Assembly (NCBI GenBank): GCA_022606425.2
Contig: JAHDVF020000240.1
Location: forward strand, 372,001-436,000
Direction: 5' to 3'
From: Lepidostoma basale
Lineage: Eukaryota; Arthropoda; Insecta; Trichoptera; Lepidostomatidae
DNA length: 64,000 nt
Below are positions 1 to 64,000 of this stretch, piece by piece (position 1 is the first letter of the stretch; each line of letters begins with the position of its first letter). The notes under the pieces were generated by a model that did no database searches, was not told the origin of the DNA, and saw only the letters and a program-made list of their open reading frames with translations. The translations under genes and the position numbers were made by a program.

Positions 1-345
1 TCTATAACAAATTATTTAAAATACAATGATATAAAATAAAATAACAAACAAAAATAATTTTACACATATCATTCTTTTAGATGGTGCACTTGTCGTCAGC
101 TGGACAATCCGGACACTTGTGATTATTTAATTTTTATTCCACGTTATCCACTGTTTTTTTATTATTAACTGTATTAAGGCAAAACAATTCAACACCAGCA
201 AAAATTTTTAAATATTATTTAAAGAATTTATTCAAATTGTTTTTGTAACACATGAAAAATTTATTTATACAGCTGTCAACATTATTTTTATAAACGAAAA
301 AACTTGTATAATTTTAACATCAAAACAGTGAAAACATTTTTATAC
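1..345 (-). repeat. SG element, 5' part (cut by window edge)
   Basis: Aligns by eye with 16830-17335: the same AT-rich start, a TTCCACG-TATCCAC motif and a block around 180-340. It is read on the minus strand. The GETA-like 3' tail lies outside the window. Non-coding. Confidence 0.7.
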
Positions 346-409
346 AATAAAATAATTGCGACACTGTTTAATTGATAAGTAGTTTTTAATTATTGCTTTA
401 GTGATAATT

Positions 410-659
410 TTTTTTTTTTTTTTATGTACACAACAGGTCGTTTGGACCCAATTACTGTATACAATTTTTTTATTTTTTAGCTATTATATTGATTCTCGTG
501 ACATGTGATAGGTAGCCAATCTATCGCCATTTTATTGTCACGTGAATTCTACACCAGACCAAAGACAGTGTGACAATCACACTGCCATCGCCGGGAATCG
601 AACCCAGGACCTTCGGCATGGAAGTCAGAGCTCGTAACCACTCTGCCACGAAGGTCGTC
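410..659 (-). mobile_element. tRNA-derived SINE, A-tail type
   Basis: On the minus strand it starts with a tRNA-like head: A box GTGGCAGAGTGG and B box GGTTCGATTCC. A conserved body follows (CACACTGTCTTTGGTCTGG, GGCGATAGATTGGCTACC) and then a tail GGGTC-(N)-GACCTGTTGTGTACATAAA ending in poly-A. Near-identical to 55181-55441. The head is pol III promoter-like, as in Ser/Leu tRNA. Confidence 0.9.
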
Positions 660-838
660 AATACTTATTTATACTTACTACTATACAATACTTATTTATT
701 AATACTTATTAACTATACAATACTTATTTATTAATACTTACTTATTAATTACTTATTACTTACTACTATACAATACTTATTTATTAATACTTACTTATTA
801 ATACTTATTAATAAGTCAATACTTATTAATACTTACTT
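660..838. repeat. AT-rich tandem repeat
   Basis: Imperfect units of TACTTATTTATTAATACTTA separated by ACTACTATACAA repeat several times directly beside the SINE 5' end. No coding potential. Confidence 0.8.
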
Positions 839-1300
839 AAAAGATAAAACTTTACGATTACATAATCTTTAATAAAATAATTATAATTGATATGAAAGAT
901 CTCATTGTTATCTTAATTCATCTTGAATTAAAACAGTTACAAATATGATTTGATACTCGCCGTGCGATTTTGATTATCTTAAGACGGCATCCGGTCCCAT
1001 CTTCGGTAACAACAAACGTTATCAAAGGCCATACTGAAATAGTCGCAATTACTTCCGGGAAGATTTTTATTGCGGCTGAACGTGGGACCCTCTCCCGGGC
1101 TAGTGCCAGTAGCTGACGCCCGTAAAACCTCCAAGACATGAACTGTGTTATTGTTGGAACCATGGGAATACTCTCTCGGCTCTTTTTTAATCTTTCTTTG
1201 AACCTTATTAGTTCTCACATGAAAATGCAATATCAAACAATACGTAACCATATTATAAACTCTACTAATTTTTACCTATTGTACCATGAAATTGAACAGG
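839..1300. other. Unassigned single-copy stretch
   Basis: Richer in GC than its surroundings. Two overlapping minus-strand frames (918-1163, 979-1251) have no recognisable domain. No match to other parts of the window was seen. Confidence 0.4.
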
Positions 1301-1302
1301 AT

Positions 1303-2585
1303 AAACTAACTAACTAACTAACCATCACGCCGTCTCCCCGAAGGGGTAGGCAGAAAGAATGGACTGCCACACTTTTCTTTCCTAACATATTTCTCTCGGT
1401 TCCTCAACATTCATACATCGTGTCATGCACGCGCGTCGATTTTTCAATTTCAATTTCAATTTATTTATTTTTTAAATCATAAACATTACAGTATATAATC
1501 AAAGCGCTTATGACTATACAGGTAGGATACAAAAACAACAAAAAAACTATTTTGAACAGTAAATACAATTATGAAATTTAAAAATAGACAAAAACACAAA
1601 AAAAACACGATATAATTAAAAATTAAGACCACTTTAGAAACAATAAGAAGAACAACTCATTATATAAGAGATAGGTGTTTTCTGAGGGTAGCCTCACTAT
1701 CGTGGAAGATGTCCACATTCGAAGAGATGCAGTTTAATAGGATTGTTGTCCTGCCCACGGGCATTACCTTAGGTAGATTGGTTCTACACAGTGGCAGGTG
1801 AAATAATCTATGTTGCCTTTGTCGCAGATAATTGTCGGGGACAAACAATGTCAAGTCATTCAAAATATCAGAGTTATGTATTCGACCACGAATCAGTTGA
1901 AAAAAGTGAACACCCAGGTGGATAGTTCGTCTAATTTCCAATGATTGGTAGTCCAGCATACCCAGCAACAAATTAGTTGGGTACAGCCAGGGGTAGTAAC
2001 CGTTCTCTTTAAGGTACAGAAATCGTAAGAATTTTTTCTGTACCTTCTCTGACTCCTCACATGGCCGACATTCAATATTTGATTTATTTGATCGTGCCAC
2101 GTTTTCCTCGGTCTTCCCCTACTTCTGGTTCCATTTACATCATAAACATTAAATTTTTTTACCATTCTTTCTTCATTCATTCTTTCCATATGCCCAAACC
2201 ATCTTAATGATCCTTTCATTATTTTGTTCATGACACCATCATTCGCACCGCATTCACTTCTTATATTTTCATTCGACACTCTATCATACACAGAGTATCC
2301 ACACATTCGTCTAAGAGATCTCATTTCTACTGCATTTATTCTACTTTCATCCTTCTTTTGCCAGTTCCATGCTTCACTTCCATACATAAGGGTCGGTAGA
2401 AGAACACCATTGTGCACTGTTATTATAGCTTTTTTGGATAAGCTTTTGTTAGCGATGACAACTTCAAGTCCATCATTTATTCTGTTGCCTGCCTTAAACG
2501 TTCTTTCAAAATTCTTCTCCATTCTCCCATCCTTTGTTGATAGATTACGACTCCTTACACTCATCACAACCCCCAAGTGCAGAAA
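1303..2585 (-). mobile_element. GETA LINE, truncated, split by a YYPWL LINE
   Basis: The minus-strand tail is (TTAG)n. It is preceded by codons ending SAYPFGETA at ~1320-1345, then the CMNVEE, RGRPRKTWHDQINQ, WFGHMERM, RRMCGYSVYDRV and YGSEAWNWQKKDESRINAVEMRSL regions up to ~2580. This is the post-RT C-terminal part of a non-LTR retrotransposon. The copy is interrupted at 1440-2045 and is 5'-truncated. Its direct role is dead; it is a molecular fossil. Confidence 0.85.
1440..2045 (-). mobile_element. YYPWL LINE, truncated, nested in GETA LINE
   Basis: The minus strand encodes VQKKFLRFLYLKENGYYPWL through VPDNYLRQRQHRLFHLP and VMPVGRTTILL to a stop. A 3' UTR and a (TTGAAA)n tail at 1440-1460 follow. 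It is the C-terminal end of a Jockey/CR1-like RT polyprotein. The host GETA sequence resumes exactly at CTCTGACTCC (2046). No clear target duplication was seen. Confidence 0.85.
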
Positions 2586-3212
2586 CCAAGCTCTTATGCA
2601 TGAGCAAGTATGTGCTATTTTGGTTTATGCAAAAAACACGGAGATGTGATATTAGCATCGTCGTGAAATTTTTATACAAATATTTAATGAATAAATATAT
2701 ACCTGTATAATATGATATGCGCACACGCCCTTACACAACTACCGAATTAATCAGCACGCTTCTGTTAAATGTAACACTGAATCAGAATACATGTCAAATT
2801 AACGGGATTTAAAATAAAGATCAAATCGCGTGTATAGTATATGGTTATGAACTCTTGGTACCCACGAATGATCCAACATTTAAATTAATCGATTTAAATC
2901 GATTTCGTATCCAAGTGCTAACCAAACCATTAAAAATACGCTCCGGTGTTATTTTAAATTGATATTTTAGAGGATAAGTAAAATTTTATATATCTCAATA
3001 TGCGGGGAATTCCGGTACAACGGTACTTTCCGAAAGGGGTGATTCAACTCTCTGATATTTAATCACCACAGTTAATCGATGATTCCAAATTCAATTAAGA
3101 TAAACAGAAGTTTAATAAAATAAAATCAATAATATTTTTTTATATCTCTTCTATATTGGCTATCACTTTATGTTATGGACATTACGTGTTAATGGTAATT
3201 AACAATCTTTTG
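2586..3212. other. No recognisable feature
   Basis: AT-rich, with no long frame, no repeat shared with the rest of the window and no RNA motif that I can see. Confidence 0.4.
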
Positions 3213-3346
3213 AAATACAATGGTGTTCTTGTACCGACCCTTATTTATGGAAGCGAAGCTTAGAATTCGCACAATAAGGATGAAAGTAGAATAAATGCGG
3301 TGGAAATGAGACCTCTTAGACGAATGTGTTTTCTGTGTATTATTAT

Positions 3347-3904
3347 TTATTTTTTTCACCATTAATATGTTCACCTGTAAATAGTTACTAACGGTTCTTT
3401 TAATTAACTTTAATTGGGTACCTTACTCAACTCCAGCCAAAGCTTCAAAGTTATATCAAAGAAATTTTTCAAATTGAACAAATACACCTAAATGTTCGAA
3501 TAATCGTGAAAATTTCAGTTGATATATTTTTGTAACACCTGACGATGTCAACATAGGTTGACGAAACAGCTGTCGCGAAAAATAAAAATAAAATTGTGAT
3601 TCATAAAAACATAGTTTTATAATTTAACTGTTAATAATTTTGAAGAGACAACAGACAGCAGCTACAAATCAACCAAAAATTAAGACGTACACAGACACTG
3701 GACGAGGAACTGTGACAGATATCACTTACCGAATCCACGAACTAAGACAGGATAAACAAGGATATTGAACAATTGCCTGACACTTTACAATGAACTACCA
3801 AAAGACACAAGGAGTCTCACTACAAATCAATTTAAAATATACCTGAAACATTATATAGTTACAAGTAAGATCTAAAAATGTATCCAAAAAATAAATTAAA
3901 ATAA
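3347..3904 (+). mobile_element. Composite insertion: HHR repeat plus LINE end
   Basis: It contains an alpha-type hammerhead motif (3538-3574) and its arm (AGCTGTCGCGAAAAATAAAA...TTTAACTG). At ~3768-3880 lies a LINE C-terminal frame reading YNELPKDTRSLTTNQFKIYL followed by a stop. The LPxxxRSLxxxxFKxxLK pattern is common at the C-end of CR1/Jockey-type polyproteins. Confidence 0.6.
3538..3574 (+). ncRNA. Hammerhead ribozyme motif, alpha family
   Basis: Core CTGACGA (3539-3545), one extra T, stem II GTCAAC-ATAG-GTTGAC (six perfect pairs), GAAAC, palindromic stem III ACAGCTGT, then GTC with predicted cleavage after 3574. A T-run upstream can pair with the A-run downstream as stem I. Best alpha copy; activity untested. 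Confidence 0.75.
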
Positions 3905-4274
3905 ATATAAATATAAGAAGTGAATGCGGTGCGAATGATAGTGTCATGAACAAAATAATGAAAGGATCATTAAGATGGTTTGGACATATGGAAAGAATTA
4001 ATGAAGAAAGAATGGTAAAAAAGTATATGTCAATTATGTAAATGGAACCAGAAATAGAGGAAGACCGAGGAAAACGTGGCACGATCAAGTAAATCAAATA
4101 TTGAATGTCGGGAGCCATGTGAGGAGTCAGAGAAATCGACGCGCGTGCATGACACGATGTATGAATGTTGAGGAATCGAGAGAAATATGTCAGGAAAGAA
4201 AATTGTGGCAGTCCATTCTTTCTGCCTACCCCTTCGGGGAGACGGCGTGATGGTTAGGTAGTTAGTTAGTTAAA

Positions 4275-4962
4275 TATAAATAAATAAAATAATAAAAAAG
4301 TATCATATAGTGTTGCGACCAAAACAATGGACTATTTAATAATATTAAGTTTAGTTAATTATGTTTTCTATAATCTTCGACCGCAAGGGTCGACGAAAAA
4401 ACATTTTATATTCTTAATGACATAATGTATCGTCTTCTTGCATAATGCATTCCTGGAAATATTCTACCATTCTGATAAATAAATTATTCTACGGGTATAC
4501 CACTTAAAACGGGTCGAATTCGTTTTTTTATTGGATCACCGTTGATCCTTTACCGTTAAAGGATTTTGAATAATAATAAAGGATAACGGAAATAGCTGAA
4601 ATGTTTTATGATACCTGGAAAATATTACCACTTATTTAGGAGGAAGAAATGAACGAGTATGGTTGAAGCGATGCTGTGATTTCCCAGTAAGTGACCCAGA
4701 TAATATCATGCGTCAGTCCAGGGAAGAAATTCCGAAATGATCAAGAGAAAGTGTGTAGCAAGAATCTTCCGATTAATCATCGTCTAATGTGCTATTAGTC
4801 ACAATTATCTGGCCTACAAACACTGTTTAACATACATTGCTTTGCATATGCATAAAGATTTTTATTTATTTCTTCTATATTCGCCATAACTTTGTGTTGC
4901 GGATTAATTAAACAATGTTTATTTTTTTTTTACTTTGTAAACAACACTAACTTTATTTCAAA
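4275..4962. other. No recognisable feature
   Basis: Holds a short match (about 4308-4345, GACCAAAACAATGGACTA) to the outer arms of alpha HHR repeats. Otherwise nothing seen. Confidence 0.4.
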
Positions 4963-4965
4963 AAA

Positions 4966-5290
4966 TACTAACTAAAACTAACTTACCATCACGCCGTCTC
5001 CCCGGAGGGGTAGGCAGAAAGAATGGAACGCCACACTGTTCTGTCCTGACATACGTCTCTCGCTTCCTCTATATTCATACATCTTGTCGCACGTCGATTT
5101 TTCCGACTCCTCACGTGACCGACATTCAATATTTGATTGATTTGATCGTGCCACGTTTTCCTCTGCCTTCCTCTATTTCTAGCTCCGTTCACGCCGTTTA
5201 CATATACCTTCTTTACCATTCTGTCTTCACTCATTGATTCCATGTGTCCAAACCATCTTAATGACCCTTTCCTTATTTTGTTTGTTCATA
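4966..5290 (-). mobile_element. GETA LINE 3' fragment
   Basis: The minus strand reads MESMSEDRMVKKVYVNGVNG, RGRQRKTWHDQINQILNVG and YPSGETA, then the (TTAG)n-like tail at 4966-4988. Frame breaks occur near the R-rich segment. It abuts the HHR palindrome on its right. Confidence 0.85.
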
Positions 5291-5299
5291 ACACTTTCA

Positions 5300-5520
5300 T
5301 TATTAAAAAATTACAATTACTAAATAAACATGTTTCGGACACAGAAGCCCTTCATCAGGGATATAAATATATATATTTTTTATTGTTCATGAATGTGGTC
5401 AGTTTTGACAGATATCTGTAAAATCTGACCACATGCATGATTTTTTTTTTTTAATATTATAATATAATATTTATAACACTGATGAAGGGCTTTGAAAATG
5501 TTTTATTTTAATTTTTGCTT
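5300..5520. repeat. HHR palindrome, beta family
   Basis: Two hammerhead motifs face outward: minus at 5327-5358 and plus at 5479-5503. Between them is a second inverted repeat (ATGTGGTCAGTTTTGACAG against CTGACCACATGCATG). The plus motif has lost the 3' strand of stem II, so only the minus one looks foldable. Confidence 0.75.
5327..5358 (-). ncRNA. Hammerhead ribozyme motif, beta family
   Basis: The minus strand reads CTGATGA, extra A, stem II GGGC-TTCTGT-GTCC (one G-U pair), GAAAC, palindrome ACATGT, then T as the cleavage residue. Fits a type-I hammerhead with a minimal stem III. Confidence 0.7.
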
Positions 5521-5605
5521 ATTGCGAAAGTTGATATTATGTACAAAGTAAAGAATAGAAACATTGTTCAATTTTTATTTATCACTAAATAGTAAATATT
5601 TATCA

Positions 5606-5832
5606 CTTAATGGAACCATAAATAGAGGAAGACCGAGCAAAAGGTGACACGATCAAATAAATCAAATATTGAATGTCGGCCATGTGAGGAGTCAGAGAAA
5701 TCGACGCGCGTGCATGACACGATGTATGAATGTTAAGGAAGTGAGAGAAATATGTCAGGAAAAAAAAGTGTGGCAGTCCATTCTTTCTGCCTACCCCTTC
5801 GGGGAGAGTGCGTGATGGTTAGTTAGTTAGTC
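5606..5832 (+). mobile_element. GETA LINE 3' fragment
   Basis: Begins in the GTINRGRPSK region. It passes through the HDTMYEC/CMNVKEVREICQ region to the CCCCTTCGGGG hairpin and a (TTAG)n tail. Several frame breaks. Confidence 0.8.
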
Positions 5833-5927
5833 TAAATAGTAAATATGTACTATATATTTTTAATTGATTATACATCTTTCTTCCACCAGTTTCTACACCT
5901 CGCTGCTTATTTTTTTTATCTTTATAA

Positions 5928-6225
5928 TCAAATGTTAAATTAAATATTTACACAAACATGTTTCGGTATATACAAGCCCTTCATCAGTGTAGTTAAATAT
6001 TGTATAACACATATAAAATAAATATATAAACAATTTTTTTATGATTATTGTCAGTTTTGACAGAAGTGAAAACATCTTAATTTTAACATCAGATGTTCTG
6101 TCAAAACTGACCATATTCATGAAAAATCTGTTAAAATATTTAGTTTATATATACAATATTTAACTATACTAATGCAGGTCTTGTGTGCCCTGAACATATT
6201 TGTGTATATGTTTAATTTTTAATTT
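5928..6225. repeat. HHR palindrome, beta family
   Basis: Minus motif 5955-5987 (CTGATGA, A, GGG...CC, GAAAC, ACATGT, T). Degenerate plus motif ~6169-6200 (CTAATGC, GAACATATT). The inner inverted repeat GTCAGTTTTGACAGA against TCTGTCAAAACTGAC resembles that of 5300-5520. Confidence 0.7.
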
Positions 6226-6229
6226 AATT

Positions 6230-6775
6230 TTATAATTTATATAAAGTGTTGTACCAAATAAAAAGTATTATACAATTATGAATCCGCAACACAAAGTAAT
6301 GGTGAATATAGAAGATGTTTTATAATAATTTCACAAATCCCTGAAATAATTCATCGTGCACGGTTTTGAGGTTACCACGGCGGCATGTTTTCTTATTTTC
6401 CGAGTATGGGTTAATGCTCTTGGGCCGATCTTCGCCCACTCTAACTCCCGCGGACCGTGAATAATGTGCCTCCTAATTATTGCTATCATTATGCGGATTT
6501 TTTCCTCAAGATCTCCCACGAACTAACTGTGAAAACTTCCGCTGGAAATATGGGTTTCCCGCCAACCGCTCGCTTGCCTGCTGCCAACGGAATCAAAGTA
6601 TAATGATAAATTTATATATCATCTATTCAGTGGTCCATATTTATAAAGTTTTATATTTCAGCATCCATAAAAACTATTTATAAATAATTACCTCGATTAG
6701 CTACGGTTAGTAACTTTTTTATTATTATTATATTTTATTACGTTGACCTTTGTTGCTGAGTGATAACAGCTATGA
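6230..6775. other. Unassigned single-copy stretch
   Basis: 6340-6600 is GC-richer, with a 62-residue minus-strand frame (6331-6519) that I do not recognise. No repeat match seen. Confidence 0.35.
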
Positions 6776-6850
6776 TTGAATTCATATGAAAATAAAAATG
6801 GTGATAGACTAGGTACCTGTCACATGTCATGAGAATTAATAGCTTAAAAA
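6776..6850 (+). mobile_element. SINE body fragment
   Basis: Matches the SINE core (GGTGATAGACTAGGTACC, CACATGTCATGAGAATTAAT). Both the tRNA head and the tail are missing. Confidence 0.65.
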
Positions 6851-7059
6851 ATGTATACACTAGTTAGATCCAAATAACGAATACAATTACATTAAAGACT
6901 AATTATTATTAATCTAATTGAAGCTGAAAACCCATATTTTACATATTTATTGTTTCTTGAACAATGATGTAAAACTCCATATTAGATGTTTTAGATGTTT
7001 TATTATATTTTATGGGAATGACATGTTTCGCCCTTCTAAGGCATTATCAAATGTTTCAT

Positions 7060-7982
7060 TTATTTCATTTATTTATTTATTTTAAACATATCTAAAGCAT
7101 AACAGAATTTTTTTCCAATACACTAAAGATACAAGTTAAAGATACACAATAATAAGTAATACATAATAGATTAATAAAAAGAGCGAGAAACATAAGATGC
7201 ATGACAAATTAATAAAATAAATATACCATACAATTATAATAAAGATAGTACTTCCCTCAGATGAGCCAAACTATCACAAAATATGTCAAACTCCGAGGTG
7301 ATACGATTAAGCAAAGATAATGCTCTACCTACCGGCATAACCATTGGCAGGTTGGTTCTGCATCGTGGGAGATAAAACAATCTATGGCCCCTTTGTCGAA
7401 GATAATTATCAGGGACGAACAGACCTACATCACTCAGGATTTCTGAGTTGTGTATACAACCGCCTATCAGTCGAAAGAAATGGACACCCAAGTGAATGTC
7501 TCGTCTCCTTTCGAGTGACTGGTAGCCTAGCATCCCTAGCAAGAAATCAGTTGGAAAGAGCCACGGGTAATATCCATACTCCCTAAGATAGAGGTATCGC
7601 AGAAATTTTTTCTGCACCCTCTCCACCATCAGGGAATATCGAACCTCATGCGGCGCCCAGATAATGGAACTAAACTCCAACCGACTTCTCACCAGAGAGT
7701 TATACAGCAGCTTCAGCACCTGAATATTACGAAAGATCTTGGCGTTCCTAATGACAAAACCAAGCATTTTGAGGGAGCTATTACATAGTGAAGTTATGTG
7801 AAGACTAAACGACAAGCGAGCATCGAACAACACCCCTAGATCCATGGACGTCGACGCTCTTTCGAGCTGGGCTTCATTCATTAGATATCTGAAGTAAATT
7901 GTTTTAGTTGCTCGTGTAAACGACATTACAAAACACTTGGAGATGTTGAAGAACAATTTATTATGTTTACTCCATTGCATGT
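7060..7982 (-). mobile_element. YYPWL LINE, longest copy
   Basis: An intact 251-residue minus frame (7234-7989) covers the end of the RT palm/thumb (LFFNISKCFVMSFTRATK), then VRSRLEFSSIIWAPHEVRYS, YYPWLFPTDFLLG and VPDNYLRQRGHRLFYLPRC. It ends in LREVLSLL-stop. The YADD motif is upstream and missing. The pattern fits Jockey/CR1-type non-LTR elements. Confidence 0.85.
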
Positions 7983-8678
7983 AATTCAATTCAATTTATT
8001 CAAAAAAAATATATATGTAAACATTACAGAATAATATCAATTATAAATCGTTTATAATCACAATATAAAAAATAATAATAACAATTTAAAAAAATATATA
8101 TATATGTAATATTATAAGAAAACAAACAGTAGATAATTAAAAAACAATATTTGAGAACAATTTAGTAAAAATAAATATTGTTGTACAATAAGAAGAGAAG
8201 TAAATAACAAGTTAATACATATGAGATAGATGCTTTCTGAGGGTAACCTCATTATGAAAAATGTCCACATCCGAAGAGATGCGGTTGAATAGGATTATTG
8301 CCCTGCCCACGGGCATTTCCTTAGGTAGATTGATTCTACACAGTGGCAGGTGAAATAATCAATGTTGCCTTTGTCGCAGATAATTGTCGGGGACAAACAA
8401 AGTCAAGTCATTCAAAATATATGTATTCGACCACGAATCAGTTGAAAAAAATATACACCCAGGTGGATAGTTCGTCGAATTTCCAATGATTGGTAGTCCA
8501 GCATACCCAGCAAGAAATCAGTTGGGTACAGCCAGGGGTAGTAACCGTTTTCTTTGAGGTACAGACATCGTAATAACTTTTCCTGTACCTTCTCGATTAA
8601 CAGACAATATTTTGTTTCATGCGGTGCCCACACCAGTGTACTAAATTCCAACCGACTTCTTACCAAGGATTTGTATCA
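7983..8678 (-). mobile_element. YYPWL LINE, second copy in tandem
   Basis: The 3' tail (GAATTGAATTAC on the minus strand, 7983-7995) abuts the 5' end of the previous copy. It encodes SLVRSRLEFSTLVWAPHETK, YYPWLYPTDFLLG and FFQLIRGRIH. A small deletion near 8420 and later frame breaks disrupt it. Confidence 0.8.
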
Positions 8679-9107
8679 TTGTAATGTATCATTTGATAAT
8701 GCCTTAGAAGAGCGAAACACGTCATTCCCATAAAATATAATAAAACTTCTAGAAAACTGACGTTTTCATTCGTATTAACCACATTTTACATATTTCATAT
8801 CCAAATTAAAACCCAACTTGTATATTTGTTTTATCATACTTTCTAACCGATTGCGGATATCAGATGCAGCGTTCATATTCAGATGTTTAGATTTAAAACA
8901 CGTCTTATTGCGCCCTAAAGATGATTATGATTACATAACATAAACGGCGCTTTAAAAGTTGAAATATTTGTAAGAGTTAAATAGATACATCATCAATAGA
9001 TCATATTTTTACATACATATTTATACATACATCAATAGATCATATTTTTTTATAGTGATATTAGAATCAACAGTTATGTATTTTGTTATATTTATACTAG
9101 TTTTAAT

Positions 9108-9388
9108 TCTTCTTCTTCTTCCTATTGTCTGTCTTGACTGTTGAGGTCGGCTCTTCTCTATCTCAGGCTGTACTTCTTACGTTTCTGAGTATCGCCTTCA
9201 CTCAAGCCATTTCTCTACAAGACGCTATTACACTGAATCATCCACGTGTTCCTAGGTTTTCCTCTGGAAGGTTGACGAGGAAGATTCACAGACAAAGCTC
9301 TATTTACTATGTGGTTTGGTGGTCTCCGTTTTATATGCCCGTACCATCTCATCTGCCTTTCTTCAAGCGTACTATTATATTAGTTTAA
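9108..9388 (-). mobile_element. GAA-tail LINE C-terminal fragment
   Basis: The minus strand reads QMRWYGHIKRRPPNHI, PSRGKPRNTWM and then a run to a (GAA)n tail at 9108-9121. This is the post-RT C-terminus of a non-LTR element with stops. Just upstream, 8985-9050 holds a 30-bp direct repeat (CATCAATAGATCATATTTTT). Confidence 0.65.
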
Positions 9389-9477
9389 AGTAGTTTTAAT
9401 TCTTATCTAATAATCAAATACACTGTGATACGTACAAGGTCAGGAGTAACAGAAGTCGTCGAAAGGGTAACTAAACT

Positions 9478-9665
9478 CTAATAATCATTTGCGGGATTTG
9501 GCCAGACTGATGACGAAAGATGGACCAGAAGGGATGTAGAAGGAGACCCCTCACCCGATGGTCTGATGACATAAGAAAAATTTCTGGTCACTTGATCAGA
9601 AAGCACAAGATAGAAGTGCGTGAAGAAGTATAGGGGAGGCCTATGTTCAGCAGTGGATGACATCG
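9478..9665 (+). mobile_element. LINE C-terminal fragment (EAYVQQW type)
   Basis: Plus-strand frames give WSDDIRKISG, AQDRSAW and GEAYVQQWMT with frame breaks. This is the usual last 60 residues of many insect LINE polyproteins. Confidence 0.7.
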
Positions 9666-9669
9666 GTTG

Positions 9670-10620
9670 TATAAGTCAGAATGTTAAAATTATATTAATT
9701 AATAGTTATCACGGATTTGCTTAGTATTTAATTAAAATCATACCTATAGATCCATGGATTATCGTTCTCAAAGGTTCATACTTAACAAATAATTTCATTT
9801 TGAATTTTAAAATTTTAGGATTGGTTTCATTTGTTTAACTCTATTAATTATATAATGACAAAACATACATAATCCTGATTATTACCCTGAATAAAAATTA
9901 AAACAGAAAACGGTTAAAATATTTCTGTAACAAATTATGAAATTCGAGTAAACAAAAAACTGGTTTGGAATCAGTGTTAGAATTTGTGAAACTTTTGGTT
10001 CTACCCCCACCTCCAAGTCTATCAATTAATAATATTTAATTTGAAATATATGTAAATTAGGTTGTACCTCAATTTGTTTAACAAAAATAGAAGTGTAATG
10101 TATATTTAAAAAAATTAATTAATTAAATAGAAGAAGGAATCGATTATGCTTTGAACATTTCACTTGTATTTATTTATGATTTCATAGCACGGAATGTATC
10201 TATTTAACTCTTACATAAAAAATAATTCAATTTTAAATTAATATGTCTGTTAATTAATTACTATTTATCACACAATATTTCAAATACATTAAAAAATATG
10301 TACTCATACCCTATGCATTATATTTATATCTATATTTTTCTTAACGTTGGTACCATGAATTCGATTTTTTTTGTACGTTTGTAATTTTATTTTAATATTT
10401 GTACACCGAAGAAAGATGAAAATTATCCAAACGTGTATGTGAAGAGTGAAGTAAAGTGTCGTGAAAATGTTTCTTTGAATTTATTCAAATGTCATTTATT
10501 TATTTTAAAAAAAAACTTTGATTAATATGTATACACACAACTGCATTAGAGAAATTTCTGTAAATGGAAAGATAATGTAAACTCAAAATAGTATTAAAAT
10601 CTGTTATATTCCTTCTCCCA
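9670..10620. other. AT-rich, no recognisable feature
   Basis: No frame, RNA motif or repeat match that I can support. Confidence 0.4.
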
Positions 10621-10624
10621 TACT

Positions 10625-10735
10625 TTCAAAGCCCAGATTGGAGGGTCGAAGCGGAGGACAGAAGGAGTTGGAGGCGAAGAATACTAGAGGCTTAGGCTCG
10701 ATATGGGCTGTAGAGCCATCGAAGAAGAAGAAGAT
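10625..10735 (+). mobile_element. LINE C-terminal fragment (ARYGL type)
   Basis: Reads EDRRSWRRRILEA, ARYGL-stop, SHRRRR and a (GAA)n tail, a different LINE C-terminus from the GETA and EAYVQQW types. Confidence 0.6.
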
Positions 10736-10799
10736 ATTCCTTCTATATTTGCCATTCCTTTGTTTTGTGGATTCGTATTTGAATAACTTTTAGAAAATA

Positions 10800-10962
10800 A
10801 AGTAATTTTATTTTTATAAAAATTGTACTTTTCACAAACATGTTTCGGGATAAAGACGCCCTTCCTCAGTGGAGAAATTTTAACTTAACACTGAGAAAGG
10901 GGATCTGTGATACATAAAAACAAAGTTTCTTAATTTAACAGTTTATAAATAATATATTGCCA
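10800..10962 (-). repeat. HHR repeat, beta family, single arm
   Basis: Minus motif 10837-10869: CTGAGGA, extra A, GGG...CCC, GAAAC, ACATGT, T. To the right lies an alpha-type arm (TGTGATACATAAAAACAAAG) without its own motif. Confidence 0.65.
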
Positions 10963-11098
10963 AAGAGGGTTTCCCAAACGTTATTTCTTTGAAAGCGAAT
11001 AAGTATCGAATCAAACATATCTATATATGAGGGTTGGCACTAGAACTCCATTATGTTCTGCCATATTTGAATAAGTGGTTATATTTCAGTGAATATAT

Positions 11099-11401
11099 AG
11101 AAGAAAAAACATTTACATACGGAATATGATAACTTTTCAGGCATCACTCGTGTTCGGCTCATAGATTTTGAAGAAAAATCATCCGAGCGGGACCAGTTTA
11201 CGCTAGCAACATGTGAATATTCCTACCGCAGCTACAGCCAGTGTAACCTCCGCTCGGTTCAAGGATTTGTTGTCACCGTACCGAGTCTAAGCCCGTACCG
11301 CGGAAACGTTACTGCCCGTAAAGACGCAATTTTTGATGCTTTGTTTCAACACTTCGCTGTCGCTGAGCGTGTACCTCTATTATACGGTACACAAACATAA
11401 C
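11099..11401 (+). other. Open frame with splice-like edges (candidate exon)
   Basis: About 100 codons are open from a stop at 11098 to TAA at ~11399, with no ATG start. A TTTTCAG acceptor-like site sits near 11141 and CAGGTAAG follows the stop near 11402. Base composition is GC-richer than its flanks. The encoded stretch (RLIDFEEKSSERDQFTLATC...) is not recognised. It may be a host exon, an unannotated repeat or chance. Confidence 0.25.
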
Positions 11402-11467
11402 AGGTAAGCTACCACAACTGATTCATATTTTATCTTCTTTTTCTTTTTCTTCCTTGTTGTAGACCTA

Positions 11468-11626
11468 TTATTATTTTTATTATTATTTTATTGAATCGCT
11501 CTTTACATCATTACAGCGCGAGCCAAATCGATGTAAAGGGTAAAGCTGTCATATTGATTCTCGTGACATGTGATAGGTAGCTATTCTATCGCCATTCAAT
11601 TGTCACGTGAATTCTGCACCAGATCA
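11468..11626 (-). mobile_element. SINE, B-tail type, head missing
   Basis: Carries the B tail (GATTCAATAAAATAATAATA, with AAATCGATGTAAAGGGTA on the plus strand) and the SINE body to CTGGTGCAGAATTC. It is cut before the tRNA head, where a LINE fragment begins. Confidence 0.8.
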
Positions 11627-11970
11627 GACCTATATGGTCTGTTCTCCAGAGTGTTGTTTCTCTTGTGGGGTACTTCCACAAGGACGAATCCCATGAGGCT
11701 GAATTTGCAATGCAATATAGGAGAGTCTGATGTTGTCCATTCTTTGAACATGACCTTACCTGTTCCTTTTTAGCTGTCTGCTCCTTCTTATAAAATCTTC
11801 AACCTCACATATCTCTCTTATTCTGGTGTTCCTCACGCGATCTCTCAGTGTCTTGCCTGCTATCGTCCTCAGTGTCTTCATTTCGGAAGTCCTCAAAACT
11901 TGTTTGTTCCTTACTGCGTCTGCCCTTGCTTCAATCCCATATGTTATTAATGGTCTTACGCATGCTTTTT
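11627..11970 (-). mobile_element. GAA-tail LINE C-terminal fragment
   Basis: The minus strand reads TYGIEARADAVRNKQVLRTS, EMKTLRTIAGKTLRDRVRNT, REICEVEDFI and RMDNIRLSYIAL, to the GEQTI end. Same family as 19630-19807, 44355-44660 and 60859-61152. The (GAA)n tail is absent at its junction with the SINE. Confidence 0.8.
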
Positions 11971-12089
11971 AGATTCTCATCTTACTCTTAATGTATTATC
12001 ATTATTATTATTTTTTGTTCAATTACATTCCTCTTACTCTTAATTTTTATCATTATTATCATTTTTTGTTCTGGTATTTTGTTTTAACG

Positions 12090-12327
12090 TATTATCATTA
12101 TTATTATTTTGTTGAATCGCTCTTTTCATTATTACAGCCCGAGCCAAATCGATGTAAAGGGTATAGCTTTCATATTGATTTTCATGGCATGTGTTAGCTA
12201 TCGCCATTTTATTGTAACGTGAATTTTACACCAGACCAAAAACAGTGTGATAATCACTCTGCCATAGATGGAAATCGAACCCGGGACCTTCGGTGTGGCA
12301 ATCGCCAATCAGCCACGAAGGTCGTCC
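12090..12327 (-). mobile_element. SINE, B-tail type, near full length
   Basis: The (AAT)n tail at 12090-12110 is followed leftward-to-right by the B tail, body and tRNA-like head with B box GGTTCGATTTCC at ~12272 and GACGACCTTCGTGGC at the 5' end. Microsatellite-like ATT runs precede it (11985-12090). Confidence 0.85.
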
Positions 12328-12499
12328 ATAAATATGCATGTAAACATGTTAATAAACTGACAAATATGTTTGATTAGATACGTTTTATTATTTTATATAA
12401 AAATGCAGAGATTGATTTAATATTAAACGTCTAAATATTGTCTTTAAATGATATTTTTTTATTCGCAATCTCTATTGAAAAGCATCACATTTTTACAAT

Positions 12500-12545
12500 A
12501 CTTTTTTTGTGTTTCGGACCGTAGACGTACTTCCTCAGTTTATTT
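12500..12545 (-). repeat. Degenerate HHR motif, beta family
   Basis: The minus strand has CTGAGGA, extra A, GUAC...GGUCC-like stem II and GAAAC at 12511-12538. The stem III palindrome and cleavage site are mutated (ACACAAAA). Probably inactive. Confidence 0.5.
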
Positions 12546-12784
12546 TTATTTTATTTTTTAATTAATATTACACTGAAAAACGTCAGAAAATGTATTTTTT
12601 TTAAATTAAGTAAACAATTCTTTGAACTTTCGTTAGTTACATAATTACATACATATCTTTAAAATATTTTCAGTATGAAGGTACGTTTGCAAGCGCACTT
12701 GAATAATTGTAGAGGGTGTCAAGAAGAAACATCATATCTGGATTCCTCTCATTAGTATGGCATTATCTTACTTCCATTTTTTAT

Positions 12785-13250
12785 TTCAGAGGGGTTCTAG
12801 TACCGACTCTTATGTAACTAAAACTTGGAGTAAACAGAACACGGATGAAAATATGACGAATTGCCGTATAAATTAAATTGATAAGAATAATGTGTAGAGG
12901 AACTATGTATTATAGGATAAAGATGATGAATGCGTTCTAAATAAAACTCTGAAAGAATCACTTAGATAGTTCGGACATATGGAACGAACTGGTAAAGTAA
13001 GAATGGTTAAACAAATATATACAAGTAGTTAAATGAAAAAAAGAGGTTGTGGAAAGTCAAGAAAGATATGATAAGACCAAATCAATCAATTAACAAAAGC
13101 TGGCCTTGCTGGAAGTCGGAACCATCGACGAGCGTGCGCGTCACGGTATCTGAATGTAGTATTGTCGCGAGAGTTATATCAGGGTAGAACTAATGGCTAC
13201 TCATCCTTTATGCTTATCCCCGGGAAACGGCGTGATGGTTAGTTATTATA
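12785..13250 (+). mobile_element. GETA LINE, highly diverged
   Basis: Recognisable GVLVPTLM-like start, FGHMERTGKVRMVKQIYTSS, then NRR-AC and the end YPRETA at 13220. Almost every segment is frameshifted. A short (TTAG)-like tail remains. Confidence 0.7.
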
Positions 13251-13429
13251 GTTTTTTTTTTTTTTCATTATTATTTGGCAATCATTTTGCTTTACTCCAT
13301 ACACATGCATGTTGATGCCAGAACTCCATTTCTTTAGTCAATATATTTCTTAATTTTATTTTACCGTAGATAATGAATATAAAAATATATATACTAAAAA
13401 TTCCTTTTATAATATATATTTAGTTGAAT

Positions 13430-13535
13430 TGTACTTGGCTTTATGGCTTCGACCGGTTTCGGCAGCTCGCTGATGACAGGCGATGGCAGAGAGCTGCTGA
13501 AACCGTTCAAAGCCATGAAACCAAATGAAATTAAA
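13430..13535. repeat. Zeta-type inverted HHR-like repeat
   Basis: Minus GGCAGCTCGC/GAAACCGGTC at 13452-13480 and plus GAGAGCTGCTGAAACCGTTC face each other. The palindrome ACCGGT would be stem III. The CTGANGA core is not clear, so the ribozyme call is weak. Confidence 0.45.
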
Positions 13536-13544
13536 GTAAATAAA

Positions 13545-14288
13545 GGGTATCCCAAAATTTAAGCTATATTTGAATTTGCCGCCTTTTGTGCAGTAAATTG
13601 TTGGCAACAACGATAAAAAAAGCAATTTGGTAGCTGACAGTTTAGGTTAAGAAAAATGGAGCGTTAGACGATAGAACAACATGTTTTCATAATTTAACAA
13701 TATCTCCAAAATAATGAAATTTTGGCGGCAACAGTTCGAATGTTTCATACAAAATATGATCGGAATATTGTTTTAACTTCGTCAACTGTGAAGAGATTAA
13801 TTGAAAAATTCAGGGAGACTCGATCAATTGGAGACGCTAAACGCACTGGTCGTCCAAAAACAAGCCGTTCAAATGTCAATATGGTAGAAGTGTATGAGAG
13901 TGTTGCTGAAAATCCGTTTGTCTGTACTCTCTCGTTTCGGTGATCAGGATTGGCCCCCTAGATCATGTGATTTAACGCCATTAGATTTTTTTATATGGTT
14001 ATTTGAAATCAAAGGTCTGTCAACAAGCCCACAACCATCCGTGCATTACAGGAGGAAATTAAACACTGCATCAACGAAGTTCAGCAACATTTATGCAAAA
14101 TGACCATGAAAATTATCGATAAAAGAGTGCGTATGTACCAGCAAAGTCGAGGAGGCCATTTGCCCGATGTGTTATTTCATAAATAATCCTATAATACGTA
14201 ATTTATGATTCAATAAAAAAAAACAATCTAAAGACTAAAAACTGTGTTTTCTATTTAATTTAAATCTTGCTTTAATTTTGGGACAACC
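13545..14288 (+). mobile_element. Mariner-like element, internally deleted
   Basis: Ends are inverted: GGGTATCCCAAAATTTAAG on the left and AGGTTGTCCCAAAATTAAAG (complement) on the right. The N-terminal frame from ATG 13656 reads MER-stop-TIEQHVF, SSTVKRLIEKFRE and RTGRPKTSR. A deletion then joins AENP to the C-terminal motif DWPPRSCDLTPLDFF. The HTH start and DLTPLDF catalytic end identify a Tc1/mariner transposase. Two stops and frameshifts kill it. Confidence 0.8.
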
Positions 14289-14289
14289 T

Positions 14290-15085
14290 ATATATATATT
14301 ATTATAGAAATGAATTTTTAATACTTTTTTTTTTCATTATCGAAATATTTGTATTGACTGTGATGATTTTTAACAATAATCCATTTCATGAATACACAAC
14401 ATCTATTCCAGCACTGATTTCTGATCGAACGACAATTTACGACTGCATAATGATCTGGTACACAAGAGGAAACTCTCGTATCATGTTCAACTCTCAGCTT
14501 AGTATAAAGTCTAGCTTACAAATACTGGATAATTACTTACCTACATAAATGTCTGCAGATAAGTCGCTTTGTTTTCTTTGTTCTCTGTGTGTGTTCACGT
14601 CAATGTGATTTATATATGCGGTATACAATATGCTTAATATCAGGCCTCACAGCATCAGAGGTGGTTCGTTTGGATTTTAATAATACATCGCAGCTTAAAA
14701 CAAAATCGAGTTGCTGAAGCCATTGAGATAATTATTTCTACAAGAATCTGAAGGGATGCATAAACCTGATTCTGCCTTTATGATACTTTTTCGAATCGCA
14801 ATTGAAAATACCACAATAATCCCTAACTGCGTGGAATGTCTGTATTCTTGAGTTGATAGTTTCGTGTTAAATTTTTATTCAGTTTTTTTTATAAAACTAC
14901 CAATAGTTACGCTCTAAGCAAACCTTTACCACTCTGATGAAGCTCTTCTTGGAGTCTTCTAAATATTCTAAAATAAAGTGTTAGTTGCTTTACAAGAGTA
15001 GTTAAGAATAAAGGTTAACCTCACGCGTTTTCAAAAACATATCGCTTAAAATAATCAATAAATCCATCCAAATTACAAAGGTACG
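14290..15085. other. No recognisable feature
   Basis: A 64-residue plus frame (14354-14548) has no recognised domain. No repeat match seen. Confidence 0.35.
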
Positions 15086-15087
15086 TA

Positions 15088-15510
15088 GTGAAAAGCTTTG
15101 CGGTTGCCACTTATGGCCTTAAAACTGTCACATTGTCCAAACAAAGTGCCGAGAAACTACGAGTGACCCAAAGAGCCATGGAAAAAGCCATGTTAGGAAA
15201 AAACCTTAGAGACAGAGTCAGAAACGATACGTTGATAGAAAAAACAAAGGTCACTGACATCATCCACCATGCAGCCGCTTTAAAATGGCAATGGGCTGAT
15301 CACGTAGTAGTTCGGACGAAAAATTGACAAAAAGACTGCTGACGTAGAGACCATCAAATAGCTAAGAGAAGCGCAGGGCGACTGTAACAACAGTGACTCG
15401 AATCGATACGTTGACGTAATCTGAATCCAGTCTGCACAATATAGAGTGATGGTAGAAGAGCCCGTTGTTCAGGTGTGGGCGGGAATAGGCTGAAGAAGAA
15501 TAAAAAGTAA
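15088..15510 (+). mobile_element. LINE C-terminal fragment (EAYVQQW group)
   Basis: TYGLKTVTLSKQSAEKLRVT, QRAMEKAMLG, LRDRVRNDTL, VTDIIHHAA and LKWQWADHV follow in order. The rest is frameshifted. This is the region after the RT domain of a LINE. Confidence 0.75.
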
Positions 15511-15534
15511 TACAAAGAACTTTACATGAATTAT

Positions 15535-16180
15535 ATCATTAAAACAATATTTAGATCGTCATGAGCTTCAACGTAACAGGGTTGTGTAATGTCCCCGTGG
15601 TTGTTTAATATATACATGGACAAGTGTATGAAAGAATTAGATGGCATAAACGCTGGTGCAAAAATGAACGACATGTCCATCAGGTGTTTGCTATATGCAG
15701 ACGACGCTGTTTTAATCGCTGACAGCATGGACGAACTATAAGTCCTAGTGTCAAGAATGTATGGTACAAAGTATGCAATAAGTATGACCTTGTGATGAAC
15801 GTGTCAAAGTCTAAAGTTATGGTATTTGAAAAGGAAGAATGTATGACGGATTGTGACATAAGTGCGAACGGTGTGAAATTAGAGCAAGTTACAGAATTTG
15901 TTTATCTGGGAAGCATGTTTACAAGATATGGAAGAATTAACTTAAACTCATTACCACAAGTAGTCGAGGAAGGCCAAGGAAGACATGGCATGACCAAATT
16001 TATCAATTACTCAAAGGCGGCCATGTTCGAAGTAGGAACAATCGACGAGCGTGCATGTCACGATGTATGAATGTAGAAGAGGCGCGAGAATTATGCCAGG
16101 ATAGAACAATGTGGTTATTCATCCTCTCTGCTTACCCCTCCGGGGAAACGGCGTGGTGGTTAGTAATTTAGTTAGTTAGA
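15535..16180 (+). mobile_element. GETA LINE with RT palm, internally deleted
   Basis: The only GETA copy that keeps the reverse-transcriptase palm: MSPWLFNIYMDKCMKELDG, then LLYADDAVLIADSMD with the catalytic YADD at 15694-15705, KSKVMVFEKEE and VYLGSMFT. After GSMFTRYG the frame jumps to the DQI(Y)QLLKGGHVRS region, so about 150 residues are deleted. It ends SAYPSGETAWW with a short TTAG-like tail. Stops occur near 15560 and 15740. Confidence 0.85.
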
Positions 16181-16184
16181 GCTT

Positions 16185-16625
16185 CAACGTTTTTCACCAA
16201 ATGACTACGGCAGCCACTGGCATTCTATACAACGTGTACGGAGCATGTGGAAGGCAACATTTGATTTGAAATCTTACTCATCATTATAGAATCCAAGGCC
16301 GATAACCAAATCGCTGAACGTATTGCCATAAAACAATGAACCCGGCCGCTGTGCGAACGATGGAGTGTGAATGTTGGTGCACACACAGATTTAATTATGA
16401 ATCAATTAAAAGAGTCACATAGGAATAAAATGGGTTTCTGCCATACACACGTAAGTACAGTTAATCAGCTGGACGCTTTTTAAACTACTTGATTCTGAGA
16501 ACACAAGATTCTTTATTCACGGTGCATATATGTATTTACTCACTGTATCCATCATTACTCTACTTGTAATTTTTTTTTATAAAAGCCCTTGTGGCGTTTA
16601 TGTCAAATAAATAAATAAATTATTA
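16185..16625. other. No recognisable feature
   Basis: Moderate GC and no frame over 60 residues on either strand worth naming. No repeat match seen. Confidence 0.35.
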
Positions 16626-16631
16626 TTGATC

Positions 16632-17335
16632 TTAACTAACTAACTAACTAACCATCACGCCGTCTCCCGAAAGGGTAGGCAGAAAGAATGGACTGTCACA
16701 CTTTAACCGATGCGGCACTCCATCCTTCTCTTTTCGCCCCGCGGGAGACGCGGTGTGATGGGTTGCGAACCCTATCGCCACCAATAGGCATCTCCCGAGC
16801 ACACTTCGATCTTCCAACATCCACAAAATAAATCTAAAACAAATAATATAAAATACAATGATATAAAATAAAATAACAAAATAAAAATAATTTAATACAA
16901 AATGTTATTTTTAGATGGGGCATATTTGTCTATTTAATTTATGTTCCACGAATCCACAGTTTTTTTTTAATTTAGCACATAATGTAATAACACATAATGT
17001 ATTTCCGATGTTGCACATGTTGACATGGACGATCCAGACTTTTGTGTTTCTTTAATTTATGTTACACGTATCCACCGTTTTTTAAATTAGCTGTTATATG
17101 ATTTAATTAATGTTCCACGTATCCACTTTTTTTATTTGGCAGTAATTGGGCACTTAAAACCAACTAACACCAGCAAGAACTTTAAAAGAATATTGAAGAA
17201 ATTATTCAAATTGTCATTGGAACAAATGAAAAATTAATTTTTACACCTGTCAAAATTTTTTATATAAACGAAAAAAAAAAAAAAACTTGTATAATTTTGA
17301 CATCAAAACAGTACAAACGTATTACGTCTCACAAT
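16632..17335 (-). mobile_element. SG element, near full length
   Basis: On the minus strand the 3' end is the GETA-type tail (TTCTTTCTGCCTACCCTTTC, then (TTAG)n). Upstream lies a private body with the CGCGTCTCCCGCGGGG and GGTTCGCAACCC motifs, a long AT stretch and three copies of GTTCCACGTATCCAC. It has no coding capacity. It probably uses the GETA LINE machinery through the shared 3' end. Confidence 0.8.
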
Positions 17336-17356
17336 TAACTATTATACTCGTAAAGT

Positions 17357-18030
17357 GCGGCAACAATCAAATTGACCAAAACAATTCACTTATACTATAT
17401 TGATCTTAACTAACTAATTGCCAGATGCTGCTTTAGAAGACAAAACATTTGACTCATGATCTAAGTTATGGGTTACTAACTAACTAACTAACTAACCATC
17501 ACGCCATTTCCCCGGAGGGGTAGGCAGAGAGGATGGATCGCCACAATGGCCTGTCCTGGCATACCTCTCGGCCTTCCTCTACATTCATACATCGTACCAT
17601 GCACGCACTTCGATTATTCCGACTTTGAATGTGACTGCCTTTTAGTAATTGATTAATTTGGTCATGCCATGTTTTCCTCGTTCGTCCTCGGCTTCTTTTC
17701 CCACTCACGCTGCTTGTGTACAACTTTTTAACCATTCTACTCTCATCTATTCGTTCCATATGTCCAAACCGTCTCAGGGATCCTATTTTAATTTTATTCA
17801 TGATGCAGTCGTCTGCCTTACATTTCTTTCTTATTTCATCGTTCGGTATTCTATCATATAACGTTTTCCCGCACATTCTTCTTAGTGATCTCATTTCGGC
17901 AACAATCAAATTGACCAAAACAATTCACTTATACTATATTGATCTTAACTAACTAATTGCCAGATGCTGCTTTAGAAGACAAAACATTTGACTCAAGATC
18001 TAAGTTATGGGTTACTAACTAACTAACTAA
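17357..18030. repeat. Direct duplication, offset 539 bp
   Basis: From CAACAATCAAATTGACC (17361 and 17900) through the (CTAA)n run and the following GETA copy, the two blocks are almost identical. This indicates a local tandem duplication that includes flanking DNA, not two independent insertions. Confidence 0.85.
17470..17897 (-). mobile_element. GETA LINE, duplicated copy 1
   Basis: An open 139-residue minus frame runs from AEMRSLRRMCGKTLYDRIPN through KKLYTSSVSGKRSRGRTRKT to YPSGEMA. It belongs to a subfamily with the KLYTSS signature and a GETA-to-GEMA change. Confidence 0.85.
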
Positions 18031-18550
18031 CTAACCATCACGCCATTTCCCCGGAGGGGTAGGCTGAGAAGATGGATCGCCACAATGGCCTGTCCTGGCA
18101 TACCTCTCGGGCATCCTCTACATTCATACATCGTACCATGCACGCACGTCGATTATTCCGACTTCGAATGTGGCCGCCTTTTAGTAATTGATTAATTTGG
18201 TCACGCCATGTTTTTCTCGGTCGTCCTCGGCTTCTTTTCCCACTCGCGCTGCTTGTGTACAACTTTTTAACCATTCTTCTCTCATCCATTCGTTCCATAT
18301 GTCCAAACCGTCTCAAAACTTACATTTCTTTCTTATTTCATCGTTCGGTATTCTATCATACAACGTTTTCCCGCACATTCTTCTTAGTTATCTTATTTCT
18401 ACGGCGTTTATCCTGCTTTCATCCTTCTTTTGCCAGCTCCAAGCTTCACTTCCATACATGAGGGTTGGCACTAGAACTCCATTGTGTACTGCCATCTTTG
18501 CTTCTGTGGATATATTTCTATTTGCAGTAATGACTTTGAGTGGGGTTATG
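18013..18550 (-). mobile_element. GETA LINE, duplicated copy 2
   Basis: Same KLYTSSASGKRSRGRPRKT subfamily. It extends further upstream into YGSEAWSWQKKDESRINAVE. It has a ~45-bp deletion after FGHMER that is shared with 25236-25683. Confidence 0.85.
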
Positions 18551-18634
18551 GGTTTATTCACAATAATAATGAGCTTTAATTTCTACTTCTATTAAAGATT
18601 TTATAAAAAAAAAATTTTGAATGCTGGTGTTTTT

Positions 18635-19175
18635 CTTCTTCTTCTTTCGGTGCCTTGTCTAGTCCCCCCAACGTTAGTGATCACTACAACAAAGGCATCT
18701 CTATCCTGCGCCACTTGGAACAGGTTCTGAACTCTTGTTATTCCTGTCTACTTTTTGATGTTCTGCAGCCAGGACAGCTACCTTTTACCAACTTCCCGAC
18801 GTCTCTCCACTTTATCCATTAATATCAGTCGAAGGTGGTGGTATTTTTCTCCCCTTAGCACATGACTCAAAAATGAGACCTTTTTATTTTCACACTTGAC
18901 AACAGCTCTCTATTGGCTCTGGCTCTCTGCATTACTAACCCTATCGATCCATGGTATACGGAGCATTCTGCGGTATATCCACATCTCAAACGCTTCCAAC
19001 CGGTTCATGACATTCACTTTCAGAGTCCAAGTTTCGCAGCCATGTAATAGAACAGACCATATATAACATTTAGTCATTCTTTGTCGGAGTTTCAAGTTAA
19101 GATTATCGTTGCAAAACAATGTTCTTATTTTATCAAATGCAGCTCGTGCAACTTTTAATTCTGCATTTTATTTCA
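18635..19175 (-). mobile_element. LINE C-terminal fragment (CETWTLK group)
   Basis: The minus strand reads LRQRMTKCYIWSVLLHGCET, WTLKVNVMNRLEAFEMWIYR and RMLRIPWIDRVSNAE. It runs to a (GAA)n tail at 18638-18645. This is a classic LINE post-RT segment. It is broken past VSNAES. Confidence 0.8.
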
Positions 19176-19270
19176 ATGTCCGGGTGTATTTCTTACTAAA
19201 AATAAAAAATAATATATATTCACCCATATATAATTTAATTCTATTTTGGTGAAAATTCATTTAGGGATAA

Positions 19271-20119
19271 GGGGCAGTCAGAGGTATGAAAAAAAAAGTA
19301 TTTTAAATACATATTTTTTTGTCAGTAATTTAATTTATTTTATAAAACCAACAAGATGAAATTATTATATTATGTTTTAACTTGATTTGACCTAAATTCG
19401 AAAAAATATATAAATTATATATGAAGTAATCGCCATATCTGTTGGACCCTGTTCCATAATGCGGTGACCATTATAACTTCTTACAGGTTCATCTTAAATC
19501 ATTCAAATAAAAATATGTTCTTTTAATATTTAATCTAGAGCTTGACTGAAGATTTTTTTCTTTGAAAATAAACGAAATGCCGGCCTCTGATAATTTACTT
19601 ACGGATTTTAGTTAATTGTTGTTTATAAGGATGGATCACACCAGAATCCCACACGCTGTGGCGCATCAGATTTCTGCCGGCTGCCGTCCCCCCAGAAGAC
19701 TGCTGAAGAGATGGAAAGACAGTTGGGAGTCAACCTCTCAAGAGAGGCCAGCCTAATTTCAAGAACAGACCAAATGTCTATAATAAAGAGAAGAAGAAGA
19801 AGAAGAAGTTGTTTATAAGAAATAGAAGTTTTAAAAAAAAATCCTTCGATCAGGCACTTGATTAATTATTAAAAAAAAATATATTTGAATGATTTAAGAT
19901 GAACCTGTAAGAAGTTATAATGGTCATCGCATTATGGAACAGGGTCCAACAGATATGGCGATAACTTCATATATAATTTATATATTTTTTCAAATTTAGG
20001 TCAAATCAAGTTAAAACATAATATAATAATTACATCTTGTTGGTTTTATAAAATAAATTAAATTACTGACAAAAAAATATGTATTTAAAATACTTTTTTT
20101 TCATACCTCTGACTGCCCC
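19271..20119. mobile_element. Long-TIR DNA element (foldback/Harbinger-like)
   Basis: Ends GGGGCAGTCAGAGGTATG and its exact complement, inside arms of ~290 bp (19271-19562 and 19830-20119) that pair with few mismatches. The 3-bp TAA flanks at 19268-19270 and 20120-20122 match the target preference of PIF/Harbinger elements. No transposase is present. A LINE sits in the loop. Confidence 0.8.
19630..19807 (+). mobile_element. GAA-tail LINE, truncated, exact target duplication
   Basis: Flanked by a perfect 12-bp repeat GTTGTTTATAAG (19618-19629 and 19808-19819). The 178-bp insert reads RMDHTRIPHAV, LLKRWKDSWESTSQE to a (GAA)n tail. It interrupts the central spacer of the long-TIR element. Confidence 0.9.
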
Positions 20120-20307
20120 TAACCCTTGATGTCATATAATCAAGCCCCACTTTCATCGCTCTGTCTCGTTTCATATTTTCATTTACACTGTTTTCATATC
20201 TCTTTTTCCCACACCCATATTTTAAAATACCCAAAATATCCCATTTGTAAAAACTACGTTAATGAAATGCAATTTTCTGCCCGATATTCAAGAGTGATTT
20301 TGCACAA

Positions 20308-20757
20308 GTGATTTACTAACTAACTAACTAACCATCCGAAGGGGTAGGCAGAAATAATGTACTGCCACAATTTTCTTTCCTGATATATTTCTCTCGATTC
20401 TTCAACATTCGTACATCGTGTCATGCACGCGCGTCGATTTCTCTGACTCCTCACGTGGCCGACATTCAATATTTGATTAATTTGATCGTGCCACGTTTTC
20501 CTCGGTCTTCTAGTTCTATTTACATCGTGAACATATAATTTCTTTACCATTCTTTCTTCATTCATTCTTTCCATGTGTCCAAACCATCTGAATGATCCTT
20601 TCATTATTTTGTTCATGACACCATCATTCGCACCGCATTCACTTCTTATATTTTCATTCGACACTATCATACACAGAGTATGCACACATTCGTCTAAGAG
20701 ATCTCATTTTTATTGCATTTATTCTATTTTCATCCTTCTTTTGCCAGTTCCATATAT
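20308..20757 (-). mobile_element. GETA LINE 3' fragment
   Basis: A largely open minus frame reads VSNENIRSECGANDGVMNKI, WFGHMERMNEERMVKKLYV, RPRKTWHDQINQILNVGHVR and then a deleted tail (AYPFG, GETA lost). The (CTAA)n run is at 20308-20332. Confidence 0.85.
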
Positions 20758-20759
20758 TT

Positions 20760-21300
20760 ACTATATTCCAGTTTACCACATATTATGAAACTCCTCAATT
20801 TGCTTTCAAATAAAAATTTCCACCTTAGATTTTTGCTCCTTAGATAACTAGTATAGTTGACTCAAAAGATGATGGCAGAGAACTTTAAACCTAACGACGT
20901 TCACAAAATAAAATAAAATAATCTTATTTTTCGTTCAAACGTTATGTTCTTGTTTTAATTACAATTCCTTCCTCCTAGTGGTACAATCTCCCATTAAAAA
21001 ATATTATCGGTACTTATCTTTATTATATCATATCCTGCTATTTCGCTCAAAGTGCAGAAATAAACGTTTCCTGCCAAACAGATAATATTCAAGCTAGCTA
21101 CTTAAGAAAATGCTAAGGATTTTAAATACACTACCAAATATCATTGTTTCAGATTTGCATAACACGTACTTTAATTTGGTTGGAAGTTTGACTATTTTGT
21201 AAAAAAAAATCGAATACAGATATAAAAAAAACTTAGTTTATAATACTAGTTAACATTCTAGTTACGATTATCGTAAAATATATTTAAATTGTGATTTTTT
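20760..21300. other. AT-rich, no recognisable feature
   Basis: Nothing on either strand that I can support. Confidence 0.4.
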
Positions 21301-21306
21301 TATTTT

Positions 21307-21575
21307 TAACTAACTAACTAACTAACTAACCATCACGCCGTCTCCCCGAAAGGGTAGGCAGAAAGAATGGACTGCCACACTTTAATCGATGCGGCACTCC
21401 ATCCTTCTCTTTTCGCCATCGCGAGAACGCGGTGTGATGGGTTCGCAACCCATCACACCGCGTCTCCCGCGAACGAAAAGAGAAGGATGGAGTGCCGCAT
21501 CAGTAAAAGTGTGACAGTCCATTCTTTCTGCCTACCTTTCGGGGAGACGGCGTGATGGTTAGTTAGTTAGTTAAT
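21307..21575. repeat. SG palindrome with tails at both ends
   Basis: Two inverted SG 3' halves meet at the natural palindrome GGGTTCGCAACCC (centre ~21440). (CTAA)n lies at the left end and (TTAG)n at the right. The arms are ~125 bp and differ at several positions, for example GCATCGATT against GCATCAGTA. Confidence 0.85.
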
Positions 21576-21579
21576 TCGT

Positions 21580-22335
21580 AATATTTAATTAATTTAAAAT
21601 CTAACATAATTGTTCAACAAATAATATATTATAATAAATAACAAATATATTATATTTGCACTTATAAAACTTATTTCATCTTTAAAAATCCGAACAGCTG
21701 TTACTCATTAAACTCGCTAGATTTTTTGTTGCGATTTCTTAGAATGATTTCAGTAATCGGATTATTTTTATTGTACAGAAGTACTTAAATTGTGTCTATT
21801 GATCTTGATTTAATGATTCGTTTCGACGAAAATCGTGCACAATCATCAGGAAATCGAATTGTTAGGAGCTAAAATATTTTCTTCAGAAATCTTGTATTAG
21901 TTTTGGTTCAACGAACGTGACCTTTAATTCGAAGCGTGAACTCTAAGAATAGTGCTCAAATAATAGATTATATTCACAAAATGTTATTCTATCATTTTTG
22001 GGCTTGAAAACTTGTAATTAAATAAGTAATAGAAATCATCCACAATCATTCAGTTATTCAAAAAAATCCTTCGTTAAGTCAGAAAAATTACAGAAATAAA
22101 TAAAGGGTCTCGTGTTTTACTATCCTAATTGTTCTTCCTGGATTTCGTTACATTTATTCAATGTGCTTGAACGCACGTTATTTATTTTTATCACGTACAT
22201 AAATTTCAGGATATAATTGGTTCGATCTTGCCATATATTTACAAACATCCGCATTCTTTTATTTCAATGATGAAACGCTTACTATTTTTTTATGTTTTAA
22301 TTTTTTTGTCCATCTGGACAATATTATATTTTTAT
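21580..22335. other. No recognisable feature
   Basis: AT-rich, with no named frame and no match to other repeats here. Confidence 0.35.
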
Positions 22336-22340
22336 ATTTT

Positions 22341-22738
22341 ACTAGCGGCCCCACAAACGTTGTCCTGTCCGAAAGTTGTATTGCCTGCTATTAGCTTCAT
22401 GGCATACATGTCGTACATGGAATATCGAAACACAGCGAACAGAATTTTAAATCAACGCCACGCTACAACGCAAGTTATTTGCGCATGCTGAAATCAAATA
22501 CCGCGGAATCCGACATTAGCGCCATCTATGATAAAAACAAAAATCACGTTGAATTATTCTCAGAAGGTCAATTATTCATGAACTTTTCAGAATGTTTTAA
22601 CGGTCACCTACGTCCAATTGAATCTAAACTATCCAGGGACTCTAAATACACAAAAAAAATCATCAAAATCGGTCCAGCCGCTTAAGAGGAGTTCAACTAC
22701 AACTACATACATACGCCCGTACAAAATAATTATATTTA
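22341..22738 (+). repeat. Interspersed repeat with conserved 3' block
   Basis: Starts ACTAGCGGCCCCACAAACGT. It ends with AATCGGTCCAGCCG, GAGGAGTTCAACTAC and ATACGCCCGTACA, a block also found at 61290-61375. Non-coding or pseudo-coding; class not assigned. Confidence 0.55.
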
Positions 22739-22994
22739 TAAAGAAAATATATGTTTTTATTACTGACATAAGAAATGAAGTCTTATTTAATATTCGGGCA
22801 AGAAGATTTTTTTATATTTTTAACTGTTAATTATTTTTTCCACAATTTTAACATATTTGTTACATATATATTATATTTTGCTTCCATTACTCCACGAATA
22901 AAGAAAAATTGTAATGTTAAGGAATAAATGTTTGATTATACTTTAAATCAGAAATATTGCAAAAAATATTAATGTAGAGAACATAATTGTATTT

Positions 22995-23204
22995 AATTTA
23001 ATAATAGCAAACACGATTGTTTAGTGGTTTTATTGGATTAAATTCATATAAATTATGACAAATTTGTTTCGCCTTGCGAGGGCATTCTCAAACTGTTTGA
23101 GAATGCCCTCGCAAGTCGAAACAAAATTTTCACAATTTATATTATTTATATAAATTAAATCCAAGTAAAACCACTAAACAATCGTGTTTGCTATTATTAA
23201 ATTT
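22995..23204. repeat. HHR palindrome, gamma variant
   Basis: Near-perfect 210-bp palindrome. Minus motif 23057-23091 and plus motif 23097-23133 read TTGAGAA, T, GCC...GGC, GAAAC, then a longer self-complementary stem III ACAAATTTGT and GTC. The centre is only 5 bp. Confidence 0.75.
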
Positions 23205-23699
23205 ATATGGAGTTTTACAAAACCATCAATACTTAATTGTCATCAAACGAAGCTCAAAAATCTCTTTGTTTGTAAAAGGCAAAACGTGAGATTTTGTATT
23301 TGCTGTTTTTCTAATAATAAAAAAATAGGAATTGTCTTAAAATACAATCTCAATGCATGCTTCTTTTTCTGCTCGTGCAGATAATCTTCGTATTCCATTA
23401 TAAGAAATGTTTTACATTTTTTAAATTAAGGTCAATCGTTCCATAATATAAAATGCATAATTTCCATTTGGGATGTCCTTGTAAGAACATTTTACTTCGA
23501 GTAAATTAATACTTTATATTAATAATTCTATATAAATAAAAAGCGTTATATATCTAGAATTCTGTACAAAATATGTATTATGACATTGATAAAACCGGCC
23601 GCAAAACAATTAAATTTTCCAAACACGTCAAAGTGTATTTCAAATTACGTAAAAATCATAAGTGTTTCTTCCATATTCGTCATCATTTAGTATTGTAGT

Positions 23700-23850
23700 T
23701 TCACATTTAATAACTTAAAAAAAGTAATTGAATTAGATACGTGTTTTAGATGGTAGATACTCATCATGCGAATGTTAAAATTTGTACACTGATGAAGAAT
23801 AATTACCATCCGAAACATGTTTGTAAAGTGTGTAATAAAGCATACAATGT
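23700..23850 (+). repeat. HHR repeat, beta family, single arm
   Basis: Plus motif 23789-23821: CTGATGA, A, weak stem II, GAAAC, ACATGT, T. The core is intact, but stem II GAAT/ATCC has a mismatch. Confidence 0.6.
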
Positions 23851-23854
23851 TTTC

Positions 23855-24525
23855 AAAAGTTATTCGAATCAAAAGTTTTTGTTATTAAAATACGGGTACT
23901 TTGTCTTATGTCGTCAAATGGAGTGAGCGAGCAGAGCCCCCACTTTAGGCCAAAGCGTAAATAAGCATTATATAAGTTGTATAAACAGAGCACGTAAGAT
24001 GGTGGATTTAGCTTGGCTAACGGGATCCGTGAGCATAATGTCATTAACGATTTTCTAGAAGCGGATTAGTCCACTGACCGGCGGTGGCCACGTGGTTTTG
24101 TTTTTACAATAAAACGTCTTGGCAAGACCAATGATGGACCTTTTTCTCTAGCAACGTTTGAAATAAATGTTTTGTTTTATATTTTATAATGATTTACCAT
24201 GTACTGTTCCGTTTTGTGAAATAAGGACATATAAGTGAAAAAGAAATTAGATTAAAAGTGATCTGAGGTCCCTCTTGCTTTTGTTCGAATGTTACATTTC
24301 CCAGTTAACGTACGTTCTGCACGAACGCGGAATGGGCCCAGGGTTTGCATGAACGATGCTTACGAAAGGGCACCGCTGCGTCCTATAACAGCTTCGGCTA
24401 AGCAGTGGGTAACCTTATATGTAAGTTTTTCTTAAACTATTGTTCTGCTTTGTAACTATAACTAAACACAAAGACGCAATAGTTTGTATATTATCCATAC
24501 ATATAAATTTCGCATGAGTTTTATG
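23855..24525. other. Unassigned single-copy stretch
   Basis: Contains GC-richer islands (23920-24100, 24320-24420). No frame I can defend and no repeat match. Confidence 0.35.
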
Positions 24526-24527
24526 CG

Positions 24528-24643
24528 TCTCTGCGTCTCCCGCGGAGCGAAAAGAGAAGGATGGAGTGCCGCATCAGTAAAAGTGTGACAGTCCATTCTT
24601 TCTGCCTACCCTTTCGGGGAGACGGCGTGATGGTTAGTTAGTT
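24528..24643 (+). mobile_element. SG 3' fragment
   Basis: CGTCTCCCGCGGAGCGAAAA through AAGTGTGACAGTCC to the GETA-type hairpin and a short TTAG tail. It is truncated 12 bp upstream of the CTCCCGC motif. Confidence 0.8.
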
Positions 24644-24929
24644 TTATTAAATTAAGTTTCTTTGAAACGGGAAAAGCACCGATATGAATCGAGATGACTC
24701 TTTACTTGTGGAATAATCAGATGACATTAAAAACTTCACGTCTGTAGAATTGCTACAATGGACTTGAACAAAGAGAAATAGCAAGCTAAGAGTGTGATCC
24801 ATTTCAAGCAAGCACCTATTAGGAGTCAAAATGTCTGAAGCGATTTTGTTTGCTACACTGATAAATATACTCGTATGAAGCATTTAATTTGTGGTGTGGC
24901 ATTATTAAAAATAAATTTAAAACACTTTT

Positions 24930-25015
24930 GCTAGGTATTACACCACTTCATTTTTGTCAAAACCAACCGGTTTTTCTTCCGCGGAAGCTTCGTAAGGGTT
25001 ACAAAAAAAATGTTT
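24930..25015 (-). repeat. Zeta HHR-like arm
   Basis: Minus motif 24965-24996: CTTACGA, A, GCTTCC-GC-GGAAG, AAAAC (G12 lost), palindrome ACCGGT, T. Arm bases ACACCACTTCATTTTTGTC match 40817-41030. Probably inactive. Confidence 0.55.
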
Positions 25016-25116
25016 AGATAAAAATAAAGTAAAGAATAAAAAAAATCTGAAAAATATTTTCATTGTGATATATTCTAGCATTATATCCAGCCGCCAATAA
25101 ACCAAAGATAGATTAA

Positions 25117-25930
25117 TTAATACGAATGAAAACGTCAGTTTTCTAGAAGTTTTATTATATTTTATGGGAATGACACGTTTCGCCTTTCTAAGGCATTATC
25201 AAATATAACGAAATTTCCGCTCGTTGCTGTTTATTCTAACTAACTAACTAACCATCACGCCATTTCCCCGGAGGGGTAGGCTGAGAAGATGGATCGCCAC
25301 AATGGCCTGTCCTGGCATACCTCTCGGGCTTCCTCTACATTCATGCATCGTACCATGCACGCACGTCGATTATTCCGACTTCGAATGTGGCCACCTTTTA
25401 GTAATTGATTAATTTGGTCATGCCATGTTTTCCTCGGTCGTCCTCGGCTTCTTTTCCCACTCGCGCTGCTTGTGTACAACTTTTTAACCATTCTTCTCTC
25501 ATCCATTCGTTCCATATGTCCAAACCGTCTCAAAACTTACATTTCTTTCTTATTTCATCGTTCGGTATTCTATCATACAACGTTTTCCCGCACATTCTTC
25601 TTAGTGATCTTATTTCTACGGCGTTTATCCTGCTTTCATCCTTCTTTTGCCAGCTCCAAGCTTCACTTCCATAGATGAGGGTGTTTATATACACTAGTAA
25701 ATGGAGCAAAATATGGTAATTAACGAAAATTTATGTGACTTTATACATTTTTTATAAAATAATTATTTGGGTAGGTCCAAAAATATTGGAAAGTGTTTCT
25801 TGCACATAATCCCTTAGAAAGGCGAAACATGTCATTCCCATAAAATATTATAAAACTTCTAGAAAACTAACGTTTTCATTCGTATTAATTATTTAATATG
25901 GAGTTTTACATCATTGTTCAAGAAACAATA
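25117..25930. repeat. HHR palindrome (gamma) interrupted by GETA LINE
   Basis: Left arm 25117-25202 (minus motif 25172-25202, TTGATAA core, GAAAC, ACGTGTC). Right arm 25802-25930 (degenerate plus motif 25802-25833). The arms carry TTCTAGAAGTTTTATTATAT and its complement. A GETA LINE lies inside. Confidence 0.65.
25236..25683 (-). mobile_element. GETA LINE, KLYTSS subfamily
   Basis: Almost identical to 18013-18460, including the ~45-bp deletion after FGHMER, so the two share a recent common source. It reaches YGSEAWSWQKKDESR and then stops. Located inside an HHR palindrome. Confidence 0.85.
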
Positions 25931-26289
25931 AACAAATACATATTTTTTACCAATTTACGTGATCTTCAAATCACATACTAGCCTTCAAGTCGTCCAAATT
26001 CGACGTAGAAAAGAAGTCATGTGTGAACTGATTTAGGAAGCCAAGCAAACGAAGAGTTATTGACCAGAATTTAGAGCACATTTTAAATGGTATTGTTTAC
26101 TCATACAATTAGACAAACGTGTATTGGAATGGTTATATACGAGTAGTTTTGTAAATAGAGAAAATTGAGACAAATTAATATTTAACAAAAATTACAAATC
26201 CAGCGAACGTTTTCTTTGGTGTTTGAATAATGTTGACAAAATCTAAACTAAACATTGTTTATTAAGTATAACGCACGATTTCTAAAAGT

Positions 26290-26395
26290 TTAATAACATA
26301 ATGATAATGCCCTAATAAGGTGAAACATGTCACTCGCTTTAACTATCAAAAAACTTCCCGGAAACGTATAAATACTTTCCTAAATATTATATTTT
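26290..26395 (+). repeat. HHR repeat, gamma family, single arm
   Basis: Plus motif 26301-26331: ATGATAA, T, GCCCTAATAAGGT, GAAAC, ATGTC. Like other gamma copies it has A in place of G8. Confidence 0.5.
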
Positions 26396-26424
26396 AATAC
26401 AACATATTACAAGATAAAGAAATA

Positions 26425-26660
26425 ATGCATAAAGAAAGAATGATCAGTATATGTTAACGGTGTAAACAGACTAGAAAAAAGGAAGACCGAGGAACGAAAA
26501 CAAGGTGTGATGTAATGAGACAAATATTAAATGTCGGCAACGTGAAGAGTCGTAGAAATCGACGTGCGTGCGTGAGACGATGTATAAGTTTAAAAAATAT
26601 ATGAAGGAAGAATAGTACAGCGGTCATTTCTATCTGCCTACTACCTCGGAAGACAGTTAG
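26425..26660 (+). mobile_element. GETA LINE 3' fragment, diverged
   Basis: Recognisable from KERMISIYVNGVN through NRRACVR and a decayed YLPTTSE end. The CCCC hairpin is partly lost. The tail is reduced to GTTAGTTA. Confidence 0.65.
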
Positions 26661-26724
26661 TTACAAGACATAATGAAAAAAACATTATTCAATCTAATTT
26701 TAAACTTTTTAATTTAATATAACT

Positions 26725-27312
26725 ACCTAAATAACTAACCATCACCCCGTCTCGCCGAAGGAGTAGGCAGAAAGAATGGACTGCCACACTTTTCTTTCCT
26801 GACATATTTTTTGATCACACTTTTCTTTCCTGACATATTTATCTGACATACGCTTCCTCAACATTCATACATCGTGTCATGCACGCGCGTCGATTTCTCT
26901 GACTCCTCACATGGCCGACATTCAATATTTGATTTATTTGATCGTGCCACGTTTTCCTCGATCTTCCTCTATTTCTGGTTCCATTTACATTGTTAACATA
27001 TACTTTTTTTACCATTCTTTCTTCATTCATTCTTTCCATATGTCCAAAACATCTTAATGATCCTTTCATTATTTTGTTCATGACACCATCATACGCATCG
27101 CATTCACTTCTTATATTTTCATTCGACAGTCTATCATACACAGAGTATCCACACATTCGTCTAAGAGATCTCCTTTCTACTGCATTTATTCTACTTTCAT
27201 CCTTCTTTTGCCAGTTCCATGCTTCGCTTCCATACATAAGGGTCGGTAGAAGAACACCATTGTGCACTGCCATTCTAGGTTTTTTGGATAGGTTTTTGTT
27301 TGCGATGACAAG
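26725..27312 (-). mobile_element. GETA LINE 3' fragment, long
   Basis: Open minus frame of 176 residues (26839-27369): VIANKNLSKKPRMAVHNGVL, LPTLMYGSEAWNWQKKDESR, RRMCGYSVYDRLSNE, WRFGHMERM-like and RGRSRKTWHDQINQ. Downstream, a 32-bp piece (CACACTTTTCTTTCCTGACA) is duplicated at 26787 and 26818. Confidence 0.85.
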
Positions 27313-27319
27313 TATTAGT

Positions 27320-27978
27320 ACATATTCAAAAACAAAAAGTTCGTGGTGTTTACAAAGATTTAAAAACATTGTTAAAAAAAGGTTTAAATTAATTAATTAA
27401 TTAATGTAAAAGTCATCATAATATCATCATATTTAATTAATTTTAATCGTTGAATGAACAATTTCAGTTTCTAATGCTCTTCCTTGTACATTGCGGTAAA
27501 GCATCAGCTCTCGGCAGGTACAGTTACTCTCATGAGAATCGTCCAAGGAAATACCACGCTATTTCTTTGTTCGGCTTCTAGAGAAAAGTAAGAATCATAA
27601 CAAATGCTAATAAATATGATTTTCCCAAAGACGCTCGTTATGTACCGTAACACTGTGTTCAATGGTCTGAGCGCCTTGCGTAATGTTTCTCTAGCCGCTC
27701 GTAACAATGGGCTCCAAGTATGAGGCCTCGAATACCGGCTAATTGAACATTATCGCTTGAACTTGATATGATGTAATTTACTTAGTAATAATCTTATGCA
27801 AATACTGTGATCTTGAATGAAAATGATAGTTGTTTCCATGTGATTGTCTTGATCGTTTGTTTGACTTCATTTTGGATTCACTTACATAACAAATAGATGA
27901 AGACCAAAGAAAACGTGGCACGATCAAATTAATGTTATGATTTTTTTCTGCTTCCTTAATCTTAATGTTTTTTTTAAA
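27320..27978. other. Unassigned stretch with a tiny GETA remnant
   Basis: 27480-27760 is GC-richer and single copy here. About 27895-27932 (AAACGTGGCACGATCAAATT) is a small GETA LINE remnant. Confidence 0.4.
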
Positions 27979-28437
27979 CCAACTAACTAACTAACCATCA
28001 CGCCGTCTCCCCGAAGGGGTAGGCAGAAAGAATGGACTGCCACACTTTTCTTTCCTGACATATTTCTCTCGCTTCCTCAACATTCATACATCGTGTCATG
28101 CACGCGCGTCGATTTCTCTGACTTCTCACATGGCCGACATTCAATATTTTATTTATTTGATCGTGCCACGTTTTCCTCGGTCTACCTCATTTCTTTTTTT
28201 TTTTTACATCGTTAACATATACTTTTTTACCATTCTTTCTTCATTCATTCTTTCCATGTGTCCAAACCATATTAATGATCCTTTCATTATTTTGTTCATA
28301 ACACCAGCATTCGCACCGCATTCACTTCTTAGATTTTCATTGGACACTCTATCATACACAGAGTATTACACATTTGTCTAAGAGATCTCATTTCTACTGC
28401 ACTTATTCTGCTTTCATTCTTCTTTTGCCAGTTATAT
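27979..28437 (-). mobile_element. GETA LINE 3' fragment
   Basis: Tail (CTAA)n and the CCCCGAAGGGG hairpin are at 27985-28022. Coding runs up to NWQKKNESRISAVEMRSL near 28430, with frame breaks in the RGRPRK region (an inserted A/T run). Confidence 0.85.
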
Positions 28438-28439
28438 TT

Positions 28440-28880
28440 TATAAACTACCAACCTGATTTTTGCTTCGGCCGAAATTAAAAAACAATTTTTAAATTTCAA
28501 AAAGTATACCGTAAACTGAAAGAAAAATCTCGAAGAATTTTATTGTGAGATTCGCGAATCGTGTGTGTACTCGATAGTAAGTTGTTCTACAATCTTCAAG
28601 AATAATACATGTTTTTGGTTTAAAATTCGCAAGGATTGATCGTAGTATTTAAATGTGAGTAGTATATGATAATTCCCTACACGGGGGCAGCAACAGGCCG
28701 CGAACCCCGCGAGTTACCTTCAACTTTCCGGCAGAAGCATTGTCCCCATTCCGTATAATGGATGCAAATGGCGCCCGCATACGCCACCGGACTACTCCGG
28801 GAACTAAAGAACGGCGTAACAACAACATAGGACAACAGCAATCTACAGCATGAAATATAATATTCTAAGAATCGATGTGT
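28440..28880. other. Unassigned single-copy stretch
   Basis: 28675-28850 is GC-rich for this window (GGGGCAGCAACAGGCCGCG). A 74-residue minus frame is unrecognised. Confidence 0.35.
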
Positions 28881-28884
28881 AGCA

Positions 28885-29300
28885 TTCTTCTTCATCTTCA
28901 TCTTCTGCTTTATTTAGGACTGTGTCCTGTTATTTCTCGGAGCCTGTTCCTGGGATGTAGATGTCCAACTATCTCGCCATCTTTTAGGTGGTCTTCCTGC
29001 AGGTCGATTTCCTGTTGGTACTTTATTTGCGGCTATATTTATCACTCTTTTAGAACATGCTCTTTCCACATGGTCTCTCCAGTAGCGTCTTCTCAGTCTT
29101 CCCCATCACACGACATCTTCCACATTGCAGATCTTTCTTATTTCAGAATTTCTTACTCTGTCTCGGAGTGTCGTTCCTGCAACGGATCTGAGAGTCTTCA
29201 TTTCTGTGGTTCTTAAGAGACTTTTTGTTCTGATGGTGTCAGCTCTCGTTTCTATTCCATATATCATTATAGGACGTACGCATGTCTTGTAGATTCAATA
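28885..29300 (-). mobile_element. GAA-tail LINE C-terminal fragment
   Basis: A nearly clean minus frame: YKTCVRPIMIYGIETRADTI, RTKSLLRTTEMKTLRSVAGT, RDRVRNSEIRKICNVEDVV, RRYWRDHVERA, GRPPKRWRDSWTSTSQEQ and a (GAA/GAT)n tail. Same family as 30393-30800 and 58345-58790. Confidence 0.85.
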
Positions 29301-29379
29301 GGATGAATATATTTGGTTTATTTGTTGGTTTTTGAAAGAGGAAGTTCAGTAAAGGAGATTTACAGGAGAATACAGCTCG

Positions 29380-29695
29380 GTTGGTTTGCTTTTGGAAGGT
29401 TTAGCTACGTGGAAATTAGACGAACTATCCATTCGGGTGTTTGTTTTGTTTCGGATTTTTTTCAACTGATTCGTGGTCGAATATATAACTCTGATACTTG
29501 ACTTTGTTTGTCAATGAAAATTATCTGCGACAAAGGCAACATAGATTATTTCACTGCCTCTGTGTAGAACGAATCTACCTAAGGTAATGCCCGTGGTCAG
29601 GGCAATAATCCTTCTAAACCGCATCTCTTCGGATGTGGACATCTTCCACGATAGTGAAGCTACCCTCAGAAAACATCTATCTCTAAAATAATATT
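29380..29695 (+). mobile_element. YYPWL LINE 3' fragment
   Basis: Plus strand: YVEIRRTIHSGVCF, FFQLIRGRIYNSDT, then frameshifted NYLRQRQHRLFHCLC and ISSDVDIFHDSEATLRKHLS. Ends at the normal stop. Confidence 0.8.
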
Positions 29696-29894
29696 ATATA
29701 TAAAATTTATATTTGCTTCTCTTGTTCTTTTTATTGTTTCTTTTAACTAAATTGTTCTTAAATTTTTAATTATCTTGTGTTTTTTTGTGTTTATGTTTAT
29801 TGTTTATATTGTATTTTTTTAATTTTACAATTGTATCTTCTTTGTGTTTGTTATAGGGTTTTTTTTGTATTCTGTAGTCATAAGCGATTTGGTG

Positions 29895-30392
29895 ATTTAG
29901 TGTGGTGTTTCTGATTTTTTTTATTAAAATCTTTACGTCGGATATGCCAAAAAATTTGAAAACAAAAGTCTTAAAGCAGTGTGTAATACCTGTGAAGACC
30001 AATGGACACGAGACATTGACGTTGACTAGAGAAATATTGAATAAAATTAAAGTTACACAACGGGCCATGCAAAAAATACATGCTTCTGGGTATCTCACTT
30101 AGAGATCACACCAGGATCACCGATAAATGGGTACGTATTGCGAACATGAAGTGGTAATGGGCTGAACATGTGTGCCGACGAGGTGATGGAATATGGAGTC
30201 CGAAGATTACTGAATGGAGGCCAAGGTTGGGTCGGAGAAATATCGAGAGACAGCCCACCAGGTTAAGCGATGATATTGTGCGGACGGCAGGAAGGGCCTA
30301 GAGAACACTGGCGAGAGACCGAGAAAGGTTGCGTGGGGGTGGAGAGGCTAACGTCCTGCGATGGATGCAGACAATTTTCATAAAATAAAGTC
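29895..30392 (+). mobile_element. LINE C-terminal fragment (EAYVQQW group)
   Basis: LKTKVLKQCVIPVKTNGHET, LTLTREILNKIKVTQRAMQK, then broken remnants of DHTRITDKW, WAEHVCRR and TRLSDDIVRTAGR. It abuts an oppositely oriented LINE tail. Confidence 0.75.
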
Positions 30393-30800
30393 TTCTTCTT
30401 CTTCTTCTTTTAATAGATCTAACGATCTGTGACACAGAAATCATGTCTCGTCGAATGATGAGATCCAGCTGTCCCTCCATCTCTTAGGCGGTCTTCCAGG
30501 TTGGCGGTGTCCGGAGGGGATTTCATAAGCGGCTGTATATGCAAGTCTGTCACATCCATTCAGGCAAAATGGTCCCTCCAGTATCGTTTTCTGGATCTAC
30601 TCCACTGAACGATATCCTCTATTTCGCAAGTTTTTCTTATATCTACGTTGCGGACACGATCTTGGAGAGTTTTTCCAGTAATTGATTTTAGGACCTTCAT
30701 CTCCGATGTTCTTAGTAGTCCCTTGGTTCGCACGGTGTCGGCCCGCGTCTCTACAGCGTACGTCATGAATTCTGATCTTGCTGTCGATACGCATGCTTGT
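30393..30800 (-). mobile_element. GAA-tail LINE C-terminal fragment
   Basis: Minus strand: MTYAVETRADTVRTKGLLRT, SEMKVLKSITGKTLQDRVRN, VDIRKTCEIEDIVQWSRSRK, RYWRDHFA, then RPPKRWRDSW-like and a (GAA)n tail at 30393-30408. Confidence 0.85.
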
Positions 30801-30804
30801 TTTG

Positions 30805-31268
30805 CAGACCAGATTCTTCAGGCACCCTGACACAGCATAGGATGATGAAAGAAAGTGCGCTTGAATTATGTAGGAAGCGTGTGTGCAAGCGCAAGTGCTT
30901 GTTAAATGATATTGTATAATTACGCTACTGTCCTCCGGCGCTCCGTATGACTCTACTGAGCATTGAACCCCACTTCCGACAGAGTAAACAGTAAACAATA
31001 ATACACTTATCGGCATTATTATATATATTCATTATTCATTTCCTTTCGATTTTGCGACGATTTATTCACAAAGGTAGCTTTCATTCTCTCATACATTTAT
31101 TCATGAATACGTTGTTTACTTGAAGCCAACAGAAAATCACTCTGGTTCCTGGATGCAAAACAACTTATTATAAAAAAGCGAAATTGATGGGTTACAAGTT
31201 TTGATAGAAAATTTTGCAATAAGAACCTGCATATATGGTAATCCATTAAATGTACCGCCACTTTAAAA
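30805..31268. other. No recognisable feature
   Basis: No repeat match. It ends at the TA target dinucleotide of mariner copy 1. Confidence 0.35.
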
Positions 31269-31270
31269 TA

Positions 31271-32555
31271 TTAGGTCCTTACATATGAAATTGGCGTTTT
31301 GCCGTACTGGCAACTTTGATCTCAAATATCTTCTGTTTGGTTAGGAATTCCAAATTCAAATTTATACAGCTATTTACTCAAGTATTTGTGTTTTGAAAAT
31401 TATAAGTCATTTGTTTTTTCCTCAATTGTTTTTTTTCTTTGCGTCACTCAGTTTACAAAATGGAAAACTTGAAATATCGCGTTATTTACGAGTACGAGTT
31501 CCACCGTGGCACCAGTGCTGCAGAAACGGCTCGAAGGATTAATGATGTGTATGGCGACGGTGCCGCAAAAGAAAACACAGTGCTTTTTTGGTTCCAACGT
31601 TTTCGTTCTGGAAATTTCGACCTGCAGAACAAGCCCGTGGACGGCCGGAGACCAAAGTTGATAATGAAGAATTGAAGGCTATTGTGGAAGCGGATCCATC
31701 GCAAACCACGTCCGAGTTAGCTGCAAGCTGCGGTGTTAGTGATAAAACTGTTTTAATCCACTTGAAGCAAATTGGGAAGGTGAAAAAGCTTGAAAGGTGG
31801 GTACCTCACGAATTGAGTGAAGCTAATCAACAAACGCGCGTTGACTGCTGCGTTGCATTACTCAACCGGCACAATAATGAAGGGATTTTGAATCGAATCA
31901 TTGCCTGTGATGAAAAGTGGATCCTGTATGATAATCGGAAGCGCTCATCGCAATGGCTGAACCCTGCCGAACCAGCCAAACCATGCCCCAAGCGAAAATT
32001 GACTCCAAAAAAGTTACTTGTGAGTGTTTGGTGGACTAGTGCTGGTGTCGTTCACTACAGCTTTCTTAAATCTGGCCAGACGATTACGGCAGATGTCTAT
32101 TGTCAGCAACTGTAAACCATGATGGAAAAGCTAGCTGCTAAACAACCGAGGCTGGTTAATCGCTCTAGGCCACTGCTGCTTCATGATAACGCTAGACCAC
32201 ACACTGCACAACAGACGGCTACCAAATTAGAAGAGCTTCAATTGGAATGTCTAAGACATCCACCGTACTCTCCGGACCTTGCCCCAATAGATTTCTATTT
32301 ATTTAGAAATTTGGATAACTTCTTGCAAGGGAAAAAATTCAACTCCGATGGGGCAGTCCAAACCGACTTCAAAGATTTTATTGATTCCCGTCCGAATGTT
32401 TTTTTTTAGTATAGGGATCGATGAACTACCTATGAGATGGTAAAAGTGCATAGATAGCAATGGTACATACTTTGATTAAATAAACATTATATTTAAAAAA
32501 AATCAACTTTATGTTCCTCCCATACAAAACGCCAATTTCATATGTAAGGACCTAA
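31271..32555 (+). mobile_element. Mariner transposon, mellifera-type, copy 1
   Basis: 1285 bp with ~31-bp inverted ends starting TTAGGTCCTTACATATGAAA. TA dinucleotides flank at 31269-31270 and 32556-32557. Length, ends and transposase fit the mellifera subfamily of mariner elements. Almost identical to 53766-55049 in the opposite orientation. Confidence 0.95.
31460..32479 (+). pseudogene. Mariner transposase, inactivated
   Basis: Transposase for cut-and-paste at TA sites. N-terminal HTH (MENLKYRVIYEYEFHRGTSA), then WVPHELSE, catalytic D in CDEKWILYDN, second D in LLHDNARPH, and third D in SPDLAPID 34 residues on (DD34D). Lesions: one C lost in a CCCC run near 31636 (frameshift), CAA-to-TAA stop at 32113, and a T-run length change near 32395. 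The expected length is ~340 residues. All catalytic aspartates are still encoded in pieces. Confidence 0.93.
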
Positions 32556-32602
32556 TATTTAAGTATTTTATTTTCTTTATACTAAATATATAATATCCTA
32601 TC

Positions 32603-32945
32603 TAATAACTATCCAAAAAAGCTAAAATTGCAGTTCACAATGGTGTTCTTCTACCGACCCTAATGTATGGAAGCGAAGCATGGAACTGGCAAAAAAAGAA
32701 TGAAAGTAGAATAAATTCAGTAGAAATGAGATCTCTTAGACGAATGTGTGAATACTCTGTGTATGATAGAGTGTCAATTAAAAATATAATAAGTGAATGC
32801 GGTGCGAATGATGGTGCTATGAACATAATAATGAAAGGATCGTTAAGATGGTTTGGGAATATGGAAAGAATGAATGAAGAAAGAATGGTAAAAAAAATAT
32901 ATGTTAACGATGTAAATGGAACCAGAAATAGAGGAAGACCGAGAA
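32603..32945 (+). mobile_element. GETA LINE middle part
   Basis: Open frame from NGVLLPTLMYGSEAWNWQKK through RRMCEYSVYDRVSIKN, WFGNMERMNEERMVKK and DVNGTRNRGRPR, then cut abruptly at 32945. Confidence 0.85.
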
Positions 32946-32949
32946 TGAA

Positions 32950-33112
32950 TTAATCAACCATCACGCTGTCTCTCCGAAGGGGTAGGCAGCAGGACCACCA
33001 CACTATTCTTTCTTGATATATTTATCTCGCTTCTGCAACACGCATACACCGTGTCATGTACGTATGTCGATTATTCTGACTCCTCGTGGCCACGTGGCCG
33101 ACTTTTAATATT
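32950..33112 (-). mobile_element. GETA LINE 3' end, inverted next to 32603-32945
   Basis: Minus strand covers the GHVARGV-RIIDIRT region to YPFGETA. The tail is very short. Together with the plus piece it spans the C-terminal region in opposite orientations, but in an order that twin priming does not explain. Confidence 0.75.
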
Positions 33113-33334
33113 TAAAATTTAACATTCTACGCAATATTGTAATATTTACGTTTCTTACCATTTTATACAATTTTTTTATGAAGCAGACTTATTAACCATA
33201 TTATATATACTCGTACATAATAAATCGTTTATTCATAGAAGTTTTTTTAAATATTATTTTTTTGAAATTATGTAAATCTGAATTGTTGATCATTATAAAA
33301 CTGTTTATTACAGCTATATGAGAATATTTATTTT

Positions 33335-33605
33335 TCTTTTCTTGAGCCTTCTTTCCTCCACTGGTGGATATAGGCCTTTTCCATTTTCTCCACTCGTCCC
33401 TGTCTTTTCGCTTCCGCATCTAGGCTTCCCAGCTATTCGGGCAATATCATCAGGTCATCTTTTATTTGGCCTCCCAACACTCATTTTCTTTGTCCTAGGC
33501 CTCCGTTTTAACATTCTGGGTGTCCACCTGATATTGCCCTGTCTGGCTATATGTCCAGCTCAATGCCATTGCCCATATTTAAAGGACTTATTTCATTTTT
33601 CTTAT
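33335..33605 (-). mobile_element. LINE C-terminal fragment (EKAY type)
   Basis: Minus-strand frames read DDIARIAGKP, RKRKDRDEWRKW, ISTSGGKKAQEKK. Same family as 57590-57785. It abuts a GETA LINE on the right. Confidence 0.65.
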
Positions 33606-33619
33606 AGTGCCTTTTCAGT

Positions 33620-34107
33620 TGCCCTAATGTATGGAATCAAAGCATGGAACTGGCAGAAGAAGGATGAAAGCAGAATAAATGCGGTAGAGATGAGGTCCCT
33701 AAGATGTATGTGTGGTAGAACGATATACGACTGAATCTCAAATGCTGATATAAGAAAGGAATGTAGAGCGGAAGAAGGTATTATGAACAAAATTATGAAA
33801 GGATCGCTGCGATGGTTTGGACATATGGAACGCATGGATGGAGAAAGAACGGTTAAGAAAGTATGCGTTAATGATGTAAATGGAGTACGGAGTCGAGGCA
33901 GACTGAGAAAAACATGGCATGACCAAATTAATCAAATTTTAAAGATTGGTCATGTTAGAAGTCGGAGGAATCGACGTGCGTGTATGACTCGTAAAAATGT
34001 GGAGGAAGCTAGAGAGGTTTGCCAGGATAGAGCAGTGTGGCGGTCCATTCTCTCTGCCTACCCCTGCGGTGAAACGGCGTGATGGTTTGTTTGATTGTTT
34101 GTTTGCC
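33620..34107 (+). mobile_element. GETA LINE 3' fragment, low divergence
   Basis: ALMYGIKAWNWQKKDESRIN, NKIMKGSLRWFGHMERMDGE, RTVKKVCVNDVNGVRSRGRL, RKTWHDQINQILKIGHVRSR and AVWRSILSAYPCGETA. One stop after TIYD (33732) breaks it. The tail is (TTTG)n rather than (TTAG)n. Confidence 0.88.
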
Positions 34108-34109
34108 TT

Positions 34110-34175
34110 TTCAGGCTACCCTGACGTCGGCGATCACTATAGAGAATGATTTCTTGCCACTGTTATATCCTGAAA
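34110..34175 (-). mobile_element. Small LINE tail fragment
   Basis: CTTTTCAGGCTACCCTGACG through TGATTTCTTGCC resembles the 3' end of 18635-19175. Too short to classify firmly. Confidence 0.4.
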
Positions 34176-34533
34176 TATGTTACTAATCCAGTAACATATT
34201 TCAAGTAAACAGGTTTCAAGTTGCCTTCCCCAAGATTTTTTTAGGGTTTACCTGCCCTTAGCTTGTGGGTTTCGATATTGATGGTAAGGTCGATCACATT
34301 ACCTGGGACTCGCGGGACCACGAGGACCATTCTAGGACGCCAGGGTCTCGGACTTACTGGAAGTCTTGCTGTTTTCATGCAAAATGACACCACATTTTAT
34401 ACGTACATACCTTCCAGCAGAGTATAATATATTTCTATTTTCTTTTTCTTACACTTTGAATATATTATTTACAACACTGATATTAAAAAAATTAAATTAT
34501 TTAGACATGTTTCGGACAAACAGTCCTTGCTCA

Positions 34534-34770
34534 TCTTTCTATTTTGGTAAAACAAGGCGTAATTTTAAAATAAGAATAAAAGAGCACATAAGATGTCTCT
34601 CTAATAATAATTTTTCTGAATTTGCTAACCACCTCATAGAAAAATATAATTAATTTAATAAAGATATTGGCGTTGAAATTTTGCATGTTAATAAAAGAAA
34701 TATAACTTTGAGCAATCTCGAAATTTTAGATTAAAAACAAAGAAAATATTATAAATAATCAAATAAATTT
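34534..34770 (+). pseudogene. GIY-YIG endonuclease fragment, Penelope-like
   Basis: Plus frame FYFGKTRRNFKIRIKEHIRC and LSNNNFSEFANHLIEKYN, stop, then FNKDIGVEILHVNKRNITLS and NLEILD. The YxGKTxRxFKxRxKEH block, the HL/EK segment and the following LE match the second half of the GIY-YIG domain at the C-end of Penelope-like proteins. The GIY half and the RT are missing. Stops at ~34651, 34732 and 34759. Confidence 0.8.
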
Positions 34771-34977
34771 AACGTCAAGTAAAATCTTTGATTTATTTCC
34801 TTTGTTGTAAGTAATTAACTGAACCCCAATAAGAACTTTAAATTATTATTTTAAATTGAATCGTAATATTTGTTATAACAAAAGCATAAACGTTCCAAAA
34901 TAAATCATCTTTATAACATCTGTCAGATCATGTAAACAACAAAAACTTTAAAATATTTTTATACATATGTATATTTA

Positions 34978-35008
34978 CTGAAGGAGGACTGCTTGTCCGA
35001 AACATGTC
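34978..35008 (+). ncRNA. Hammerhead ribozyme motif, epsilon family
   Basis: CTGAAGG (A9 changed to G), A, stem II GGAC-TGCTT-GTCC, GAAAC, palindrome ACATGT, C. The opposite arm (34504-34534) has two core changes. Likely weak or dead, but the fold is clear. Confidence 0.6.
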
Positions 35009-35091
35009 TATATAATTTTATTTTCTTATTATAATATCAGTGTTGTATATAAAAAGTGTATAAAAAGAAAAATAGAAATAAACCATCATAA

Positions 35092-35655
35092 CAACACAAA
35101 GTATGGCGTATGTAGAAAAAATAGTATAATATATTCCACGTGACACTTCCAGTCATTCGCTTCGCTTTAAATAATTTAGTTAACTTAACATGATGACGCA
35201 AAAAAAACACAAAATTCGGAGGATTCTTAGAACTGAAATAATTTAATTAAAACATGTTAGTTAGTAATTAATAGCGAATCTGACATCAAAATCTTTTTTC
35301 TGGAAGCCGAACGTTTTCACCCATGCATGATATACGAGTATGTATCCACATTTACATAATGCAATATGTATGTAAATATTCCATTCAGCCAATTGTATGA
35401 AATGCTTTGATCACATGACCTGAATGCATAGTCAAGAACAGAACCCGCATTCAGCGCTGTCTGTTAGATAGGTTGATAGTATAATACATAGTTTACGTAT
35501 TATCCTAGGAACACATATATAATAACTTTATTTGTTCGGAAATTTTGGGTTAAAATGTATCTCCTTTCAAAGATTATAGCTATATTGCACAACCTCAACA
35601 TTTATCGTATATTAAGTATTAAGTACCTACTCATGTGTGCCCGGTTACTTACTCT
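35092..35655. other. No recognisable feature
   Basis: AT-rich; no domain or repeat match seen. Confidence 0.4.
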
Positions 35656-35659
35656 TTTT

Positions 35660-36170
35660 TTGTCATCTTTCTTATTATTCTTCTTACTCAGCCTATTCCC
35701 GCCCACTCCTGGAAAAACGCCTCCTCCATACGCTTCCATGTCACTCTGTCATGTGCAGACTGCATCCAGATTATTCCGCCATGTCTGTTCAGATCATCCT
35801 TCTACCGTAGTTGCGGACACCCTGCCCTACTCTTTACCGTCCACAGTCTCCAAGTCAGCAATCTTCTTGTCCATTTTTCATCTGAGCTTCTGGCTACGTG
35901 ACCTGCCCATTGCCATTTTAGAGTCGCCACCCGGTGGATGATGTCACTGACCTTTGTTTTTTATCTCACCTTATCGTTTCTGACTCTGTCTCTTAGGCTT
36001 ATTCCTACCATGGCTCTTTCCGTGGCTCTTTATGTCACTCATTGTTTCTTGGCACTTTGTTTGGATAATGTTACAGTTTCAAGACCATAACTACCAACTG
36101 GTAGATTTTTGTCACATATCGAAGATATAATACTTTCCTCATTGGCAGAACGATATGATCGCCAACTTCA
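35660..36170 (-). mobile_element. LINE C-terminal fragment (EEAFFQEW type)
   Basis: Minus frames: SLRDRVRNDKVR, TKVSDIIHRVATLKWQWAGH, VARSSDEKWTRRLLTW, QSAHDRVTWKRMEEAF and FQEWAGIG. Related to 48800-49172 and to the tails in 51795-52310. Confidence 0.8.
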
Positions 36171-36336
36171 GGAAAACACGACACTATAGTAATAAGAAGA
36201 AGTGAATTAAAATTAAAACTGTGTCATTAATTAGTAGTGCTCCCTATTGCAAATCATGACCATTTTAGGAACGGGTGGTTTGAATGTATCAAAGTAAAAA
36301 GTCACATTTTAATACTTATTTTCTTGACATTTTACC

Positions 36337-36610
36337 ATGGAACGCTATACGCTTCAACATGCGTTGAAATTGTTAAAATATATTATCAAAATCAGTGCTC
36401 TTTTCCCCAATTTATGGCATTTATGGCCATCCTGCAGAGTTGACAATACGTCGTTCAATGCATAAATTTGAGACTCTTGTGGCTTAAACTAGATAATACG
36501 GATACCGAAAACATATAATTCCAACAGTGCAGTGTTACGTAGCACACAGCGTATGCCACGATGAACATTCTGCACGAGCGATTAAAAATGGGGTTATTGA
36601 AAGACCCTGT
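36337..36610 (+). pseudogene. Mariner-like transposase, internally deleted
   Basis: ATG at 36337 opens MERYTLQH, then a frameshift to VEIVKIYYQNQCSF and ELTIRRSMHKFETL (HTH region). The frame jumps to LDNTDTENI, stop, FQQCSVT, stop, HTAYATMNILHER, the second-aspartate region where the usual QQDGA is altered to QQCSV. Ends not found. Confidence 0.7.
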
Positions 36611-36614
36611 AAAA

Positions 36615-37160
36615 ATTATCCATAATAGTAAGTACTTAAAATATATAGGTGCATAAATATGTTGATATTCAGTATTTTGAATTTCTTGACTAACTGTTCT
36701 TATTCACGGCAGTTCGAATATTGATAAAGTACCTAATTTGTTCCTGTACACTACCAATCTATTTCAGTAGATTAACGGTTATATCTTTTTACAAAAATAA
36801 ATTACCGCAGTGTTACATATGGTGTGAATCTCTTAACTGTAATTATTCCAATAAAAAGCTTTTTAGATGTCTGCATAGTTATGTAGGTATAATTGCATTC
36901 TAGCATACGAAAACCAGACAGAGTGAAATCAGATTAAAGTCATGATCGGTAATGGTAAACATTACTTAAACTCTAAAGCCGTACGAGTAATTACAGGTCG
37001 GATAAGATGCATAAATCTTTATAAAGTAATCGTCATCACGGAAAACATGCAAGCATATTATTTTATTTGATAAGATATCCATTAGTAATCAATTCATTTA
37101 TTAAACGTAGTTACAAAGAGAGTTAATTTAGTAAAATATTGAGAAGATTTAAAAGATTAG
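36615..37160. other. No recognisable feature
   Basis: AT-rich; nothing supported. Confidence 0.4.
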
Positions 37161-37164
37161 ATTT

Positions 37165-37382
37165 AAAAACTGTTAAATTAAAAAAACTTTGTTTTATGTA
37201 TCACAATTGTATTTTTATTTTTCACGACAGCTATTTTGTCAACTTATATTAACATCGTCAGGTGTATTCACTTCCAAACAACTGATGATGTCGACATAGG
37301 TTGTTGAAACAGCTGTCGCGAAAAATAAAAATACAACTGTGATACACAAAACAACGTTTTATTAATTTAAGAGTTTATAATG
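37165..37382. repeat. HHR palindrome, alpha family
   Basis: Arms of ~95 bp (37165-37261 and 37282-37382) are inverted copies carrying TGTGATACA and TTTTATTTTTC. The minus motif 37226-37261 has AAAAT in place of GAAAC. The plus motif is better kept. Confidence 0.8.
37282..37317 (+). ncRNA. Hammerhead ribozyme motif, alpha family
   Basis: CTGATGA, extra T, stem II GTCGAC-ATAG-GTTGTT (two G-U pairs, one mismatch), GAAAC, stem III palindrome ACAGCTGT, GTC. The flanks TGTATTCAC and GCGAAAAATA resemble 3538-3574. Confidence 0.65.
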
Positions 37383-37549
37383 TTGAAGTATCAAAGTATT
37401 TCGGCCAAAACAATGAACTTTAGACTTTATTATCAGGGTAAGAAATCGAAGAGAAATTATCGAAATTCTTATCGCCGATTTCATATTATAAAAAATTCAA
37501 ATCATTATAATCTGTGTACATACACCTTTATATAAATAATTTAGAATAC

Positions 37550-37681
37550 TTACTAACTAACTAACCATCACGCCGTCTCCACGAAGGAGTAGGCAGAAGG
37601 AATGGACTGCCACACTTTTCTTTCCTGACATATTTCTCTCGCTTCCTCAACATTAATACATCGTGTCATGCACGCGCGTTG
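37550..37681 (-). mobile_element. GETA LINE 3' end with target duplication
   Basis: 132 bp from the (CTAA)n tail to GCGCGTTG. Flanked by the 11-bp repeat ATTTAGAATAC (37539-37549 and 37682-37692). Confidence 0.88.
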
Positions 37682-37745
37682 ATTTAGAATACAATTATAG
37701 AGTTTTAATATCAATCATAACTTAAAATCAAATGTGACTTAAAGT

Positions 37746-37903
37746 CCGCCATGTGAGGAGTCAGAGAAATCGACGCGCGTGCATGACACGATGTATGAAT
37801 GTTGAGGAAGCGAGAGAAATATGTCAGGAAAGAAAGGTGTGGCAGTCCATTCTTTCTGCCTACCCCTTCGGGGAGACGGCGTGATGGTTAGTTAGTTAGT
37901 TCA
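37746..37903 (+). mobile_element. GETA LINE 3' end, opposite orientation
   Basis: From GCCATGTGAGGAGTCAGAGA to YPFGETA and (TTAG)n. A possible imperfect target duplication ACTTAAAGT/ACTTAAACT flanks it. It forms an inverted pair with 37550-37681 across 65 bp. Confidence 0.85.
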
Positions 37904-38204
37904 TAACTTAAACTTAAATTTAAAAATTAGTGTCATACAAATAATAATAATTATCAAAATCATTGCATTGTACCGGTCAGCACATTTATAAATATATTTT
38001 ATTTTTACAACAGTTTTTTTTTTGACATCACAATTGTTTTTAATAAACCAGTAAAACTCTCTTAATTATTATTATTTCAGAATATCTCTAAAAAATGTCT
38101 TCTGATCCACTTTCATTCCTTAGGCATTCAATCATCTTCACACCTATCTTATATTGTTTTTAACGTCGTTCTATCTTGGGCTTAGATTTTAGTTTATCAA
38201 AGAG

Positions 38205-38535
38205 ATGTCTTGATTATTATCAAGCTAGTATTGGCATATAGTTCTGAGTTATAGACAATGAAACTTAAACAACAACTTAGAATCCACTGGTTTGAGAGTT
38301 GAATCCCAAGAATTATCCTAGAACCCAGACCTGGTAAAGCAACGGGAACTTGGAGGAATATGTGCGTTCAAGAGATCTGCACCATGAACCACCAGCTCCC
38401 TATAACAAGCATCATGAAAACCAGTCATCTCGTATGGATTGCCATGTATGCCGAGCCGGAAAGACCAACGAAATCATGAGAAAGGCTTCTAGGAAAGCCT
38501 AGGCATCACCTAATGGATAAGATTCTATCTAATTT
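38205..38535 (+). mobile_element. LINE C-terminal fragment (GKPR type)
   Basis: Reads VLAYSSEL, IPRIILEPRPGKATGTW, SIMKTSHLVWIAMYAEPERP and LLGKPRHHLMD with stops. The pattern RLxWxxHxAxxEPxRPxxxxxxGKP is a LINE post-RT region distinct from the other groups here. Confidence 0.6.
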
Positions 38536-38696
38536 TATTACAGGGACCGGTGGGATTAAAGGGCACAACTTGGAATAATACCATTAAGAAAGATAAAACT
38601 TTTCAAGAGTTGTACAACCAGGAATGAAGTACAACAAGGTTGACTTGACTGTTAAAGATTACAAGATTTTTACAATTAATAACAGAAATATTCCAA

Positions 38697-38971
38697 AAGT
38701 ATACGTTAAGACGACTCCGTACTCCATTTATATCATTAAAGTATACGTTAATGATGTAAATAAAGTACGGAGTCGAGGCAGACCGAGGAAAACATGGCAT
38801 GACCAAATTAATCAAATTTTAAAGGTTGTTCATGTTAGAAGTCGGAAGAATCGACGTGCGTGTATGACTCGCTGTAAGAATGTGGAGGAAGCTAGAGAGG
38901 TGTGCCAGGATAGAGTAGTGTGGTGGTCCATTCTCTCTGCCTATCCCTACGGGGAAACGGCTAAAAATTGA
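38697..38971 (+). mobile_element. GETA LINE 3' fragment with 5' snapback
   Basis: DVNKVRSRGRPRKTWHDQIN, QILKVVHVRSRKNRRACMTR and VVWWSILSAYPYGETA, open to a stop. At the 5' end 38710-38776 is an inverted repeat (GACTCCGTACTCC against GGAGTC-type arms) made of the element's own first codons. There is no (TTAG) tail. Confidence 0.8.
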
Positions 38972-39335
38972 ACAGAAACACACAAGGTGGGGCATAGGGC
39001 TGCAAGGACAATAAATAAAATGATATTTTACGAGTATGTTATAGTTATAAACTACACATTTTTTATTTAACGGTTATATACGCTAAAAAAAACCTCTGTT
39101 CTTTTTTTTCTCAAAACGATACCATTCTATCAGCATTCATTTGTTGCAGCCTTGTTTTTGTAAACTCTCTCACACATCGTTAATTCCTTCTTTCTTCCTT
39201 TGGCTTCTATCGATCTCCTTTTCGCTCATTATGGTGCCAATCATTTTGTTGATGGACTTCCACCATTCACTGCTCTTCAGCATGCCTCCACGGTTAAATT
39301 TACTAGATTGATCACGTTGAAATAAATAAATCATT

Positions 39336-39870
39336 ATTTTTTTTTAGTTAGAAAGTTTAAATCCTGGGATTGATTTGCAGCAATTTCTTCTATTCTTCTC
39401 TTCCATTCTTCCCTGTCTTGTGCGGCTCTTTTGAAATCTGCATATGATGAGCAGCGCACGCCCACCAACAGGTCCTCCAGGTACTCTCGGCGTGGGCGTC
39501 CCCTAGAGTTTGTCCCCTCGATCATACCCTCCATTATGGCATGCAAGAGACCTTCTTGACGTATTACATAGCCGATCCATCTTGCACGCCTTTCGGACAA
39601 GGTCCTGAGCAGGTGCCTTCCTCCTTCGATTCCTTGAAGAACTTCCTCATTCGTGATGTGGTCTCTCCAGAAAATTCCTAATAGCCTTCTATAGGACTCT
39701 AGTCTCCGCTTATTTCTTTCGGATAGGCACCATGTCTCGCAGCCGTACGTCAAGATACTCCATACATAGGTCTTGATGAGGAGTATTCTCAGTTTTAGGT
39801 CTATATTATTTGATTCTATTATTTTCGACCTTTTATTAAATGCAAGCCTTGCCTGATGTATACGGCTTTT
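39336..39870 (-). mobile_element. LINE C-terminal fragment, long open frame
   Basis: A clean 139-residue minus frame: TYGCETWCLSERNKRRLESY, RRLLGIFWRDHITNEEVL, RRARWIGYVIRQEGLLHAIM, NSRGRPRREYLEDLL and AQDREEWKRRIEEIAANQSQ. Its upstream homologous region (NKRSKIIESNNIDLKLRILL) extends it to ~39870. A LINE C-terminus of low decay. Confidence 0.85.
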
Positions 39871-39871
39871 T

Positions 39872-40635
39872 TATAAACCAGAAATTAAGCTTCTAGATAA
39901 AAGCATTTCAACTTCTCTGGATGACTATCGAATTTAACGAGCTGTCTTTGTGATATATGTGTCTAATAATACAATGTTTCTACAATAGTCACGGTGCAGG
40001 CTCTGCAATCTTCTGCCGTGAAATACGAAATGCTCAATGAGATGCTGTTCATTTCCAAGAACAGTAATCGCGGCATACGGCGAATGAGACCTCTGTTGGT
40101 TTGTCTGTATTGTGTATATTTTCGTATGTGTAATTACCTAATTACCCATGCGAGTAAGTATATTTTGAGTAATGCAGGCACCTCGGTACCGGACCTGGGG
40201 AATTATCGAGCATTATTTTAAATAGTTACATCCAATTTATTACGTTATGTAAGAAGAATTAAGTGTTATGGTGCTTCTGAGTGAGTGGCAGGTTAAAAAA
40301 TATATTGTAAAATTTGGCCATATTGTGTTTATTTCGTAAGATGGATTAATAGACATAAAAGTCAGGTTAATAAATATGGATAGATGCCGTTACTACACAT
40401 TACATAAGTTCGTATACGTATTAAATAATTACTATTGTTAATGATTAAACTTTTTTAACATCTTCACACTGAAAATAATCGAGTATTTGATATACGAGTA
40501 CTTTACTACAAAATAACAATTAATCGATAGTTTACTACAAAATAACCATCAATAATAAATATATATTCTTTTATATTCGTATGAAGCAATTAGTTGTGTT
40601 GTGGTATTATTATAAATAATTTTAAAACAACTTAA
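39872..40635. other. No recognisable feature
   Basis: A 75-residue plus frame (39994-40221) is not recognised. Confidence 0.35.
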
Positions 40636-40639
40636 TTAA

Positions 40640-40812
40640 TACGAATGGAAACGTCAGTTTTTTAGAAGTTTTATTATATTTTATGGGAATGACACGTTTT
40701 GCCCTTTTAAGGCTGCTAAAAATATAATATAATACTTCTAGAAAACTGACGTTTACATTCGTATTAATTATTTAATATGGAGTTTATCATCATTGTTCAA
40801 GAAACAATAAAT
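40640..40812. repeat. HHR palindrome (gamma), centre deleted
   Basis: Left arm with minus remnant 40691-40720 (GACACGTTTT, CCTTTTAAGG). Right arm TTCTAGAAAACTGACGTTTA and the flank TATGGAGTTTATCATCATTG. The second motif is lost. Confidence 0.6.
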
Positions 40813-40816
40813 GAAA

Positions 40817-41030
40817 ACACCTTATTTACACCACTTTATTTTGTCATACCAACCGGTTTCGCTCTCGCCGGAGCTCAGTGGGGTCAGGGTTACAAAACAA
40901 ACTAGAATAGAAACAAAACAAAAAAGTTCTAGATTCTTTGTAACCCTAACGAAGCTCTGGTGGGAGCGAAACCGATTGGTTTGACAAAACTAAAGTGGTG
41001 GAAAAATAATTAAAAGCGTTTTAAAAATAT
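40817..41030. repeat. Zeta HHR palindrome
   Basis: Minus motif 40851-40878 (CTGA, GCTC-CGGCGA-GAGC, GAAAC, ACCGGT, T; NGA missing). Plus motif 40946-40977 (CTAACGA, A, GCTC-TGGTGG-GAGC, GAAAC, CG, ATT). The outer arms ACACCACTTTATTTTGTCAT pair with their complement. Confidence 0.6.
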
Positions 41031-41054
41031 TTTTACTAATTTATTTCCTATATT

Positions 41055-41290
41055 TATTTCGACCGGTTTCAGCAGCTCATTGCAGGATAACAAAAATGCT
41101 CGTCATAACAAATTATTTATCGTCTCCTCTGCGAAAGTTGGCAATCATTAGGGCTATTTGCAATCTGCTGACTGCGGCCCTGAACAGAGATGTGGTGCTA
41201 CTTCTGAAACATTTTCTTAAATTGTGCAACCAAGAGATTCTTCTCAGACCTGGTCCTCTTCTTCCTGATACTTCTCCCTAAATTATCAGT
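41055..41290 (-). mobile_element. LINE C-terminus (ANFRR type) beside a zeta arm
   Basis: 41098-41290 minus: GRRGPGLRRISWLHNLRKCF, RSSTTSLFRAAVSRLQIALM, IANFRRGDDK-stop, an intact LINE C-end. To the left, 41061-41085 carries GAAACCGGTC and a GCTGC stem of the zeta type. Confidence 0.7.
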
Positions 41291-41414
41291 TGTTGGAGTT
41301 GTTATTTTTCTCCTTTTATTACGTGACCAAATTATTGCAGTTTCCTTACACTGTCGAGCAATTCCAGATGCTTTTTCGTATGTTGGAGAACAATCTCACT
41401 GCAAACTCTCCAAG

Positions 41415-41525
41415 TTATTTAAAGTATTTTTTATTAACTGTTAAATTAAAAACAGTTTTTTTAATTTAACAGTTAAAACTGTTAAAATATCAAAGTGTTT
41501 CCGCCAAAGCAATGGATTATATAAA
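41415..41525. repeat. Remnant arms of an alpha HHR repeat
   Basis: TTAACTGTTAAATTAAAAAC and its complement, then AAAGTGTTTCCGCCAAAGCA, match the outer arms of 37165-37420 and 44700-44880. No ribozyme core remains. Confidence 0.55.
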
Positions 41526-41529
41526 AGAA

Positions 41530-42185
41530 TTTTTTATATATCAGAAGTTCAAATGAGTGTATTTTCAATCAATTAATATGTAGAATTCAACTAAATATGC
41601 AAAAAAAAGCAGACCCAAAGGCGACCAAAAAAATATGAAAGTAGCTCTCCACTTTTCAAGAAAGATCTTGACGCAGAGAGACCAAAAGGCCTAAACCAAG
41701 AAGATGAAGAAAAAAATTACAGTATTACGCATGATAATTGTAAATCAAACTTAAATGTAATGTAGAAACTTCCCAGAACATTTACGTACAAGTGCACATC
41801 CATACTCGGCAAATGACAATTTAATTTTTACTCACAATATTATACAATGGTAACTTTAGCATTTTAACATACTGCGCACACAAAAGATGTCGTGTTTCCT
41901 TTGTTTATCTTTGCATTTAAATCCGCTCCGTGTAACTTCAGTTTGCATTGAAGCCAGTTTCACGTACTCACAATATAGGCACACCTCCCTATGTGCACAA
42001 TAAATTTTTAAAGAAAAATTTCCATTCCTGTAGATGATGTTATCGTGTCTAGCATTAGAAAAAAAAACAAGATTTACATTCAGATTTGATAAATTAATAA
42101 TTATTTTTCAATGTATCCATACCTTATGTAATATTTCTCAATATGTTATTTCTCTAGAAATTGTATCACATAATACAATCCAATA
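41530..42185. other. No recognisable feature
   Basis: AT-rich, nothing supported. Confidence 0.4.
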
Positions 42186-42189
42186 ATAT

Positions 42190-42668
42190 TATTAATTCAT
42201 TCATTCATTTCTCGGCGCTACATCCCGGTGTGGGACTTGGCCTCCTCCACAACGGTCCTCCACTGACTTCTGTCTCTGGTCGTCTTTCTCCATTCCCCAG
42301 CTCCTTCCATTTTCTCCCAATCTTCTTCCACGCAATCCGCCCATCTTTTCCTCGGTCTTCCTCTTGGTCTCTTTTCGCGATCTGGATATAATTTGTGGTA
42401 TTCTACCCTCTGGCATTCTTTCCACATGACCAGCCCACCGTAGGCGTTGAGACCTACAGAATCTCACTACTGTTTCCTGGTTAATTGGTTATTCAAGTTC
42501 AAGGTTTCTTTTAATTTTGTAAGTCCCATTCTCCAGCGTGGGTCCAAAAAATTTTCTCAGTATTTTCCTTTCAAAAACTGCCAGCCTGCCTTTCTCTCTC
42601 TCTGCGTTAGAGACCATGTCTCACAGCCGTAGGTGACTACCGGTCTTATGATAGTTTTAAATATATTA
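42190..42668 (-). mobile_element. LINE C-terminal fragment (CVEEDWEKM type)
   Basis: Minus: FKTIIRPVVTYGCETWSLTQ, AGHVERMPEGRIPQ-like, RPRGRPRKRWADCVEEDWEK, TTRDRSQWRTVVEEAKSHTG. Frameshifts in the middle. 3' end CATTCATTCATT at 42197. Confidence 0.8.
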
Positions 42669-42740
42669 AAAGTTTGTATCCAATAATATTATTATTATTG
42701 CAAAAATATGTATTGCAAAAAAAGATAATTTAGTAGATAA

Positions 42741-42900
42741 TCGGGTGATGGTCTAGAGGCAGAACTTTTGGCTCTGATCCAGGGGACTTGGGTTCAAGCC
42801 CGGACACGACCTAATTCCTTCTTCATAATAATGAGCTATTATCAGCTCAAATTGAAGATTGTTAAATAAATTATAATGCCAGTGGTGTATTTTTTTAAGT
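42741..42900 (+). repeat. tRNA-like sequence, possible second SINE family
   Basis: GGTGATGGTCTAGAGGCAGA resembles an A box and GGTTCAAGCCC at 42791 a B box, with fitting spacing. The acceptor ends do not pair, so it is not a tRNA gene. Only one copy was seen. Confidence 0.4.
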
Positions 42901-43060
42901 AAGATGCCAGGTATGTTTAATATTTTTAAAAAAATACCTTTTCTTTTATGTTTCAATCCTTGGGATTAGTTTACAGCAAAATCTATTAACATTGTTTTTG
43001 CTAGTGAATAGGATCCCACTTAGGCCTTAACGTGATAATTTTTCGCTTCCCGTTTATTTT

Positions 43061-43299
43061 TTCACGTTTTTGTAAACAACAGGTTATTTGAACCTATTTA
43101 CTGTTTAAATATAACTTTTTAGCCATTGATTCTCATGACCTGTGATAGGTAGCTAGTCTGTCACCATTGTTATTGTCACGCGAATTCTACCAGATCAAAG
43201 ATAGCGTGTGCCTTTTTTCACACTCTCATCGCCGGGAATCGCACCCGGAACCTTCGGCATGGCAGTCATGGCAGTTGCCACTCTGGCACGAAATCGTCC
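43061..43299 (-). mobile_element. SINE, A-tail type, diverged
   Basis: The A tail (GGTT...AACCTGTTGTTTACA), body and head (CGTGCCAGAGTGGCAACTGC, B box GGTGCGATTCC) are all recognisable on the minus strand. Many substitutions; older than 410-659. Confidence 0.8.
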
Positions 43300-44350
43300 A
43301 GTATTGAACTCATGTTTTTTAGGCAATCGTTATGTGTCTTGGACCAACACTAGGATCAATTTCGTTGCTTTTTAACTGACATTTATGTATATAAATAAAA
43401 TAATTTATAATATATGGAAAGAAGATTGAATGTGAAATTCTTTAGTAAGCGAATTGCGAAGACACATTCATGGAAATGAAGATAGGTGGCATTCGATATA
43501 TAAAATAAGGAATAACTGAGAGAGAGATTGCGTTTAAATGACAAACCAGCACAATTAATCGAGAAAGATTCATCATTATTTTGATTGAAGACACGTATAA
43601 GAAAAAACTAATTTATGTATCTTCTTCTTCTTCTTCTAATAGTGCCGTGGCATCGTGATAATGTTCTCATCACAATGATTTCTTGGGAAGTGTTACTGGA
43701 GTGATATCACATTGCATTCTCCAGATATTTACGTATAGTAAATTTAGAGACAATTACCATATAGACTCTCCATTTCGTTATTGAAATTACGTAATGATTT
43801 ACTTGTAACTCTTGTTAGAGAATTCATCCATTCAGAACCTGAATTAATAACCGTATTCAAAACACCAGTGAAGTATATCAAAGCCTTTCAAGTTCATATT
43901 ATTATACTTTAATATTTCCGGATAACGTTTCAAATGTTTAGACATTAATACGACACAGCTGAGTAGATGAACGATACAAAATATACATTGTTTGTGATAC
44001 AGAATTTTGATAATGTACTCGTATTAAAAAAACGGTTTAATACATATGATTAAATGTAAGGACACAGAAGACTGTTCAAATCTTTAATTATTAATTCAAA
44101 TTTTGATACTCTATTCTAGATGCCAAACGTTCGTAGATAACTATCAAGCGGTAAGTCCGTTCATGACAAATGACGATGACCGACTGACGCAATATTCGAA
44201 TTTGCTGGACAAGATCAATAATATGAATTGCTCGCACTAGCGAATATAGAATAAGCGAGAATGAGGCGTACATATCGTATATGAGACAATCGTGTAATAT
44301 TTTTACTTTAATACAAGATATTACTTTAATTAAGATATTTTTATTCATTG
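43300..44350. other. No recognisable feature
   Basis: A (CTT)n run with adjoining bases at 43618-43700 may be another LINE tail. Otherwise nothing supported. Confidence 0.35.
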
Positions 44351-44354
44351 TATC

Positions 44355-44660
44355 GATATGTTATTTCCTTCTTCTTTTTTCCTTGCTATTGACCTATGTA
44401 GTCTGTTATTCAAAGGGTTGCTCCCATTGTGAAGTGGATTCCCAGCTCTCCTTCCATATTTTATGATGCCTTTCACGAGTTCTGTTAGACTGATTATATA
44501 GTGCAATATAGGGGAGTTGGTGGTATCCATTTTTTTGGACATGACCGTACCAGTACCTCATTTTTTGTCTACTTCATCGTAAAATATCCCCAACCTCACA
44601 TATCTCTCTCATTCTGGCATCCCTCAGGCGATCTTTTAGTTTCTTACCAGTACCAGCACT
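44355..44660 (-). mobile_element. GAA-tail LINE C-terminal fragment
   Basis: Minus: KKLKDRLRDARMREICEVGD, YWYGHVQKNG, LPYIALYNQS, WKESWESTSQWEQP and a GAA-rich tail. Same family as 11627-11970 and 60859-61152. Confidence 0.75.
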
Positions 44661-44699
44661 TGCTATACAGCATCTGTAAATAAAGGTTAAATAAATAGT

Positions 44700-44880
44700 C
44701 CGTTGTTTTGGCCGAAACACTATGATACTTTAACATTATTAACTGTTAAAATAAAAAAAAGGCTGTTTATAGTATCACAAGTTATGTAAGTTAGTAACAC
44801 TGATGAAGTCAACATAGGTTGACAAAACTATCGGGTAAAATAGAAAAATAGTAAAAATTGTGATACCATAAAGAGCTTTT
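44700..44880 (+). repeat. Alpha HHR repeat, single motif
   Basis: Plus motif 44800-44832: CTGATGA, A, GTCAAC-ATAG-GTTGAC (perfect stem II) but AAAAC for GAAAC and TATC for the cleavage part. Left arm GTTTTGGCCGAAACAC as in 37380-37420. Probably inactive. Confidence 0.6.
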
Positions 44881-45114
44881 TATATTTTCCAAGTTCAAAT
44901 GCGTTTTATGTTCAATAGCAATTTAATTTGGGCCCCATTTTGATTTGCCTACCAAATCAAATGAAAAAAACGGCAAAACTTAATGAATCTAAAACAAAAA
45001 ATGCTCTCTATATTATATACTCGTATATTACAAAAATTCTTATTTGATAACATTTTGAAGTTTTTGCTAGAGTTGGATTATTTTAAGTGCCTAATTACAG
45101 TTATTCAAATGAAT

Positions 45115-45770
45115 GGCGGATACGTGGAATATAAATTAAAACAAAAACAAAAAAGTCCGGATCGTGCAGCTTACAACATGTACACCATCTAAAAGAACAT
45201 CACTAACTAACTAACCATCACGCCGTCTCTCCGAAGGAGTAGGCAGAAAGAATGGACTGCCACACTTTTCTTTCCTGACATATTTCATTCATACATCGTG
45301 TCATGCACGATTTCTCTGACTCCTCACGTGGCCGACATTCAATATTTGATTTATTTTATCGTGCCGCGTTTTCCTCGGTCTTCCTCTATTTCTGGTTCCA
45401 TTTACATCGTTAACATATAATTTTTAGCATTCTTTCTTCATTCATTCTTTCCATATGTCCAAATCATCTTAATGTTTTTTTTCATAACACCATCATTCTA
45501 AAATAACATTATGTCTTATATTATTTTTATTTTATTTTATATCATTGTATTTTATATTATTTGTTTTAGATTTATTTTGTGGGTGTTGGACGATCGAAGT
45601 ATACGCGGGAGATGTCTATTGGTGGCGATGAGGTTCGCAACCCATCACACCGCGTATCCTGCCGGGGTGAAAAAAGAACGGTGGAGTGCCGCATCGGTTA
45701 AAGTGTGGCACTCCATTTTTTTTCGCCTACCCCTTCGGGTAGACAGCGTGATGGTTAGTTAGTTAGTTTA
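45115..45770 (+). mobile_element. SG element split by a GETA LINE
   Basis: 5' part 45115-45200 (GGATACGTGGAATATAAATT, AAGTCCGGATCG). 3' part 45498-45770 (TTTGTGGGTGTTGGACGATC, GGTTCGCAACCCATCACACC, the tail hairpin and (TTAG)n). It matches 1-345 and 50205-50525. Confidence 0.85.
45201..45497 (-). mobile_element. GETA LINE, target duplication inside SG
   Basis: Flanked by CTAAAAGAACAT (45189-45200) and CTAAAATAACAT (45498-45509), a 12-bp duplication with one change. Coding frames from NDGVMN down to the YSFGETA region, with a deletion of the MNVEE segment. The hairpin is CTCC-TTCG-GAG. Confidence 0.9.
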
Positions 45771-45774
45771 AGAT

Positions 45775-46118
45775 TCTACTAGTTCTATACGCGCGATTTT
45801 TTCTCTTTGCTGAATTCAAGCTCAGTTATTACTCCTGATTATGATGAAATTCCTTAAATAAACATGGTGAGGTCACTTGTAACAGTTACGAGGTAAACAA
45901 TCCTTGTTTCTCCCACTCCCAGCGGACCACCTATATACTCGTACTATGCACTCACACCGCAAAGCTTACCCCGGCTAAACCAACACAATTTGTTTACGTC
46001 ACTTTCCTTGTGACCCAATTGACATTGGTGGTAGTGTACCGTTAGATTTTCTGGAAAATCGAGAATGTTTGTCATTGGTATAAACTTATTTACTTAATTT
46101 TTTGCAAATAAAACTAAT
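45775..46118. other. No recognisable feature
   Basis: Moderate GC with no domain or repeat seen. Confidence 0.35.
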
Positions 46119-46120
46119 CA

Positions 46121-46612
46121 TACTAACTAAACATCACGCCGTTTCTCCGGAGGGGTAGACAGAGAGGAGCGTTGCGGGTCCGTTGGCGTGGAAAAGCCTC
46201 CATGTTAGTATTAAGTATGAGGATAGTGACGTTATATTTAAGAAACTTCTAAAGACTGACCACTGTTCGGTCAGTCATTTCTTAGTGCGCCCTTGGAGTA
46301 ATTTATTTTACTAAACGGCGCACTTAAAATACAAGTCATCAGAATGATAATAAAAATAATGGACCGCCTTGCTCTGTCCTGACATACCTCTCTAGATCCC
46401 TCTACATTCATACATTGTAACATGCACGCTCGTCGATTTTTCCGACTTCGATTGTGGCCGCCTTTTAGTATTTGATTAATTAGGTCATGCCGTGCATTCC
46501 TTGATCTTCCACGGTTTCTCTTTCCACTCGCACTGCTTGTATACAACATTTTAACCATTCTTCTCTCGTCCATTCGTTCCATATGTCCAAACCATCTCAG
46601 GGATCTTTTTGC
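46121..46612 (-). mobile_element. GETA LINE, KLYTSS subfamily, interrupted
   Basis: Tail and hairpin 46121-46168, then a 193-bp insertion, then 46362-46612 with MERMDERRMVKMLYTSSASG and GHNRSRKNRRACMLQCMNVE. The insertion falls within codons for the last 15 residues. Confidence 0.8.
46169..46361. mobile_element. Short insertion of unknown class, two hairpins
   Basis: Contains GACTGACC-loop-GGTCAGTC and a larger stem AGTGCGCC...GGCGCACT. It ends in an AT-rich tail (AATGATAATAAAAATAA). LINE bases on either side join exactly, with no visible target duplication. Confidence 0.5.
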
Positions 46613-46954
46613 AAAAAAAAAACCTTTTGGTGTTTAATATATAATATATGTATTTAAAAAAAGCTATCTTTCTCGTGGAGCTCATTTTTATAGAATTCAT
46701 TAATTTCTATATTTTAAATTTTTTCAATTGTTAATTACGTAAACAAAAATTAATATGTCAAATTTTGACTCGTGGTACATTATTCTGTATTTTATACATG
46801 TTTTTTGTAAATATGAACCTTTTTTTTCATTGTGCGACAATTCATGAAAACTCCATAAAAAATATAATATTTTCGATGTTAATTATATAATGTGAATAAA
46901 TTAATTTTAATTAAACTTTCAACATATTTTTCTAGAAAAGTTTTCATCATCTGG

Positions 46955-47260
46955 AGAAGGTTTGTTTTCTTGTATTCTTCATGCAGTCCACGGGGTCTCT
47001 CCAAAAGCGCCTTCTGCTTCTTCTCCATCTTACTATGTCCTCAACACCACAGACAGACCTTATCGTTTCATTTCTGATCCGATCTCTGAGGGTTTGCCTG
47101 CAATGGAGCGTAGGGTTTGCATTTCTGCTACTCTAAGAAGGTTCTTAGTTCTATTGGTATCGGCTCTGACCTCTAATACATACGTCATGATGGGGCGGAC
47201 GCATGCCTTGTACATATATCTTGACTTTACTTTCACAAGAAATAAATTAGTACAAAATTT
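46955..47260 (-). mobile_element. GAA-tail LINE C-terminal fragment
   Basis: Minus: YKACVRPIMTYV, RADTNRTKNLLRVAEMQTLR, SIAGKP, then frameshifted IRSVCGVEDIVRWRRSRRRF-like and GETPWT. Truncated at the 3' side, with no GAA tail. Confidence 0.75.
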
Positions 47261-47394
47261 TACAATGCTTTCAGATTTTATTTGTAATATTGTGTATAAA
47301 AAAATGTCTTTTAAATAATATTATATTTTTAAATTTGCTTTTAACTATTTAATTGAAACACTCTAATAATATCACAATTTATATAATTTCTATA

Positions 47395-47450
47395 AAATTG
47401 TCTTAACAGCTGATTTGCTCACCAATGTTAGCATCGTCAGGTGTTACAAT
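47395..47450 (-). repeat. Degenerate alpha HHR motif
   Basis: Minus 47405-47440: CTGACGA, T, GCTAACATTGGTGAGC (partly paired), AAATC for GAAAC, AGCTGTT. Core mutated. Confidence 0.55.
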
Positions 47451-47732
47451 CAACTTTTGTTTGAAACGATTTTTAGCTGTTCTTTGAAACGAATCTCTTT
47501 TCTTAAAACAAGTCTGTCGTGTGTCATGTAAATTTCCATTTTAAGTTTCTTTGTTAACCCATTCGTTTCATGTTTTTTTTTTTTGCCCAAAACAGTATTT
47601 TTATTTATCTATTGCAAAATTGACCATGGTAAAAATAATTAAAACGTTATTTTGTTCATTAATATATAATACCTATATCGATAAAAATGCGTTTCTACCA
47701 AATTTACTAGAAAGCTAAATTTGATTATATAT

Positions 47733-48013
47733 TTAGGAAATTAAAAATAACTTTGTTTAATCCACTAATTATAAAAAAATATTTTTTAAAAACGTCATGT
47801 TTTGGAGGATGCCTCCATCTTCATGTGTAAAAATATAATAATAAATAAAATATAATTTATATTTTACACCTGAAGATGGAGGCATCCTCCGAAACATGTC
47901 GTTTTTTTAAATATTTTTTAATAATTAGTGGATTAAACAAAGTTATTTTTAATTTCCTGAGTATATTACTATGGAATTCCACAGTGTTAATGCCTCAGCG
48001 TTCAATAAGTTGA
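47733..48013. repeat. HHR palindrome, delta family
   Basis: Arms TTAGGAAATTAAAAATAACT and TTAATCCACTAATTAT pair with complements at 47905-47960. The minus motif 47794-47824 has ATGAAGA and AAAAC changes. The plus motif is intact. The right flank GGAATTCCACAGTGTTAATG recurs at 49300, 53160, 59200 and 62550. Confidence 0.8.
47870..47900 (+). ncRNA. Hammerhead ribozyme motif, delta family (best copy)
   Basis: CTGAAGA, extra T, stem II GGAGG-CAT-CCTCC (five perfect pairs), GAAAC, palindrome ACATGT, C17, predicted cleavage after 47900. Stem I can form C-G and A-U pairs, an internal loop and then ATATTT/AAATAT. All other conserved core bases are present. Confidence 0.8.
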
Positions 48014-48339
48014 TCATATGTGTTATTATTGGATATAATAAATCGGTTCTTATTTGGCAAAACGTCCCAAATGCATATATACTTTTGGAACCTATTGCCA
48101 GATAAATACCGAAATGATTGATTATGATATAAATACTCACCTGGCAATGTAGCTTGTTTGTTTATTTATTTTAAAATACCTTTTTTAAACTCAAAACGTG
48201 TCTAATAAACTGGAAGTAATCGAAGCAGACCTAACGTCATATTGATTTCAAATTAAAAAACTATCACCACTATCAATGGCTTGCGGACCTTAAAGGTAAA
48301 TAGGAATGTAGAGTGTAGCGTACGCGTATAATAAGAATA

Positions 48340-48480
48340 TGTCTTCTTCTTCTTCCCTTTTTGTAGACTCAGGAGTCTGTTATTTCAGGCGGGTCCTCTT
48401 GAGATGCTGAACTCCAGCTTTCTCTCCACCGTTTCGGGGGTCTTCCTGGTCGGCGTTGTCCGTTTGGCGTATGAAATTTA
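48340..48480 (-). mobile_element. GAA-tail LINE tail fragment
   Basis: Minus: the GQRRPGRPPKRWRESWSSAS region, then a run to a (GAA)n tail at 48341-48352. Only the last ~45 codons are left. Confidence 0.7.
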
Positions 48481-48799
48481 TATATTTTATACAAATATCA
48501 GTAGATTTTTCGGTTTGTAAAAAAATTTATTCACCATGAAATGAAGGGTTAAGGTTTTTACTCATAAAATGTGGAATAAAAATGACGAGTCTCGAGTATG
48601 CAATGAAATGTTTTGTTTACCGTGAGATTATGGCGTCACGGTGTGTTATTGCATACTTAATATTACGTATGGTTAACTGTTTATAATATTATTTTCTTTT
48701 AAATTACAATTACCTGCGTACCTTGTTAACCTAGTAATATGACTTAAGATTGGTACAGATAAGAAAGCAAGATCAAAATGAATGGACTTCACAATATAC

Positions 48800-49172
48800 A
48801 AAAAAGTACTAACAAACTGAGAGTCGACATAATTAGTATTGGCTTGCGGGACAGAGTCAGAAATGAAGACATACCAGACAGGACATAAGTTTCCGACGTC
48901 ATCAAGTGGGCCGCAACCCTTAAGTGGCGTTGGGCGGGACACGTCGCTCGTGACCCAGATGAAAAGTGGACAAGGCGACTGCTGTGCTGGTACCCGAGAA
49001 TGATAAAGCGTGAAGTGGGCGTCCACAGTTGCGCTGGCGCAAAGATATCTGGAAGAGTGCGGGAAGTGCCTGGATGCGGATCCCTCGGGATAGAAGGGAG
49101 TGGAAAACACAAGAGGAGGCCTTCGACCAGGAGTGGACGGCCACAACAGGCTGAAGAAGAAGAATAAGATAC
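48800..49172 (+). mobile_element. LINE C-terminal fragment (FDQEW type)
   Basis: ISIGLRDRVRNEDIPDRT, SDVIKWAATLKWRWAGHVAR, DPDEKWTRRLL, then a frameshift to RRQLRWRKDI-like, SREWKTQEEAFDQEWTATTG and a (GAA)n tail. Confidence 0.8.
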
Positions 49173-49179
49173 ATTATTT

Positions 49180-49225
49180 GTAACTACTGATGAAGGGTTT
49201 CTGCGTTCCGAAACATGTGAGTGCT
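49180..49225 (+). repeat. HHR motif, beta family, cleavage site lost
   Basis: 49187-49219: CTGATGA, A, GGGTTTCTGCGTTCC, GAAAC, ACATGT, then G at the cleavage position. G17 is not allowed in known hammerheads, so this copy should not cut. Confidence 0.6.
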
Positions 49226-49298
49226 GTGTTACAAAGTTTTGTTTTACAAAGTTAATTAAAATATTTTTCAATAATAAATACACAACACAGAGTATTGA

Positions 49299-49762
49299 AA
49301 GCTAAGGCATTAACTCTATGGAACTCTATGGAATTCCATAGTAATACACTTAGGAAATTGAAAATAACTTTGTTTATTATCCACAAAACATTAAAAAAAC
49401 ACGGCATGTTTCGGAGGATACCTCCGTTATTAATTAATTAGGAAACCTCATGTATTAATTTCTATATAAATCATACCTTTTCAAATGGTTGTTTTTTCTA
49501 AATTACAATTTTATATTTCTATATTATCATTATGTATTATTATTGTTTAATATTATTTATTATTTCTTGCTGATAAAAAATAATTATTAGTACTTATAAC
49601 AATTAGCCCAGGTTAATTTTTAAATTTAAATTATTGGATCGAATTTTAAATGCGTTTTTTATATTAGTCTTTGTTAGTTTAGTTTTATCCTCCGAAACAT
49701 GACGTGTTTTTTTTTATATTTTGTGGATAATATACAAAGTTATTTTTAATTTCCTAAGTGAA
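49299..49762. repeat. Delta HHR arms with cores truncated
   Basis: Left arm 49299-49430 (TTCCATAGTAATACACTTAG to GCATGTTTCGGAGGATACCT). Right arm 49680-49762 (TATCCTCCGAAACATGACGT to AATTTCCTAAGTG). Both miss CTGAAGA. About 250 bp of AT-rich sequence separates them. Confidence 0.6.
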
Positions 49763-49764
49763 CA

Positions 49765-50200
49765 AAACAAAGTAATGGTGAATACAGAAGAAAAAATTAT
49801 TCATATTATATGATGCAATGAAATTAATGAGGCGTATTTTAAATAATACAAAATAATTATTGTAAGTTTTTTTTATTTTCAAAACAACCTCTAGGTTTAA
49901 GCTATAGTCGTTATTTATTTATTGTATAGAATACATAATTTACATTCCGTACGTTTATACATTTAGAAGGTAATAAAGTTAGGCGTTAACAACAAAATAA
50001 TAAAACTCAACACTTAAAACTTTACAATCGCACGCATAATTGAAGAGTTAAAGGTAGTAATGTTCACAGAATTAATAATTAGTTCGCAGTCTTTAAATTA
50101 TGTTTTAAATACACAACATACCTATGGGAAAACAGGATAAAGCCATGGGAAAACCATTACTGCCTCCAACTAATCCTAACAAACTTTTAAACAAAACTTC
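49765..50200. other. No recognisable feature
   Basis: 49910-49940 resembles the 3' UTR of YYPWL LINEs (TTATTTATTTATTGTATAGA), but too weakly to call. Confidence 0.35.
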
Positions 50201-50204
50201 AAGT

Positions 50205-50525
50205 AAACCGGTGGATTCGTGGAACATAAATTAAATAGTCAATATCTAAAAAGAACATTTTGTGTTAAATTATTTTTATTTTGTTATTTTATTTTATATC
50301 ATTGTATTTTATATTATTTGTTTTAGATTTATTTTGTGGGTGTTGGACGATCGAAGTGTGCGCGGGAGATGCCTATTGGTGGCGATGAGGTTCGCAACCT
50401 ATCACACCGCGTCTCCCGCGGGGTGAAAAGAGAAGGATGGAGTGCTGCATCAGTAAAAGTGTCACAGTCCATTCTTTCTGCCTACCCTTTCGGGGAGACG
50501 GCGTGATGGTTAGTTAGTTAGTTAG
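50205..50525 (+). mobile_element. SG element, 3' 320 bp
   Basis: From GTGGATTCGTGGAACATAAA through the uninterrupted site CTAAAAAGAACAT (50246-50258), TGTGGGTGTTGGACGATCGA and GGTTCGCAACC, to the hairpin (ACCCTTTCGGGG) and (TTAG)n. Supplies the empty site for the insertion at 45201. Confidence 0.85.
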
Positions 50526-50559
50526 TCAAAGTAACAAATTGAATATAATATTTATAAGT

Positions 50560-51075
50560 TAACAATCAATACGAATGAAAACGTTTATTTTCTAGAAGTT
50601 TTATTATATTTTATGGAAAATTCATGTTTTGTCTTGCTAATGTTTTATCGAGAGTATTTTATGATGATGCCTTAGGGAGGCGAAATATGTTTATCCCATT
50701 AAATATAATAAAACTTCGTATTAATTATTTATATAATTTTTCTTCATATACAAAGAAATAATACATTTTAAAAAGAAAAAAATAACGAAATAACCATCAC
50801 GCCATCTTGCTGAAAGGGTAGGAAAAATAATAGACTGCCACACTTTTTTTTCCTGGCATATTTCTCTCGCTTCCTCAACATTACATCGCGTCATGCATAA
50901 TAAAAATAAGGGTAAGATTTTTTTAGAATGGGGTAAAGATGATGCCTTAGCAAAGCGAAACATGTCATTCACATAAAATCTAAATAAAATTTCTAGAAAA
51001 CAGACGTTTTCGTTCGTATTATTTATTTAATATGAAGTTTTATTAATTCATCATTGTCGAAGAAACCAATTATAA
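50560..51075. repeat. Gamma HHR repeats with small GETA remnant
   Basis: Palindrome 50560-50716: degenerate minus 50621-50650; plus 50661-50691 with ATGATGA (G8 present), T, GCC...GGC, GAAAT. A GETA LINE scrap (minus) spans 50788-50900. A third motif at 50936-50966 (AAGATGA, GAAAC, ATGTC) lies before the arm TTCTAGAAAACAGACGTTTT. Confidence 0.6.
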
Positions 51076-51107
51076 CATTAGAATACATGCGATTAGGAAT
51101 ATGAGAA

Positions 51108-51325
51108 TAAGATAAATAAGTGAGGTTGAGGATATCGTAAAGTTATGGAGGCAACGGAGAAGACACGTGTATGCACACGTGAGAAAAATGTGTTCATCCA
51201 GACTCCCTCACAGCCCCAATTTAAACGACCCTTGGGTAGACCTCAAAAAAGATGGATCGACGACTTCGTAGTAGGCCAATTTCTTTTGAGAAACCGGCCA
51301 CAAGGCCTACATTATGAAAAATAAG
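51108..51325 (+). mobile_element. GAA-tail LINE C-terminal fragment
   Basis: ISEVEDIVKLWRQRRRH, HVRKMCSSRLPHSPN, then frameshifted RPLGRPQKRWIDDF-like and GLHYEK. Related to 28885-29300. Confidence 0.65.
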
Positions 51326-51590
51326 ATACGTTTATAAACATATTTATGTAACCGAAATATTATTGTCGGACTAAATGTTTATGGGAGACTCTGTGCCATA
51401 TTTGAGGATACTTAACAAAAATTCAATGGGCGGAACTTTGCTGTTACGGAAGAAAAAATGAGGACAAATGACAAAGAGACTATTACCTCGGTTCATGACT
51501 CAACTCTTCCTACGGTTTCCAAACTGTTGGAGTGAAAACTGTCCTTGTTAATGCTAAGTTGACTTTACAAGCGACAATCAAACAAAATTA

Positions 51591-51672
51591 CTAACCATCA
51601 CGTCGTTTCCCCGGAGGGGAAAGCACACTGCTCTGTCCTGATATACTTTTCGAGATTCCTCTATAATACTTC
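51591..51672 (-). mobile_element. GETA LINE tail scrap
   Basis: ACTAACCATCACGTCGTTTC with the CCCCGGAGGGG hairpin and CTGTCCTGATATAC. The coding part is lost after 25 codons. Confidence 0.7.
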
Positions 51673-51794
51673 TGACTAATAAACTCTATGGCAACGCAAT
51701 ACTCGTATATTATATCCAACAGTTTTACCACTTTTCATATTTTTTTAATGTATTCATAATTTCATTAATGTTTTTCTCTTCTATGTTTCTTAGC

Positions 51795-52310
51795 TCTTCA
51801 TCTTCTTCTTCTTCCTCAGCGTTTTCCCGCCCACTCCTGGACAAAGACCTCCTCCATCCGTTTCCATGTCACTCTGTTATAAATGATCGAAACACTCATA
51901 TACGAGTATTTAATTTTGTTTAAACACCACATTATTTTGTTCTTCAAACTACGGACCGGCTTCACTATAAGCGGACTTCATCAAAATAACAGTTAATCCC
52001 CGCTCGGAGTGAAATCAGTCATTTAAAAACAAAATATGTGGTGTTAATCTCTTCTTCTTCTTCTTCTTCCTCAGCCTATTCCCGTCCACTCCTGGACAAA
52101 GGCATCCTCCATCCGTTTCCATGTCACTCTGTTATAAATGAACGAAACACTCATATATTTTATTTTGTTTAAACACCACTTTACTTTGTTCTTCAAACTA
52201 CCGACCGGTTTCACTATAAGCGGACTTCATCAAAATAACAGTTAATCCACGCTCGGAGTGAAACCAGTCATTTAAAAACAAAATATGTGGAGTTAATTTT
52301 TTTTTAAATA
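51795..52310. repeat. Tandem duplication, period 255 bp
   Basis: Two units, each with a (GAA)n-tailed LINE 3' end on the minus strand (FQEWTGIG-like), then a zeta-type inverted pair: minus GATGAAGTCC...GAAACCGGTC and plus CGGAGTGAAACCAGTC, within ACACCAC arms. CCTCAGC occurs at 51814 and 52069. Confidence 0.85.
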
Positions 52311-52311
52311 C

Positions 52312-53148
52312 GTCTTTAATTTCTGTTATGAAATTATCATTTTTTTCAGATTTTTTTATTGTAGTGTCGCCGCTGTCGTTATAAATAAAATAAAAAATCT
52401 AAAATAATACTTTAGAATCCGTGATATTCTATGCGTGAACTTGGTTGATTAGTGAGAATTACGTAATCCTAAAAACCTGTGTAAAACGCATTAATTTAAC
52501 ATCGTTGCTTCTTGGGACTCAAGTTCACCAGTGATACCGGTTAAGTAATTCCGTTCCTACTCCGAGGTATAGGTGTTATTGAACTTATTAACCAACAAGA
52601 GATAAAAATAAAATTGTAGTTTTCATTTCTATATTAAGAGAATAAATGTTGCTTGCTCTTTAGTTTATAATGATAGCAGGTTTGGGCTCGGGCCTCACTT
52701 CTTAACATATAATACAAATTATCCATAGCACGAACTGCTTGTAAAAGTCAAGTATACATTTGGAAGCGGCGTCTGATGGATCGGCTTTTTGAAACGAGTT
52801 GTCCGGCGGCAACCGTTGGTAGTTTATTGCAGCTCGATTTAAGTATATGACATTCACATTACTGACTTATCGCCGTGCTATATCTGCACGATTTTGTCTT
52901 CTGTGCTATACAAGATCACCCATAATTTATACGCACTCGATATACAACAAATCATTATATTAATTATTTAAATATATATTTTTTTATATGTTTTTCTAGA
53001 CAATCAATCATTGATTATATAAAAAAAATACTGACAAGTTGAATAAATATATTTATATGCTCATTTGCATATTGATAAGTTAAAGTCATTAAACCTGAGA
53101 AATCCCGTAAATAGGTATAAAATTAAATAATTAGGTTTTTATAAACTT
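52312..53148. other. Unassigned single-copy stretch
   Basis: Some GC-richer parts (52500-52570, 52690-52900). No frame over 60 residues worth naming. Confidence 0.35.
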
Positions 53149-53149
53149 A

Positions 53150-53245
53150 AACGTTAATACTGTGGAATTCCATAATGAAGAGTTTTTTATTCTTGAGTTT
53201 ATTTGAATCGACATATTTCGAAGGTTTTATAACTTCATCATTGGG
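53150..53245 (-). repeat. HHR-like repeat, single arm
   Basis: Minus 53210-53241: ATGATGA, A, GTTATAAAACCTTC (weak stem II), GAAAT, ATGTC. The flank TAATACTGTGGAATTCCATA belongs to the delta family. Confidence 0.5.
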
Positions 53246-53348
53246 AGAATGATATAAAATGTTTCTCGTATCTCGTTTACGTCGTTCTTCTGATGATGGG
53301 GGTGTAATATCTTCGAATCAAGTCTAGAAATATAAACTATAAAATAAA

Positions 53349-53594
53349 CCGAGCCGAGCGGTAAGTGTTTTGACTGCCACACCGAAGGCTCCGGGTTCGA
53401 TTCCCGGCGATGGCAGTGTGATTTTCAGACTGTCTTTGGTCTGGTGTAAAATTTACAGGACAATAAAATGGCGATAGATTAGCTACCTATCACATGTCAC
53501 GAGAATCAATATGATAGCTATACCCTTTATATCGATTTGGTATCGCGCTGTTATGCTGTGAAGAGCGATTCAACATAATAATAATAATAATAAT
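53349..53594 (+). mobile_element. SINE, B-tail type
   Basis: Head truncated by ~14 bp (starts CCGAGCCGAGCGG), B box GGTTCGATTCC at ~53395, body, then the B tail ATCGATTTGGTATCGCGCTG, GAGCGATTCAAC and (ATA)n. Confidence 0.88.
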
Positions 53595-53725
53595 ATTTTC
53601 GCCTGACTAAGGCATTATCGAATGTTTTACTAATAAATAAGCATTATCAAACATTTGATTCCTATAAACTGTAATAAAACTTCTCGAATAAAACAGATGT
53701 TTTCATTTGTATTAATTAACGTGTT
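53595..53725. repeat. Gamma HHR remnant pair
   Basis: Minus TTTTCGCCTGACTAAGGCAT at 53596-53619. A plus arm follows with GCATTATCAAACATTTGATT and ACAGATGTTTTCATTTGTAT. The cores are broken. It directly follows the SINE tail. Confidence 0.5.
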
Positions 53726-53765
53726 ATATTAATAAATCTACAAAAACCAAGTTTTTTCTTTGATA

Positions 53766-55049
53766 TTAGGTCCTTACATATGAAATTGGCGTTTTGTATG
53801 GGAGGAACATAAAGTTGATTTTTTTTAAATATAATATATTTATTTAATCAAAGTATGTACCATTGCTATATATGCACTTTTGCCATCTCATAGGTAGTTC
53901 ATCGATCCCTTTACTAAAAAACCATTCGGACGGGAATCAATAAAATCTTTGAAGTCGGTTTGGACTGCCCCATCGGAGTTGAATTTTTTCCCTTGCAAGA
54001 AGTTATCCAAATTTCGAAAAAAATAGTGATCTGTTGGGGCAAGGTCCGGAGAGTACGGTGGATGTCTTAGACATTCCAATTGAAGCTCTTCTAATTTGGT
54101 AGCCGTCTGTTGTGCAGTGTGTGGTCTAGCGTTATCATGAAGCAGAAGTGGCCTAGAGCGATTAACCAGCCTCGGTTATTTAGCAGCTAGCTTTTCCATC
54201 ATGGCTTGCAGTTGCTGACAATAGACATCTGCCGTAATCGTCTGGCCAGATTTAAGAAAGCTGTAGTGAACGACACCAGCACTAGTCCACCAAACGCTCA
54301 CAAATAACTTTTTTGGAGTCAATTTTCGCTTGGGGCATGGTTTGGCTGGTTCGGCAGGGTTCAGCCATTGCGATGAGCGCTTCCGATTATCATACAGGAT
54401 CCACTTTTCATCACAGGTAATGATTCGATTCAAAATCCCTTCATTATTGTGCCGGTTGAGTAATGCAACGCAGCAGTCAACGCGCGTTTGTTGATTTGCT
54501 TCACTCAATTCGTGAGGTACCCACCTTTCAAGCTTTTCACCTTCCCAATTTGCTTCAAGTGGATTAAAACAGTTTTATCACTAACACCGCAGCCTGCAGC
54601 TAACTCGGACGTGGTTTGCGATGGATCCGTTTCCACAATAGCCTTCAATTCTTCATTATCAACATTGGTCTCCGGCCGTCCACGGGGCTTGTTCTGCAGG
54701 TCGAAATTTCCAGAACGAAAACGTTGGAACCAAAAACGCACTGTGTTTTCTTTTGCGGCACCGTCGCCGTACACATAATTAATCCTTCGAGCCGTTTCTG
54801 CAGCACTGGTGCCACGGTGGAACTCGTACTCGTAAATAACGCGATATTTCAAGTTTTCCATTTTGTAAACTGAGTGAAGCAAAGAAAAAAACAATTGAGG
54901 AAAAAACAAATGAATTATAATTTTCGAAACACCAGTACTTGAGTAAATAGCTGTATAAATTTTAATTTGGAATTCTTAACCAAAGAGAAGATATTTGAGA
55001 TCAAAGTTGCCAGTACGGCAAAACGCCAATTTCATATGTAAGGACCTAA
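53766..55049 (-). mobile_element. Mariner transposon, mellifera-type, copy 2
   Basis: 1284 bp with the same ~31-bp inverted ends as copy 1. TA flanks at 53764-53765 and 55050-55051. Opposite orientation to copy 1, 22 kb away. Confidence 0.95.
53844..54861 (-). pseudogene. Mariner transposase, inactivated
   Basis: Same layout as 31460-32479: HTH start, TCDEKWILYDN, LLHDNARPH and SPDLAPTDHYFFRNLDNF. Lesions differ: one A lost in an A-run near 54533, CAA-to-TAA stop at 54176-54178 and a T-run shortened near 53923. The N-terminal half (RGRPET) that is frameshifted in copy 1 is open here. Confidence 0.93.
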
Positions 55050-55061
55050 TATATTTAAAAA

Positions 55062-55760
55062 AAACTAACTAACTAACCATTACGTCGTCTTCCCGAAGGT
55101 GTAGGAAGAAATAATTGACTGCCATACTTTTCTTTCCTGAATTACTTCCCTCGCTTTCTTAACATCTTAACATCTCACAAGACGACCTTCGTGGCAGAGT
55201 GGTTACGATCTCTGACTTCCATGCCGAAGGTCCTGGGTTCGATTCCCGGCGATGGCAGTGTGATTGTCACACTGTCTTTGGTCTGGTGTAGAATTCACGT
55301 GACAATAAAAAATGGCGATAGATTGGCTACCTATCACATGTCACAAGAATCAATATAATAGCTAAAATATAAAAAAATTTATACAGTAATTGGGTCGAAA
55401 CGACCTGTTGTGTACATAAAAAAAAAAAAAAAAAAAAAAAACATTCGTACATCGTGTCATGTACGCACTTCGATTTATCTGACTTCTCACGTGGCCGACT
55501 TGATGTAAATGATGGTGCCACGTTTTCCTCGGTCTTCCTCTATTTCATTTACATCGTAAAAATATACTTTTTTACCGTTCTTTCTTATATCTTCTTATAT
55601 TTTCATTCGATACTTTATCATACACATTTTTTTCACAAATTCGTCTTAGAGATCTCGTTTCTACTGCATTTATTCTACTTTCATCCTTCTTTTGCCAGTT
55701 CTATCCTTGCATATTCGATTTCATACATAAGGGTCGGTAAAAGAACGCCATCTCTAATAT
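55062..55760 (-). mobile_element. GETA LINE split by a SINE
   Basis: Tail and last codons 55062-55178. The SINE fills 55181-55441. Then 55442-55760 has CMNV, RGRPRKTW-like, RTV-KKVYFYDVN and WQKKDESRINAVE regions with deletions. It begins 11 bp from mariner copy 2. Confidence 0.8.
55181..55441 (+). mobile_element. SINE, A-tail type, full length, youngest copy
   Basis: A box GTGGCAGAGTGG (55191-55202), B box GGTTCGATTCC (55236-55246), body, A tail (GGGTCGAAACGACCTGTTGT) and ~24 A residues. The head differs from 410-659 at only a few sites. Inserted in a GETA LINE. Confidence 0.93.
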
Positions 55761-55848
55761 TTCCATAAAACAAAACAAGTTCATCCGTATTAATTTTTAA
55801 GATAATCAAATGATTTTACTGAAAGCTTTTGATGGAAGATCATTTTAA

Positions 55849-55990
55849 ATAATAATTAAATAAAACGATGTTCGTTGACAACTTCCACTTTTGTCTTTAT
55901 TTCGACAGCGAGCCTGGCGAAACCGGTCGCTGCCGAAATAAAGACCAAAATGGGAGTAGTTAAAAAGCATCGTCTTATTTAATTATTATC
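55849..55990. repeat. Compact zeta-type palindrome
   Basis: TTTATTTCG-A-CAGCG pairs with CGCTG-C-CGAAATAAA around AGCCTGGCGAAACCGGT. This looks like stem I, stem II, GAAAC and GGTC of a hammerhead, with most of CTGANGA missing. A half copy (CATCGTTTTATTTAATTA) lies at 57818-57863. Confidence 0.5.
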
Positions 55991-55994
55991 CGTA

Positions 55995-56900
55995 TTAATT
56001 ATTTATATTTTACATTATTTGTTCGTTTTTCGAGTGGACTTGGCATATGATAAGGACCTCTCCACTCTCTATTCTAACATCCTTTTTTTTAATTCTCTAT
56101 ACGCATGTGTGTTATAAATTGATATGGACATTTTTTTAATTCCTAATTAGGCCGTTTTTTTAATTGATTAATTTGTTCGGGTCGCATTGTCCCGTCGAAG
56201 CTTTCCAACTCCCCGATATACATTCATCATCAGGTTATTTCACTCATATATACTTGTTTGCGTTAATAGATGGAGTGTTAATAAAATAGCATTAGTTTTA
56301 TTTCCGTTACGACTGCTTCTACGGTTATTTAAAAAAAAAGGTTTTGTTTATAAAAAATCCATAAGCGTTAGTGTATTATCTAATTAGTTCATCCGAAAGA
56401 TGATTTTCTACTTCCACTAATCCAGTTGAGTTATTCAAACGTGTAATTCTCTCCGCGGGGCCAGATAAAGTTACACATTTTCATAACTTGTTATGATCAA
56501 CAAAACATTACCGTTCTTTCTGTAATTTCGTATCTAATTCATACTTACACGTGTGTCATTAGCATCGAAATAACTATGTATTGCCTTTGGCATCGAATTC
56601 ATCCTAAAACCTCTCATTATCATTTCGCCACTCGAATAACTTCATTATGTTTTAGGTACAGATATGGTTGATCGATTTCGATTCGGATTCGAAGTATTCA
56701 TGAAGTACGATGATTATTACTTTTCTATGGTGTCCATAAAAATACGGTAACTAGTGTAACATCCAATTTAATGATTACCACTCTACTGAAAATATGAATT
56801 TATATTTTTATTGCGTAATCCAAAATATTTATAAATATTTTTCCATTTTAAAGGTTTCTATTCGGCTTTGTTTGTTTAGATAAAACGTCATTTGAAATAA
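55995..56900. other. No recognisable feature
   Basis: No domain or repeat match seen on either strand. Confidence 0.35.
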
Positions 56901-56904
56901 AATA

Positions 56905-57235
56905 TAAATTATTTCTCTTTTCATTTATACAACACTTACATTAAAAAAATACATATACATGTTTCGGACAACCAGTCCTTCTTCAGTGAGACATATTATA
57001 AATATATACATTAAAAATAATATAAAATTGTTTACATGATCTAACGGATGTTATTAATCTTAAAACATCTGTCAGATCATGTAAACAATTTTATAATATT
57101 TTTAATGTGTATCTTTATAATATGTATCACTGAAGAAGGAATGGTTGTCCGAAACGTGTGTATTCAATTGAATTGTTTTTAATGTAAGTGTTGTTTAAAC
57201 AAAGTAAATAAAAAGAGAAATAAATAATTTATTTG
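56905..57235. repeat. HHR palindrome, epsilon family, best pair
   Basis: Minus motif 56956-56986: CTGAAGA, A, GGAC-TGGTT-GTCC, GAAAC, ACATGT, A. Plus motif 57130-57160: CTGAAGA, A, GGAA-TGGTT-GTCC, GAAAC, GTGTG. Inner inverted repeat GTTTACATGATCTAACGGAT / GTCAGATCATGTAAAC. The outer arms pair too. Confidence 0.8.
56956..56986 (-). ncRNA. Hammerhead ribozyme motif, epsilon family
   Basis: All core bases intact, four Watson-Crick pairs in stem II, cleavage residue A (allowed). One extra A between the core and stem II. Stem III is the ACATGT palindrome. Confidence 0.75.
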
Positions 57236-57298
57236 TTTTCAATAAATATTTTGCTTAAAAATGTATTATACACAGAGCCCATTTTAACTATTTTACGT

Positions 57299-57543
57299 TA
57301 TTATTATAATTTTATTGAATCGCTATTTTACATCATGACAGCATGAGCCAAATCAATGTTAAGGGTATTATAGCTATCATAGTGATTCTCGTAACACGTA
57401 ATAGGTAGCTAATCTATTGGCATTTTATTGTCACGTGAATTCTACACCAGACCGAAGACAGTGTGACAATCACACTGCCCTCGCCGGGACTCGAACCCGG
57501 AGGTAGCAGTCAATGCACTTACCACTCGGCCACGAAGGTCGTC
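57299..57543 (-). mobile_element. SINE, B-tail type, full length
   Basis: Minus-strand head GACCTTCGTGGCCGAGTGG, then B box GGGTTCGAGTCC, body, B tail and (ATT)n at 57299-57313. The head is very close to a Ser/Leu tRNA 5' half. Confidence 0.9.
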
Positions 57544-57589
57544 GTTATTTCTCAAGCAGTATTTCAGATTATGAAGCCTTCAGCATTTC

Positions 57590-57785
57590 TTCTTATTCTT
57601 TAGCCTTCTTTCCTCCACCGCTGAAAATAGGTCCTCCACTGTCTCTTCCATTTTCCTCCACTCGTCCCTATCTTGTCCCTTCCACATCCAGGTCGTTCCA
57701 GCTATACGGGCAATGTCGTCAGTCCATCTATTAAGTGACTTTCCGACACTCCTTTTCTTTGTTCAAATCTTTGTCTTTCGCATTT
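57590..57785 (-). mobile_element. LINE C-terminal fragment (EKAY type)
   Basis: Minus: KRSVGKSLNRWTDDIARIAG, TTWMWKGQDRDEWRKMEETV, then VEERRLK. Same family as 33335-33605. Confidence 0.75.
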
Positions 57786-57864
57786 ATTAACCATTGATTT
57801 ACTTATCAAATTTATTGACAAAAGTGGAAGTAGTTAAAAAACATCGTTTTATTTAATTACATTC

Positions 57865-58342
57865 ATGGAGAGTGTCATGCATACATTTTGATTTTACTTT
57901 CTCTTCACATGTCTAAAATTTTAAGATCATTCCCGATTCTTTTAATATTTAAAACACATGTTAACGTATGCTTAATGAAACGTAATTACAGTTGACGTAG
58001 TAGTTTTTCAAGATGATTAAGTTGTTTAACTTGAATATGAACAAATAGTAACGATAAACTTAATTTAGAACATAATAAAAAATCGGATCATAAATAAAAT
58101 TATTTGAAAAAAGAAATAAATACAAAACGACGGATTAATTTTTTTGAGTGGCGTATTCTGTGGACAAGTACTCATATCTACCATAGACAGGTTTAATGGC
58201 TTATTGTAGATCAAATACTATTGTATTAACAGTAAACTCTTTAGACAGGAAATGTTAGTAATGGATTAATGTTGTTTTATCAGACCGGTAAGCTGAACCT
58301 GATCGATCACTTGAGGGGGTCAGGATTTAAAAAAAAATACAA
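57865..58342. other. No recognisable feature
   Basis: AT-rich; nothing supported. Confidence 0.4.
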
Positions 58343-58344
58343 AG

Positions 58345-58790
58345 AAATTTTCTTCTTCTTCTTCTTCTTCTGATTGTAGATCTTGCGATCTGTTTATGCA
58401 GAATATCAACTTTCTTCCTGTGATGAACACGAACAGCCTTCTCTCCATCTCTTTGGTTGTCGTCCTCGTGGTCGACGGCCCTCTGGAGTCTCGTGCATCA
58501 CGATATTAGGAATTCTTGCTGGATCCATTCTCTCGATGTGGTCCCTCCAGAATCGTCTTCTTTGCCTACTCCATCTCACTATGTCTTCAATTTTGCAGGA
58601 TTTGTGAATTTCTTTATTGGGTATCCTATATCTAAGGATTCTCCCCACAATAGGTCGCAATGTTCTCATTTCTGCTACTCTTAAGAGATGTTTGGTTCTG
58701 ACAGTGTCTGCTCTTGCTTCGATTCCATATGTCATTATGGGCCTGATAAATGTTTTATAAATTCTAACTTTGCTTTCTATTTTAAATTTT
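58345..58790 (-). mobile_element. GAA-tail LINE C-terminal fragment, clean frame
   Basis: A 109-residue open minus frame: MTYGIEARADTVRTKHLLRV, AEMRTLRPIVGRILRYRIPN, KEIHKSCKIEDIVRWSRQRR, RFWRDHIERMDPARIPNIVM and GRRPRGRQPKRWREGCSCSS. A (GAA)n tail follows at 58349-58370. Confidence 0.88.
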
Positions 58791-58979
58791 CATGTCAATT
58801 ATTACAAATATTCTCAAAAGTTACTCGTATATTTGTAAAGACGTCTCGGAGCGTTTGCATGGATGTAGGTGTGCTTTTGAAACATTGAACGCGATTTTCT
58901 CAAAACGGTGTCTACACGTGTTTGTTTGTCTTCATGTAACCCCGAACATTTAATAATAATATTCTTCTAATTATTCTTC

Positions 58980-59160
58980 TCTTCTTCTTATCCTGTCACT
59001 CCTCCGCGGTGCAGAGGGCAGAATCCTTCTCCACTCAACTCTATCTCTATAACGCCATTCCAAGTGAGGCCTGTCGCCTTAACCTCGTCCAGCAGGGTTC
59101 TTCACCGGGTAGCTCTAGGTCAACCTCGCTTCCTATTTCCATCTACCAGGGGTCACAATT
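58980..59160 (-). mobile_element. LINE 3' fragment (EVKAAD type)
   Basis: Minus: RSYPVKNPAGRG-like, KATGLTWNGVIEIELSGEGF, CPLHRGGVTG, GAA-rich tail. Homologous to 63242-63565. Confidence 0.6.
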
Positions 59161-59193
59161 AATATAATATTATTATTCTTTAACTTATTGAAC

Positions 59194-59475
59194 GCTAAGG
59201 CATTAATACTGTGTAACTCCATAGTAATATACTTAGGAAATTGAAAATAACTTTGATTAATCCACTAATTATCAAAAAAATATTTAAAAAACACTACATG
59301 TTTCGGAGGATACCACCATCTTCAGGTGTAAAAATATAATGATATATAATATAAGCATTAATGTCATTATATTTTTACACCTGAAGATGCAGGTATTCTC
59401 CGAAACATGTCGTGTTTTTAATATTTTTTTAATAATTTGTGGATTAAACAAAGTTATTTTCAATTTCCTAAGTAT
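59194..59475. repeat. HHR palindrome, delta family
   Basis: Arms as in 47733-48013 (ACTTAGGAAATTGAAAATAA). Minus motif 59295-59325: CTGAAGA, T, GGTGG-TAT-CCTCC, GAAAC, ACATGT, A. Plus motif 59381-59411 with one stem II mismatch. Both cores are intact. Confidence 0.8.
59381..59411 (+). ncRNA. Hammerhead ribozyme motif, delta family
   Basis: CTGAAGA, extra T, stem II GCAGG-TAT-TCTCC (one C-C mismatch, one G-U), GAAAC, ACATGT, C. Same layout as 47870-47900. Confidence 0.7.
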
Positions 59476-59477
59476 GT

Positions 59478-59930
59478 AATTATTCTTTTTCTTATTTTAA
59501 TAGATCTGACGGTCTGTGACATAGAAATCATATCTCGTGGGATGATGAGGTCCAGCTGTCCCTCCATCTCTTAGGCGGTCTTACAGGTGGGCGGTGTCTG
59601 CAGGGGATTTCATTAGCGGCTGAATATGCGAGTCTGTCATTATCCATTCGGGCTACATGCTCCCTCCAGTATATTCTTCTGGATCTACTCCACCGAACGA
59701 AATCCTATATTTCGCAATTTTTTCATATGTCTGCGTTGTGGACAAGATCTCAGAGAGTTTTTCCAGTAATTGATATTAGGACCTTCCTCTCAGATGTTCT
59801 TAGTAGACCCTAAGTTCACACAGTGTCAGTCCAAGTCTCTACAGCGTACATCATGAGAGGTCGCACGGATCTTTTATAAACTTGCTGTTGATATGCATGT
59901 GCTTATTCTTCCAGGCTAGATTCTTAGAGA
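59478..59930 (-). mobile_element. GAA-tail LINE C-terminal fragment
   Basis: Close to 30393-30800: minus YAVETWTDTV, KVLISITGKTL, RRIYWREHVARM-like and DRLRDGGTAGPHHPTRYDF-like in another frame. The tail is decayed (AAGAAAAAG). Confidence 0.75.
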
Positions 59931-59934
59931 AATT

Positions 59935-60845
59935 ATTATTACTATTATTATTATATTAATAAAATTATGAATGAAATGATTATAATGATTGTAATATTCA
60001 AAATATTATTTATAATAATAATAATAAAAATACGATAATTTTGTATCCTTTTAGTGCCACTTTTGTGATATTATCATCTCAAGGGCGCTCTTTTTTAGCT
60101 GCATACAGCATCTCAGATATAGATATTACAATATAATATCCCGTACATCAATAGAAAGACGCAGCCTTCAGCCATTTAAACGAGTCTTAAAATGCCTTTA
60201 CGTTTTGATATTTTGGTGATGTTGAAAAATGTTCTTTCATATAAAAATATAACGGATTACACATTCGTGTATGAATTCGTTAATTACAATATATACTTCG
60301 CCATTAACTTCGTTTATATGTTCCATATAGATAACACTAACTCAATCACTAAATATGTAGACAATTAAACATAATTAATTGCTCGCTTTAAATGAATATC
60401 CGATATTACTAACCTTGATCTTGTATTCCACGCGTAAGTCGGTACTATTATCTTTGTCCATTATTTTTTATTTCTCCTATAAAGCACACCTATTAATTTG
60501 ACGAATGTGTTTTGTAACACCCTGTAAATGGGTTTTCGTGTAAAACTAATTATTGTTAAACCGTTTGTTAAAAAAATGTATATCAGTTACTTATGTACAA
60601 GTGTTATCTAAACCTTTTTGAACCATAGTATACTTGCCAGATTAAAAATTGATAATAAGGTACGACCAGATTTCAAAGCTATGTAATAGGCTAACTAGTA
60701 CTGTTTAGGTTCTAATTACTAGGCATACGAATAAGTTTTAGAACGTTTTTAACCTTGTGGAGATTTTGAGTGTATATAATTTTAATGTTATCTAATATGC
60801 AAATAACTCAATATCATAATTATTGTAACAATTTATTTTAGTAAC
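59935..60845. other. No recognisable feature
   Basis: AT-rich, with (ATT)n runs at 59935-60030. Nothing else supported. Confidence 0.4.
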
Positions 60846-60858
60846 TTTCTTATCAGCC

Positions 60859-61152
60859 TTTTTCGCTATCTGCTCCATCTTATAATATCCTCAACCCCAC
60901 ATATCTCTCTTATTCTGGTGTTCCTCACGCGATCCCTCAGTGTCAGCGAAAAAGGGACTGGTACGGTCATGTTCAAAGAATGGACTCCACCAGACTCCCC
61001 TATATTGCATTGCATAATCAACCTCATGGGAATCGACCTCGTAGAAGACCTCCTAAAAGATGGAAGGACAGCTGGGAATCTATCTCACAGGAGGAGCAAC
61101 TCTCTGGAGAACAGACCACATAGGTCTACAATAAGGAAGAAGAAGAAGAAGA
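60859..61152 (+). mobile_element. GAA-tail LINE with 5' inversion and target duplication
   Basis: 60859-60944 is inverted (complement: TLRDRVRNTRIREICGVEDI, IRWSR). 60945-61152 is forward (QRKRDWYGHVQRMDSTRLPY, GNRPRRRPPKRWKDSWESIS, SQEEQLSGEQTT, (GAA)n). The two parts are consecutive in the LINE. CTTATCAGCC flanks both ends (60849-60858 and 61153-61162). Confidence 0.9.
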
Positions 61153-61290
61153 CTTATCAGCCGTCTGTCGTCCACTACTAAACGTAGGCCTCTCCCAAAG
61201 CACGCCACTGCCCCCGATCCATCGTCACTCTCATCTATCCACGTTCAGCGATCCTTAAAATATCGTCGGTCCAGTCACCTATCGGATCCA
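61153..61290 (-). mobile_element. LINE C-terminal fragment (EAYVQQW group)
   Basis: Minus: WTDDILRIAERG, MRVTMDRGQWRALGEAYV, WTTDG, stop. The previous LINE is inserted at its 3' edge. Confidence 0.7.
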
Positions 61291-61375
61291 ATCTAAACCA
61301 TCCAGTGACCCACTCAAACACACACAAAAAATTTCATCAAAATCTGTCCAGCCGTTAAGGGGGAGTTCAATAACA
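61290..61375 (+). repeat. Conserved block shared with 22341-22738
   Basis: CTAAACCATCCAGTGACCC, AATCTGTCCAGCCGTTAAG and ATACGCCCGTACAG match 22622-22735. Only the 3' end is present. Confidence 0.65.
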
Positions 61376-61634
61376 TACGCCCGTACAGAAAAAATATATA
61401 TTGTATTATTTTGTAATACATTATATTTTATACATAATAATAAACTGTTTTTAAAATGGCTTCTGATCAAGAAAACATGGGTTTGATGATTCGTAACTTA
61501 TTTTATATGAGTTTTCGTATAAGGTAATCATAATTAAAACCAGAAACAAAATCATCCATCTCACTAAAACGGGCTAATGCAGTTAATGCAATTAATGCAG
61601 TTTGAATGCAATGTATTTGGTAAATGATGGATAA

Positions 61635-61795
61635 ATATTGAGGAAAAAAGTTTGTTTTCTAGAAGTTTTTAAAATGAAGGAGTAACGTGTTTCGCCTTCT
61701 AAGGCATTATAAAATGTTTTAAATTTAATAATGCCCTAGCATGGCAACACTCTGCCGTAAAATATAATGAATCTTCTAGAAAATTGCGTTTTATT
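61635..61795. repeat. Gamma HHR palindrome, degenerate
   Basis: Minus 61684-61712 (ACGTGTTTCGCCTTCTAAGG). Plus 61728-61755 (ATGCCCTAGCATGGCAACA) has lost GAAAC. The arms TTTTCTAGAAGTTT pair. Confidence 0.55.
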
Positions 61796-61796
61796 T

Positions 61797-62060
61797 TCTT
61801 CTTATTAGTGTAGGCCGTATAGCCTGTTTTTCAATAGTATTTGATTGGTCTCCAGCAAGGTTGATTTCCAGCTGTTGATCCAATTCTTTGGTGGTCTACA
61901 CGGGTTCGTCTATCTTGGGGTTGGCCGTACAATACAATGAGAGAGAGTCTGGATGGAGCCATTCTTCTCATTTGTGTATACCAATCAATATCTTCTCCTT
62001 TGCCTTTCCAAAATAATGACATATTTCCCGTATCTCTAAGCTCCTAAATCTATCGCGAGC
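61797..62060 (-). mobile_element. GAA-tail LINE C-terminal fragment
   Basis: Minus: SLEIREICHYFGKAKEKILI, GIHK-ERMAPSRLSLIVL, NRRTRVDHQRIGSTAGNQPC-like frames. Same family as 62185-62505, with frame breaks. Confidence 0.65.
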
Positions 62061-62184
62061 ATTTTCAATAATATTTAATGTTTAAAATTCAATATAAAGT
62101 TATTTAATAAATATATTGTATAAATAAACCATTACAAAAATGAAACGTTTTTTTTTACTGGGATGAAATTCCTAAATTAATTAA

Positions 62185-62505
62185 AAAAACACCTCTTCTT
62201 CTTAATTGTTTAGGTCGTATGACCTGTTTGTGACGGTGAGCTGTCTTGGAATGGTGACGTCCAGCCATCCCTCCATCTCTTCAGCTGCTTTCCTAGTAGA
62301 CTCACTGCTAGGGTTTTCATTTTTGTCATTTTTTTCCAATTTTTGTATCTTCCATGTGCTTTACGTGATCCCTCCAAAAGTGCCTTCTGCTTTTTTCCCA
62401 ACTTACCACGTCTTCGACACCATAGATAGACCTTATCTTCTCATTTCTGCTCCGATCTTCGAGAGTTCTACTTGCGATGGAGCATAGGGTTCTCATTTCT
62501 GCTAA
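62185..62505 (-). mobile_element. GAA-tail LINE C-terminal fragment
   Basis: Minus: AEMRTLCSIASRTLEDRSRN, EKIRSIYGVEDVVSWEKSRR, HFWRDHVKHMEDTK, then KQLKRWRDGWTSPFQDSSPS and a GAA-rich tail. Confidence 0.78.
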
Positions 62506-62507
62506 AT

Positions 62508-63240
62508 AAACACATTTCCTAGAATATTATTAAATTTTATTGAAGTTAAGGCGTTAACACTGTGGAAATCCATTGTTAATTTGGAAGGATAAAGTATAAA
62601 GTAGATGTAAACAGTGTTACAAATTCTCATTCGGAATTAATATTAATAAAATATAAAAAACTTGAGCAAGCAACACGTGTAATTTAGCAAAGTATAATTG
62701 GTTTTTTTTTTTATATTTGTTACTAACCATAAATTATTACATTTCATATTAGATATGCTAAGAGCTTTCAATTATTTTTGATGTCTTCATAACAATTTGG
62801 AGCAAAACGAATATTGAATGTACTCACGAAGTATGCTTCCGAATAAATCTTCACGTATAAAAAAATATGAGTTTAATAATATATTGTGGCTTACATTACC
62901 ACCGATGCTAATTTATATCAAATTATACACCAGAAGTAAATGAAGCTTAATGGAACATACATTCAATATGCTATTTTGATATTTAAAACAATTTCATGTA
63001 TTCGAAACGAAAATTATATACATTAATAGACCGACCAGTAGTAAATGATAATGAAGAATAAATAAATAATATAATAAATGTTAAGATAAAATATAATTAT
63101 TATTACACACTTATATCTAATTTGTCCGGTTGTAATACTCCAAAGTAATTTGGTGTACTTCTCCATCATTTGGGACCCCAGATAATTAACGGTCATCTTA
63201 TAACTAAAAAAGATCCAGAAACGATTTTAAAGATATTTGC
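62508..63240. other. AT-rich, only a delta flank remnant
   Basis: 62543-62580 (AAGGCGTTAACACTGTGG) is the outer flank of delta HHR repeats. No core. Otherwise nothing seen. Confidence 0.4.
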
Positions 63241-63241
63241 T

Positions 63242-63565
63242 ATATCTCTTCTTCTTGTCCTGTCACACCTCCATGGTGCATAGGGCCTCAAGGAACCTTC
63301 TGCACCCGACTCTATCACATGCCTGATGCCTAACATCATCTCAAGTGAGGTCTGCTGCTTTGACCTCGTCCTGTAGGGCTTTTCTCCAGGTGGCTCTAGG
63401 TCTGCCTCGCTTCCTCTTTTCCTCCATAGGGGACCAGTCTAGTGCGCCCTGAGCGATGCATGCTGGGTTCCGTCTCAGAGTGTGACCGATTCACAGCCAT
63501 TTGTGTCTGTGCGACTTGCTCTCTAATTGGCTTTTCGCCTGCCATGGTCCAGATCCGGCACTGTT
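63242..63565 (-). mobile_element. LINE C-terminal fragment (EVKAAD type)
   Basis: Minus: KWLVIGHTLRRNPACIAQGA, LDWSPMEEKRKRGRPRATWR, KALQDEVKAADLT, VRHQACDRVGCRRFLEALCT, MEV. A good LINE C-terminus with a short GAA tail. Confidence 0.82.
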
Positions 63566-63895
63566 GAAACCCTTTGAATGATCTTTCTATGAAAGCATTT
63601 TTAACTGTTATTTGAGAGTATTTATAATTTAGGAATACTGTGAAAACTAAACCTATACGCTATTCACAGCTTTAGCAGAGCAAGGAGACATATCTTATTT
63701 TATGCCCCAAATTGCCGAACAGAAGCGCTTCGAATGATCTTTCTAACAAACGAAAGCTTTTTTAAACTGTTGTCCCCCCGGATATTTATTCTCCAGGAAT
63801 ACTGAGCTAAATATATACGTTCCGCACAGCTATAGCAGAGCAAGGAGACATATCTTATTTTATGCCGCAAATTGCTGAACAGAGGCACTTCGAAG
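63565..63895. repeat. Tandem repeat, period 160 bp
   Basis: CAAGGAGACATATCTTATTT begins at 63681 and 63841. The preceding part (GAATGATCTTTCTA...GGAATACTG) also repeats from ~63575 to ~63735. About two units; may be satellite-like or part of a larger element beyond the window. Confidence 0.85.
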
Positions 63896-64000
63896 ATCTT
63901 CTTTATTGAAGGCTATTCGTCTTCTAAACGAGATGGCAACGGAGATAAACGGAGAGTCTCCTACCGGGCCCTCGGCATCCCGCAATTTTCCCCTCCTGAT

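Follow-up and report, generated by a model that had tools for sequence, protein, structure and literature searches.

The 64,000-nucleotide stretch of DNA analysed here (the window) contains dispersed repeats that are most likely decayed terminal repeats (pLTRs) of Penelope-like elements (PLEs), each of which would once have carried a minimal type-I hammerhead, probably able to dimerise in the source elements and dead or near-dead in the present copies. The hammerhead motif in the window is genuine. The pattern CTGANGA-N(5-30)-GAAAC was matched 16 times against 0.67 expected (100 shuffles), and a strict descriptor, in which the CTGANGA/GAAAC pattern must be joined by a stem II of 3 bp or more that includes 2 G-C pairs, recovered 7 sites against 0.025 expected (200 shuffles). 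A 6-8 nt palindrome starting at A15.1 was observed in 6/7 strict sites, compared with a background rate of 67/1024 after any GAAA in the window and with 1 of the at least 120 core matches listed from viral contigs. This viral-contig list, used solely as a control and containing near-duplicates (including two or more pairs of identical rows), comprises at least 120 stretches fitting a loose pattern; stem II reaches 4 bp or more in 18 of the matches listed, no listed match has both the palindrome and a stem II of 3 bp or more, and the core pattern with ACATGT had no match in the viral contigs. As a separate observation, a single additional base stands between CTGANGA (after A9) and stem II at all seven strict sites, a feature absent from the earlier note on this DNA.

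By homology, 38 copies with a readable stem III were recovered, which fall into six families and one subfamily, and nhmmer detected homology of these pLTR-type repeats across families. Stem III is a perfect palindrome in 21/38 copies, or 26/38 once G-U pairs are allowed, and perfect pairing has been lost in the other 17/38; the figure of about 30 places with core and palindrome in the earlier note was thus somewhat high. The motif it reported was confirmed by the seven strict sites. All four palindromes named in that note (ACATGT, ACAGCTGT, ACCGGT and ACAAATTTGT) were located in the window. The 23.1-kb site has no CTGANGA core, TTGAGAA standing in its place; this site is a member of family H and the palindrome of its partner arm is broken. 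The 38 copies include the zeta (Z) copy 52233-, with a weak E-value of 0.32, and exclude the truncated rows 5479+, 10891+, 40719+, 53626- and 61711+; the partial, non-palindromic row 53649+; the doubtful 10400+; the ACCGGT sites 13459-, 41069- and 55920+, which are without family support; and the second tandem unit at about 51978-. The copies are as follows, a dot marking features with no single strand:

59235..59469 (.), family A head-to-head pair; motifs 59325(-) and 59381(+), both ACATGT, within the inverted repeat 59221-59483
47735..47959 (.), family A head-to-head pair; 47870(+) ACATGT, 47822(-) ACATGA, decayed
49352..49755 (.), family A, two truncated arms; 49425- and 49687+, palindromes gone
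56908..57217 (.), family B head-to-head pair; 56986(-) ACATGT, 57130(+) ACGTGT with H17 = G
34451..35067 (.), family B pair; 34527(-)/34978(+), ACATGT in both, endonuclease-like remnant between
34531..34731 (+), broken GIY-YIG-like remnant, presumably a Penelope-like ORF C-terminal end; FYFGKTRRNFKIRIKEHI...FANHLIEKYN
5278..5492 (.), family C; 5358(-) ACATGT and 5479(+) truncated
5900..6220 (.), family C head-to-head pair; 5987(-) ACATGT, 6170(+) decayed
10776..10910 (.), family C; 10869(-) ACATGT and 10891(+) truncated, continuing like the alpha 3' end
12456..12562 (-), family C, decayed; ACACAA
23752..23876 (+), family C; ACATGT
49152..49269 (+), family C; ACATGT, H17 = G
3500..3627 (+), alpha; ACAGCTGT
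37173..37370 (.), alpha head-to-head pair; 37282(+) ACAGCTGT, minus arm ATAGCTGT
44782..44885 (+), alpha, decayed
47401..47449 (-), alpha, decayed
40823..41034 (.), zeta head-to-head pair; minus arm ACCGGT, 40946(+) ACCGAT
24908..25007 (-), zeta; ACCGGT
51794..52305 (-), direct tandem of two ~255-bp units; degenerate zeta-like motifs ACCGGT and GCCGGT, zeta weak (E 0.32)
25097..25927 (.), family H pair; 25215(-)/25791(+), other repeat sequence in between
40603..40806 (.), family H head-to-head pair; plus arm truncated
50561..51067 (.), family H pair and third copy; 50655(-)/50657(+), 50933(+)
53597..53724 (.), family H pair; both arms truncated
61645..61808 (.), family H head-to-head pair
23009..23218 (.), palindromic pair at 23.1 kb, related to family H; ACAAATTTGT on the minus arm, ACAAAATTTT on the plus arm
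6951..7057 (-), family H; ACATGT
8686..8783 (+), family H; ACACGT
26299..26410 (+), family H; ACATGT

The copies look like minimal type-I hammerheads. The 11 best of the 17 readable copies of families A, B and C were aligned (47822-, 49425-, 49687+, 34527-, 6170+ and 12538- being left out), and the CTGANGA core is present in 10/11, GAAA in 11/11, A15.1-U16.1 in 11/11 and an H17 other than G in 9/11. In these best copies, stems I, II and III are paired in 70.5%, 81.8% and 100% of cells, and 82.6% of cells pair under the three-helix model, a level matched by 0/500 shuffles, whereas slid registers pair at just 20-52%. The 20 cells with two-sided change and the covariation score were each reached by 0/500 shuffles; the two of the five covariation measures that are least inflated by relatedness according to the tool description were unexceptional, namely 6 pairs with two-sided change (129/500 shuffles as high) and 13 further pair types (63/500 shuffles as high). 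None of the 11 copies retains all scored pairs together with the core and H17. The Rfam hammerhead models gave no gathering match in the whole window; no hammerhead family occurs among the 29 window matches listed at E up to 10 or among 7 matches in one 131-nt slice, which weakens the claim of a canonical hammerhead and not that of a minimal PLE variant. A covariance model built from the 11 aligned copies was run on the window and on 80 control loci out of the at least 120 viral-contig matches listed, all of which were chosen for sharing the core. It recovered three additional A/B arms (E 1.5e-5 to 1e-3), and reached zeta, alpha and H at E 0.5-5 only. The training copies scored 41.7-55.9 bits and one of the new arms 29.7, both well above the controls; the second arm (25.9 bits) lies barely above the best control (25.2) and the third (22.9) below it, and since control loci reach 25.2 bits this model cannot separate the held-out families. 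The pair 53204(-)/53284(+) was considered as hammerheads and is not claimed, scoring 18.7-19.9 bits, below the control maximum. A different core was observed in family H: among its 14 readable copies, 9 have U3-A8 and none combines C3 with G8. The U3-A8 core was rejected as a novelty, as its natural occurrence is reported in Perreault 2011 (PMC3088659), which describes U3-A8 as a covarying pair proven active in vitro earlier.

A marked orientation bias was observed. Thirty-two of the 44 placed copies form 16 head-to-head pairs with an inverted partner within 600 bp, and the 19 same-family neighbours within 700 bp were scored as 15 divergent, 2 convergent and 2 same, or 16 divergent when the overlapping 40719(+)/40725(-), scored convergent, is read as head-to-head by direction. 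The arrangement expected of PLE pLTRs, a hammerhead with an adjacent inverted partner, is therefore present, and the copies are most likely decayed pLTR-type repeats of PLEs. Between the two arms of the B pair 34527(-)/34978(+) sits a GIY-YIG-like C-terminal remnant, which we take, by its motif, to be a probable Penelope-like endonuclease end; the motif had 0 matches in 40 mononucleotide shuffles. The remnant matched no Pfam family at cut-off, the two matches that fell short of it (E 0.026 and 0.12) being unrelated, and a database search showed no relative, so that PLE membership draws on this motif, on its position and on the architecture. Reverse transcriptase motifs, used in a further scan, gave loose single matches, none convincing, and Pfam identified a mariner-type transposase and its HTH, and nothing else, on 8 ORFs; a homologue search with one ORF returned 20 proteins, 3 with PF00078 (reverse transcriptase), including a Cotesia glomerata protein at 36% identity. 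Adjacent inverted pLTRs are known in PLEs, head-to-head being the commonest form in the account of PMC3846280.

Inverted pairs of ~200-600 bp, which make up the majority of copies, would also suit inverted-repeat DNA transposons (MITE or foldback) that resemble hammerheads by chance or capture, and three elements, at 23.1 kb, 47.8 kb and 59.3 kb, have matches to miRNA hairpin families that stay under the Rfam cutoffs. This origin is very improbable in view of the conserved core, stem and H17, the changes on both sides of pairs in stems I and II (two measures being unexceptional), the asymmetric arms, the endonuclease-like ORF end between two arms and the known PLE form with head-to-head pLTRs (PMC3846280). 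The miRNA families themselves were rejected as an identity, the matches being long inverted repeats under curated cutoffs. An origin as retrozymes, short non-autonomous 150-450 bp tandem repeats with type-I hammerheads that spread as circular RNAs, is very unlikely. Metazoan retrozymes carry such hammerheads in low-GC tandem repeats (PMC7229834), and the direct repeat at 51794-52305 (units of ~255 bp, degenerate zeta-like motif) and two same-strand neighbour pairs in family H (25791+/26299+ and 50657+/50933+) are in keeping with them; however, the remaining placed copies are dispersed or head-to-head, the stems are minimal, the family H neighbours are not arrays of one unit, and only 1/21 tandem-repeat rows contains the motif, a two-unit repeat with a degenerate motif.

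For the pLTR-type hammerheads, the stem III sequence is compatible with a dimer in 26/38 copies, G-U allowed. For each of the 14 isolated hammerheads examined (56-65 nt), dimerisation has a predicted benefit of between 3.6 and 11.9 kcal/mol; the predicted duplexes of the palindromes in their flanks are -12.5 kcal/mol for alpha and -12.3 for zeta, and that of ACAUGU is -4.6 bare and -6.0 to -6.6 with flanks. On the other hand, in nine head-to-head transcripts most or all of the predicted fold joins one arm to the other, with 46-146 bridging pairs and an MFE of -38 to -167 kcal/mol, to be set against those ACAUGU values. That every RNA would pair with another copy, as had been supposed, is accordingly unsupported, given the inverted partners of 32/44 copies, these nine folds and the 0/11 best copies intact throughout. 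Between families the palindrome letters vary (ACATGT, ACCGGT, ACAGCTGT, ACAAATTTGT) and self-complementarity stays, in about three events; within family H, identity is 0.92 for GAAA, 0.89 for the palindrome, 0.87 for the next 40 bases and 0.83 for core and stem II. The proposed selection for dimer formation finds backing in the self-complementarity kept across families and is suggestive only, with about three events and 17/38 copies decayed; the palindrome decays within families, and any selection must have acted on active source elements and not on the window copies. ACATGT and ACCGGT would be too short for a stable hairpin, which counts against the palindromes having been kept as short hairpins, and the hairpin version (4-nt loop), open to ACAGCTGT and ACAAATTTGT, applies to the longer palindromes only. 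DNA self-priming at the inverted junction, as PLE inverted-junction palindromes are interpreted in PMC3846280, is the other non-dimer reason; the palindrome lies in register between A15.1 and H17, away from that junction, and retention for either reason is rather unlikely.

The dimer reading of a palindromic stem III is already published. The work of Lünse, Weinberg & Breaker 2017 includes 'cleave RNA as dimers' in its title, and reviews cite both it and Cervera & de la Pena 2014 for this reading. Newt satellite 2 and ASBVd double hammerheads, for which Forster et al. 1988 is the cited source, have a self-complementary stem III common to two hammerheads, as in the window; those are tandem repeats or a viroid, whereas the window holds dispersed inverted pLTR pairs. 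A palindromic stem/loop III fits dimers according to Perreault 2011 (PMC3088659, Fig. S8 legend), and minimal hammerheads in PLE pLTRs may cleave through dimeric motifs (PMC7761336). The earlier note was right to see type-I hammerhead-like motifs in Penelope-type repeats, their stem III being self-complementary and dimer-compatible; this reading is already in print. With PLE minimal hammerheads as these are described in PMC7761336, PMC6466107 and PMC6155905, the window copies share the type-I layout, the tiny stem III, the pLTR-type location, the dimer-compatible palindrome and dispersal as non-coding remnants; nothing decisive differs from those descriptions, and the window has families with four palindromes side by side. 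Repeat-type hammerheads of Aedes aegypti and others likewise have a palindromic stem III and loop III, which would be fully paired in a dimer; the Aedes dimer helix is described as 10 bp versus mostly 6 bp in the window, and the tested Aedes and Nematostella hammerheads showed no cleavage (PMC3088659). In vitro cleavage by PAc (Poseidon, Anolis) requires the element's protein, and PAc ribozyme mutants still insert (Frangieh et al. 2024, PMC11167929).

We infer that several PLE families left decayed pLTRs in this arthropod-like genome. The ancestral hammerhead would have comprised ~4 bp in stem I, CUGANGA and one extra base, 4-6 bp in stem II, GAAA and, ahead of H17, a stem III that was essentially a palindrome of 6-10 nt. 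Through this palindrome two hammerheads of the source elements, on one tandem transcript or on two transcripts held together, would most likely have formed a shared stem III and cleaved, in line with what has been published on such ribozymes. The window copies would be dead or near-dead insertions, mostly inverted head-to-head pLTR pairs, whose arms would join in an RNA hairpin and thereby hide the ribozyme. It is conceivable, with little probability, that the head-to-head pair was itself the spreading unit, a 200-350 bp palindromic non-autonomous Penelope derivative with the same hammerhead on each strand; as the palindrome is identical on both strands, opposite-strand transcripts could then pair through stem III, and the palindrome letters may have changed repeatedly under selection for self-complementarity. 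By itself the window leaves knowledge of the hammerhead class unchanged. It is a compact natural sample of related families, with four self-complementary stem III sequences and one U3-A8 family, and is useful for testing whether Penelope hammerheads need dimers and, genome-wide, selection on the palindromes.

The core pattern CTGANGA-N(5-30)-GAAAC was observed at 16 sites in the window against 0.67 in shuffled sequence, and 7 sites were left once a stem II was demanded (at least 3 bp, two of them G-C, closing on GAAA), where 0.025 were expected from 200 dinucleotide shuffles. All seven strict sites exhibited a single extra base (A or T) between CTGANGA and stem II, and six carried a 6-8 nt palindrome from A15.1 onward; the baseline for a 6-12 nt palindrome after any GAAA in the window was 67/1024, and a palindrome followed the core in 1/120 of the matches listed from viral contigs, a control that differs from the window in base composition. 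Profile searches seeded with the sites of the earlier note yielded the following families of hammerhead-bearing repeats, with cross-family matches among A, B and C:

Family alpha: 5 copies
Family A: 6 copies
Family B: 4 copies
Family C: 7 readable copies
Family Z (zeta): 4 readable copies, one at E 0.32 only
Family H: 16 rows, E up to 0.01, including the palindromic pair at 23.1 kb

Stem III palindromes were perfect in 21 of 38 readable copies (26 with G-U allowed), the two outer pairs being intact in 28/38 and the inner ones in 33/38. These 38 leave aside truncated copies (5479+, 10891+, 40719+, 53626- and 61711+), a partial, non-palindromic one (53649+), a doubtful one (10400+), ACCGGT sites without family support (13459-, 41069- and 55920+) and a second tandem unit (~51978-). 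At 10891-10938, the truncated family C core continues into a match to the alpha 3' end (E 0.0014), and this sequence suggests a mosaic between the two families.

A differing core was observed in family H (copies spread over 6951-61808), where position 3 is U in 10/14 readable copies, position 8 is A in 11/14, both occur together in nine and canonical C3 with G8 in none of the 14, so its source element most likely had a U3-A8 pair. Such covariation is reported from nature by Perreault et al. 2011 (PMC3088659), where the ribozymes bearing it are called proven active in vitro.

The earlier note had set a covariance-model search as a check on the hammerhead reading, and since the Rfam hammerhead models reported no copy in the window, the outcome with those models would formally go against that reading. 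Families A, B and C have 17 readable copies, and in an alignment of the 11 best among them 82.6% of cells pair under a three-helix model and 20 cells are changed on both sides, neither value being matched in any of 500 shuffles, and slid registers gave 20-52% pairing. The measures called least affected by relatedness were not exceptional, as six pairs with two-sided change were equalled or exceeded in 129/500 shuffles and 13 further pair types in 63/500. The two-sided changes sit in stems I and II, and no two-sided variation of stem III was found within A, B and C, so the alignment is silent on selection for the palindrome; none of the 11 copies keeps every scored pair, the core and H17 intact. 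A model built from them recovered three more A/B arms (E 1.5e-5 to 1e-3), alpha, Z and H were not convincingly recovered in the window, and control loci sharing the core scored up to 25.2 bits. At 53204-53330, two weak matches in inverted orientation resemble hammerheads (18.7 and 19.9 bits, under the control maximum) and may represent an additional family. The case for palindrome selection lies in how the letters differ between families (ACATGT, ACCGGT, ACAGCTGT and ACAAATTTGT), amounting to about three events.

Head-to-head pairs, that is, inverted and divergent neighbours, hold 32 of the 44 placed copies, and among 19 same-family neighbours within 700 bp, 15 were scored as head-to-head, a count that rises to 16 when direction decides the case of one overlapping pair, and two share an orientation. 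For Penelope-like elements (PLEs), terminal repeats in inverted pairs, most commonly head-to-head, are one documented form (PMC3846280). Family A pairs are asymmetric, one arm overrunning the inverted repeat by a shared segment of ~45 bp (47966-48011, 59182-59227 and 49293-49350). The B pair at 34451-35067 encloses an interrupted reading frame, FYFGKTRRNFKIRIKEHI...FANHLIEKYN, which we take to resemble how a GIY-YIG endonuclease of PLEs ends; Pfam gave no family for it at its cut-off, and a database protein search returned no supporting match. The window is rich in transposon debris, some reading frames looking by eye like LINE C-terminal fragments, and one ORF has 20 database relatives, of which three carry a reverse-transcriptase domain and one belongs to the insect Cotesia glomerata (36% identity). 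Two mariner-type transposase remnants were also found:

31546-32115: remnant matching Pfam Transposase_1
54176-54975: remnant matching Pfam HTH_48

At 51794-52305, two units of ~255 bp, about 91-92% alike, stand in direct tandem, each with a degenerate zeta-like motif, the sole retrozyme-like arrangement found in the window.

Through the palindrome, two hammerheads of the source elements would share one stem III. Computed duplex energies (kcal/mol, bare and then with ribozyme flanks) were -4.6 and -6.0 to -6.6 for ACAUGU, -8.3 and -12.3 for ACCGGU, -11.1 and -12.5 for ACAGCUGU, and -8.2 and -9.6 for ACAAAUUUGU. By these values ACAUGU, the commonest form, is a weak pairing for two free RNAs, and its dimers would depend on assistance or on hammerheads placed in tandem within a single transcript; the alpha and zeta palindromes could pair in trans. 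According to PMC11167929, PLEs have a tandem or partly tandem organisation, and cleavage by the hammerhead of the Anolis element PAc occurs only when the PAc protein is there. The pairing between copies proposed in the earlier note is favoured for free isolated hammerheads, where dimerisation brings a predicted gain of 3.6 to 11.9 kcal/mol in 14/14 examined, but not for head-to-head copies, which have the ribozyme's complement immediately upstream and are predicted to fold arm to arm (nine elements, MFE -38 to -167 kcal/mol, 46 to 146 arm-bridging pairs, every pair bridging the arms in five), so they are unlikely to work as free dimers. A palindromic stem III or loop III, in the vast majority able to pair dimerically, is described in the Fig. 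S8 legend of Perreault 2011 (PMC3088659); the palindromic-stem-III hammerheads of this Lepidostoma basale window are thus a known kind of sequence, well read in the first place.
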